Assembly: GCA_020847435.1 (NCBI GenBank)
Contig: JADLBX010000026.1
Span: 1-37,268 of the forward strand
DNA from: Anaerolineales bacterium
Lineage (GTDB): Bacteria > Chloroflexota > Anaerolineae > Anaerolineales > Villigracilaceae
DNA length: 37,268 nt
Direction of reading: 5' to 3'
A program made the translations under genes and the position numbers. Below the pieces are notes generated by a model. The model was given only the letters and a program-made list of their open reading frames with translations, did no database searches and was not told the DNA's origin. Below are positions 1 through 37,268 of this stretch, piece after piece (position 1 is the stretch's first letter; each line of letters opens with the position of its first letter).

Positions 1-650
1 AACTCAGGATTATATCTTTCGCTCAAGACTTCCGCTAAAACACTAGCCTTTTTCTCACCTGTCGCCATGAAGGTGATCGTCCGCGCTTGGTTGAAGACGA
101 GTTGAGTCAATGTGACGCGGTTGGCGGGGCGGTCTTGGTAATTCGCGGTGACGGCAATGACTGGTTCCGTCGCTTGCACGGGTGAGTTGGGGAATAATGA
201 AGCGGTGTGACCGTCCTCGCCCATGCCGAGATAGACGAGGTCGAAGCGCGGGAAATCAAAATTTGAATCAGCAAACTGTTTCAGGGTTTCGGCGTACTTC
301 ATCGCGGCGGAGATCGGGTCGAGTTCACCTTGCACGCGATGGATATTGTTTTCAGAAATAGAAACTTTGCTCAACCATGTTTCATACGCTTGACGATAAT
401 TGCTTCCCGCGTCCGTCGGCGGGACACAGCGCTCGTCGCCCCAAAAAACGTGGACTTTATCCCATTCGATTTGGTCGCGATATTCAGAGGCGAGCAATTG
501 AAACAGCCGCATCGGCGTACTGCCGCCATTCAACGCGACCAGAAATTGATTCCGTTCGAGGATGGATTGATTTGATTTTTCAACGAATAAATTCGCCGCG
601 TGACGGCTCAACCGTTCCGAATCTTTGAGGATGCGAAGTTCGGGCTTCAT
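1..650 (-). CDS. pgl: 6-phosphogluconolactonase, 3' end cut by the window edge
   Basis: Hydrolyses 6-phosphogluconolactone to 6-phosphogluconate, the second step of the oxidative pentose phosphate pathway, in the cytoplasm. Reading down from the ATG at 650 gives about 216 residues with no stop before base 1. Family motifs are in order: ALNGGSTP near residue 40, FWGDERCVP near 69 and GMGEDGHTASLFP near 142, the last being the signature of the glucosamine-6-phosphate isomerase/lactonase fold. FWGDERCVPP and the overall spacing fit the lactonase (DevB/Pgl) branch better than NagB. The start codon overlaps the stop of the upstream acyltransferase gene by four bases (ATGA), so the two are probably translationally coupled. 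Roughly 20-30 residues of the usual C-terminus are missing. Confidence 0.93.
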   Translation of the reverse strand, partial: MKPELRILKDSERLSRHAANLFVEKSNQSILERNQFLVALNGGSTPMRLFQLLASEYRDQIEWDKVHVFWGDERCVPPTDAGSNYRQAYETWLSKVSISENNIHRVQGELDPISAAMKYAETLKQFADSNFDFPRFDLVYLGMGEDGHTASLFPNSPVQATEPVIAVTANYQDRPANRVTLTQLVFNQARTITFMATGEKKASVLAEVLSERYNPE

Positions 651-1531
651 ACGTTCGACCATTCCATGTGTTGCGCGAGCGTCCGACGGGCGGCGTGTTC
701 GATCTCGGCGAGCAGATGATCGTGATTCGTTCCTTGGATGATCTCGCCGAACGTGACGCGCGGGACGAGGTCGAAGAGTTGTTTGCCGCTCATGAGTTGC
801 CGCGAGAGTTGGTAGACGAAAGCCAGCCGTTGACGGTCGGCGCGAGTTTTGCGAAGCCGTGTGATGGGGTGGCGCATGGCGGCGGGCGCGATCACTCCGC
901 TGACGATGGTGATGAGGATTTGCAGGTTTGGTACGCGCTTCAAGAAAATTTCCAAACTGCGCGACCAGTGATGGAATTCGTCGTCCGCGTTGGGCATGAA
1001 TTCGGGGTCGGCTTCGATACTGCCGCGCGGGAAGATCAACAAGCCGCCTCCGTTTTGCAAATGGCGGATGGATTCACGCACGACTTGCATCCTGCCTGCC
1101 GTGTCGCTGACGGGCGGCGCGACGATGAATCCTTTGAGCGCGTTGGGCATTTGAAGGAGAAATTTTATATCGCCGATGATAAATTTCAGATCGCGCCGCG
1201 TAGAATATGCTGTGATCGCCACCGTATCCACCGAGCCTGGGTGGTTGGATGCGATGACGAAGGGTCCGCTGGCGGGGATGTTCTCGATACCGCGCGCGCA
1301 GTGCGATTTGACGAAGCGCGGCAGGAACCAACGCGCGCCTGCGGCGTGTCCGCCTTCGCCGACGACGCGGTCTAACTCTGCGGCGACCGTTGTGGCGGAG
1401 CGCGCGGCTTTGCCGAAAAAGATTTCGATTAACCGATGTGAACGCGGCGTGTGCGACAGCCCGAAGGCTTTTGCCAACTCGTAGAGCATGGCTTCATAGA
1501 ATAATTTTGCATCGAGCGAAGAGGCGGTCAT
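647..1531 (-). CDS. PlsC-like 1-acyl-glycerol-3-phosphate acyltransferase family protein
   Basis: Probably transfers a fatty acyl group to a glycerol-phosphate or related acceptor at the membrane. The 294-residue protein has the family's catalytic HX4D motif as NHPGSVD near residue 95 and a substrate-binding block FPRGSIEADP near residue 170, in place of the usual FPEGTR. No clear membrane helix is seen, so the protein may be peripheral. The N-terminal 85 residues do not resemble standard PlsC. No strong ribosome binding site precedes the ATG at 1531, and an internal ATG at 1489 is an alternative. It is the first gene of a minus-strand pair with pgl. The fold class is secure, but the acceptor is not known. 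Confidence 0.8.
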   Translation of the reverse strand: MTASSLDAKLFYEAMLYELAKAFGLSHTPRSHRLIEIFFGKAARSATTVAAELDRVVGEGGHAAGARWFLPRFVKSHCARGIENIPASGPFVIASNHPGSVDTVAITAYSTRRDLKFIIGDIKFLLQMPNALKGFIVAPPVSDTAGRMQVVRESIRHLQNGGGLLIFPRGSIEADPEFMPNADDEFHHWSRSLEIFLKRVPNLQILITIVSGVIAPAAMRHPITRLRKTRADRQRLAFVYQLSRQLMSGKQLFDLVPRVTFGEIIQGTNHDHLLAEIEHAARRTLAQHMEWSNV

Positions 1532-1636
1532 CGTTGAGGGGCGGAGTCGAGAGGCGGAAAAAAATTGAAGAGGCGAAACGGCAGACTAGCGCTGAAACAG
1601 ACTCCCCGTCGGCGCGAAGCGGATTTTCATCCTGCT

Positions 1637-1665
1637 TTGACATTTCACTTGAGTTTGTTTACAAT
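1637..1665 (+). promoter_or_regulatory. Sigma-70-type promoter for the EF-G2 gene
   Basis: TTGACA at 1637-1642 and TACAAT at 1660-1665 are separated by exactly 17 bases. Transcription would start near 1672. This leaves a short leader with an AGGAAGGG ribosome binding site at about 1694 before the ATG at 1710. Confidence 0.8.
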
Positions 1666-1709
1666 CATGCGACGTTTCACATCCCAACTGCATAGGAAGG
1701 GCTTTTTCG

Positions 1710-3791
1710 ATGAAAGAGTATACCACCGAGTATATCCGCAACGTTGCGTTGGTGTCGCATGGCGGCGCGGGGAAGACCATGTTGGCGGAATCGTTTTTGC
1801 ATGCAACGGGGGCAACGACGAGACTTGGAAAAGTGGAAGACGGCACGACAATTTCAGATTACGACGACGAGGAACATCGTCGAAAAATTTCCATCTACTC
1901 CAGCGTAATCCCAATCGAACATCGCGATCATAAAATCAATATCATCGACGCGCCAGGCTACACTGACTTTGTCGGTGAAATGATCTCCGCTTTGAGCGTC
2001 GCTGACGGCGCGATCATCGTCGTGGACGCGGTGGCGGGCATCGAAGTCGGCGCGGAGATCGCTTGGCGCTATTGCGATGAGTTCAACTTGCCGCGCTTTT
2101 TTGTGATCAACAAGATGGACCGCGATAACGCGGATTTCCAAAAAACGTTTGACGCGATCAAAGAATTTGTCGAAGCGCATGGCAAGCGTGTGGTGCAAGT
2201 GCATATCCCGATCGGCGAGAAACAACATTTCACGGGCGTGGTGGATGTGATCGGCATGAAGGCGTACATGGGCGACGGCAAAACGACTGCTGAGATTCCC
2301 GCCGAATTAAAAGACGCGGCGGACGCGGCGCACTTTGCGATGGTGGAAGACGCGGCGGAGGGGGAGGATGAGTTGATGGAGAAATATTTGGAGAACGGTT
2401 CTCTCTCCGACGGGGAGATGGTGCGCGGCTTGGAGGATGTGGTCTACAACGGAAGTTTTGTCCCCGTCTTCTGCGCCGCGGGCGGACGCGAGATCGGCGC
2501 CATCGCATTGCTCAACGACATCATTGATTTGATGCCGCCGCCCGCGCAAGGACCGAAGCGCGTCGCGCAAGGCAAAGATGGCGAAGAACAGTTGAAACCG
2601 TCGGATACTGAACCGCTTGCCGCGTATGTGTGGAAGACGACCGCCGACCCGTTCGTCGGCAAGATGACGTACTTCCGCGTGATGCAGGGTTCGATTCAAG
2701 CCGACGCGCACGTGTGGAATCAAAACAAAGGCGCGGACGAGCGCATGTCGGGTTTGCATTTCCAGCGCGGCAAAGAAGTGATTCCTGCGAAGGTTGTCCA
2801 TGCGGGCGATATTGCCGCCGTTTCAAAACTGGCTGTCACCGCGACGGGCGATACGTTTTGCGATAAGGGTCATCCGCTGACGATTGCCAAACCGAATTTC
2901 CCTGCCGCGCTGTTCCGTGTGGCGATCACGCCGAAGACCCAAGCCGACGCGGCGAAAATCTCGCCAACGCTGACCAAGTTGTGCGAAGAAGATTTGACGC
3001 TCACGTGGCAGAACGACCCGATCACGCACGAGACGGTGTTGCAAGGCATGGGCGACCAGCACATTGACGTGGCGATCAACCGCGCGCAGACGAAATTCCA
3101 AGTGGGGTTGGGCACGCATCAACCGAAAATCCCGTACCGCGAGGGCATCACTCGCAAAGCAAGCGCGCAGTATCGCCACAAAAAGCAGACGGGCGGCGCG
3201 GGTCAATTCGGCGAAGTACATCTGCGTATCGAGCCGCTTCCCTCTGCCGATTTTGAATTTGACGATGAACTCGTCGGCATGAACCTTTCCAAGTCCTATT
3301 TGCCGCCCATCGAAAAAGGAATCAAAGCCACGATGGAGCGCGGCGCGTTCGCGGGTTATCCGATGAGCAACGTGAAAGTGATCGTGTATGATGGCAAGGA
3401 ACACGAGGTGGATTCAAAACCTGTCGCGTTCGAGATCGCGGGGCGCGAGGCGTTCAAACTTGCCGTGCAGGAAGCGGGTCCCGTGTTGTTTGAGCCGATC
3501 ATGAACGTGCGCGTCACCATCCCCGATGCGAACATGGGCGACGTGATGAGCGACCTCAACACCCGCCGCGGACGCGTCCAGGGCACCGACTCGGAGCGCG
3601 GCAACACGATCATCGTGGCGCACGTGCCGATGGCGGAAATGACGCGCTACACCACACAACTCCGCTCGATCACGGGTGGGCGCGGCTACTTCACGATGGA
3701 ACTCGATCACTACGACGTTGTCCCAACCCATGTGGCGGGCGCGATCATCGAGGCGCACAAGAAAGAGATGGAGGGGAAGAAGGAGGAGTAG
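1710..3791 (+). CDS. Elongation factor G-like protein, EF-G2 type
   Basis: A 693-residue translational GTPase of EF-G length. The P-loop is SHGGAGKT (residues 16-23), where canonical FusA has GHIDAGKT. This Gly-Gly form marks the EF-G2 subfamily (Thermus EF-G-2, mycobacterial FusA2). The G3 motif DAPG (80-83) and G4 motif NKMD (134-137) are intact. Domains II to V follow in normal order, ending with the HYDVVP region. It stands alone, outside any str operon (no rpsL, rpsG or tuf next to it), with its own promoter and terminator, which also argues for the second paralogue. Known EF-G2 proteins may act in ribosome recycling or stress rather than bulk translocation. The exact role here is inferred only. 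Confidence 0.92.
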   Translation: MKEYTTEYIRNVALVSHGGAGKTMLAESFLHATGATTRLGKVEDGTTISDYDDEEHRRKISIYSSVIPIEHRDHKINIIDAPGYTDFVGEMISALSVADGAIIVVDAVAGIEVGAEIAWRYCDEFNLPRFFVINKMDRDNADFQKTFDAIKEFVEAHGKRVVQVHIPIGEKQHFTGVVDVIGMKAYMGDGKTTAEIPAELKDAADAAHFAMVEDAAEGEDELMEKYLENGSLSDGEMVRGLEDVVYNGSFVPVFCAAGGREIGAIALLNDIIDLMPPPAQGPKRVAQGKDGEEQLKPSDTEPLAAYVWKTTADPFVGKMTYFRVMQGSIQADAHVWNQNKGADERMSGLHFQRGKEVIPAKVVHAGDIAAVSKLAVTATGDTFCDKGHPLTIAKPNFPAALFRVAITPKTQADAAKISPTLTKLCEEDLTLTWQNDPITHETVLQGMGDQHIDVAINRAQTKFQVGLGTHQPKIPYREGITRKASAQYRHKKQTGGAGQFGEVHLRIEPLPSADFEFDDELVGMNLSKSYLPPIEKGIKATMERGAFAGYPMSNVKVIVYDGKEHEVDSKPVAFEIAGREAFKLAVQEAGPVLFEPIMNVRVTIPDANMGDVMSDLNTRRGRVQGTDSERGNTIIVAHVPMAEMTRYTTQLRSITGGRGYFTMELDHYDVVPTHVAGAIIEAHKKEMEGKKEE

Positions 3792-3814
3792 TGCGTATCT
3801 CATCCTGCATAAGC

Positions 3815-3854
3815 AAAGCGTCCCGAAGTCATGGTCTTCGGGACGCTTTTTATC
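3815..3854 (+). terminator. Rho-independent terminator after the EF-G2 gene
   Basis: A perfect 14-bp stem (3815-3828 with 3836-3849) closes a 7-base loop and is followed by a T run on the plus strand. On the minus strand the T run is weak, so it mainly serves the EF-G2 transcript. It could also slow transcripts from the convergent hydrolase gene. Confidence 0.88.
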
Positions 3855-3937
3855 TGCGCATTAATGAGATTTATTCTCACCTCAATTCCTAAAACATAGA
3901 AAGCCATTGTCGGTTATGGAAATATCAGAGGCGCGTC

Positions 3938-4879
3938 TCACTTCAACCTCTCCTCGAAAAAATTCAGAATCAACAGCGAAATCTCGAGCCGCGACGGGCT
4001 GATCTCGCCGCCGCTGGGCTTGAAGCCATGCGCCGCGTTCTTTACTGGCACAAGCTCGGCAGGAACGCCTGCGGCTTGCAATGCCGCCAGCAAAACTTCG
4101 GATTGTTCGATGGGTACGAGCGTATCTTTCTCGCCGTGTAAGATCAAAAATGGAGGATCGTCCGCCGTCGCGTAGGTGACTGGACTCGCCAACGCCAAAT
4201 TGAAATCGCCGAACGCAGTCCGTACCGTTTCGGAGTCCTCTGCAAAATCCACCGTCAAATCGGCGGGACCGAACATATCCACCACGGCTTGCACGCGGCT
4301 GGAATACTCGAGATACTCGCCCACGTCGAAGCCCGCGCTTGCGTCCGTTGTGCCGAGCATGGAAACCAAATGCCCGCCCGCGCTGCCGCCCCACGCGCCG
4401 ATGCGGTTCGGGTCGAGGTTGTACTCGTCCGCATGAGCGCGCAACGAACGCACCGCGCATTTCACATCTTCGATCATGGCGGGAAATTGATATTCAGGCG
4501 CGAGACGATAATTGACCGCCACGACCAGGAAGCCCGCTTCCTGCAATTGAGGCATGTCCAACGCGCCCGCCCCTTTCCCCTTATCGCCCGAACTCCAGCC
4601 GCCGCCATGCGCATACATCAATACGGGAAAGCGCCCGTTATTTTCAGCGGGATAATACACATCCATCTTTAACGCGACGCCGTCCATCGTGCAGTAAGTG
4701 ACGTCCCTTTCGACCGCGCCAAGTTTGGATGAGTCAAATTGACCCTGCGCTTCATCCCCGACTTCGGGCTGGGTCGCTGTTTCTTTGGATTGAGTCGTCA
4801 CTGTGGGCTGACTCGCGCCGAACCCGCACGCCAGCGAAAGTATCCCCAAGAACATAACAAACAAAGCGAATCGTTTCAT
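3938..4879 (-). CDS. Lipoprotein alpha/beta hydrolase (esterase/lipase-like)
   Basis: A 313-residue lipid-anchored hydrolase. The N-terminus is a lipoprotein signal with lipobox LSLAC near residue 18, followed by a polar linker. The oxyanion-hole motif HGGGW lies near residue 92 and the nucleophile elbow GGSAGG near 168, both typical of the HSL/BD-FAE esterase branch. The catalytic Asp in GEKDTLVP and the His in AAHGF complete the triad near the C-terminus. It is therefore probably a surface-exposed carboxylesterase. It is the last gene of three co-directional lipoprotein genes, separated from the preceding one by 95 bases that carry a palindrome and a dispersed repeat. The substrate cannot be told from sequence. 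Confidence 0.88.
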   Translation of the reverse strand: MKRFALFVMFLGILSLACGFGASQPTVTTQSKETATQPEVGDEAQGQFDSSKLGAVERDVTYCTMDGVALKMDVYYPAENNGRFPVLMYAHGGGWSSGDKGKGAGALDMPQLQEAGFLVVAVNYRLAPEYQFPAMIEDVKCAVRSLRAHADEYNLDPNRIGAWGGSAGGHLVSMLGTTDASAGFDVGEYLEYSSRVQAVVDMFGPADLTVDFAEDSETVRTAFGDFNLALASPVTYATADDPPFLILHGEKDTLVPIEQSEVLLAALQAAGVPAELVPVKNAAHGFKPSGGEISPSRLEISLLILNFFEERLK

Positions 4880-4900
4880 CTTATTTTCCTTTTACCGTAC

Positions 4901-4918
4901 CGCAAAGTTTACTTTGCG
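4901..4918. repeat. Palindrome, GCAAA(C/G)T family, copy 1
   Basis: CGCAAAGT and ACTTTGCG face each other across TT. It lies between two lipoprotein genes. It resembles the palindromes at 5249-5273 and 6114-6161 in sequence and size. Confidence 0.6.
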
Positions 4919-4938
4919 TTTGAAGGGTCGCAAACCGA

Positions 4939-4960
4939 ACCATTCGATAAACTCAGGGCA
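4939..4960. repeat. Dispersed repeat with TTCGA...CTCAGG core
   Basis: The core TTCGA, four to five variable bases, CTCAGG is shared with 36175-36196, which is on the opposite strand. From general knowledge, close relatives of this word recur in the intergenic DNA of many bacteria. It sits between the hydrolase and the first NodB-like gene. Confidence 0.5.
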
Positions 4961-4974
4961 AATCTTGCGGCGCA

Positions 4975-6096
4975 TTATCTTGCCATCTCCACAATATCTT
5001 CCGATGTGACCACCGTCAGATGCGCGGCGGCGTAGGCGACCAGCTCCTCGTACGCGGCGAAGATGGCGGCTTGGTCTGCATCCGTGCGCGGCGTGGACGG
5101 GTCGGGCGCGGACAGATTCCAGGGCGCGGATAGCGGGTCGCCTTTCTTCGCGCCTTTCATTGAAAAGTAAATGCTCGTCCAGCCTTCCGCGCCGCTGCGA
5201 TAAAAATTGTTCTCGTGGATGAGCGCGGTGATGAACGGCGCGCGCGCATAGGGCAAACTGGAAGTTTGCCCTACCCATTCTGCGATCTGATCCTGCAACA
5301 TCTTCGTCGGGTTGTAGGTGTCCGCTTCGGGCGTGGACATGAAATTCCACCAGAATCTATCCTGTCCATTGACGGACGTTGTGCGCGTGACGCTGAAATC
5401 GCTGGGGCGCGCCAGCAAGCCATTGACATATTCAAGCGGCTGTTCGAGTTTCGTCCCTGATTCGTGATAGAGCAATGTCATCTGCACGCCGAGGCTGGCA
5501 TAGACTTTCTGCGCGGCATCCTTGATCTGCGCGCCGTTGGGCGCGGGCGCAACGACGGGATTCCGCCCGAAGACCTGCGCTACATAGGTGTAGCCGCCAG
5601 GTTGGGACTTATCCAATTCGCCAGTTTCGAGGTTCAGCGCGTACGTCTCGTAATCCAACAGGGTTTGATACAACTCCTCGTCGCTCAAACCTTGCAGGCG
5701 CGAGTCGAATCCCGTGTAAAGCGGATGCGGCGGACGGACGTGATAACTGATGGTCATATCCGAGTTCTTGAGGCGTTCGATGACTTCGGGATGATTCTCC
5801 GCCAGTTCGCGCGTGATCTCAGCCGTGAAGTAGAAATCTCCGCGCACGCCGTATCGCTCGAACAGGTCAACGAGTTTGAGGAGGATCTCGGCGCTTTCAT
5901 CGGGATGTGTCCAATCATGAACGTTGATAATGAAGGAGATGTATCCAGTTTCAGGTTTCAGGTGCGAGGCGTCAGGCGTCGGGGTGGATTCGGCTGGGGT
6001 GGCAGAGGCAGGCGCGGGCGGAGGTTGAAGCGTTGTTTGGGCGCAGGAAAAGATCGCGAGGGAGAGGAGAGTCAGGGCGAGGAAAATCTTTTTCAT
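4975..6096 (-). CDS. Lipoprotein with a divergent polysaccharide-deacetylase (NodB-like) fold
   Basis: A 373-residue lipoprotein starting at the ATG at 6096. An AGGAG ribosome binding site sits just upstream, so a longer reading from 6117 is unlikely. The lipobox is AIFSC, followed by a Pro/Ala/Thr linker. The first half has the order of a NodB domain: a strand ending NVHDW in the place of the catalytic TFDDG, a FYFTAE strand, and SYHVRPPH in the place of the metal-binding HxxxH. The catalytic Asp-Asp pair is not standard, so activity may be altered or lost. A GCAAACT-type palindrome lies in frame at 5249-5273. The gene follows a second NodB-like lipoprotein gene (6168-7205), and the two are probably related. 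Confidence 0.7.
   Translation of the reverse strand: MKKIFLALTLLSLAIFSCAQTTLQPPPAPASATPAESTPTPDASHLKPETGYISFIINVHDWTHPDESAEILLKLVDLFERYGVRGDFYFTAEITRELAENHPEVIERLKNSDMTISYHVRPPHPLYTGFDSRLQGLSDEELYQTLLDYETYALNLETGELDKSQPGGYTYVAQVFGRNPVVAPAPNGAQIKDAAQKVYASLGVQMTLLYHESGTKLEQPLEYVNGLLARPSDFSVTRTTSVNGQDRFWWNFMSTPEADTYNPTKMLQDQIAEWVGQTSSLPYARAPFITALIHENNFYRSGAEGWTSIYFSMKGAKKGDPLSAPWNLSAPDPSTPRTDADQAAIFAAYEELVAYAAAHLTVVTSEDIVEMAR
5249..5273. repeat. Palindrome inside a coding region, GCAAACT family, copy 2
   Basis: TAGGGCAAACT and AGTTTGCCCTA form a perfect 11-bp stem around GGA. It is read in frame by the 4975-6096 lipoprotein gene, giving residues around GQTSSLPYA. This suggests a mobile palindrome tolerated inside a gene. 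Confidence 0.65.
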
Positions 6097-6113
6097 GAGA
6101 AATCTCCTGTGCT

Positions 6114-6161
6114 GCAAACTTCAGTTTGCCTGGCAACGCGCAAACGCAAACTGAAGTTTGC
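6114..6161. repeat. Inverted pair of palindromes, GCAAACT family, copies 3 and 4
   Basis: GCAAACTTCAGTTTGC at 6114-6129 and its reverse complement at 6146-6161 are 16 bases long and separated by 16 bases. Each is itself a palindrome. They fill the gap between the two NodB-like lipoprotein genes. No T run follows, so this is more likely a REP-like repeat than a terminator. Confidence 0.7.
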
Positions 6162-6167
6162 GGTACT

Positions 6168-7205
6168 TTATTGCGCGGCGTACGCGTCCGCCATTTGAGA
6201 ATAAGTCATCCATTGCAGGTCGCCAGAAGCGACGAGCGGATCAACGACTTCGGTGAGGAAACGCTCGATCACGCCGAAGGGATCCTGCGGGTCGCCGCGA
6301 AATTCGCCGGGGTGAACGGTGAAGTGAAAGACGTTGACCCGTCCAGGTTGTGCGGCTTCGAGCGAGGCGTAGAGACTCTCTTTGAGATATTCAAAGTAGG
6401 CTTCATCGCCGCCTGCATCGTCGCTTCGGCGCATGGACGCAAAATTATCTTTGTCATACTGACCTTCAGGCAGGAAAATGACCGCACCGTTCGGGTCGTG
6501 CTGCGTGAAAAGCGTGAAGTCCGTGCCGTCTGTGCCGCCAGCGGGACGCCAGGGGGCGACGCCAAGCAAAGAGAGATCGGTGGTTTGCGTGTTCGGATTC
6601 TTCCAATCGCTGTTCACATCCAAGCCCGCGCATTCGGCGGCTTCGTATAAATCGGGGTACAAATTGCCGCCGCTCCAATAACGGACGTCCACGCCGCCGT
6701 TCGCCTGCATGATGTATTCGATCTCTTCCTTCATCACGTCGCACCATTGTTGAACGGAAAGCGAGGCGGAATTTTTTCCGAGATGCGCGTCTTCGTGAAA
6801 GTGCAGGGCGATCTCATGTCCGCGCGCGGCGAGGTCGGCGAGGATGGTGTTGCCCGATTCAATGGCAACTTGCGTGAACGGGCTTTGCGCCTGAATCGTC
6901 ATGCGTCCGCTATGCGCCTCGACGATCTGCGCCAGCAAGAGCATGTCTTGCGTATGCTTCTCGAAAAAGTCGGGCTTGTGATAATCGCCTTTGCCGCTTT
7001 GATATCCTTGCGCGGTTTCCCCCATCGGTTCGATGTGCATCCCGATCGAGAAATACAGGACGGCTTCGCCCGCTTCATTTTCGACGGGGGAACTGGTCGC
7101 GGCTGTGGCGGGCTGGCTCTCCGCCGACGGCGATTCGGCGGCGGGTAATCCGCAGGCGAGGGAGACAATGACGAGGATTGAGAGGAAGGTAACGATGCGT
7201 TTCAT
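6168..7205 (-). CDS. Lipoprotein with a divergent polysaccharide-deacetylase-like fold
   Basis: A 345-residue lipoprotein starting at the ATG at 7205, placed after a good AAAGGAG site. A longer reading from 7262 has no such site. The lipobox is VSLAC, followed by a Ser/Ala/Pro-rich linker. Motifs fit a NodB-like barrel: HEIALHFHEDAH gives clustered His residues near 130, RYWSGGN near 178 takes the place of the RxPxG block, and VFHFTVHPG near the end carries the late His. The TFDDG motif is replaced by a SIGMHIE strand, so the metal site is different or degenerate. It may act on cell-surface or extracellular glycans. It is the first gene of a three-gene minus-strand lipoprotein cluster. Confidence 0.65.
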   Translation of the reverse strand: MKRIVTFLSILVIVSLACGLPAAESPSAESQPATAATSSPVENEAGEAVLYFSIGMHIEPMGETAQGYQSGKGDYHKPDFFEKHTQDMLLLAQIVEAHSGRMTIQAQSPFTQVAIESGNTILADLAARGHEIALHFHEDAHLGKNSASLSVQQWCDVMKEEIEYIMQANGGVDVRYWSGGNLYPDLYEAAECAGLDVNSDWKNPNTQTTDLSLLGVAPWRPAGGTDGTDFTLFTQHDPNGAVIFLPEGQYDKDNFASMRRSDDAGGDEAYFEYLKESLYASLEAAQPGRVNVFHFTVHPGEFRGDPQDPFGVIERFLTEVVDPLVASGDLQWMTYSQMADAYAAQ

Positions 7206-7310
7206 GGCTGATCTCCTTTTGGTATTTACTTGTTCTGTCAAAACGTGAGAGTTTGACTCCATACTTTCCCCATCCTATCTCAAGTGCATTATCGGGTTGT
7301 AAACCGGATG

Positions 7311-7352
7311 TAAAAAAAATAGGCTCTCCCGTAATTAACGGGAAAGAGCCTA
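7311..7352 (-). terminator. Rho-independent terminator for the tRNA-Asp / L,D-transpeptidase side
   Basis: TAGGCTCT pairs with AGAGCCTA and CCCGT with ACGGG, with a two-base bulge and an AATTA loop. On the minus strand the stem is followed by eight T residues. It would end transcription arriving from the tRNA gene at 7618-7694. Confidence 0.85.
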
Positions 7353-7353
7353 A

Positions 7354-7438
7354 ACACGAAGAACACTACGGACACAAAGGGAGAAAAGAGGCTTGATTTG
7401 CGGGCGTTTTTCCTTCGTGACCTTTGTGTTTGAAATGG
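7354..7438. repeat. Nine-base-period inverted word array
   Basis: Left arm: ACACGAAGA, ACACTACGG and ACACAAAGG at 7354-7380, in perfect nine-base register. Right arm: CCTTCGTGA and CCTTTGTGT at 7412-7429, which are inverted forms of the same word, followed by a weaker third unit. A spacer of about 31 bases separates the arms. It is one of a class of such arrays in this window. Confidence 0.7.
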
Positions 7439-7617
7439 TTTTCCCGTTAAAAACGGTAGAACCAAAAAATAAAAAATTCCTGACAAACCCAGGAACCAAG
7501 ATCATGATCGAAGCTTATAAGTTGAAGGAAACGGTGGTTTTGTTTACAAAATTATTGGATGAAAGATTGCGAACTATCCCCCGTTTTATGTTCCATCAAA
7601 CGCCGCATTGAAAGAAT

Positions 7618-7694
7618 TGGCGGTCCCGACGGGATTCGAACCCGCGATCTCGGCCTTGACAGGGCCGCATGTTAGGCCGCTACACCACGGGACC
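7618..7694 (-). tRNA. tRNA-Asp (anticodon GTC), CCA encoded
   Basis: Read on the minus strand, GGTCCCG pairs with CGGGACC in the acceptor stem, followed by discriminator G73 and an encoded CCA. The anticodon stem CGGCC/GGCCG closes a seven-base loop CTGTCAA with anticodon GTC, so it decodes Asp codons. The T arm has the normal GGTTCGAATCC loop region, and the D arm is also normal. G73 is the usual Asp identity base. The gene lies between the L,D-transpeptidase gene and a strong terminator, and may be transcribed together with the transpeptidase gene. Confidence 0.96.
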
Positions 7695-7737
7695 ATCTAA
7701 CAAGCGGGCGAGAGTTTATCATGCAGAAATAGTTGTG

Positions 7738-8874
7738 TCAATACGCCCAATCATGATACAACGCGGGATCGGTGGGAGTTAAACCCGAGGGATCGTGGAC
7801 ATAAACCCAATCGCCTTCATGCGCCCAGTTAAAGAGCCAGTGCGAATCGCCGACGGAAAGGTTAATGCATCCGTGCGATTGAGGATACCCAAAGCGCGTC
7901 CGCCAGTAAGCGCCGTGCAAGGCGCGCGCTTTGTCGAAGTACATTGTCCATGGAACGTTATCGAGATAATAGAAATCGGACGGGTCGCTGTTCCGCATCG
8001 TCTCGATCTCTTTCTTTTGATAGATCTGGAACAGCCCCGGGCGCGTCCAGAACGGTTCGAGTCCGCTGGCGATGACGGTGGCGAAGACAAGTTCGGAATT
8101 GTCGTAAACGGCGAGCGTTTGTTCGGCTAAGTTGACATCAATCCAGCGACCGGTCGTCACGCCATCGGGAGGCGTTGTGGTCGGCGTGACAACGGCAACC
8201 TTGCGCGCTTCCACCCACTGGTTTGGACCGATCAGGTTCCAATCTGCGCCGTCCACGTTGACCGTGTCGTAGACTTGAAAAATATCCGTGAACGGGTTGA
8301 GATATTGTCCTGTTTCGGGTTTGTTGTAACCCGGCGCGCGCAGGATGGGAATATACTCAAACGCCCAGCCGAAAGCATTGACCGGCGCGGTCTTGAACTC
8401 GAGCCCTTGATACGAAGAGATTTCGGATACGCGCGCGCCTTTGCCGGGAATCCAACTTCCGCTTGGAAGCATGTAATAAATGCCGTGACCGGTATCCACG
8501 CGGTCAATGTAAGTAACGTAAACGAAGCCCGGCGCATAGGGCGCGCCGATTTCATTCCCTGCCGGCGAGTCCAGTACCGGCACATAATCCTCCTCAAGGT
8601 GGAAATAACGGTAGGGGAGCTGAGTCAGGCTGGGGTCCGGTTGGCGAAGCGAGAGCGGGCGCGGCGGGAACGTCAGCCCGAGCGCGGACATTTCCGTGAT
8701 GTAAACAGAGGGTCCCAACGGTAAACAGTCGCCCGGCGACGCGCGATAGACATCCGGCGCGCAGACGACTGCGCCGCTATCTTCCTCGGTGGCGGTTTGC
8801 GCAAACGCGGTCGGGCGAAGATCGAAACTGATAACCAGAAGGAGAATGGGCAGGGTTAAGATAATCTTTTTCAT
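7738..8874 (-). CDS. L,D-transpeptidase, YkuD domain
   Basis: A 378-residue exported protein that probably cross-links peptidoglycan or attaches proteins to it. An N-terminal signal peptide ends near residue 25 (AFAQ). The last 130 residues form the YkuD catalytic domain, with a conserved His (HGAYW) and the nucleophile motif SHGCINL with its Cys. The middle region, residues 60-230, contains two repeats reminiscent of small SH3-like wall-binding modules, but I cannot name them firmly. No ribosome binding site precedes the ATG. Instead a TATAAT lies nine bases upstream, which suggests a leaderless message. The start is bordered by the repeat element at 8893-8993. Confidence 0.9.
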   Translation of the reverse strand: MKKIILTLPILLLVISFDLRPTAFAQTATEEDSGAVVCAPDVYRASPGDCLPLGPSVYITEMSALGLTFPPRPLSLRQPDPSLTQLPYRYFHLEEDYVPVLDSPAGNEIGAPYAPGFVYVTYIDRVDTGHGIYYMLPSGSWIPGKGARVSEISSYQGLEFKTAPVNAFGWAFEYIPILRAPGYNKPETGQYLNPFTDIFQVYDTVNVDGADWNLIGPNQWVEARKVAVVTPTTTPPDGVTTGRWIDVNLAEQTLAVYDNSELVFATVIASGLEPFWTRPGLFQIYQKKEIETMRNSDPSDFYYLDNVPWTMYFDKARALHGAYWRTRFGYPQSHGCINLSVGDSHWLFNWAHEGDWVYVHDPSGLTPTDPALYHDWAY

Positions 8875-8883
8875 ATTGGCGGA

Positions 8884-8889
8884 ATTATA
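8884..8889 (-). promoter_or_regulatory. -10 box nine bases before the L,D-transpeptidase start
   Basis: Minus-strand TATAAT ends nine bases before the ATG at 8874, with no Shine-Dalgarno sequence between. No good -35 is visible at 17 bases. The message would start at or next to the start codon. Confidence 0.55.
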
Positions 8890-8892
8890 ATA

Positions 8893-8993
8893 GACCTCTT
8901 GTGAAAGTCATTTTCGCCACTGAGCACGCAGAGAAAAAGAGAATTTCTCAAAGGTCTCTGTGGCTGAGTAAAGGGTCACTTATGCAAGAGGTC
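8893..8993. mobile_element. MITE-like element with GACCTCTTG ends around a nine-base word array
   Basis: GACCTCTTG at 8893-8901 and its reverse complement at 8985-8993 bound 101 bases. The match continues imperfectly inward (TGAAAGT facing CATAAGT). Inside are GCCACTGAG and CACGCAGAG (8916-8933) and an inverted CTCTGTGGC (8956-8964), again nine-base words. There is no open reading frame and no clear target duplication. It lies directly upstream of the L,D-transpeptidase -10 box and may affect that promoter. Confidence 0.5.
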
Positions 8994-9049
8994 AAATGGC
9001 GATATTGTTTGCAATTCTGTCATGTAGCATTGCATTTGAATAGGTTGGC

Positions 9050-9078
9050 TTGACACTTTTTACCCCGTAATCTAAAAT
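9050..9078 (+). promoter_or_regulatory. Sigma-70-type promoter for the roadblock/V4R/regulator operon
   Basis: TTGACA at 9050-9055 and TAAAAT at 9073-9078 with a 17-base spacer. The transcript would begin near 9085, about 48 bases before the TTG start at 9133. Confidence 0.8.
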
Positions 9079-9132
9079 ATCTCCAACATCCAGCCGAACG
9101 ACACGGCTTGAAGCCTTTAGAGGAGGGCTGTT

Positions 9133-9504
9133 TTGTCTAAATCACGTACACAACAAATGGTGGACCGGCTGCGCGAACTGCAAGCCTCATCGCCCGACAT
9201 CGAAGCCTCCGCTGTAGTCAGCGTGGACGGTTTAAGCATCGCGTCTGCGTTGCCTCAAGGAGTTGAGGAAGACCGCGTCTCTGCCATGTCTGCCGCCATG
9301 CTTTCACTCGGCGAGCGCATCGCAACCGAATTGGGACGCGGCTCGCTGGAACAGGTGTACATCAAAGGCGAGAAGGGGTATGTTGTGCTGATGTCCGTCG
9401 GGGAAGAAGCGGTTCTGACCGCCTTGGCGCGTGAACAAGCCAAGTTGGGCTTAATCTTCCTTGATATGCGCCGCGCCACGGAAGACCTTTCGAAATTGAT
9501 CTAA
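9133..9504 (+). CDS. Roadblock/LC7 domain protein
   Basis: A 123-residue single-domain protein of the roadblock/LC7 (MglB-like) family, cytoplasmic, of a type that usually dimerises and regulates small GTPases or signalling partners. The sequence shows the family pattern: a helix, the strand SAVVSVDGLSIAS near 27-40, a Gly-rich turn, then YVVLMSVGEEAVLTALA and the final helix. The start is TTG at 9133, seven bases after a full AGGAGG site. No MglA-like GTPase is found nearby. Instead the gene is followed after 11 bases by a V4R gene and then a response regulator, all from one promoter. This suggests a self-contained signalling unit. Confidence 0.88.
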   Translation: MSKSRTQQMVDRLRELQASSPDIEASAVVSVDGLSIASALPQGVEEDRVSAMSAAMLSLGERIATELGRGSLEQVYIKGEKGYVVLMSVGEEAVLTALAREQAKLGLIFLDMRRATEDLSKLI

Positions 9505-9515
9505 CCGGAGATGCC

Positions 9516-10151
9516 ATGAGTCCCGTTCAAAAGGCTGGTCTGTACTACCCAAATAAATTTGGTCTGATCACCATCAAATCCCTCGAAGAAGTGATGGGCA
9601 AAAATGGCTTGAACGCCATCCTGAACCTCGCAGGTTTGAACAACTACATTGATAACTATCCTGCCGACAACCTCGACAAAGGTTTCGACTTCGGCGAGCT
9701 TTCCGCGATCGGCTCCGCGCTGGAGGATATGTATGGTCCACGCGGTGGACGCGGGCTTGCGTTGCGCGCCGGACGGGCAACCTTTTCGGACGCTTTGAAG
9801 AATTTCGGCGCTTTGGCGGGCGCGGCGGACCTCGCCTTCGTTGTCCTGCCTCTGCAGGCAAAATTAAAGATCGGCATCCCGGCTGTGGCAAAGATCTTCT
9901 CGCAGTTGAGCGACCAACATAGCACTGTCGAAGAAAAAGACACCGAGTTCATTTACACCATCCACAAATGCCCGGTCTGCTGGAGCAGGACGAACGCGGA
10001 TAAACCGGTCTGCTACCTGGCGACCGGCTTATTGCAAGAAGCCTTGAAGTGGGTCTCCGGTGGCAGTGAATTCCGCGTCAACGAATCCAAGTGTGTGGCG
10101 GTTGGGGACGCGGTCTGCGAATTTGTCATTCAAAAAGAACCGATCGCCTGA
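9516..10151 (+). CDS. V4R (4-vinyl reductase-type) domain protein
   Basis: A 211-residue cytoplasmic protein whose C-terminal 70 residues form a V4R domain. It has the Cys pattern KCPVC near 151, VCYLATGLLQEAL, KCVAVGD and VCEFVI. V4R domains are thought to bind small hydrophobic ligands and often zinc, and occur in XylR-type sensors, BchJ-like proteins and archaeal regulators. The N-terminal 140 residues carry a GLxxxxxxAGRA-type helical region seen in the longer V4R sensors. A CGGAG site precedes the ATG. The gene lies 11 bases after the roadblock gene and 11 before the receiver gene. A sensory role feeding the regulator is inferred from this order. Confidence 0.86.
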   Translation: MSPVQKAGLYYPNKFGLITIKSLEEVMGKNGLNAILNLAGLNNYIDNYPADNLDKGFDFGELSAIGSALEDMYGPRGGRGLALRAGRATFSDALKNFGALAGAADLAFVVLPLQAKLKIGIPAVAKIFSQLSDQHSTVEEKDTEFIYTIHKCPVCWSRTNADKPVCYLATGLLQEALKWVSGGSEFRVNESKCVAVGDAVCEFVIQKEPIA

Positions 10152-10162
10152 GCGGGGGCAAC

Positions 10163-11017
10163 GTGGCAGACGCCAAGGCGAAAATTCTCATTGTTGAGGA
10201 CGATCTCGATATCGCTGAAATGTTGAACGCGTATTTTCGCGTTCAGGGCTACGAAGTGTTCACCGTCAACTGGGGCGAGGACGGCGTGCGCGCGGCGCAG
10301 ACGGTTTTTCCCAACCTCGTGATCCTCGATATCCGCCTGCCCGACATTGACGGGTTTGAGGTGGCGCGGCGCATCCGTTCGGACCGGCGGACGCACGAGA
10401 TCCCCATCATTTTCCTCACCGAAAAAAGAGACCGCACCGATCGTTTGCAGGGCTTCGAGGTCGGCGCGGACGATTACATCACCAAGCCGTTCGACGTGCA
10501 GGAACTCCGCTTACGCGTGCGTAACGCATTGAAGCGCGTCAACCAATCTTCCCTCACCAATCCGGTGAGCGGACTGCCCGAAGGCGCGTTGGTGGATGAA
10601 CGACTCTCGGAGGTCGTTCATAAAAGCGGGCACTCCCTTTTGCATATTTCGATTTTGAATTTGCAAGCCTTCCGCGATTCGTATGGCTTTGTGGCGTCCG
10701 ACGATGTCTTGCGCGCCATCAGCATGATGATCCAAAACACTTTGAAAGAGACCGGCTCGCCGGAAGATTTTCTCGGTCATATCGGACCTTCAGATTTTGT
10801 CGCGGCGCTTTCGCCGGAAACGTTGCGCCCCTTTCAAGAGAAGATCAAAGCCCGCCTCGAACAATCGTTGGACTATTTCTATCCCCTCAGCGACCGCGAG
10901 CAGGCGTCGAAAATGGCGGGCAGGCTCGCCATCTTCGTGAATGAAATCCCCTCGGTGTATGGCAGGTTTTCAAGCGTTGACCAGCTCAAGAAGGAATTGC
11001 TGAGCAGAAGCCCGTGA
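10163..11017 (+). CDS. Response regulator with a degenerate GGDEF-like output domain
   Basis: A 284-residue protein starting at GTG 10163, seven bases after GGGGG. A longer frame from 10091 overlaps the V4R gene and is not favoured. Residues 6-120 are a receiver domain: acidic pocket E12-D13-D14, phospho-acceptor D56 in LVILDIRLPD, Thr86, and Lys108 in TKPF. Residues 133-280 align in layout with a diguanylate cyclase domain, but the GGDEF motif reads IGPSDF (207-212), and the metal-binding and product-inhibition motifs are not recognisable. It is probably not a c-di-GMP synthase; it may bind GTP or act as an interaction platform. It is the third gene of the roadblock-V4R operon. Confidence 0.85.
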   Translation: MADAKAKILIVEDDLDIAEMLNAYFRVQGYEVFTVNWGEDGVRAAQTVFPNLVILDIRLPDIDGFEVARRIRSDRRTHEIPIIFLTEKRDRTDRLQGFEVGADDYITKPFDVQELRLRVRNALKRVNQSSLTNPVSGLPEGALVDERLSEVVHKSGHSLLHISILNLQAFRDSYGFVASDDVLRAISMMIQNTLKETGSPEDFLGHIGPSDFVAALSPETLRPFQEKIKARLEQSLDYFYPLSDREQASKMAGRLAIFVNEIPSVYGRFSSVDQLKKELLSRSP

Positions 11018-11022
11018 ACGCG

Positions 11023-11052
11023 TAGCGCAAGAGATTATCTTGCGCTATTTTT
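11023..11052 (+). terminator. Rho-independent terminator after the response regulator
   Basis: TAGCGCAAGA and TCTTGCGCTA form a 10-bp stem with a GATTA loop, followed by five T residues. The right arm also encodes the last residues of rsmA, read from the other strand, so the terminator sits inside the end of the convergent gene. Confidence 0.85.
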
Positions 11053-11883
11053 ATACTGCTGGCACAAACTCTGCCATTCCTCGATGCTCAATGTTTCAGC
11101 CCGGCGGCGTGAGTCGATTTTCGCCCGTTGGAGTAGTTCTGCGGCTTGCGCGGGGGAAATATGCAAGCCGGCCGAAAGCGAATTGCGGAGCGTTTTTCTT
11201 TTTTGACTGAAACCCGCTTTGGTCAACTTGAAAAATACTTCGAGCGCTTCAGGTTCGACCCTGGGGGATGGATAGATTTCCACGCACAACACCGCCGAAT
11301 CGACTTTGGGTTTGGGGAAGAACGCCTCCGCAGGGATGCGCGCCGCGAGGCGCGGCTCGCCGTAGACTTGCACGCTCAACGCAAGCAGGCTCAAATCGCC
11401 GGGCTTGGCGCAGATGCGCTCCGCCACTTCTTTTTGAATCGTCAACACGATGCGGCGCGGTTTGACTTCGCTTTCAAGCAAGTGACGAATAACTTTTGAC
11501 GTGATGTAATACGGGATGTTCGCGACGACGATGTAATCTTGCTCGGCGATCAACTCGCGTGGGGCAAGTTTGAGAATGTCGTCATGCACCACGCGGACGT
11601 TTCCGTGTGGGACGAGAATCGCTTGAAGCGGTTGGAGCAGCCTCCCGTCGAGTTCGACCGCAACGACCTCCCGAGCCGAATCCGCCAAATGGCGCGTCAG
11701 GCTTCCCAGGCCGGGTCCGATTTCCAACACGGCATCCGTTGCCTGGATCTGCGCCGCGGAAACGATCGCCTCGAGCGCGGCGTCGTCCTGCAAAAAATTT
11801 TGCCCGAGCGATTTATCGGCGCGCAAGCCGAAGCGTTTGAGGAGCGCGAGGGCGTCGAGATGCGGAATGTTTTTCACGGGCAA
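11035..11883 (-). CDS. rsmA: 16S rRNA (adenine1518-N6/adenine1519-N6)-dimethyltransferase
   Basis: Dimethylates two adjacent adenines in the 3' hairpin of 16S rRNA during small-subunit assembly (KsgA). The 282-residue protein has every landmark: LGQNFLQDD at the N-terminus, SAM-binding VLEIGPGLGSLT, and the catalytic NIPYYIT motif. A basic C-terminal domain with FSQKRKTLRNSL follows. Two starts are possible: TTG at 11883 (seven bases after GAGG) or GTG at 11877 (giving a four-base GTGA overlap with the LCP stop). I list the TTG. It is the last gene of a three-gene operon with a YabE-like protein and an LCP protein, similar in idea to the yabE-rnmV-ksgA order of Firmicutes. Confidence 0.97.
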   Translation of the reverse strand: MPVKNIPHLDALALLKRFGLRADKSLGQNFLQDDAALEAIVSAAQIQATDAVLEIGPGLGSLTRHLADSAREVVAVELDGRLLQPLQAILVPHGNVRVVHDDILKLAPRELIAEQDYIVVANIPYYITSKVIRHLLESEVKPRRIVLTIQKEVAERICAKPGDLSLLALSVQVYGEPRLAARIPAEAFFPKPKVDSAVLCVEIYPSPRVEPEALEVFFKLTKAGFSQKRKTLRNSLSAGLHISPAQAAELLQRAKIDSRRRAETLSIEEWQSLCQQYKNSAR

Positions 11884-13010
11884 AACGGGACCTCGCCAGT
11901 GGAATTTTCGGGCGCGCCATCTGGCGGCAACCAGGCGCCGGCGTTGAATTGGGCTACGTAGTCGCGCAGGATGTCGAAATCGGCATTGATGATGGAGACC
12001 TCTTTGCCGAAGACTGCGTCGTATTGGCGCGTTACGTTGAACAGGTCTTCGGGGAAATTAACGAAGCGGATACCGCCTGGCTCGATCCTGGTTCCGATGC
12101 ACGCCAGTTGACTGATCTGTTCCGGGCTGAGATCGGTTTGGACGTTATCCTGAAACGATTTGATCAGCGCGGGGATATCCTCGATCACTTCGGGACTGGC
12201 GAGCTGGTCGCGCAGGGCGCACAACACGCGGTTTTGGTTTTCGCCGCGGACAAACCCGCCCTTAATTCGGATGCGCGCCAGCGTCAGGGCGCGGTCGCCC
12301 ATCAAATGCAGGTAGCCCGCGGGGAAGAGGAGGCGCTCGCTCAGATCCTCGGCTGTGCGCCCGTCTACCGGCTTGGGCAGGTACACGTCAATGCCGCCGA
12401 CCGCATCCACAAGGTTGACGAAGGTGCGCATGTTGACCGCCGCGTAATGGTCAATGCGCGCTCCGAAGTTGAGCGCGAGCGTGCGCGCCAGCAAGCCGGG
12501 ACCTTGCGCGGGGTCGGTGGTGTAGCCGAAGCCGGGGTTGCCATACAAATAGGCTTGATTGAGTTTTTCGTGGTCTTGCCCGTTTAGGTTGTCGGCGATC
12601 TCCGGTATTTCCACCCATAGGTCGCGCGGGAACTCAAGCACAGTGACTTGCGCGTTTACAAAGTCCACGCGTGCCAGGCGGATTAAATCTGCCAGCCCAT
12701 ATTTGTAGGCGTCGCCGCGCGAGTCGTTGCCGATGAGCAGGAGGTACATGACCGAATCGGCGCTGCAAGCCGCGCGGAGCGTGGGCGATTTTTCAGCCGG
12801 TGCGGATTGCGCCGGCGCGCCGGTTGCGTCGGTCGTGCGCGGGTCGGGCGTCCATGTGGCGGCGAGTTGAAACGGAGTTGGCGTAGGCAGTTGCAGGGAA
12901 GGTCCGAGCGGCGCCTGCCATTTTGTCGAATACAGCCAAACGATGATGACGGTCAACCCGAGCGCGACGGCGACGAGAAATGCAAAGGCGGCTTTTTGGA
13001 TTCGCGACAT
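11874..13010 (-). CDS. LytR-CpsA-Psr (LCP) family phosphotransferase
   Basis: Probably transfers lipid-linked glycopolymers onto peptidoglycan at the outer face of the membrane. The 378-residue protein has one N-terminal membrane helix (residues 8-28), a Pro/Thr-rich linker, and an LCP domain from about residue 85. Core motifs are LEFPRDLWVEIP (the Arg binds pyrophosphate), RIDHYAAVNMRTFVNLVDAVGGIDV, and ALTLARIRIKGGFVRGENQNR with the second set of Arg residues. Three bases separate it from the upstream 3D-domain gene, and its 3' end overlaps rsmA. The operon suggests a link between wall assembly and growth. Confidence 0.92.
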   Translation of the reverse strand: MSRIQKAAFAFLVAVALGLTVIIVWLYSTKWQAPLGPSLQLPTPTPFQLAATWTPDPRTTDATGAPAQSAPAEKSPTLRAACSADSVMYLLLIGNDSRGDAYKYGLADLIRLARVDFVNAQVTVLEFPRDLWVEIPEIADNLNGQDHEKLNQAYLYGNPGFGYTTDPAQGPGLLARTLALNFGARIDHYAAVNMRTFVNLVDAVGGIDVYLPKPVDGRTAEDLSERLLFPAGYLHLMGDRALTLARIRIKGGFVRGENQNRVLCALRDQLASPEVIEDIPALIKSFQDNVQTDLSPEQISQLACIGTRIEPGGIRFVNFPEDLFNVTRQYDAVFGKEVSIINADFDILRDYVAQFNAGAWLPPDGAPENSTGEVPFCP

Positions 13011-13013
13011 GAT

Positions 13014-14069
13014 TTATTCCAACACGTATAGGATATTTGCCGGAACCGGCGTTATAAAATAGACGGTGACCCACGAACTCCACGCCACGTAATCGGCGTC
13101 GCTGTATGCCACGTCAATCCACGGTTTACCGACGCAGCCGCCGCACACATCTTCCACGGTTGCAAACCCGTAACCGGGAATATACAGCTGTTGCCCGCGC
13201 ATCATGCGGTACCAACTTAAACGCATGCCCGCCACGCCTTTTTGCGCGAGCGCGCCGCTCGCGGTTCGATTGGAACAACCTTCAATCCCCGCGCGGCACG
13301 GCGAGTAGGAGGTGATGTACATTTGCACCGCGCGCCAATACTCGATGCTTACGCCGTCCACCACTGCCGTCTTGATCTCGATCTTCGTGCCGTAGCCCAA
13401 CACGCGGTTCTTCGGCGGACGCACGATGGTTTCGTCTTCGGTGACGCGCATCGTTTCAACCCCGTCTTCATAGCGGACGCGGATGCGCTGAAGCGTCAGT
13501 CCGCTTTCGCCGGGTTGCAAAATTTGAGTCTGATCGAGCGCGATTTCGGCTGACTGGATCAATTCGCTGGTGAAGGGAATCGGCTTTTGCGCGAGCAAAA
13601 CGGATTCGCTGACGCGCACGACTTTGATCTGCCCGTCGGCGGGAAGCGGTTCATTCTCGGACGGGAGGCTGTAATCCAGCCCCATCAGCGGCATCCCCGC
13701 CTCAGCCAGCGCCGCGCCGACCGTCCCTGCGGAGGATTCGATCTGCATCGTTTTTCCATTCACAGTGACGGCGAGGCTGATCCTCGGAGCGGGGAGGTCG
13801 GTTGTTTCTGCCGCGCGGTGAATTTGCAAAGTAATTGGGTAATCCGTAATTGATAATTCGAGTGGAGCAGGGATTCCGTTTAGGAGGAGGCTGTCGTTGG
13901 GGCTGAGCGCGATCCCTGCTTCATCCAGAATCGCCGCAGGGACGCGTGCGTCGGTTTGCAGTGTGATAATTTCTTCACCGTCAATCACGGTGACAGTTCG
14001 TGGCGCGGACGGCTGGCAGGCGAAGAGGAAGAACGCGAACAAGAAAGCCAGCGCGTGTTTTGGTTTCAT
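13014..14069 (-). CDS. YabE-like lipoprotein with DUF348, G5 and 3D domains
   Basis: A 351-residue lipoprotein (lipobox FLFAC) with the layout of Firmicute YabE/resuscitation-factor-like proteins. It has two ubiquitin-like DUF348 repeats at about 25-85 and 95-160, a G5 region near 165-235 (VRYEDGVETMRVTEDETIVR), and a C-terminal 3D domain with NRTASG, YIPGYGFATVEDVCGG and WIDVAYSD. The acidic residues of the 3D motif suggest lytic transglycosylase-type activity on peptidoglycan. A heptad word array at 13831-13858 is read in frame within the first DUF348 repeat (SITDYPITLQ). A TATAAT lies six bases before the ATG and there is no Shine-Dalgarno site, so the message may be leaderless. It heads the operon with the LCP gene and rsmA. 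Confidence 0.85.
   Translation of the reverse strand: MKPKHALAFLFAFFLFACQPSAPRTVTVIDGEEIITLQTDARVPAAILDEAGIALSPNDSLLLNGIPAPLELSITDYPITLQIHRAAETTDLPAPRISLAVTVNGKTMQIESSAGTVGAALAEAGMPLMGLDYSLPSENEPLPADGQIKVVRVSESVLLAQKPIPFTSELIQSAEIALDQTQILQPGESGLTLQRIRVRYEDGVETMRVTEDETIVRPPKNRVLGYGTKIEIKTAVVDGVSIEYWRAVQMYITSYSPCRAGIEGCSNRTASGALAQKGVAGMRLSWYRMMRGQQLYIPGYGFATVEDVCGGCVGKPWIDVAYSDADYVAWSSWVTVYFITPVPANILYVLE
13831..13858. repeat. Seven-base-period word array inside a gene
   Basis: GTAATTG, GGTAATC, CGTAATT and GATAATT follow one another in exact register, all within the YabE-like gene. The words match those at 26668-26695 and in the arrays flanking the dehydrogenase gene. Confidence 0.65.
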
Positions 14070-14075
14070 GCGGCA

Positions 14076-14081
14076 ATTATA
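14076..14081 (-). promoter_or_regulatory. -10 box six bases before the YabE-like gene start
   Basis: Minus-strand TATAAT ends six bases before the ATG at 14069. The spacing predicts that transcription begins at or beside the start codon. No convincing -35 was seen. Confidence 0.55.
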
Positions 14082-14241
14082 AGTTAGGCTCTTGAATATT
14101 GCACCCGCATCCCACAGGGGCAGATTAACCGAACCTTAGCCGGAATAAATTTTTACCGCAACGACTCTCATGCTGTGTAAATCTTTGGCGCGGCGGTTTG
14201 GATTACAATCATTAAACAGAATATGTAGAAAGGAGACTTCA

Positions 14242-14649
14242 ATGAAAAAAAATCTGTTTATTCTGTTGTTGCTGGCAAGCCTGAGCCTGGTCGCTTGCGG
14301 CAAGAAAACCGCTTCCACCGCGATTGACGTTAAGATGATTGACTTCCAATTCCAGCCGAACTCGTTCATCGTTCCCGCCGGGCAAAATATCACCTTTACC
14401 GCCGTCAACAACGGCGCGGTCGAACACGATTTCGTCATTATGAAACTGGGGACCAACGCCGGTCCGAGTTTCGACGACGACGATGTGCCGAATGTGTACT
14501 GGCAGGTAAAACTCACCCCAGGCGAGGATGTGAACGCCAGTTTCACTGCGCCCAGCGAACCGGGTGAATATCAGGTGGTCTGTCGTATGGAAGGACACAT
14601 CGCCTCCGGCATGGTTGGCAAACTGGCTGTCGTTGCGGCTGGAAATTAA
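14242..14649 (+). CDS. Cupredoxin-domain lipoprotein (plastocyanin-like)
   Basis: A 135-residue lipid-anchored protein, probably a small copper electron carrier or copper-binding protein outside the membrane. The lipobox is SLVAC with Cys19. The cupredoxin fold shows FQPNSFIVPAGQNITFTAVN, then candidate type 1 copper ligands His62 (EHDF), Cys114 (VVCRMEGH), His119 and Met124, in the correct H...C-x4-H-x4-M order. The start is the ATG at 14242 after AAAGGAG; an upstream in-frame ATG at 14170 would destroy the signal peptide. A TACAAT at 14204-14209 may be its -10 box. It is divergent from the YabE-like operon. The redox partner is unknown. Confidence 0.9.
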   Translation: MKKNLFILLLLASLSLVACGKKTASTAIDVKMIDFQFQPNSFIVPAGQNITFTAVNNGAVEHDFVIMKLGTNAGPSFDDDDVPNVYWQVKLTPGEDVNASFTAPSEPGEYQVVCRMEGHIASGMVGKLAVVAAGN

Positions 14650-14692
14650 ACCAACGTCAATTCAGGATCAGGATTGTGGGGTAAACTTCGTG

Positions 14693-14768
14693 CACGGATT
14701 TCGCGGACTTCACGGATATTTTTGCGCTCTTATAAGTTCATCGGTGACGCCCGCGTGATCCGTGTCCC
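14693..14768. repeat. Nine-base-period inverted word array
   Basis: Left arm CACGGATTT, CGCGGACTT and CACGGATAT at 14693-14719. Right arm CGGTGACGC, CCGCGTGAT and CCGTGTCCC at 14742-14768, inverted versions of the same word. It fills most of the gap before the methyltransferase gene, which starts 41 bases later. Confidence 0.65.
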
Positions 14769-14809
14769 AACAAATAGATAGAACTCAAACTCAAAAGTCT
14801 GGAGGGAAA

Positions 14810-15598
14810 GTGACCAAGCCATTGATCGCCAGCCTAAGCAACCCCCTCGTCAAGCAGGCGCGGGCATTGCGACAAAAGAAAGCGCGCCGTACAAACGGAA
14901 CCTTCCTCGTGGAGGGGATTCACCACGTCGGCGAGGCGGTGGAATCGGGCTGGGAGATCGAGGCGTTGATCTACGCGCCCGATTTGCTAAAAAGCGACTT
15001 CGCCGCCAACCTCGTTTCCCGCCTCGGCGACAGGGGGCAGCCTGTGTCGCCAGCGGTAATGGATTCTCTTGCCGACAAGGACAACCCGCAAGGCATCCTT
15101 GCGATCGTCCGTCCGCGCGAAACAACAATCTCCAGCCTCCAATCCCCGAAAGCATCCGTCGCCCTCGTTTCCCCCCAAGACCCCGGTAACGTCGGGACGA
15201 TCCTCCGCACCATAGCCGCCGTCGGCGCGGACGCCTTGTTCCTGCTCGACGGCGGCGTGGAACTTTACCACCCCGCCGTTGTCCGTGCGAGCATGGGCGC
15301 GCTCTTTTGGACGCCCGTCGTTCAAACCTCGTTCGCTGAATTCAGCGCCTGGGCGCGGAAAGAAAACTGTCAAGTGATCGGTTCGTCGGCGCGCGGCGAT
15401 GTAGACGCACGGACGCTCGTACCCAAAACCCCATGGGTCTTGTTGTTGGGCAGTGAGCAAAAAGGACTTTCAGCCGAACAACTCAATGCCTGCGACGTGA
15501 CCGTCTCCGTGCCGATGCAGGGGAGGGTGAGTTCCTTGAACCTCGCGGTCGCGGCGGGCGTGCTGCTCTATCAATTAAACTCGCAGGGGCAGGTCTGA
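14810..15598 (+). CDS. SpoU/TrmH family RNA 2'-O-methyltransferase
   Basis: A 262-residue RNA ribose methyltransferase. An N-terminal substrate-binding region (residues 5-90, ending before KDNPQGILAIV) precedes the knotted SPOUT domain. That domain has NVGTILRTIAAVGAD (motif 1, with the catalytic Arg), LLLGSEQKGLS (motif 2) and SLNLAVAAGVLLYQL (motif 3). The start is GTG at 14810, four bases after GGAGGG; the longer frame from 14762 runs through the repeat array and is rejected. The family includes RlmB and TrmH, and the target here is probably 23S rRNA but is not fixed. The last codons and stop lie within a perfect palindrome at 15582-15612. Confidence 0.92.
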   Translation: MTKPLIASLSNPLVKQARALRQKKARRTNGTFLVEGIHHVGEAVESGWEIEALIYAPDLLKSDFAANLVSRLGDRGQPVSPAVMDSLADKDNPQGILAIVRPRETTISSLQSPKASVALVSPQDPGNVGTILRTIAAVGADALFLLDGGVELYHPAVVRASMGALFWTPVVQTSFAEFSAWARKENCQVIGSSARGDVDARTLVPKTPWVLLLGSEQKGLSAEQLNACDVTVSVPMQGRVSSLNLAVAAGVLLYQLNSQGQV

Positions 15599-15612
15599 GA
15601 CCTGCCCCTGCG
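15582..15612. repeat. Perfect 15-bp palindrome across the methyltransferase stop codon
   Basis: CGCAGGGGCAGGTCT, one G, then the exact reverse complement. The TGA stop is at 15596-15598, at the centre. There is no T run on either side, so this is probably a repeat element that supplies the protein's C-terminus and not a terminator, although it could stall transcription between the convergent genes. Confidence 0.7.
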
Positions 15613-15645
15613 CTGGCGGTTCAATTTCACTTGGGGGCTGAAACG

Positions 15646-15870
15646 CTAGAACTCGTCGTCTTCCTCGTCCCAATTATCGTCGCCCTCATCTTCTTCGTCA
15701 TCTTCCCATTCCTCCGCTTCTTCTTCGTCCCAATCCTCTTTTTCCGCCGCTTCGCCGCTAGGCGAATAGGTGGCGCAACCGGTATCGGGGTCCAACTCTA
15801 TGGCGGCGGCGCTGCAATAACCTTCATCTAAAAACACACAATCTGAATAGTGACACTTGATGCGGGGCAT
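15646..15870 (-). CDS. Small Cys-rich protein with an acidic tail, DUF1540-like
   Basis: A 74-residue protein with two parts. Residues 1-35 have four Cys (6, 11, 19 and 32) in the frame IKCHYSDCVF...GYCSAAAI...GCATY. This resembles the small putative metal-binding DUF1540 domain common in Firmicutes. From residue 42 the chain is almost entirely Glu, Asp and Trp, a strongly acidic, disordered tail. A strong GGAGGAG site precedes the ATG. It lies 13 bases after the VKOR gene and is the last gene of the rel-moeA-VKOR set. The function is unknown; zinc binding is inferred from the Cys pattern. Confidence 0.75.
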   Translation of the reverse strand: MPRIKCHYSDCVFLDEGYCSAAAIELDPDTGCATYSPSGEAAEKEDWDEEEAEEWEDDEEDEGDDNWDEEDDEF

Positions 15871-15883
15871 TCACTCCTCCTGC

Positions 15884-16306
15884 TTAGGGTTGTTTGATGA
15901 TGCGGACGACCGCAAGGATGAAGATCAGGGTCATCGCTACCTGCGACGTGATGCAAAACGGACAGTACGCCTTGAGTAGCGCCACCTCCACAAAGACCAG
16001 ATAGACGGTGAAAAGGAATCCCGTGACAGCCAGCCCGAAAAAGATCATCGCGCCGTTTTGCTGAATAAAGCCGGGTTTGCGTTCGAGCCATTGCACCGCC
16101 AGCAAAGCGAGGTAACCCGCCATGCCGATCACTGCCACCGGGATCCCGTTTACCTCCGAATAGCGGCTGGCGTTCACCACCGAGCAATCTTTCGAGCCGA
16201 TGCACATATTGTCGTTGGAGGTGATTTTGTAAATGGTCATGTAGATCGAAACGAGCAGACCAATGATCGTCAGCGCGATCGCCGCTTGCGATAGTCGTTT
16301 ATTCAT
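15884..16306 (-). CDS. Vitamin K epoxide reductase (VKOR) family membrane protein
   Basis: A 140-residue integral membrane protein that probably reoxidises a thioredoxin-like partner by passing electrons to quinone, so driving disulfide formation outside the cell (the role of DsbB in other bacteria). Four membrane helices are visible at about 8-26, 57-74, 85-108 and 119-136. The loop Cys pair is C35/C41 (MCIGSKDC), and the active-site CPFC motif is at 115-118. The expected Asn-Ser region is present as VNASRYSEVNG. It starts six bases after moeA. No fused thioredoxin domain is present, so the oxidant partner is elsewhere. Confidence 0.93.
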   Translation of the reverse strand: MNKRLSQAAIALTIIGLLVSIYMTIYKITSNDNMCIGSKDCSVVNASRYSEVNGIPVAVIGMAGYLALLAVQWLERKPGFIQQNGAMIFFGLAVTGFLFTVYLVFVEVALLKAYCPFCITSQVAMTLIFILAVVRIIKQP

Positions 16307-16312
16307 GACTCC

Positions 16313-17545
16313 TCAAAGAATCCATGCGTTGATTTCCTGACCAGCAGGCACGCATTTTACACCAGCGGGAATAATTAGTAAAGCGTCTGCCTGCGCCAGC
16401 GAAAGCAGGTTGCTCGAACCCTGATGACCGGTCAGACGCGCGACCCAAACGCCGTTTTCCTCGCGGATGAGCGCGCGCAGATAACTTTCCCGCCCATCGG
16501 AGAGGATTTCCTCCTCGCTTCGCACGCGGACGGTCTGCCTGCCGCTAACCAGCAAGCCGCCCAGCCGCCCCAGCGCTGCGCGGACGAAGACCTCGAACCC
16601 TACGAACGCCGACACGGGGTTGCCCGGCAAGCCAATGAACGGAATCCCTTGGTAGGCGCCGAAGGCGAGCGGTTTGCCCGGGCGCATGTTGACGCGCCAG
16701 AAATCCATACTGCCGTTTGATTCCAGCGCGGATTTTACGTAATCGAACGCGCCCACGCTCACGCCGGCGGAGGAGAGGATCAAGTCCACTTTTACGCGCG
16801 CGGCTTCGTCGAGCAGGGATTTCACCGCGCCGAAGTTGTCTTTTGCCACGCCGAGTTTGACAACCTCCGCGCCTGCCGATTCGATCAATCCCGCGAGCAT
16901 GTACGAATTTGAGTCGCGGATCTTGCCCGGGGCGAGCGGCGCGTTCACATCCAGCAGTTCGTCGCCGGAAGAAAATAAGCCGACGCGTGGTTTGCGATAC
17001 ACACTCAGGTGAGCGAACCCCAGCGTGGCGAGCAAGCCGAGGTCTTGCGCTTTGAGCGCGCGTCCTTTTTTGAGGACGGTTTCGCCGGCGCGCACATCCG
17101 AACCGCGCGGACGGACATATCCGCCTGCGCCGACCGCGCTCCGAATTTCGACGAACTCCGGCGCGGCTGAACCGGTGCCGCGGTTTTGAAAGTCGGTCTC
17201 CTCGACCGGGACGACCGCGTCGGCGCCTGCGGGCATTGGCGCGCCGGTCATGATGCGCGCGGCTGTGCCAGCCGTGAGGGAAACCGTCGGCGCCGCGCCG
17301 GCTGGGATGTCTGCGACCACGCGTACCCGTCGCGGCGAAGCGGGGTTTGCATCCGCAATATCTGCCGCACGGACGGCGAAGCCATCCATGGAGGAGTTGT
17401 CGAAAGGGGGGAGGGCGTCTGCCGCGGTTATGTCGTTTGCCAACACGCGGCGGAGCGCTTCAGCCAGCGGCAGGGTTTCGGTTGAAACAGATTGGAATTT
17501 TGAGAGGATGCGCTCACGCGCTTCGTCAACGCTGAGTAGATTCAT
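16313..17545 (-). CDS. moeA: Molybdopterin molybdenumtransferase
   Basis: Inserts molybdate into adenylylated molybdopterin to finish the molybdenum cofactor. The 410-residue protein has MoeA landmarks: SMDGFAVRAADI near 60, GTAARIMTGAPMPAGADAVVPVEET near 100, SSGDELL and SAGVSVGAFDYV in the MoCF-binding domain, and GLPGNPVSAFVGFEVF near 310. A 410-codon frame from 17545 matches the family length; the frame open up to 17758 runs through a heptad array and the rel gene and is rejected. A TATAAT on the minus strand at 17561-17566 may give it its own promoter. It is followed six bases later by the VKOR gene. Confidence 0.95.
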   Translation of the reverse strand: MNLLSVDEARERILSKFQSVSTETLPLAEALRRVLANDITAADALPPFDNSSMDGFAVRAADIADANPASPRRVRVVADIPAGAAPTVSLTAGTAARIMTGAPMPAGADAVVPVEETDFQNRGTGSAAPEFVEIRSAVGAGGYVRPRGSDVRAGETVLKKGRALKAQDLGLLATLGFAHLSVYRKPRVGLFSSGDELLDVNAPLAPGKIRDSNSYMLAGLIESAGAEVVKLGVAKDNFGAVKSLLDEAARVKVDLILSSAGVSVGAFDYVKSALESNGSMDFWRVNMRPGKPLAFGAYQGIPFIGLPGNPVSAFVGFEVFVRAALGRLGGLLVSGRQTVRVRSEEEILSDGRESYLRALIREENGVWVARLTGHQGSSNLLSLAQADALLIIPAGVKCVPAGQEINAWIL

Positions 17546-17570
17546 AGTTGAAGCGGCGACATTATACTGC

Positions 17571-17612
17571 GTATCTTGTATCTTGTATCTTGTACCGCGT
17601 AACTCGTCCTCG
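17571..17612. repeat. Seven-base-period word array between rel and moeA
   Basis: Three exact GTATCTT units are followed by GTACCGC, GTAACTC and GTCCTCG, all in seven-base register (17571-17612). Only one arm is present. It ends just before the rel stop and lies where the -35 of a moeA promoter would fall. Confidence 0.75.
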
Positions 17613-17615
17613 GAT

Positions 17616-19844
17616 TTATCCGGGCTTGATGCGTTGCGCCCCCAACACGTTCGGCAGACTTTCGAGGCGCGCAAGCACGCGGCTGAGTTGTTCGAGGTCG
17701 CGCACTTCCACCACCAGCCGCACGTCTGCCACACTACGGTTGAAACTGACTCCGACATCGGCGATGTTGACGCCTTCGTTTTGGAGCAGGGTCGAAACGT
17801 CGCCGAGCAAGCCTTCGCGGTCGTAGGCTTTCACTGTGACCGGCACGGCGAAGGTTTGCTCTGTGGTGCCCCAATCTACTTGCAGGAGTCTTTCGGTGTC
17901 GTCGCGGTGCAAAATGTTCGGGCAGTCTTGCCGGTGGATCGTCGCGCCGCGCCCGCGCGTGACGTAGGCGATGATCTGGTCGCCGGGCATGGGACTGCAA
18001 CATTTCGCCATTTGCCAGAGCAAGCCTTTTAGTCCAACCACTTCCACCGCGTCGCCGGAGTGTTTCTTTGTGGTTGTGCCGGTGACTTTGAGAATGTCGG
18101 CGGTTTCCGCAGTCCCTTCCATCAACCGGATGACCCTGCTCAACGAGAGGTCGCCGCATCCGACGGCGATGAACATTTCGTCTTGCGTTTTATAGCCGAA
18201 CTCGCGCGCCATCTTTTCAAAGTTAAGTTCAGTGATGCCCAGTCGTTGCAGTTCGCGTTCGAGCGCGGCGCGTCCCTGCGCGAGGTTTTGTTCATCCTCC
18301 TGCTTTTTGAACCAGGCTTTGATCTTCGAGCGCGCGCGCTGGGTTTTGACCAGTCCCAGGTTGGAGTTTAGCCAATCACGGCTGGGTCCGCCTCGCTTCG
18401 CGGTCAGGATTTCGACCTGGTCGCCGGTCTTCAACTCCTGATGCAGGGGGATGAGTTTCCCGTTCAGCCGCGCCCCGCGACAGCGGTGCCCGATGTCGGT
18501 GTGGACGTGGTACGCGAAATCAATCGGCGTCGAACCGACGGGCAGGTCGAAAATGTCGCCGCGCGGGGTGAAGACGTAGACGCGGTCTTGAAACACATCC
18601 GTCTTCATGCTTTCGACGAACTCTTGCGCGTCGTGCACGTCCGCCTTCCATTCCATCATGTTGCGCAGGGCATTGATGCGTTGTTCGTAGGCTTTATCGC
18701 GGCGCGAGCCTTCCTTGTACTTCCAGTGCGCGGCGATGCCGTATTCGGCGTTCTCGTGCATCTCCTGCGTGCGGATCTGAATTTCAAGCGGTTTGCCGTC
18801 GTCGTAGATCACGGCGGTATGCAGGGATTGATAAAAGTTTTCCTTCGGCGCGGCAATGTAATCGTCGAACTCGCCGGGGAGCGGGCGCCAGGTCGTGTGG
18901 ATTACCCCCAACGCGGCGTAGCACGACGGCACATCCGGCACGAGGAGGCGCATGGCGCGCACGTCGCGCACTAGGTCGAAGGATTTGGATTTGCGGGTCA
19001 TTTTTTTGAAGATCGAATAAATATGCTTGGGTCGTCCGCTGACTTCCGCTTGAATTTTGGCGCTTTCGAGCAAATGGGTGAGCTTCTCTTTGATGTCTTC
19101 GATCTGCTTTTCGCGGTCGGGGCGCTTTTCCTGTAATTGTTCGGCGATCTCCTTGTATTTCCCCGGGTTAACGTAGCGCAGGCTGAGGTCTTCCAATTCC
19201 CACTTGATCTGCCAGATGCCCAGGCGGTTGGCGAGCGGCGCGAAGATCTCGAGCGTTTCCTTGGCGATCCGTTTCTGCTTCGCTTCGGGCATGAAGCCGA
19301 GCGTACGCATGTTATGCAGGCGGTCCGCCAGTTTGATCAGCACCACGCGCACATCGTCGCCCATGGCGAGGAATGTTTTGCGGAGCGTTTCAGATTTCAT
19401 GTCCGCATCGCGTCCGCGTCCGCCGCCAGCGTGGATGAACTCCGCGTCCTCCGACAGGTCGGCTTGATTCGGCTGCCCGGCGTGTTGATCGCCGCGTGAG
19501 ACGCGCGGCAGGTTGGTCAACTTGGTTACGCCGTCTACAAGGATGGCGATCGTGTCGCCGAACTCGCGGCGGATGTCGCCGAGCGTGACCGGCGTATCCT
19601 CCACCGTGTCGTGCAACAGCGCCGCGGCGATCACCTCGGAGGGGACGCGCAGATCGGTGAGGATGCTAGCGACCGCGATGCAGTGGTTGATGTAAGGTTC
19701 GCCCGAACCGCGTTTCTGCTCACGGTGAGCCTCCTCTGCCATCGCGTAGGCGCGTTGGACCACCTTCCGCTCGGCGTCGGTGTAATTTTCAGGCAGTTGT
19801 TCCATCAACTTTTCGAGGGGGATTGCGGTCGTCGTGGACTTCAT
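17616..19844 (-). CDS. rel: Bifunctional-type (p)ppGpp synthetase/hydrolase (RelA/SpoT homologue)
   Basis: Makes and degrades the alarmone (p)ppGpp. The 742-residue protein has an intact HD hydrolase domain (H54, H78-D79, E82-D83 in LLHDTVED, then KLADRLHNMR) and a synthetase domain near 280-400. A TGS domain (VYVFTPRGDIFDLPVGSTPIDFAYHVHT), a CC-containing region (AKCCSPMPGD) and a C-terminal ACT domain follow. The synthetase motif is EFDDYIAAP (325-333), the EXDD form usually linked with monofunctional RelA, and not the RXKD form of bifunctional enzymes. A Gly/Arg-rich insert of about 35 residues (113-148) lies inside the HD domain. No Shine-Dalgarno site precedes the start; a TACAAT is seven bases upstream. 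Confidence 0.95.
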   Translation of the reverse strand: MKSTTTAIPLEKLMEQLPENYTDAERKVVQRAYAMAEEAHREQKRGSGEPYINHCIAVASILTDLRVPSEVIAAALLHDTVEDTPVTLGDIRREFGDTIAILVDGVTKLTNLPRVSRGDQHAGQPNQADLSEDAEFIHAGGGRGRDADMKSETLRKTFLAMGDDVRVVLIKLADRLHNMRTLGFMPEAKQKRIAKETLEIFAPLANRLGIWQIKWELEDLSLRYVNPGKYKEIAEQLQEKRPDREKQIEDIKEKLTHLLESAKIQAEVSGRPKHIYSIFKKMTRKSKSFDLVRDVRAMRLLVPDVPSCYAALGVIHTTWRPLPGEFDDYIAAPKENFYQSLHTAVIYDDGKPLEIQIRTQEMHENAEYGIAAHWKYKEGSRRDKAYEQRINALRNMMEWKADVHDAQEFVESMKTDVFQDRVYVFTPRGDIFDLPVGSTPIDFAYHVHTDIGHRCRGARLNGKLIPLHQELKTGDQVEILTAKRGGPSRDWLNSNLGLVKTQRARSKIKAWFKKQEDEQNLAQGRAALERELQRLGITELNFEKMAREFGYKTQDEMFIAVGCGDLSLSRVIRLMEGTAETADILKVTGTTTKKHSGDAVEVVGLKGLLWQMAKCCSPMPGDQIIAYVTRGRGATIHRQDCPNILHRDDTERLLQVDWGTTEQTFAVPVTVKAYDREGLLGDVSTLLQNEGVNIADVGVSFNRSVADVRLVVEVRDLEQLSRVLARLESLPNVLGAQRIKPG

Positions 19845-19851
19845 GCCGTAA

Positions 19852-19857
19852 ATTGTA
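19852..19857 (-). promoter_or_regulatory. -10 box seven bases before the rel start
   Basis: Minus-strand TACAAT ends seven bases before the ATG at 19844, with no ribosome binding site between. A leaderless message is predicted. The -35 region is weak. Confidence 0.5.
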
Positions 19858-19914
19858 CTACGCCGCCGAGAGAATCATTTTACCTCGCGGTCGCGGGTAC
19901 AATCGTGAGCTAGA

Positions 19915-20031
19915 CAGGACTTACGCAAAACCACACTTTTTTTGCTCAAAGGCGGTCTGTGACCGCCGTGTTCGTCTTCGAGCCGCCTCGCAGGGTCACA
20001 GACCCTGCGGGAGCATTCTGCGTAAGTCCTA
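19915..20031. mobile_element. MITE-like element with 12-bp terminal inverted repeats
   Basis: AGGACTTACGCA at 19916-19927 and its perfect reverse complement at 20019-20030 bound a 117-base unit without coding capacity. CTAGA at 19910-19914 and 20032-20036 may be a 5-bp target duplication. Inside are two hairpins: GGCGGTC/GACCGCC (19951-19967) and CGCAGGGTC/GACCCTGCG (19989-20009). Their cores are reverse complements of each other. It sits between the divergent rel and ybaK genes. No transposase is present in the window. Confidence 0.75.
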
Positions 20032-20059
20032 CTAGATTCAATTACTGGAGTTATCCCTG

Positions 20060-20548
20060 ATGCCGATCGTCAACAATGTCACCCGCCTGCTCGACGCCCG
20101 CAAAATTCCATACACCGCTTATGAACTTTCAGCGGAGAAACACGGCGCGCAAGAGACGGCGCGCTTGCTCGGCGTTGACCCGGCGTCCATTTTCAAGACC
20201 ATTGTCGTGTTGCGGGGTAAACCGAAGAAACCGTTGTTGACGCTGGTCCCCGGCGATTCCACTGTGGATTTGAAGGCGCTGGCGTCCGCGTTGGACGAGA
20301 AGAAGGTGCATCTGCCGACCGAAAAAGAAGCGGAACGAATCACGGGCTTGCAGGCGGGAGGCATCTCGCCGCTCGCTTTGCTTAACAAGGGGTTTCAGTT
20401 CGTCATTGATTCGTCCGCGCAAAAGTTTACGGAAATCCACATCTCAGGCGGACAGCGGGGGTTGAACATCAAACTTCCGCTAGGCGATCTTGTCAAGCTG
20501 ACGAACGCGCGGCTGGAAGCGGTGAGCAAGCTGATTGACAGTCCGTAA
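20060..20548 (+). CDS. ybaK: Cys-tRNA(Pro) deacylase, YbaK/EbsC family
   Basis: Removes cysteine wrongly attached to tRNA-Pro, a trans-acting editing step. The 162-residue protein shows the YbaK pattern: LLDARKIPYTAYELS at the N-terminus, IFKTIVVL with the conserved Lys near residue 46, KKVHLPTEKEAERITGLQAGGISPLAL with the GGISP loop near 110, and a final VIDSSA...GLNIKLPLGDLVKLTNA. A CTGGAG site lies upstream. The MITE-like element ends 29 bases before the start, so any promoter probably overlaps or lies within it. The editing substrate is inferred from the family. Confidence 0.93.
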   Translation: MPIVNNVTRLLDARKIPYTAYELSAEKHGAQETARLLGVDPASIFKTIVVLRGKPKKPLLTLVPGDSTVDLKALASALDEKKVHLPTEKEAERITGLQAGGISPLALLNKGFQFVIDSSAQKFTEIHISGGQRGLNIKLPLGDLVKLTNARLEAVSKLIDSP

Positions 20549-20635
20549 ATTGCGCCGGTTAGGGATCGAAATTGGCGATCGTTTCATTCTGAAGCCGCGC
20601 TATGGGATACCCATTGCAAAAAATATACGCAGGAT

Positions 20636-20661
20636 AAAAACAGGCGAGCATTGCTCGCCTG
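20636..20661 (-). terminator. Rho-independent terminator for the trxA-lipoprotein operon
   Basis: CAGGCGAGCA and TGCTCGCCTG form a stem with a tight loop. On the minus strand it is followed by five T residues. It lies 49 bases past the stop of the last lipoprotein gene. Confidence 0.85.
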
Positions 20662-20709
20662 TTGCTTTCCATAAAATGGGGTCGTTCCAGAACCGTGATC
20701 TTAACCGCC

Positions 20710-21303
20710 TTACTCAAACTGAATAGTTGATTCATGGACTTGGAAGGTCCACTTATCGGGGTTATTGATACAGCCATAACCTGATGATTGGAAGGGATTT
20801 TTAGGGTCGTTGCTCCATGCCCATAAGTTATAGCATCCATAAACCAAATCAGTGATGACCACAGATCCTTTTTTTCCGATTTCGTACTCTCGCCATCCGC
20901 ATTCGTCCAGTGCGGTTTTATTTAAAAATAAAGAAACGTGAATGGGCAATTTTGTCGCATTCTCGATCTTGATGACCGTGTCGTTGCCTTTCGGCGCGCC
21001 GAGTACGCGTGTTTGGCAGTAATCGCCGCCGGCGCTGGCAGGTGTGTTTGTAGATGTTTCTGCCAGTGTGGGTAGTGTCAGCGGGGTGTTGGTCGGCTGA
21101 GGCGTGGAAGTGGGCGTCTCCGTCGGCGGGACCGGCGTGTTGGTGGGGATTGCCGCCTGCGTTTGCGCGACGATGGTCAGCGCCGCCGCGACGGCTGTGC
21201 CTCGCACTTCTTCCATGCTGGGGGTGGGAGGGGCTTCCGTTCCGCACGCCGCGAGTAACAGAGCGGCAAGCGTCAGGGTCCAAAGCGATCGAATGCGTTT
21301 CAT
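20710..21303 (-). CDS. Lipoprotein with Thr/Pro linker and a small C-terminal beta domain (paralogue 1)
   Basis: I do not recognise the family. The 197-residue protein has lipobox LLAAC near residue 20, a helical stretch EVRGTAVAAALTIVAQTQAA, then a Thr/Pro-rich spacer (residues 53-90). A C-terminal domain of about 100 residues follows, with Cys residues and a strand-rich pattern including IKIENATKLPIHVSL and YNLWAW. The same plan, with matching positions, is found in the next two genes on this strand, so the three are paralogues. A good AGGAGATATA site precedes the start. It is the last gene before a terminator. A surface-exposed binding or structural role is only a guess. Confidence 0.72.
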   Translation of the reverse strand: MKRIRSLWTLTLAALLLAACGTEAPPTPSMEEVRGTAVAAALTIVAQTQAAIPTNTPVPPTETPTSTPQPTNTPLTLPTLAETSTNTPASAGGDYCQTRVLGAPKGNDTVIKIENATKLPIHVSLFLNKTALDECGWREYEIGKKGSVVITDLVYGCYNLWAWSNDPKNPFQSSGYGCINNPDKWTFQVHESTIQFE

Positions 21304-21329
21304 TCTTTATATCTCCTGAAAATTCTGCA

Positions 21330-21941
21330 TCAGCAGTTCGGGTAGCAACCGCCCTTTGCTACGATAGTATCGTTCCTGACAATGATCGTCCAACTTCCGC
21401 CGGTAAGGAGGAACCCCCCGGATACGGTGAAATTTTTCTTGCCCTCAACCCACGCAAAGGCGCTGTAATAGCCCTCTGGACCGGAAAGACTACCTCCATA
21501 AACAGGCAGGTAGCCGCACTCGTTAAAGGCGGTCTTCACCGATAACGCGAGAATCAACTTTCCTTGCGGTTTTGTCTCATTGGCGATCAGAATTTTGAGC
21601 GTCGGCACTTTCCATTGCGTGAGCGGTTGGTTGCACGGGTCCAGAGTCGGACCCGAGGCTTGCGGCACAAATGTAAAAGTCGCCGTCGGCAGGGACGGGT
21701 CAACGGTTGGCATCAAGGTCGCGGTTTCGGTGGGCAACGGCGTGGATGTGAACGTGGCGGTGGGAGGCAGGGGCGTGTTGGTGGGGACCGCGGCTTGCGT
21801 TTCGGCGATCATCGTGAACGCCGCCGCCTGCGCCGTCGCCGCGACGTCCGCGGAGCTAAGCGTGGGCGCGGCGGGTTCGCCTCCGCACGCGCTGAGGACA
21901 ATGGATAGAATAATCCCAAGTATCGAAATTTTTTGTTTCAT
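21330..21941 (-). CDS. Lipoprotein with Thr/Pro linker and a small C-terminal beta domain (paralogue 2)
   Basis: A 203-residue lipoprotein of unknown function. The lipobox is IVLSAC. Residues 30-55 (SADVAATAQAAAFTMIAETQAA) closely match the same part of the gene at 20710-21303, including the QTQAAIPTNTP/ETQAAVPTNTP run. A Thr/Pro-rich spacer continues to about 95. The C-terminal domain repeats the pattern IxIxNxTK...L.L...T.FNECGY...SAFAWV.G and ends WTIIVRNDTIVAKGG. The start is preceded by AAGGA. A 140-base gap separates it from the upstream gene and contains one short hairpin. Probably part of the trxA-lipoprotein transcript. Confidence 0.72.
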   Translation of the reverse strand: MKQKISILGIILSIVLSACGGEPAAPTLSSADVAATAQAAAFTMIAETQAAVPTNTPLPPTATFTSTPLPTETATLMPTVDPSLPTATFTFVPQASGPTLDPCNQPLTQWKVPTLKILIANETKPQGKLILALSVKTAFNECGYLPVYGGSLSGPEGYYSAFAWVEGKKNFTVSGGFLLTGGSWTIIVRNDTIVAKGGCYPNC

Positions 21942-22081
21942 GTTCAGCGTTTTTCCTTGTTCTGATCAAATTGACGACGCGCAATGCCACTGCCGCACGA
22001 ATGTCGCGCCGGAGCAAATTTGCATTGCCGAAGACGTTACAAAAATACAGCGCAGGACGAGATGCGTCTTGCCGGGCAGGG

Positions 22082-22711
22082 TTATTTAACGGTCACTTTG
22101 TCTTTGAAGAGCGTGATGACGAGGTCGTCGGCGGAACTAAGACGGAACGAACCCGTCATTTTGTTTCCGCCCACCCAGGCGACATAAACATACGACCCGA
22201 GCGGAACCTTGATCTTTACTTTTCCCACCACAGGATATTCGATGATCGTGTAGTAACCTTCCACGGTCGTCACTTGTAACGAGATATACGCCTGAACCTT
22301 CGAGCGGTTCAACAGGGTAATCGTGTTGTACGCGACCGCCGGCGGAAGCGTTCCATGTTTCAAAATACCGAGCGTCGGCGTTAGCGTCGGCTGACTGGGA
22401 GCCGGCGTGGAAGTCGCGGTGTTGTCCGCCGGCGCGCCGGTCGAGGTTGCGATCGTCCCAGGGGTCGCGGATGCGTCAACGACGATCGGCGAGGCGGTCG
22501 TCGTAAATTCGGCTGGAGGCGCGCTTACGGTGGAGGTCGCCGTTGAGGTGGGCAGAACAGGCGTATCGGTGGGGAGAGGCGTTTCTGAAGGTTGGATGGG
22601 AGTCGCAGTCGCTTGAATCGCCGACGTTGGAGTTGCAAATCCGGGGATCGGGCTCGTCGGCAAACATGCAACGATCAGCGCGGCAACCGCCAGCGGAATA
22701 AATTTCTTCAT
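22082..22711 (-). CDS. Lipoprotein with long Thr/Pro linker and a small C-terminal beta domain (paralogue 3)
   Basis: A 209-residue lipoprotein starting at the ATG at 22711, after a GGAGTCGC site. A longer frame from 22876 overlaps trxA and is rejected. The lipobox is LIVAC. The spacer is the longest of the three paralogues, nearly 100 residues of Thr, Pro, Ser and Ala. The C-terminal domain has YNTITLLNRSKVQAYISLQVTT, GSYVYVAWVGG, TGSFRLSS and VITLFKDKVTV. It shares strand order with the other two but lacks their Cys residues. It starts 17 bases after the trxA stop, which links the set to thioredoxin in one operon. The function is not known. Confidence 0.72.
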   Translation of the reverse strand: MKKFIPLAVAALIVACLPTSPIPGFATPTSAIQATATPIQPSETPLPTDTPVLPTSTATSTVSAPPAEFTTTASPIVVDASATPGTIATSTGAPADNTATSTPAPSQPTLTPTLGILKHGTLPPAVAYNTITLLNRSKVQAYISLQVTTVEGYYTIIEYPVVGKVKIKVPLGSYVYVAWVGGNKMTGSFRLSSADDLVITLFKDKVTVK

Positions 22712-22728
22712 CGCGACTCCTCCGTTGT

Positions 22729-23073
22729 TTAAGACGCGGAAACCGTCTCTAAAAATTGCGTTACGGTATCGCGCAACATGCGCTCGGGCATGGCGCCCAC
22801 CTGGCGATGGACGATCTTGCCGTTCGCCACAAACAACATCGTCGGGATGCCCTGAATGCCGTATTTCAGCATCCACTCCTGATTCTCGTCGGTATTGATC
22901 TTGGCGACAATCAGTTTGCCCTCGTATTCCTTTGCAAATTTATCGAGGATCGGCGCAACCATCTTACAGGGTCCGCACCACGGCGCCCAAAAATCAACGA
23001 TCACCGGCGTTTGCGATTGCAACACCGTTTGCTCGTAAGTCGCGTCGGTTACATGAATAGGTTCGTTCAACAT
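22729..23073 (-). CDS. trxA: Thioredoxin
   Basis: A 114-residue cytoplasmic disulfide reductase. It has the active site WCGPC (Cys33 and Cys36 in FWAPWCGPCKMVAP), the cis-Pro loop GIPTMLFVANG and the normal C-terminal helix. No signal peptide is present. The start at 23073 gives the standard length; extending to 23121 adds a basic tail unlike the family. An AAGGA lies about 12 bases upstream. It heads a minus-strand operon with three lipoprotein genes and diverges from ftsY across 72 bases. Confidence 0.96.
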   Translation of the reverse strand: MLNEPIHVTDATYEQTVLQSQTPVIVDFWAPWCGPCKMVAPILDKFAKEYEGKLIVAKINTDENQEWMLKYGIQGIPTMLFVANGKIVHRQVGAMPERMLRDTVTQFLETVSAS

Positions 23074-23128
23074 TTTTCTTTTGTTTCCTTTTCTTTGAAA
23101 TGCGAAGCGAGTATAACACAAACCCGCA

Positions 23129-23137
23129 TGTTATAAT
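23129..23137 (+). promoter_or_regulatory. Extended -10 promoter eight bases before ftsY
   Basis: TG, one base, then TATAAT at 23132-23137 is an extended -10 element. It ends eight bases before the ATG at 23146. No Shine-Dalgarno site fits, so ftsY mRNA may be leaderless. Confidence 0.6.
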
Positions 23138-23145
23138 CGCCCGTC

Positions 23146-24054
23146 ATGACCGACCTGTTCTCAAAGTGGAAAGCCGGTCTCGAACGCACCAGCAAAGCCG
23201 CGTTCGGGCGCATTGCAAACCTGCTCGGCACAACCGAGATCACCTCCGAAACATGGGATGAGTTGGAAACGCTCCTCCTTCAGGCAGACCTGGGGATCGA
23301 AACCACAACTGAAATTTTGGATTCGCTTCGCCGCTTCGTCCGGGACGGGGGCTTGACTCGCTCCGACGAGTTTTCATCCGCCCTTCAAACTGAACTCCGC
23401 TCTCGACTCGCTAGTCCGCCGCCTATCACCTGGACGCATAAACCCTCCGTTATCATGGTCGTCGGCGTCAACGGCTCCGGCAAGACGACCACGATTGCCA
23501 AACTGGCGCTACGCTTTCAAGCGGAAGGGAAATCCCTGCTCTTCGGCGCGGCAGATACCTTCCGCGCGGCGGCGGTGGACCAACTTCAAGTGTGGGGCGA
23601 ACGCCTCGGCGTGGATGTGATCTCCGGCGCCCCCGAGTCGGACCCGGGCGCGGTCGCATTCAGCGCGGTGCAAGCGGGCGCGGCGCGCGGCGCGGAGATT
23701 GTCATTGTGGATACTGCCGGGCGTTTGCATACGCGCTTCAACTTGATGGAAGAATTGAAAAAAGTGCAGCGCGTGATTGGCAAGGCTTTGCCCGGCGCGC
23801 CGCATGCCGTGTGGCTGGTCCTCGACGCGACGACCGGGCAGAACGCGCTGCAACAGGCAAAAGCGTTCAAAGAAGCGGTCGGCGTCACCGGCGTAATTCT
23901 GTCGAAGTTGGATTCGTCGGCGCGCGGCGGTTTTGCCCTTGCCGTTCAACGCGAACTAAAACTGCCGATCCTGTTTGCCGGTCTCGGCGAAAAACCCGGA
24001 GACCTCACACCCTTCGACCCCGATGGATTCATCGAAGGCATTTTAGGAAAATAA
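23146..24054 (+). CDS. ftsY: Signal recognition particle receptor FtsY
   Basis: Docks SRP-ribosome complexes at the membrane for co-translational insertion. The 302-residue protein has the NG core only: N domain to about 95, P-loop GVNGSGKT (107-114), DTFRAAA, DTAGRLHTRFNLM, KLDSSARGG and the closing GLGEKPGDLTPFDPDGF. The acidic A domain of E. coli FtsY is absent, as in many Gram-positive and Chloroflexota forms. It opens a plus-strand run with prfB, an acyl carrier protein, an SGNH protein and an acyl-AMP ligase. Start choice rests on the extended -10 eight bases upstream. Confidence 0.96.
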   Translation: MTDLFSKWKAGLERTSKAAFGRIANLLGTTEITSETWDELETLLLQADLGIETTTEILDSLRRFVRDGGLTRSDEFSSALQTELRSRLASPPPITWTHKPSVIMVVGVNGSGKTTTIAKLALRFQAEGKSLLFGAADTFRAAAVDQLQVWGERLGVDVISGAPESDPGAVAFSAVQAGAARGAEIVIVDTAGRLHTRFNLMEELKKVQRVIGKALPGAPHAVWLVLDATTGQNALQQAKAFKEAVGVTGVILSKLDSSARGGFALAVQRELKLPILFAGLGEKPGDLTPFDPDGFIEGILGK

Positions 24055-24055
24055 C

Positions 24056-24082
24056 GTAAAACGAGATACTATCTCGTTTTAC
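24056..24082. promoter_or_regulatory. Perfect hairpin between ftsY and prfB
   Basis: GTAAAACGAGAT and its reverse complement flank ACT (12-bp stem). It starts two bases after the ftsY stop and ends just before the AAAGGAG site of prfB. It could weaken or tune readthrough or translation of prfB. Without a T run beyond the stem it is a poor terminator. Confidence 0.45.
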
Positions 24083-24094
24083 AAAGGAGTTTCA

Positions 24095-25178
24095 ATGCAA
24101 GACCTTGTCAACCGTCTCAAACCAGCGCAGGACTTAACCCAGCAGTTACTGGTGCGTCTTTGACTTTGCGGGAAAAGAAGCGCAACTCTCCCAATTCGAT
24201 AAAGAGATCGAAGCGCCGGACTTGTGGGGCAATCCTTCACGCGCCCAGCAATTGATGAAACAATACAACACCCTGAAAACCGAGGTGGAATCGTGGCGCG
24301 CGTTCTCGCGCCGCCTGCACGACGCGTTTGAACTGGCGCAACTTGACGATGAAAGCCTGCGCGCCGACCTGGAAACCGAGGTTGCCTCCATCGAAGCCGA
24401 ACTGGAAAAGCGTTCGTTTACCGCGATGCTTTCCGGGAAATACGATCACGACTCAGCCATCCTTGCGATCCACGCCGGCGCAGGCGGCACCGACTCGCAG
24501 GATTGGGCGGCGATGCTTCAACGCATGTATCTCCGCTGGGCGGAGGATCGCGGCTACCAAGCCGAAATTCTCGATACAACCCCCGGCGAAGAAGCGGGGA
24601 TTAAAAGTTCGACGATCGCGGTTGAGGGTGAATACGCCTTTGGCTATCTCCGTTCCGAAAAAGGAGTTCACCGGCTGGTGAGGCTTTCGCCGTTCGACGC
24701 CGCGCACCGGCGGCACACCTCGTTCGCGCTCGTGGAAATCCTGCCGCAAGTCGCCATGGATGAGGCGGATATTCAAATTGATCCGAGCGAAATCAAGATG
24801 GACGTGTTCCGTTCCTCCGGCGCTGGCGGACAAAACGTGCAAAAGAACGCGACCGCTGTCCGCTTGACGCACATCCCAACGGGCATCGTCGTCACCTGTC
24901 AGAACGAACGCTCGCAGACGCAGAACCGCGAGTTTGCCATGAAAATCCTGCGCGCCCGCCTGGTTGAGTTGAGGCAGGCTGAACGGGAGGAAGAACGGGC
25001 TGTCCTGCGCGGCGAATATACCAAAGCGGAGTGGGGGAGTCAGATCCGCTCGTATGTCCTGCATCCATACCAGATGGTGAAGGACCATCGTACCGACCAC
25101 GAGACCGGCAACGCGCAATCTGTCCTGGACGGCGACCTCGATGAATTCATGGAAGCATACTTGCGCTCGACGAAATAG
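24095..25178 (+). CDS. prfB: Peptide chain release factor 2, with programmed +1 frameshift
   Basis: Releases nascent chains at UGA and UAA. Frame 1 runs from the ATG at 24095 for 22 codons to a TGA at 24161. The slippery CTT TGA C then shifts +1, and reading resumes at GAC 24162 to the stop at 25178, giving about 360 residues. This is the classic RF2 autoregulation site; the upstream Shine-Dalgarno-like element is weak here (CTGGTG). The protein shows the anticodon-like SPF in RLSPFDAAHRRHTS and the catalytic GGQ in SSGAGGQNVQKNATAVRLTH. An AAAGGAG site precedes the ATG. The frameshift is a normal feature and not damage. Confidence 0.96.
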
Positions 25179-25186
25179 GAGAAACC

Positions 25187-25429
25187 ATGTCTGACCTTAC
25201 GCATCAACTTGAAAAATATTTGGCTGAAAAAGTTTTGAAACAACCTTCGCGCGCGATCGGCGCGGACGAGCCGTTGATCTCCAGCGGCTTGATCGACTCG
25301 TTCAGTCTGATGGATGTCGCCTTGTTCGTCGAAGACGCCTTCGGCGTCCGCATCGAAGACACCGAGCTGAACGCAGATACCTTTGACACATTGAATCAAC
25401 TTGCCGCGCTGATCGAATCTCGTAAATGA
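25187..25429 (+). CDS. Acyl carrier protein
   Basis: An 80-residue carrier. Ser38 in the LIDSFSL motif is the expected 4'-phosphopantetheine attachment site, followed by the helix II/III region VEDAFGVRIEDTELNADTFDTLNQL. It starts eight bases after prfB with AGGAG, and its stop overlaps the next start (ATGA). The DSF motif and its neighbours, an SGNH-type protein and a fatty acyl-AMP ligase, suggest a dedicated carrier loaded by that ligase, not the fatty-acid-synthesis AcpP. Confidence 0.92.
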   Translation: MSDLTHQLEKYLAEKVLKQPSRAIGADEPLISSGLIDSFSLMDVALFVEDAFGVRIEDTELNADTFDTLNQLAALIESRK

Positions 25430-26562
25430 AGAGTGAAATACGACTGGTGCGCCTGCTCTCAAAGTCGGCGATCCTGTTTGTCATTGCCAACATCCTGTTT
25501 GCGTGGCTGGATCCGCCGGTAGGGAAACTCACTCTCTACAACTGGGTTTTTCCCGGCAGGCTGAGGTTCCCCTATGAACAGGAACCCAAAGACTATTTTG
25601 TCGGCTTCAACGCCCCGGTCTATGAAGATTTCGACGCCATGTTTGGCGCGCATAATATTTCAAAGCAGAAACAGGCTGATGAGTTTCGTGTTGTGTTCCT
25701 CGGCGATTCGTCCATGTGGGGCATCGGGGTGCAAGCCGATGAAATGTTGTCGGAACAAATCAACAGGCATAATCTGGAAACCTGCGATCACCGTGAGATA
25801 CGCGCCTATAACCTTGGCTACCCGATGCCTTTCTTGATGCGCGACCTGCTGATCCTGGATAAGGCAATGGAATACGAACCGGACATGATCGTGTGGCTGG
25901 TCTCTCTGTTGACGTTGGAACCCAAGAATGCGGAGACGTATTTCATTCTGCCTCATGCCGAACGGTATCTGCGGCTCCTTGAAACCTACGATCTCGAACC
26001 TCTTCCGCTGATCGAGCCTATGCCCAAAGCGACTTTTTTTGATCGAACGATCATCGGTCAACGAGGGCGGTTGCGAAAAATTGTGTTGACCCAGGCGCTG
26101 GGAGCGCTGTGGGCGGCAACTGGGGTTGATAACCATGAAGGTTTGGGGGAAGTTGTCGCGGGCGCGCCCGATCCCAATGTCGCATCGGACACGGACTATG
26201 AAAAAATGCAGCCGAACGACGATTCGTCCGCTTACTTTAATACATTGCGGACCGACCTTGTTTCTGCCGCGTATAAAATAGCGGGCAACGCGCCGGTCAT
26301 CTTGGTCAATCAACCCATATTTATTGCAAACGGCTTGAACAGCGACGTCCGTTATAACGATACCTATCCTCGGTGGATTTATGACGAATACCGCGTGTTC
26401 CTGCCGGGTTGGGTGGACGCGCGCGGCGGACCCTATCTTGATTTTTGGAACGCCCTGCCTCCCGCCGACTTTGCGGACCGCAACTTTCATAGAAACGCGC
26501 AAGGCGAAAAAGACTTCGCGGCTATTCTTGCGCCGGCGCTTCAGCAGTTAACTTGCCCATAG
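25426..26562 (+). CDS. Membrane-anchored SGNH/GDSL-type protein
   Basis: A 378-residue protein with one N-terminal membrane helix (residues 12-28), so the rest is probably outside the cytoplasm. A GDSL-type motif VVFLGDSSMWGIGV (nucleophile at Ser95 or Ser96) opens an SGNH fold. A late Asp and His fall in PADFADRNFHRNAQG near residue 355, matching the block V Asp-x-x-His region. Asn-rich and Gly-rich blocks between are weak. It overlaps the carrier gene by four bases and lies eight bases before the acyl-AMP ligase gene. By analogy with DltD-like and AlgJ-like proteins it may move or remove acyl groups on a surface polymer. No MBOAT partner gene is present here. Confidence 0.72.
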   Translation: MKSEIRLVRLLSKSAILFVIANILFAWLDPPVGKLTLYNWVFPGRLRFPYEQEPKDYFVGFNAPVYEDFDAMFGAHNISKQKQADEFRVVFLGDSSMWGIGVQADEMLSEQINRHNLETCDHREIRAYNLGYPMPFLMRDLLILDKAMEYEPDMIVWLVSLLTLEPKNAETYFILPHAERYLRLLETYDLEPLPLIEPMPKATFFDRTIIGQRGRLRKIVLTQALGALWAATGVDNHEGLGEVVAGAPDPNVASDTDYEKMQPNDDSSAYFNTLRTDLVSAAYKIAGNAPVILVNQPIFIANGLNSDVRYNDTYPRWIYDEYRVFLPGWVDARGGPYLDFWNALPPADFADRNFHRNAQGEKDFAAILAPALQQLTCP

Positions 26563-26570
26563 GAGTTTGC

Positions 26571-28283
26571 ATGGAATTCCAGCGCACTTTCTCTCGACAA
26601 CTACAATCGCTTCACGCGCGGACCCCGGACCGGGTCGCGCTCACCCTGCAATTCTCCAACGGGGATGATTTACCAATTACGAATTACCAATTACTCCTTG
26701 GCGCCAGTTCCTATGCGCGCGCTTTCGCGTCCGCTGGGATAAAATCTGGCGAAGTCGTCGTTCTGATTCTCCAGCATGGAGAGGACTTGGTTTACGCGTT
26801 CTGGGGCGCGATCTTGCGCGGGGCGATTCCCTCCATCATGCCGTTTCTCACGGAGAAATTATCGCCCGAACGCTATCGCGCGGATCTGTCCGCGCTGATT
26901 TCAGTGACACAGCCCGCCGCAATTGTTACTTATCCAGAATTTGAATCGGAAGCCCGCTCCGCGCTGAAGGAAGGGGATTCGGTTCGGAAGGTGGTCGTTT
27001 CCAACGCAATTGAAAAGGATGGCGCGTTGGACTTTGATTCGCTCGCGGGTTTTCAACGCAAGCCCGAAGACATCGTCATCCTTCAACATTCCTCTGGAAC
27101 AACGGGACTCCAAAAAGGGGTCGCGCTCTCGCATCGGGCGGTCTTCAATCAATTGGACGCGTATGGCAAGGCGTTGAACTTGACTGCGAACGATGTGATT
27201 GTGTCGTGGCTTCCGCTTTATCACGATATGGGATTGATCGCAGGTTTCGTTATGCCTATCCTCTCTGGCGTACATCTCGTTCTACAATCGCCCTTTGACT
27301 GGGTGCGCGCGCCGTACAAATTGATGCACGCGGTGACGAAATATCGCGGCACACTTTCCTGGTTGCCGAATTTTGCCTACAATTTCTGCGCGCAAAAAAT
27401 CCGCGACCGACATCTCGAAGGGGTGGATTTGTCCACGTGGCGCGCGGTGATCAATTGCTCGGAACCTGTCCGCTCGGAGAGTCATCTGGCGTTCTATGAG
27501 AAGTTCAAGGCGCATGGCTTGAAGCGCGCAGCGTTGCAAACGTCGTACGCGATGGCGGAAAACGTTTTCGCAGTGACACAAAGCCCGCTAGGAGGCGAGC
27601 CAACCGCCCTTGCGGTAGATCGAGAAGCGTTTATGTCGGAGCGTGTAGCCAAACTGGTAGACGAAGCCAATTTGGGCGGTAATTCAAACTCGGCGATGAA
27701 AATGATGTCGTCGGGTCGCCCGTTGGAAAACGTTCAGGTGAAAGTGTTGGACGAGAATCGAAATGAACTGCCCGAACGAGCGATTGGCGAACTTGCGCTC
27801 AAAAGCGATTGCATGTTGACTGGCTACTATCATCGCGACGAAGCAACTCAGCAAGCCTTTCACGACGGCTGGTATTTGACGGGCGATTACGGTTTTATCT
27901 CGGACGGCGAAGTGTACGTCTCGGGTCGCAAAAAGGATATGATCATCGTCGGCGGGCGGAACGTGTACCCGCAGGATTTGGAATCGCTGACGTACGAAGT
28001 GCCTGGCGTTCACGCGGGGAGGTCGGTGGCGTTCGGCATGTACAATGAAGAGGAAGGCACCGAGGAGGTCGTTGTCATTGCCGAAGTGGATTCGGACGAC
28101 CCAGCCGAGCAACAAAAAATAGCGGATGCCATCCGCCAGCACGTGACGAAAAACTCCGCCATCGCCCTGCGCTACGTCAAAGCTGTGGACTCGAAGTGGA
28201 TTCTGAAAACATCCAGCGGCAAAACAGCGCGTTCGGCAAACAAAGAAAAATTTTTACAGGAACTTGAACAGAGTACGCTTTAA
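26571..28283 (+). CDS. Fatty acyl-AMP ligase family enzyme
   Basis: A 570-residue adenylating enzyme that would activate a fatty acid as acyl-AMP and pass it to a carrier. Motifs: HSSGTTGLQKG (A3), WLPLYHDMGLI (typical of the FAAL branch), TSYAMAENVFA, LTGDYGFISDGEVYVSGRKKDMI (A7-A8 hinge) and a C-terminal Lys in ILKTSSGKTAR. The WLPLYHDMG motif and the neighbouring carrier favour FAAL over CoA ligase. The start is ATG 26571 after AGGAG; the open frame six codons longer lacks a site. A heptad word array at 26668-26695 is read in frame as PITNYQLLL near residues 35-43. Confidence 0.9.
   Translation: MEFQRTFSRQLQSLHARTPDRVALTLQFSNGDDLPITNYQLLLGASSYARAFASAGIKSGEVVVLILQHGEDLVYAFWGAILRGAIPSIMPFLTEKLSPERYRADLSALISVTQPAAIVTYPEFESEARSALKEGDSVRKVVVSNAIEKDGALDFDSLAGFQRKPEDIVILQHSSGTTGLQKGVALSHRAVFNQLDAYGKALNLTANDVIVSWLPLYHDMGLIAGFVMPILSGVHLVLQSPFDWVRAPYKLMHAVTKYRGTLSWLPNFAYNFCAQKIRDRHLEGVDLSTWRAVINCSEPVRSESHLAFYEKFKAHGLKRAALQTSYAMAENVFAVTQSPLGGEPTALAVDREAFMSERVAKLVDEANLGGNSNSAMKMMSSGRPLENVQVKVLDENRNELPERAIGELALKSDCMLTGYYHRDEATQQAFHDGWYLTGDYGFISDGEVYVSGRKKDMIIVGGRNVYPQDLESLTYEVPGVHAGRSVAFGMYNEEEGTEEVVVIAEVDSDDPAEQQKIADAIRQHVTKNSAIALRYVKAVDSKWILKTSSGKTARSANKEKFLQELEQSTL
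26668..26695. repeat. Seven-base-period word array inside the acyl-AMP ligase gene
   Basis: ATTTACC, AATTACG, AATTACC and AATTACT are in exact seven-base register within the coding sequence. The words match the arrays at 34578-34640 and 36200-36220. The encoded stretch lies in an N-terminal loop region. Confidence 0.7.
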
Positions 28284-28343
28284 CCGCTAAGCCCGCAAAG
28301 CGCGCAAAGTAAATTGCTCTGCGATCTTGGCGTTCTTCGTGGT
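28283..28343. repeat. Nine-base-period inverted word array
   Basis: Left arm ACCGCTAAG, CCCGCAAAG and CGCGCAAAG (28283-28309). Right arm CTCTGCGAT, CTTGGCGTT and CTTCGTGGT (28317-28343), inverted forms of the same word. The first unit begins on the last base of the ligase stop codon. Confidence 0.75.
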
Positions 28344-28353
28344 GGGTTAAAAA

Positions 28354-28383
28354 AAACAGCGAGTCGTTTGCGACTCGCTGTTT
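28354..28383. terminator. Bidirectional rho-independent terminator
   Basis: A 13-bp stem (28354-28366 with 28371-28383) with a four-base loop lies between the convergent ligase and S1-domain genes. There is an A run before it and a T-rich stretch after it, so it can end transcription in both directions. Confidence 0.9.
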
Positions 28384-28388
28384 GTGTT

Positions 28389-29150
28389 TTATCCGCCAGT
28401 GGGGAGGCGTTTTTCCAGCGTGCGGTTGAGGATGTCTTCCCGTTCCGCCGAAACGCCTGATTTCGAGTGGCGTACTTTAAATGCCTTACTGCCGTTCGAT
28501 TTGTTCATGGCTTCCTGCCATGCGATCTGCATCGGGGTCAACTCGGGTTCTCTCGGTTCTTCCTGTTCAATCGCCTCGACCGCTTCTTTCTTGTGAGGGC
28601 GTTTGCCTTTCTTTTCTTCACGCGCGGGCTTGAGTTCTTCGATCTCGGGTTGCAGGGCTTTCATGCTCAACTTGATCTGCTTTTTCTTGCGGTCCACATT
28701 CAGGATCTTCGCTTCGACTTCCTCGCCCTCTTTGACAACTTCGCTCGGTGATTTCACATATCCTTGCGTCAACTCGCTCACGTGAATCATCGCGGGACGT
28801 TCAGCGCCGATCTCGACGAACGCGCCATACGATTCGAGTTTGATCACTTTACCCTTCACGACCATCTCGGGCTCAAGTTCTTTCCAATCATATTTGAGCG
28901 GCTCGATCATCGTCAACTCGATGCGGTCTTTTTTCACGCGGCGCACCCACACGTCCACCGTCTGTCCTTCCTTCACAACGTCTTCCACTTTATTCACCGA
29001 ATCTTGGCTGAGTTGTGAAATATGCAAAACGCCTGGGATATTTTGCCCAACATCCACGAGCGCGCCTGCGAGTGTGGTCTTTAAAATTTTTCCGCTGAGT
29101 TTTGTTTTGGGTTCGAGCGCCGTTGCAGGCGCGAGGTCTGGTGTTGTCAT
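28389..29150 (-). CDS. S1 RNA-binding domain protein (ribosomal protein S1-like)
   Basis: A 253-residue protein with two S1 domains, at about 15-82 (LSGKILKTTLAGALVDVGQNIPGVLHISQLS) and 92-165 (VKGKVIKLESYGAFVEIGAERPAMIHVSEL). A charged Lys/Glu-rich tail follows. It is shorter than Gram-negative S1 (six domains) and resembles the compact S1-like proteins of Gram-positive and Chloroflexota lineages. It may bind mRNA at the ribosome or act as a general RNA chaperone. It has a clear promoter at 29186-29214 and an AGGAG site. Confidence 0.88.
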   Translation of the reverse strand: MTTPDLAPATALEPKTKLSGKILKTTLAGALVDVGQNIPGVLHISQLSQDSVNKVEDVVKEGQTVDVWVRRVKKDRIELTMIEPLKYDWKELEPEMVVKGKVIKLESYGAFVEIGAERPAMIHVSELTQGYVKSPSEVVKEGEEVEAKILNVDRKKKQIKLSMKALQPEIEELKPAREEKKGKRPHKKEAVEAIEQEEPREPELTPMQIAWQEAMNKSNGSKAFKVRHSKSGVSAEREDILNRTLEKRLPTGG

Positions 29151-29185
29151 TTTTTGCTCCTGTTCTTTAATGATGCCGAAAAGCG

Positions 29186-29214
29186 ATTATATCTGTCTGA
29201 CAAGTTTGCGTCAA
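29186..29214 (-). promoter_or_regulatory. Sigma-70-type promoter for the S1-domain gene
   Basis: On the minus strand TTGACG (29209-29214) and TATAAT (29186-29191) are 17 bases apart. The start of transcription falls near 29179, about 28 bases before the ATG. Confidence 0.85.
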
Positions 29215-29275
29215 TGTGAAATTTAGTACATTTTCAGAATCTTGACGACGAGTCCGCGCGGGCGGCGAAAAATGT

Positions 29276-29351
29276 TGATGGACTGAATCAACTTCACCCT
29301 GCGGATGAAGCGCACGCGTCCCGCGCAGGGGATGGCTGATTCAGTCCATCA
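29276..29351. repeat. Nested inverted repeat upstream of the Lrp-type gene
   Basis: TGATGGACTGAATCA at 29276-29290 and its exact reverse complement at 29337-29351 enclose a second stem, CCCTGCG/CGCAGGG. The 76-base unit could be a small MITE-like element or a structured regulatory site. It ends 35 bases before the -35 of the Lrp-type gene promoter. Confidence 0.65.
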
Positions 29352-29385
29352 TCCGAATCCAAGCGGACGCATTTGTATCTCGTCC

Positions 29386-29414
29386 TTGACGCTTGCTTGC
29401 CCATCAGGTATAAA
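29386..29414 (+). promoter_or_regulatory. Sigma-70-type promoter for the Lrp-type gene
   Basis: TTGACG at 29386-29391 and TATAAA at 29409-29414 with 17 bases between. A second -10-like GATAAT at 29443-29448 lies eight bases before the ATG and could give a leaderless transcript. Confidence 0.7.
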
Positions 29415-29456
29415 TCGGCGCATCCACGAACTTTTCGGAAACGATAATCTCCCATC

Positions 29457-29951
29457 ATGTATGAATTCGACAAAATAGACGTGAAGATCGTCAATTTACT
29501 CCTTGAAGATGGGCGTATGTCCGCTTCGGAGTTGGCGCGGCGCATTGGCGATATTTCCGAGCGCGCCATCCGCTATCGCATCGAGCGGATGATCGACGCG
29601 GATGTGATCCGCATCAGCGCGGTGATTCGACCTGAGGCATTTGGCTTGACCATCAAAGCGGACGTGTGGCTCGAAGTGGAGTCGGATTTGATTTTGGAAG
29701 TGGCGAAGAAGATGGCGGAGTTCGAGAATGTGACGTACGTGGCGTGCGCCATCGGGCAGAACGACATCAGCATTCAGGTGGTGGCGAAGGATACGGCAGA
29801 AATTTATCATTTCGTGACCGAGGTGGTGCGAAAAGTGCGCGGCGTGCGAAAGACGACGACTTCGATCGTGCCGTTGGTGTTGAAGGACGTCTATCAATGG
29901 CGCGTGCCTGAACGCATCTCGCAAGAGTTGGACGAGAAACAAACAGCCTAA
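29457..29951 (+). CDS. Lrp/AsnC family transcriptional regulator
   Basis: A 164-residue DNA-binding protein. The N-terminal winged helix has DKIDVKIVNLLLEDGRMSASELARRIGDISERAIRYRIERM, the usual Lrp/AsnC reader, and a C-terminal RAM ligand-binding domain from about residue 65 ends in TTTSIVPLVLKDVYQW. Members sense amino acids and control neighbouring transport and catabolic genes. It stands just before two aminotransferase genes, so local control of the amine or amino-acid cluster is likely. No Shine-Dalgarno site is visible before the ATG. Confidence 0.92.
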   Translation: MYEFDKIDVKIVNLLLEDGRMSASELARRIGDISERAIRYRIERMIDADVIRISAVIRPEAFGLTIKADVWLEVESDLILEVAKKMAEFENVTYVACAIGQNDISIQVVAKDTAEIYHFVTEVVRKVRGVRKTTTSIVPLVLKDVYQWRVPERISQELDEKQTA

Positions 29952-29956
29952 ATTTT

Positions 29957-30030
29957 AACCACAGATAAACGTGGACAAAAAGGACGCTGAATCTTTTTCA
30001 AATCAAAATTCATCTGTGTTTATCTGTGGT
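29957..30030. repeat. Ten-base-period inverted word array
   Basis: Left arm starts ACCACAGATA, AACGTGGACA, AAAAGGACGC (29957-29986). Right arm TCATCTGTGT and TTATCTGTGG (30009-30028) mirrors it. The outermost 14 bases pair well (AACCACAGATAAAC). It lies between the Lrp-type gene and the first aminotransferase. Confidence 0.7.
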
Positions 30031-30057
30031 GAATTAAATTCTATTGGAGGAATTTTT

Positions 30058-31356
30058 ATGTTTGGCGCTAAAACGCAATCGTTACAGAAACGCGCGATGG
30101 AGGTGATTCCGCTTGGGGTAAATTCCAATTTTCGATTTTGGGGCGAGGGGATCACGCCGTATGTCGAGAAAGCCAAAGGGGCTCATTTGTGGGACGTGGA
30201 CGGCAAGAAATATATTGATTATCGCATGGCGTTTGGTCCCATCATTTTAGGACATTCGTACGATGAAGTAGATCAAAAAGTGATCGAAGAAATTCAACGT
30301 GGATTGCTTTTCGCCATGACAGGCGAATTGGAAGTTGCCGTCGCTGAGATGATCGTCGAGATGGCGCCCGCTGTCGAGATGGTGCGATTAGCCTGTTCAG
30401 GCACCGAAGCGACGATGCACGCCATCCGTGTGGCGCGGGCGTACACAGGGCGGGATATTATTTTGAAGTTCGAAGGCAATTATCATGGAATGCACGACCA
30501 TGCGCTATGGTCCACCTACGCGCCAGCCGATGCGTATGGCAATTTCCGCAGTCCTATCCCTGTACCAGGGTCGTCGGGCATACCAAAATCCATGCGAGAG
30601 TTCATCATCACGCTCCCGTTCAACGACTTTGAAGGCTTTGAGCGTGTGATGCGTTCGTACGGCGAGCAGATTGCGGCGGTCATCACCGAACCGTGTCAGG
30701 GAAATTGTGCGGCGATCAATCCACAAGAGGGATTCCTGCAACTCATCCGCAAGAAGACCGAAGAATATGGCAGTGTTTTTATTCTCGATGAAGTGAAAAC
30801 GGGATTCCGAATCGCAAACGGCGGCGCGCAGGAACATTACGGGATCAAACCCGATCTTGCGACATATGCCAAGGCGTTGGGTAATGGTTATCCTATAGCC
30901 GCGTTCGGCGGGAAGAAAGAGATCATGTCCATTATTGGGCATGGAGTTGCGGTTGGCGGAACGTACACAAACAACAAACCTGGCGTCGCTGGCGCGTATG
31001 CCACGTTGAGCCTGTTGAAATCGAAACCGATTCTCAAAACGATCGCTCAGCGCGGACAAAGATTGATGGACGGCTTGAAGGATATTTTTGAAGAAAACGA
31101 TATTCCCGTTGTAATGACGGGCTATCCTGCCATGTTCTCGTTCTCGTTGGGCGTTGACAAAGTGATGAACCAGCGTGAATGGTCAAAGAGCAACCACGAC
31201 CTATATCTCAGTCTTGTCGAAAAAGCCATCGAGCGCGGCGTCATGCCCGATCACGATGCGCGTGAACCGTGGTTTATGTGTTATTCCCATACCGACACGG
31301 ATGTTGACGAGACGTTGAATGTGTATGCGGAGATTGTGAAAGAGGTAAAAAAGTAG
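30058..31356 (+). CDS. Class III aminotransferase, glutamate-1-semialdehyde aminomutase-like
   Basis: A 432-residue PLP enzyme starting at ATG 30058 after TTGGAGGA; an earlier in-frame ATG lies in the repeat array and is rejected. The PLP Lys is K272 in ATYAKALGNGYP, with the partner Asp in ILDEVKTGF (D244). The SGTEATMHAIRVARAYTGR block gives the phosphate and cofactor region. Overall it resembles HemL and related HemL-like aminotransferases, but no haem genes are nearby. The setting (Lrp regulator, second aminotransferase, semialdehyde dehydrogenase) suggests an amino-group transfer in amine or amino-acid breakdown. The stop codon lies inside the octamer array at 31353-31431. Confidence 0.88.
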   Translation: MFGAKTQSLQKRAMEVIPLGVNSNFRFWGEGITPYVEKAKGAHLWDVDGKKYIDYRMAFGPIILGHSYDEVDQKVIEEIQRGLLFAMTGELEVAVAEMIVEMAPAVEMVRLACSGTEATMHAIRVARAYTGRDIILKFEGNYHGMHDHALWSTYAPADAYGNFRSPIPVPGSSGIPKSMREFIITLPFNDFEGFERVMRSYGEQIAAVITEPCQGNCAAINPQEGFLQLIRKKTEEYGSVFILDEVKTGFRIANGGAQEHYGIKPDLATYAKALGNGYPIAAFGGKKEIMSIIGHGVAVGGTYTNNKPGVAGAYATLSLLKSKPILKTIAQRGQRLMDGLKDIFEENDIPVVMTGYPAMFSFSLGVDKVMNQREWSKSNHDLYLSLVEKAIERGVMPDHDAREPWFMCYSHTDTDVDETLNVYAEIVKEVKK

Positions 31357-31431
31357 ACACGTACACACGTAGACAAGTAGACACGTTACTTGTGTCCATG
31401 TGTACCTGTTTACCTGTCTACTTGTGTACAC
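31353..31431. repeat. Eight-base-period inverted word array
   Basis: Left arm: GTAGACAC, GTACACAC, GTAGACAA and GTAGACAC in exact eight-base steps (31353-31384). After GTTACTT the right arm has five inverted octamers (31392-31431) from GTGTCCAT to GTGTACAC. The first unit contains the stop codon of the upstream gene. The array ends 15 bases before the next start. Confidence 0.85.
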
Positions 31432-31446
31432 TATACGGAGAATCCT

Positions 31447-32769
31447 ATGACTCTTACTTCCAAAGAAATTATTGATATGAACAAGGAATTCACCTTCTTC
31501 TCCTGGTCCGTGCAGGGACAGGTGAATCCGATTCCCGTTACCCGTGCCGAGGGCGTGTACTTCTGGGATGCGGACGGGAAGCGCTATCTCGATTTTTCGT
31601 CGCAGTTGATGAACACCAACATCGGACACCAGCACCCGAAAGTAGTTAAAGCGATTCAGGATCAAGCGGCGAAGTTGACCTTCACGCATCCAGGCAACGC
31701 CACCGAAGCGCGTGGACTGCTCGGCAGGAAATTAGCCGAAGTCACGCCTGGCGATTTGAAGAAGACCTTCTTCACACTCGGCGGCGCGGAGGCGAACGAG
31801 AACGCTATCAAGATCGCCCGCTTCTACACGGGACGACACAAGATTCTTGCGCGCTATCGCTCCTATCACGGCGCGACGCACGGCTCGATGGCATTGACGG
31901 GTGACTATCGTCGTCTCGCTGTCGAACCCGTGATGCCAGGCGGAGTCCACTTCCTTGACCCGTTTTGCTATCGCTGTCCGTTCGGGCAGAAGCCAGAGTC
32001 GTGCAAGCGCGAGTGCATTTCGCATCTCGAAGAGGTGATCAAGTACGAAGGTCCCGACAAGATCGCCGCCATCATCATGGAAGGGGTGGTCGGCTCGAAC
32101 GGACTCATCGTCCCGCCCGATGATTACTGGCCCCGCGTCCGTGAGATTTGCGACAAATATGGAATCCTCCTGATCTCGGACGAAGTGATGAGCGGATGGG
32201 GACGCACGGGCAAATGGTTCGCCGTGGACAACTGGAACGTCGTCCCCGACATCATCACCACCGCCAAAGGCATCACCAGCGGATACGCTCCGCTCGGCGC
32301 GGTGATCGTCTCGGAGAAGATCGCCAAGTTCTTCGACGACAAATATCTCTATGCAGGTCTGACCTATAGCGCCCACGCGCTTTCCTGCGCGACTGCGTTG
32401 GCAACCATTGAAGTGTACGAAGAAGACAAACTCATCGAGAATGCCGCCACGCTCGGAAAATATCTTGGCGAAGCGTTGGAAGATATCAAAGAGAGACATG
32501 TTTCCGTGGGCGATGTGCGTTACATCGGCTTGTTCTCCACGATTGAGTTGGTGACAAACCGTGAGACAAAAGAAAGCTTCTCGCCCGCCGTCATGGCGGA
32601 GGTGGGGAAGGTCCTGCGCCAAAACGGACTGTTCACCTTTATCATGGCGAATAACATGGGAAGCATGGTCTTCGTCGTCCCACCGTTGTGTATCACGCAG
32701 GAGCAACTCGATGAAGGTCTCGCCATCGTGGAGAAGGCGTTGGAAGTGACGGATAAACAGGTGAAGTAA
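31447..32769 (+). CDS. Class III aminotransferase (omega-amino acid or taurine type)
   Basis: A 440-residue PLP enzyme, start ATG 31447 after GGAGAA. Landmarks: GGAEANENAIKIARFYTGR, SYHGATHGS, ISDEVMSGWGRTG with Asp245, and the PLP Lys K274 in TTAKGITSGYAPLGA. It resembles beta-alanine/taurine:pyruvate-type enzymes. Four Cys in a compact C-x2-C-x8-C-x3-C pattern (174, 177, 186, 190) might bind a metal. The product of an omega-amino acid would be a semialdehyde that the MmsA-type enzyme downstream can oxidise. The exact donor is not fixed by sequence. Confidence 0.9.
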   Translation: MTLTSKEIIDMNKEFTFFSWSVQGQVNPIPVTRAEGVYFWDADGKRYLDFSSQLMNTNIGHQHPKVVKAIQDQAAKLTFTHPGNATEARGLLGRKLAEVTPGDLKKTFFTLGGAEANENAIKIARFYTGRHKILARYRSYHGATHGSMALTGDYRRLAVEPVMPGGVHFLDPFCYRCPFGQKPESCKRECISHLEEVIKYEGPDKIAAIIMEGVVGSNGLIVPPDDYWPRVREICDKYGILLISDEVMSGWGRTGKWFAVDNWNVVPDIITTAKGITSGYAPLGAVIVSEKIAKFFDDKYLYAGLTYSAHALSCATALATIEVYEEDKLIENAATLGKYLGEALEDIKERHVSVGDVRYIGLFSTIELVTNRETKESFSPAVMAEVGKVLRQNGLFTFIMANNMGSMVFVVPPLCITQEQLDEGLAIVEKALEVTDKQVK

Positions 32770-32773
32770 GATT

Positions 32774-32801
32774 GAAGGTCAAGGATCGAAAGTCAAAGGT
32801 T
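32774..32801. repeat. Seven-base-period word array
   Basis: GAAGGTC, AAGGATC, GAAAGTC and AAAGGTT in exact register between the second aminotransferase and the membrane-protein gene. Only one arm. The next gene's GGAGG site follows nine bases later. Confidence 0.65.
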
Positions 32802-32818
32802 TAATTTCGGAGGAAACT

Positions 32819-33595
32819 ATGCAATATATACCCGCTATATCGCTCTTGGTTGCTTTTCTCGTAGTCTTTGTTGCTCTCCTTCGCAAATTTACCGGCGAGC
32901 AATTAGCGAATATTTTTACAGGCAAGAATTTTCTCTTGCTATCATCCCTGTTGCTGTTTTTAACTCTTTCAGTTGTTCATCTTTTTCAAAATCAGACATG
33001 GACTGCTGATGTTCTGAAAGTGATTGTTGGCGTGTTTGTTGGAGTAAGTGCAACTTTTGCGGCTGATTCGGGTAAAGGAAAGGGAGAACAAGGGGTAGAT
33101 ATGGGTTCCAGTAAATTAGGAGATAATGCCAAAGTTGCTGGTCGGGATATAAATGAGTTTATTGATAAAGTTTTCAACGATATAAAGAATGTACGTGGAG
33201 ACATTTCTCAAGTCAAAGATTCAGTAATTAAGCAATACCCAACTATTCATGACTCTTTGACCGACCTTGTGAAAGAATCGAAAGAATCTCGCCTCAGTAT
33301 ACAAAGACGGGTGTTGGTCGAACTTAAGTTAACCAATCCAGATTTGGTTAGACGTTTTGAAAGGATAGCCAAAGAGCGTTCAAATTTCAGTCTCATGGAC
33401 GATGTGTATGTTGATATGTTTGTGTCAAGCGGAGAGTTTATTCAAAAATTAAGACATAAGATAGATGAGTTTGAACAGACAGGCTGGGAGGTCGTTTCAA
33501 TCAGACTATCTGACAATTCCAATTTAGGTGGCTTTTACTTTGATTTCGTTATTCGCAAGTCTGTTCTTACAAAACAGACTCGCTCGTCTGCTTAA
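32819..33595 (+). CDS. Unknown membrane protein with a long C-terminal cytoplasmic part
   Basis: I do not recognise the family. The 258-residue protein has three predicted membrane helices at about 4-22, 37-56 and 64-83. A polar stretch follows with GSSKLGDNAKVAGRDIN near 97-113, then helical, coiled-coil-like sequence (114-180) and a mixed domain ending in SVLTKQTRSSA. The VAGRDIN word resembles short linkers seen in some NTPase- or effector-associated proteins, but that is weak. The DNA here and in the next gene is clearly more AT-rich than the flanks and uses different codons. The two genes interrupt the aminotransferase-dehydrogenase order, so they may be a horizontal insertion. GGAGG precedes the start. 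Confidence 0.65.
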   Translation: MQYIPAISLLVAFLVVFVALLRKFTGEQLANIFTGKNFLLLSSLLLFLTLSVVHLFQNQTWTADVLKVIVGVFVGVSATFAADSGKGKGEQGVDMGSSKLGDNAKVAGRDINEFIDKVFNDIKNVRGDISQVKDSVIKQYPTIHDSLTDLVKESKESRLSIQRRVLVELKLTNPDLVRRFERIAKERSNFSLMDDVYVDMFVSSGEFIQKLRHKIDEFEQTGWEVVSIRLSDNSNLGGFYFDFVIRKSVLTKQTRSSA

Positions 33596-33614
33596 TTTGC
33601 GTGGTTAGAGAATT

Positions 33615-34220
33615 ATGGAAGAGCTGTTTTTAGCCGCAATTTCATCCACATTGGATGCGCTTGATAAAACCACTTCTTGGATTGTTGTGGCTTTGTTGGC
33701 GACCGCTGTTTCAGGAATCCAACGGGATAAAAAAATAGTAGTTGGCGATTTTGAAATAAGTAGCAAATACGCTGGAGTTGTAACTTTTGCAATATTATGC
33801 GGGCTGAATTTTGAGATTTTACGGCTGTTGCAAAACCTTTTTTTTCTCCTAGCCAATGTTGGCTCAAAGTTCGAAAGCGCAAAAATCATAATCGTGACTC
33901 ATCCATGGATATTAAATCCCTTTGCACAAACATCGGGGATTCTTAGTCCTTTTACAGACAATCTCGGTCTAGCGTTTTTATTGCTGATTTGGTGGTTGGG
34001 ATTCCACACTGGCTTCTTTTTACACCAAACTACGAAGCGAGTATGGATAGGATATTTGTTATCGACGATATATTTAGTTTTAGGTTTAGTCAGCATGATT
34101 ACAATCATGTCGCTTATCGCACAAATCAATGAGGCTACCGCAATCATCAAACAAGCCTTGTTGTTTATTGCTATTCCAATTGGCGCATTTGGACTGCGGG
34201 TTTTCTTTCCAAAAAAATAA
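33615..34220 (+). CDS. Unknown multi-pass membrane protein
   Basis: A 201-residue protein with no family I can name. Hydrophobic segments near 20-36, 53-78, 118-138, 143-166 and 175-195 suggest four or five membrane helices. The N-terminus is acidic (MEELFLAAISSTLDALDK). The gene is AT-rich like its upstream neighbour and lies 19 bases after it, so the two form a pair. The ribosome binding site is weak (TTAGAGAATT). The pair ends before a repeat-rich gap. A two-component membrane system is possible, but nothing in the sequence shows it. Confidence 0.6.
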   Translation: MEELFLAAISSTLDALDKTTSWIVVALLATAVSGIQRDKKIVVGDFEISSKYAGVVTFAILCGLNFEILRLLQNLFFLLANVGSKFESAKIIIVTHPWILNPFAQTSGILSPFTDNLGLAFLLLIWWLGFHTGFFLHQTTKRVWIGYLLSTIYLVLGLVSMITIMSLIAQINEATAIIKQALLFIAIPIGAFGLRVFFPKK

Positions 34221-34247
34221 AAATATTGCCTGAAAATACTGAATCAT

Positions 34248-34290
34248 GAATTACCACTAACCAATTCTCCACTCCTCCAATCCTCTACCC
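34248..34290. repeat. Heptad-like word array before the dehydrogenase remnant
   Basis: GAATTAC, CACTAAC and CAATTCT, then eight-base variants CCACTCCT and CCAATCCT. The words match those before the intact dehydrogenase gene, at the same place relative to the coding start. Confidence 0.5.
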
Positions 34291-34296
34291 AGGTGA

Positions 34297-34338
34297 ACCA
34301 TCGAAATCCTCAACTACATCAACGGCGAATGGGCAAAA
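34297..34338 (+). pseudogene. Remnant of a second (methyl)malonate-semialdehyde dehydrogenase 5' end
   Basis: Read from 34302 this gives EILNYINGEWAK, close to [13 protein letters not shown] at the start of the intact gene. AACTACATCAAC is identical in both. The start position reads ATC where the intact gene has ATG. A stop-free continuation is lost as the sequence enters the multi-hairpin element at 34345. An older or duplicated copy of the gene appears to have been cut off after about 13 codons. Confidence 0.7.
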
Positions 34339-34344
34339 CGAAGA

Positions 34345-34446
34345 GCGGGGCTAAAGCCGCCTGCTCAGCACATGGAAGCCCTTCGGGCTGATGAGCGAGT
34401 CCGCTTTAGCGGACTTCCACGAACTGAGGCAGGACTTTAGTCCGCC
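34345..34446. repeat. Multi-hairpin repeat element with TAAA/TTTA loops
   Basis: Four small stems in a row: GCGG..CCGC at 34345-34360, AGCCC/GGGCT at 34377-34389, AGTCCGCT/AGCGGACT at 34398-34415, and GGACT/AGTCC at 34432-34443. Three of the loops are TAAA or TTTA. It is probably a composite dispersed repeat. Confidence 0.55.
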
Positions 34447-34471
34447 GAAACAGGACGAAAAATTCAACCCA

Positions 34472-34567
34472 AAACCTGACAGGTTTCCGCAGAGCCGTGA
34501 TTGATCAGGTCTCGCCCCGTTCGGAGAAGTCCGATTAACCCTCGTCACGATAAAACCTGTCAGGTTT
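34472..34567. repeat. Pair of AAACCTG-x-CAGGTTT palindromes
   Basis: AAACCTG A CAGGTTT at 34472-34486 and AAACCTG T CAGGTTT at 34553-34567, 81 bases apart. A partial copy is read in frame inside the PotD-like gene near 36614-36626. Confidence 0.6.
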
Positions 34568-34577
34568 GTGACTCAAA

Positions 34578-34640
34578 CAATTACCAATTACCAATTACCC
34601 AATCTCCAATCTCCAATCTCCAGTCTCTAATCTCTAGTCT
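34578..34640. repeat. Nine-unit heptad word array before the dehydrogenase gene
   Basis: Exactly nine seven-base units: three CAATTAC, three CCAATCT, then CCAGTCT, CTAATCT and CTAGTCT. The word changes stepwise while the period stays at seven. It is mirrored in inverse order by the array at 36154-36220 on the other side of the gene. Confidence 0.9.
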
Positions 34641-34657
34641 CTCTTTTAGGAGCAAAC

Positions 34658-36124
34658 ATGCAAATCCTGAACTACATCAACAACTCATGGACAAAATCCT
34701 CCTCCACCGAAACCCTCGACGTGATCAACCCCGCTACGGGGCAGGTCATCGCCAAGACTCCCGTCGGCACGAAAGCGGATGTCGAGTCAGCGGCGAAGGC
34801 GGCGCGGGAGGCGGCTGACGGTTGGCGCAGGACGCCTGTCAACGACCGCGTGCAGTATCTCTTCAAACTGCGAAACCTGATGCGTGAAAATGCGGATGAA
34901 ATCGCAAAACTGATCACGAACGAATGCGGCAAAACGTTTGAAGAGGCAAAAGCCGAAATGGTGCGCGCTTACGAAAACATCGAAGTGGCGTGCGGGATGC
35001 CGATGATGATGAAAGGCGAATTCGTCGAAGACATCGCCACAGGCATAGACGAGTTGATGATTCGCCAGCCCGTCGGCGTGTGCGCCACGATTGCGCCGTT
35101 CAACTTCCCTGGCATGATTCCGTTTTGGTATCTGCCGTACGCGCTCGCGGCAGGCAACACGTACATCATCAAGCCGTCCGAAAAAGTTCCGATGACAATG
35201 CAATTCATTATGAAACTCATCGAGCAGGTCGGTCTCCCGAAGGGCGTGGTCAATCTCGTCAACGGCGCAAAGGAAGTTGTGGACGGCATTCTCGAACACC
35301 CGTCCATTCGCGCGGTCACGTTCGTCGGCTCGACCAACGTCGCAAAATATATTTACGCCACCGCCGCCGCGCATGGCAAACGTGTGCAAGCGCAGGGCGG
35401 AGCGAAAAACCCCGTCATCATTCTTCCCGATGCGGATATGGAGATGGCGACAAAGATCGTCGCCGATTCAGCCTTCGGGTGTGCTGGTCAGCGCTGTCTG
35501 GCAGTTTCCTTCGCTGTGACCGTGGGCGACGCCAAAAACCACTTCACCGAATTGATCTGCGACGCGGCATCGTCAAGAGTTGTCGGCTACGGACTCGACT
35601 CAGGCGTGCAGATGGGACCCGTCATCAACGCCGCGTCGAAGAGCCGAGTCGAGTCGTTGATTGGACTCGGCGTCAAGGAAGGGGCAACCGTCCCTGTAGA
35701 TGGACGCGGGGTTTCCATCCAAGGGTACGAAGCAGGCAACTTTGTCCGCCCGACCATTTTGGCAGACGTGCCGCGTGGGAGCGAGATCGCCAAGACGGAA
35801 ATTTTCGGACCTGTGTTGAGTCTCATGCACGTTAGCACAGTGGATGAGGCGATTGAGTTGGTGAACAGCGGACAATATGGAAATCAAGCGAGTTTGTTCA
35901 CGTCGAGCGGAAGCGCGGCGCGGAAATTCCGATACGAAGCGGACGCGGGCAACATCGGAATCAACATTGGCGTCGCCGCGCCGATGGCATTCTTTCCATT
36001 CAGCGGCTGGAAAGATTCGTTCTTCGGCGACATGCACGGGCAGAGCATGGACGCGGTGGAATTTTTCACGCAGAAGAAAGTTGTGATCGAGAGATGGCCC
36101 AAGGAATGGAGTAGGAAATTTTAG
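34658..36124 (+). CDS. mmsA: CoA-acylating (methyl)malonate-semialdehyde dehydrogenase
   Basis: A 488-residue NAD-dependent enzyme of the aldehyde dehydrogenase superfamily that converts methylmalonate or malonate semialdehyde to propionyl- or acetyl-CoA with loss of CO2. Family marks: ILNYINNSW at the N-terminus, [31 protein letters not shown] (Asn149), [10 protein letters not shown], and the catalytic Cys280 in [12 protein letters not shown]. Note the absence of the Glu used by ordinary hydrolytic ALDHs, as expected for the CoA-dependent class. The gene is preceded by AGGAGCAAAC. It follows two aminotransferase genes, consistent with beta-alanine or related catabolism. Heptad arrays lie on both sides. 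Confidence 0.94.
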
Positions 36125-36153
36125 AGCAGAGAGAATTAGAGGAGTAGAGAATT

Positions 36154-36220
36154 GGAGACTAGAGACTGGAGACTTGTCCTGAGCGAAGTCGAAGGATTGA
36201 GTAATTAGTAATTGGTAAAT
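36154..36220. repeat. Heptad word array after the dehydrogenase gene, split by a dispersed repeat
   Basis: GGAGACT, AGAGACT and GGAGACT (36154-36174), then the dispersed repeat at 36175-36196, then AGTAATT, AGTAATT and GGTAAAT (36200-36220). Read this way it is the reverse complement, in the same order of word types, of the array at 34578-34640. Confidence 0.8.
36175..36196. repeat. Dispersed repeat with CCTGAG...TCGAAGGA core
   Basis: TGTCCTGAGCGAAGTCGAAG followed by GA. It shares its core, inverted, with 4939-4960, and lies inside a heptad array as if inserted there. Confidence 0.6.
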
Positions 36221-36222
36221 GC

Positions 36223-36360
36223 GGTGGTTGAGTAGTCCCGCGTACTGTTCGCGGGACGTATCGAAACCACAGGTACGCATAATAAATTTTGTTACAAGAA
36301 ATATTCTTGAAAATTTTTGGTCTCGATACGGCGGACGAACACCGCCTACTCGACCAACGG
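36223..36360. repeat. Inverted pair of REP-like palindromes upstream of the PotD-like gene
   Basis: Copy 1 at 36223-36270 has GGTTGAGTAG, a CCCGCG/CGCGGG stem and TATCGAAACC. Copy 2 at 36319-36360 is the same unit inverted, with a GGCGG/CCGCC stem and TCTCGATACG. Between them is a small palindrome CAAGAA-ATA-TTCTTG (36295-36309), which could be an operator. Confidence 0.7.
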
Positions 36361-36391
36361 TGAAATCCCTAATCAAGATGAGAGGAGAAAT

Positions 36392-37268
36392 ATGTACAAA
36401 ATTCGTTCCATATCGTGTTTGATAATGCTCGTCCTTTTGATCGGCGCGTGCGCGCCCAGCGCGCCTGCCGTCACGTCCACCGAGTTGAATGTGTATGGTT
36501 TCTCGGAGTACATTCCCGAAGAATTGATCGCAGGGTTTGAAAAAGAAACGGGAGTAAAGGTCAATTACGAAACCTATGCGACCAATGAGGAGATGCTGGC
36601 AGGCTTGAGCGATAAACCTGGCAGGTACGATTTGATTCTCCCCAGCGATTACGCAGTCGAACAGTTGATCAATCAGAACGCGCTTCTGCCGTTGGATTTG
36701 GGCAAGATTCCAAATTACGACAAACTGGATTCCGCTTTTTTGAATCCTTATTTTGATCCGCGCGGCGTCGGTAACCGTCCTGGCACGAAAAAAGAAAAAT
36801 TCAGCCTGCCGTATTTATGGGGTACGACGGGAATTATGTATGACCCGACAAAGGTCGCCAAGCCAATCACCAGTTGGCAGGATTTATGGCGGCCCGAACT
36901 CGCTGGTCATATTGTGGTGTTGGACGATGCCCGCGAGATGATGGGTGTTGCGTTACTCACGCTGGGCTATAGCAAGAACGAAACGAATCCCGCCCGCCTT
37001 GCCGAAGCGCGCGACAAGTTGATCGAACTCGCGCCTGGCATTGTTGCCTTCGATGCGGAATCTCCCGAAGATTATTTGCTTTCAGGTCAGGCGTGGGTGG
37101 GCGTTGTCTATAACGGCAATGCCGCTCTGGCGCAAAGACAAAACCCAGATTTCGTTTATGTATTGCCGAGCGAAGGCGCGGGCATCTGGTTCGATAACAT
37201 GGCAATTCCCGCGGACGCTCCGCACCCCGATGCGGCGATTGCTTTTATGAATTACGCGCTCGAGCCGC
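36392..37268 (+). CDS. PotD-like polyamine ABC transporter substrate-binding lipoprotein, cut by the window edge
   Basis: At least 292 residues of a periplasmic-type binding lipoprotein (lipobox LIGAC, Cys20). The fold is that of spermidine/putrescine-binding proteins: LNVYGFSEYIPEELIAGFEKETGVKV, YDLILPSDYAVEQLINQNALLPLD, LPYLWGTTGIMYDPTKV, and SGQAWVGVVYNGNAALA near 240. Partner permease and ATPase genes would lie beyond 37268. GAGGAG precedes the ATG. Following aminotransferases and a semialdehyde dehydrogenase, it supports uptake of a polyamine or related amine feeding the pathway. Part of the AAACCTG palindrome is read within it near residue 75. Confidence 0.92.
   Translation, partial: MYKIRSISCLIMLVLLIGACAPSAPAVTSTELNVYGFSEYIPEELIAGFEKETGVKVNYETYATNEEMLAGLSDKPGRYDLILPSDYAVEQLINQNALLPLDLGKIPNYDKLDSAFLNPYFDPRGVGNRPGTKKEKFSLPYLWGTTGIMYDPTKVAKPITSWQDLWRPELAGHIVVLDDAREMMGVALLTLGYSKNETNPARLAEARDKLIELAPGIVAFDAESPEDYLLSGQAWVGVVYNGNAALAQRQNPDFVYVLPSEGAGIWFDNMAIPADAPHPDAAIAFMNYALEP

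Follow-up and report, generated by a model that had tools for sequence, protein, structure and literature searches.

The heptamer repeats of cyanobacteria are known as STRR. Bacterial heptamer arrays have been on record for a long time, for the most part with no role put to the test, and slippage is one explanation offered so far. In the Beggiatoaceae, TAACTGA arrays lie between genes, count 2-6 units, are in some cases interrupted by related units, occur many times per genome and are common to distant phyla (MacGregor 2015, PMC4679880). In the sections cited, one word alone is involved, usually in forward orientation directly upstream of start codons, and related heptamers are rarely repeated. 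The GGGAATC arrays of Xanthomonas and Nostoc are described, in the sections cited here, as degenerate heptamers with conserved and variable positions, some in inverted pairs, and in two relatives mostly flanked by the same genes with variation in length; the repeats are G-rich, quadruplex formation has been proposed for them, and Calothrix heptanucleotides are mentioned in the same work (Rehm 2015, PMC4692102). Among dispersed palindromes, restoring the stem of an E. coli REP eliminates or severely lowers TnpAREP activity, according to the cited part of PMC8266576.

The arrays considered here were first noticed in a 37,268-base stretch of an Anaerolineales genome (the window), for which the initial annotation listed a dozen sites repeated at fixed periods of 7, 8, 9 or 10 bases, each with its own word and many with inverted arms. 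Each site was tested as an 85-base stretch, with 1000 shuffles, in two periodicity tests (three-unit and lag-run), giving a floor of p = 0.001 and values uncorrected for the choice of the 12 sites by eye. Eight sites reached this floor at the claimed period in at least one test (Table 1), 7354 and 14693 by the three-unit test only; 13831 and 29957 were marginal, and neither test gave a significant period at 8916 or 32774. An Rfam search of the window returned a tRNA and nothing else. A repeat at 34345-34449, different from the arrays, flanks one Y1_Tnp gene of genome G000.

Table 1. Array sites of the window. Periodicity p is given as three-unit / lag-run, or as a single value where the floor was reached in at least one test; G012 comparisons are from alignment and gene names from Pfam.
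Position	Strand	Feature	Periodicity p	Fold z	Context
7354..7432		Two-armed 9-mer array, CACnnAGnn-like; arms about 7354-7381 and 7412-7432	0.001 / 0.212	-2.9	Seen in sequence; 6 identical columns over 3 units at period 9
8916..8964		Two-armed CACAGAG-like stretch without significant period of its own	0.912 / 0.057	-1.9	
13831..13859		Degenerate AATTAC heptamers	0.027 / 0.262		Within gene 13014-14069 (-), G5-domain protein (Pfam G5)
14693..14764		9-mer CACGGATTT array with short inverted arm (about 14752-14764)	0.001 / 0.016 (period 9)		
17571..17594		GTATCTT x 3.4	0.001		Intergenic; TRF 100%; array absent from corresponding G012 gap
26670..26694	+	In-frame AATTACC heptamers	0.001 (site 26668)		Inside AMP-binding enzyme gene 26571-28283; G012 sequence identical
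28284..28347		CGCnAAGnn-family 9-mer hairpin	0.001 (site 28283)	-4.1	Adjoined by conserved terminator-like hairpin; two-armed period-7 array instead in G012
29957..30031		Two-armed 10-mer CACAGATAAA stretch	0.359 / 0.031 (lag 10)	-2.8	Between two genes
31353..31429		Two-armed GTAnACAn 8-mer array	0.001	-4.5	Flanked by two class-III aminotransferase genes; two-armed heptamer array instead in G012
32774..32801		Claimed heptamer array, not significant	0.183 / 0.629		
34578..34642	+	Composite heptamers: CAATTAC x 3, then CAATCTC/CAGTCTC	0.001		Followed by aldehyde dehydrogenase gene
36154..36221	-	Heptamer arrays GGAGACT, then AGTAATT	0.001		Behind aldehyde dehydrogenase gene

The arrays are real, but they belong to several separate word families and not to a single system. 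Scanning 837,268 bases of the bacterium's own genome for segments scoring at least 12 yielded 41, 21, 6 and 1 strong segments at lags 7, 8, 9 and 10, as against 0.0 in shuffled sequence and 0 at lags 4, 5, 11 and 13 of the real sequence; lag 12 and the multiples 14, 16, 18, 21 and 24 were also raised (6-11 segments). For period 10 the yield was small, namely the one segment, with no array of three CACnGATnAA units found. Word searches returned 107 (overlapping) places for CAATTACCAATTACCAATTAC with up to two mismatches, 108 matches to four GTAnACAn units and 125 to three CGCnAAGnn units, both with up to one mismatch, and 0 for each reversed control. Extending the survey to 15 patterns across 2,217,268 bases of four genomes (reversed controls 0-2), we found that the words are drawn from a short shared vocabulary, contrary to the idea that each site has its own, and that period is a property of the word family. 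Since these patterns, chosen after a view of part of the same genome, leave the free (wobble) positions open, letter counts alone cannot tell which positions are fixed. Viral contigs carry three 8-mer stretches and one 9-mer stretch; the heptamer had no match in plasmids, where a simple-repeat filter may hide it. The literature matches listed for Anaerolineae and Chloroflexi do not describe the arrays, which is no proof of absence.

The one-armed heptamer and octamer families, nAnTTAC, nAnTCTC, GAnAATTn and others, lie between genes; heptamers additionally occur in frame within conserved genes, a location that fits poorly with a regulatory role. The possibility that one-armed arrays are Rho-type C-rich sites was set aside, the bias in orientation relative to genes being weak (54/84, p = 0.012). 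The earlier comparison of the heptamers with STRR is upheld by the exact 21-mer CAATTACCAATTACCAATTAC (CAATTAC), whose pattern also matches at 36201-36221 and which occurs in 63 cyanobacterial stretches among the 80 matches listed. Like STRR, the heptamers are degenerate, tandem, present in many copies per genome and mostly intergenic, and the word itself is the same; unlike STRR, they are accompanied by 8- and 9-mer families, two-armed forms and in-frame copies within genes. GTAnACAn and CGCnAAGnn are not filed as STRR, a class limited to units of 7 in a single orientation, and the 80 listed loci, themselves chosen by the heptamer, lacked the 8- and 9-mer families save for one CACnnAGnn array (the control also had one). 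Cyanobacterial AATTAC arrays vary by 30% at position 1, 23% at position 3 and 18% at position 2; a shared free-position rule was not borne out, the pattern itself freeing positions 1 and 3. From what the cited sections describe, our arrays resemble those of the Beggiatoaceae in being intergenic, many per genome and spread over distant phyla, but employ many words of several lengths instead of one word, and resemble GGGAATC in degeneracy, in conserved and variable positions and in some inverted pairs, but their main words lack such G runs.

Inverted arms are a property of two families and not of most heptamers. Counting neighbours within 80 bases as word-then-complement : complement-then-word : same, we obtained 14:0:1 for GTAnACAn and 20:2:2 for CGCnAAGnn, with 2:0:0 for CACnnAGnn, 2:2:0 for TACTnCG, 0:1:0 for nAnTTAC, 0:0:2 for nAnTCTC and 0:0:0 for other patterns. 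GTAnACAn arrays, often two-armed, mostly lie shortly past stop codons (median 16 bases), in 45 tandem, 11 convergent, 1 divergent and 3 coding contexts, and are depleted from divergent gaps (p = 0.00014). Fixed polarity bears on whether the arrays are ordinary simple-sequence repeats produced by polymerase slippage, as discussed for bacterial heptamer SSRs. In one survey heptamers outnumbered the other long classes in most genomes, and slippage has been proposed for them (cited sections of PMC4679880, PMC4692102); some arrays here are long and regular, for example about 19 units of GTACACAG/GTATACAG in G015, and adjacent units are more alike than expected at position 5 of both CACnnAGnn and TACTnCG. 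In six of eight families, however, adjacent units at variable positions are no more alike than independent draws, which disfavours recent slippage. The recurrence of the same few words at many sites and in different phyla, together with this likeness test and the fixed polarity of GTAnACAn and CGCnAAGnn arms, contradicts slippage as the sole cause, and we regard it as highly improbable.

Two species (G000 and G012) were compared array by array. Counting an array as retained when at most 30% different, 23 of 33 covered intergenic G000 arrays were retained in G012, with 22/479 core (0.046) and 48/180 wobble positions (0.267) changed; in the reverse direction, 25 of 30 were retained (core 21/497 = 0.042, wobble 56/198 = 0.283). 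Without the filter, the contrast was 77/643 (0.120) versus 89/247 (0.360) from G000 to G012 and 47/554 (0.085) versus 65/221 (0.294) from G012 to G000. Isolated single copies of the same words, an uneven comparison as they were unfiltered, changed at 203/1424 (0.143) core and 99/626 (0.158) wobble positions. Baseline change was 0.162 for aligned intergenic DNA, 0.266 (8402/31599) at four-fold sites, to which overall wobble change is close, and 0.048 at codon positions 1+2. As core change lies far below wobble change in retained arrays in both directions, aligned sequence suggests that purifying selection acts on them in place. The contrast was found in one-armed arrays (6/149 vs 10/54), GTAnACAn (14/240 vs 23/81) and CGCnAAGnn (2/90 vs 15/45), was weaker in in-gene heptamers (14/125 vs 11/50) and was reversed in AATCGnn (6/20 vs 1/8).

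Conservation of retained arrays coexists with extensive turnover. Arrays were present in 29 (G000) and 24 (G012) of 162 orthologous gaps, and comparison for gain or loss at the same locus, which had been advised, gave 12 homologous pairs, 4 unlike pairs and 21 gaps flagged in one species only, 7 of which have a similar stretch (at least 68%) in the other. Among the 33 covered intergenic G000 arrays, 7 were more than 30% different and 3 were lost. About a quarter of covered arrays are lost or strongly changed, a high turnover for functional sites; 82 further G000 arrays lie outside any alignment. Whole-family swaps appear in single alignments (28284, 31353, C45:1650 and C45:17115), and the systematic tests, the first with 2 against 0.7 +- 0.8 expected (p = 0.15) and a more sensitive one with 4 against 1.45 +- 1.1 (p = 0.04), make the swapping of unlike arrays at one site suggestive only. 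At C12:24840-24905, none of 36 core but 10 of 18 wobble positions of a hairpin changed and the loop was replaced, while 150-base flanks, measured with either arm, differ by 3.0 and 6.6%; the interior was rewritten at once, which point mutation under constraint fails to explain. Occasional overwriting by another copy, through ectopic conversion or re-insertion, would keep cores uniform and scramble wobble letters, and is consistent with this hairpin, with pieces of about 30 bases in other genomes that are 93-97% alike to the rewritten half, and with wobble change above that of isolated words in GTAnACAn (p = 0.0075) and CGCnAAGnn (p = 0.0061). Of 20 array stretches tested, however, only 2 (C12:24879 and C45:57642) stand out clearly from their flanks, the best-scoring match elsewhere reaches no more than 88% across most of the element (40 candidates scored in the richest genomes), and wobble change overall is near the four-fold rate; we consider such renewal distinctly unlikely.

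The repeats here are otherwise of known kinds, and the unusual part is the mismatch rule of the 9-mers. A CGCnAAGnn element spans about 59-73 bases, with three units, a short AT-rich loop and three inverted units, and 147 exact hairpins were found in 14 of 18 genomes (reversed control 0). Their cores can pair across the arms, whereas the facing free positions are kept mismatched: 70 hairpins place wobble letters opposite each other 490 times, and these pair in 8.2%, against 30.9% for random partners and 25.7 +- 1.7% for oriented shuffles, and 68 of the 70 have at most one wobble pair. Descent as the whole cause was rejected, as the rule persists after arm orientation by an EM model and removal of look-alikes (44 hairpins, 7.1% against 29.4 +- 2.6%). 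As RNA, natural stems are less stable than swapped-partner stems (-27.8 vs -32.9 kcal/mol). A similar rule was sought in the 8-mer hairpins, which show weak avoidance of pairing. The rule is not universal, because one viral-contig hairpin (L311) has nearly perfect arms. Conserved cores with freely varying letters, and arms that avoid pairing at those letters, suggest selected DNA or RNA elements and not recent copying slips. Unit likeness and wobble-letter avoidance rule out that the arms are copies of each other. The proposal of one class made by length-measuring copying finds no support: period is word-family-specific, neighbouring units are mostly no more alike than independent ones, and where arrays are retained their cores stay unchanged at the site between species, which argues for constraint on existing sites.

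Two further explanations address the hairpins directly. Arrays and hairpins could arise by mutation and survive only if imperfect, slippage or palindrome processing removing copies whose units or arms match too well. The avoidance of cross-arm matching, the somewhat lower agreement of adjacent CGCnAAGnn units (0.21-0.25 against 0.27-0.35 expected) and the exceptional L311 hairpin agree with this, but it leaves unexplained why matching cores persist and stay conserved in place, and the avoidance in 8-mer hairpins is weak; we give it a low probability. Alternatively, the two-armed 8- and 9-mers could be mobile repeats of the REP/REPIN or MITE type, mobilised by a single-strand transposase (HUH, Y1) that would need the cores and recognise the mismatches as bulges. 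Like REP/REPIN, the CGCnAAGnn elements are dispersed palindromes in many copies with fixed polarity (20:2). In E. coli, TnpAREP is active only on REPs with a mismatch bulge or is severely impaired without it, whereas those of another group are perfect palindromes in which a mismatch lowers activity (cited part of PMC8266576). Y1_Tnp matches were found in 31 of 31 genomes searched (30 over the family cut-off), arrays are gained and lost between species, and one 9-mer hairpin has five identical G000 copies with 127-142 bases in common. Against mobility, none of the three G000 Y1_Tnp genes examined, out of five, has a two-unit match of four families within 800 bases; distinct hairpins are no closer within a genome than across genomes (5.77 vs 5.82 matching of 14 letters), only 3 of 17 pairs sharing at least 11 letters lie in one genome, and insertion predicts even decay, whereas cores are kept in place. 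Unlike REP/REPIN, moreover, the CGCnAAGnn stem is assembled from three words of 9 bases, and the letters at its seven mismatch positions are free. Mobility is a possible but rather unlikely account.

We propose, with a little less than even confidence, that the sites are members of several dispersed families of cis-elements, each defined by a word of constant length (7, 8 or 9) whose core is fixed while a few of its positions are free. Cores would serve as repeated contact points for putative nucleic-acid-binding factors, acting mostly in gaps between co-directional genes, probably at the level of the transcript, and units that are weak on their own may jointly give firm binding. For the 9-mers, the recognised form would be a folded strand with obligatory bubbles. 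A stronger version, which we find very doubtful, is that CGCnAAGnn hairpins are a new structured element with cores selected to be complementary and free letters non-complementary, forming a ladder of 1- and 2-base bubbles read by a putative factor; most same-genome copies are not near-copies, as if written with the core fixed and the rest varied. Both the function and the spread of the arrays are inferred from these patterns. If cores are conserved in place and free letters are near-neutral, such arrays become testable regulatory elements, and the 9-mer mismatch rule provides a precise structural prediction, namely that the hairpin has to be imperfect. The presence of one heptamer word in both Chloroflexota and cyanobacteria raises the question of whether a common factor reads both.

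Several word families, each with its own period, make up the arrays, rather than the single class that the initial annotation had described. Fixed-lag segments were counted in 837,268 bases of the window's own genome (G000; 74 contigs totalling 3,045,765 bases, completeness 88.6%, with the window as its contig C26), of which the window and 40 further 20-kb stretches were sampled. Array counts exceeded those in shuffled sequence, as had been expected, with 41, 21, 6 and 1 segments at lags 7, 8, 9 and 10 against 0.0 at each of these lags in three phase-keeping shuffles; lags 4, 5, 11 and 13 gave 0, and lag 12 and multiples of periods 7, 8 and 9 were raised too (6-11 segments). At a lower threshold, with coding and intergenic sequence separated by home-made gene calls, we found 41 intergenic and 29 coding segments at lag 7 (shuffles 0.0 and 0.4), 30 and 4 at lag 8 (0.0 and 0.8), 11 and 12 at lag 9 (0.2 and 3.6), and 4 and 0 at lag 10 (0.4 and 1.6). 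Periodicity was significant at eight of the twelve window sites first named as periodic, marginal at two and not significant at the other two.

The arrays use a short shared vocabulary of words, in which free wobble letters (n) stand among core letters. Fifteen patterns, set up after part of the data had been viewed and thus not blind, with wobble positions left free, were counted as arrays of at least three units in 2,217,268 bases of four genomes: CGCnAAGnn 58, GTAnACAn 52, nAnTCTC 51, nAnTTAC 48, TACTnCG 27, GAnAATTn 22 and CACnnAGnn 19, with 0 to 2 for reversed controls over the 15 patterns. The 10-mer CACnGATnAA formed no such array in these bases. Among congeners, represented by one genome per species, the commonest family varies: G015, G000 and G011 have 277, 108 and 3 matches to four-unit GTAnACAn and 2, 125 and 63 to three-unit CGCnAAGnn, respectively (overlapping matches counted; controls 0). 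In a different genus, G024 is also rich in the 9-mer, with 106 three-unit matches. Most arrays are short; one regular run of about 19 GTACACAG/GTATACAG units in G015 is likely a real tandem expansion. Within the genus, 17 of the 18 genomes carry an AATTAC 21-mer; beyond it the 21-mer is patchy (25 of 41 genomes overall, G000 counted), falling below its reversed control in three family relatives (0 vs 6 in G018, 9 vs 10 in G021, 0 vs 3 in G023). At least 120 stretches of the genome collection contain the exact AATTACC 21-mer. Judged by their record titles, 63 of the 80 stretches listed are from cyanobacteria, 10 from Chloroflexi (counting Anaerolineae names) and 7 from other phyla (Bacteroidota, Gammaproteobacteria, candidate phyla); several of these records are metagenome bins in which contamination is possible. 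These 80 loci, selected by the heptamer, held no 8- or 9-mer family array except one of CACnnAGnn, the control also giving one. In a comparison with ten Chloroflexi loci, the closest named matches to G000 were records of uncultured Chloroflexi (77.8% over 1,400 bases; 71.9% over 2,619 bases), so G000 very probably belongs to the Chloroflexota, perhaps to the order Anaerolineales.

Inverted arms, claimed for many of the arrays, proved common mainly in GTAnACAn and CGCnAAGnn, and the claim did not extend to most of the heptamers. Neighbouring GTAnACAn arms stood as word-then-complement, in reversed order or in the same orientation in 14, 0 and 1 cases, and CGCnAAGnn arms in 20, 2 and 2; the arm order is therefore fixed. 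Exact matches to the CGCnAAGnn hairpin number 147, spread over 14 of the 18 congeneric genomes (none for the reversed control); the 8-mer hairpin pattern matches 130 times, overlaps included, in 13 of the 18 (none for its control).

In CGCnAAGnn hairpins the facing free letters avoid pairing. Across 70 distinct hairpins, out of 75 listed of the 147 (four were repeats of one sequence), Watson-Crick partners occupied 8.2% of the 490 facing free sites, seven per hairpin, compared with 30.9% for random partner arms and 25.7 +- 1.7% for partners shuffled after the arms had been oriented into two types, where 0 of 5000 shuffles were as low. Thirty-two hairpins had no pair, 36 had one and 2 had two, and with look-alikes removed 44 hairpins still gave 7.1% against 29.4 +- 2.6%. 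Depletion was three- to five-fold for all four pair types, and every mismatch class but one (C.A/T.G) was enriched; off-register unit pairs across the arms showed no significant depletion and some slight enrichment (largest z = +2.8). Natural stems are weaker than those with swapped partner arms, both as RNA (-27.8 vs -32.9 kcal/mol) and as DNA (-16.4 vs -21.9). A hairpin outside the set (G011:C12:309436) has 1 of 7 pairs by eye, and four more from fetched loci have 0, 1, 1 and 3. Contrary to this rule of the genus, a CGCAAAG hairpin on a viral IMG/VR contig (L311) has nearly matching arms, and the rule is therefore not general. Among 8-mer hairpins, of which 42 were taken, one from each place listed, avoidance was weak (z = -2.2 at position 4 and -1.0 at position 8).

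Relative to genes, surveyed with home-made gene calls in the sampled G000 bases together with 1.6 Mb of the one-contig congeneric genome G012, GTAnACAn arrays lie a median of 16 bases past the stop codon, in 45 co-directional, 11 convergent and 1 divergent gaps and 3 times inside genes, with divergent sites depleted (p = 0.00014); for CGCnAAGnn the counts are 51, 2, 10 and 4. In-frame heptamers also occur within conserved genes, including PheT and the AMP-binding enzyme of the window. A dispersed repeat of the window has copies on both sides of a Y1_Tnp gene elsewhere in G000 and, by coordinates, in G010; this arrangement suggests a REPIN-type element accompanied by its transposase. No Y1 transposase was found beside word arrays at the three places examined.

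Coordinates of arrays, hairpins and neighbouring repeats
Feature	Location	Remarks
MutS2 gene with five different in-frame heptamer arrays	G000 C12:55057-57495 (L003)	outside Pfam domains by position
Identical CGCnAAGnn hairpin copies	G000 C8:78666, C10:63668, C12:76187, C13:43718, C18:67101	127-142 bases common; unlike other listed copies
Near-matching CGCAAAG hairpin	L311:139-201	
Regular run of units	G015 C3:625743-625893	
Gaps with unlike content	G000 C44:34480 and C32:122640	word array in G000, CATTGCGAGG...GAAGCAATC-type hairpin in G012
Dispersed repeat	window 34345-34449	~105 bases; many matches across genus
Its copies around Y1_Tnp, G000	C32 105876-105987 and 106496-106616	Y1_Tnp 106072-106416
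Its copies around Y1_Tnp, G010	C86 1037-1142 and 1626-1749	Y1_Tnp 1173-1517
Stretches matching other loci in several congeneric genomes	window 36222-36360 and 34471-34568	adjoin arrays 36154 and 34578

Recent slippage, proposed as a length-measuring way of making the arrays, is disfavoured by the free letters of adjacent units, which agree no more than independent draws in six of eight families (differences up to 0.02); likeness was raised only at position 5 of CACnnAGnn, perhaps reflecting two sub-words, and position 5 of TACTnCG. Turnover was followed in 162 orthologous gaps of G000 and G012, whose aligned blocks of at least 600 bases are 66-94% identical (mostly 75-92%). Arrays at p <= 0.01 (1.6 expected per species) occurred in 29 gaps of G000 and 24 of G012, as 12 homologous pairs, 4 unlike pairs and 21 gaps where a single species was flagged; in 7 of these 21 the other species has a stretch at least 68% similar. 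Unlike pairs were weakly above expectation (4 vs 1.45 +- 1.1, p = 0.04; p = 0.15 in a stricter test).

The 330,815 aligned bases covered 33 intergenic G000 arrays (82 lay outside), of which 23 were retained (difference at most 30%), 7 were more different and 3 lost. In retained arrays, 22 of 479 core letters (4.6%) and 48 of 180 wobble letters (26.7%) differed in G012, and the reverse reading of 25 of the 30 covered G012 arrays gave 21/497 (4.2%) and 56/198 (28.3%). The wobble is thus near-neutral: 4-fold sites of 182 genes differ at 26.6%, and codon positions 1 and 2 at 4.8%. Without the 30% filter, core and wobble differed at 77/643 (12.0%) vs 89/247 (36.0%) for G000 arrays and 47/554 (8.5%) vs 65/221 (29.4%) for G012 arrays; isolated single copies of the words, unfiltered unlike the arrays, differed at 14.3% and 15.8%. 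The contrast was found in one-armed arrays (6/149 vs 10/54), GTAnACAn (14/240 vs 23/81) and CGCnAAGnn (2/90 vs 15/45), was weaker in coding arrays (14/125 vs 11/50) and TACTnCG (6/39 vs 5/16), and was inverted in AATCGnn (6/20 vs 1/8). Choosing arrays by their intact G000 core might cut the core change to be expected by half, and the observed 4.6% lies below the 4-fold rate even when that is halved (p = 4e-10), which suggests purifying selection on the cores of retained arrays.

Overwriting from a pool of copies could resemble such core conservation. One hairpin (G000 C12:24840) was rewritten while its flanks changed little, and pieces of about 30 bases in other genomes are 93-97% alike to it, although over most of its length no match at another locus exceeds 88%. 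Distinct 9-mer hairpins share 10.2 of 14 letters with their nearest neighbour (8.9 for independent draws), and 17 pairs share at least 11, three within one genome and five between G000 and G012, the latter perhaps orthologues; G000 also holds five identical copies of one hairpin. That the CGCnAAGnn hairpins are a new structured element, with pairing cores and non-pairing free letters read by a putative factor, is improbable, and the nearest-neighbour likeness and the 30-base pieces elsewhere make it less likely.

For the heptamer arrays, TAACTGA (PMC4679880) and GGGAATC (PMC4692102) are precedents. For a mismatch that is required, the nearest precedent is the stem bulge of the E. coli REP, which TnpAREP needs; a second REP group is perfectly palindromic (PMC8266576). 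The cores may serve as contact points for putative binding factors, the units of an array would act jointly, and the 9-mer element may work as a bubbled fold.
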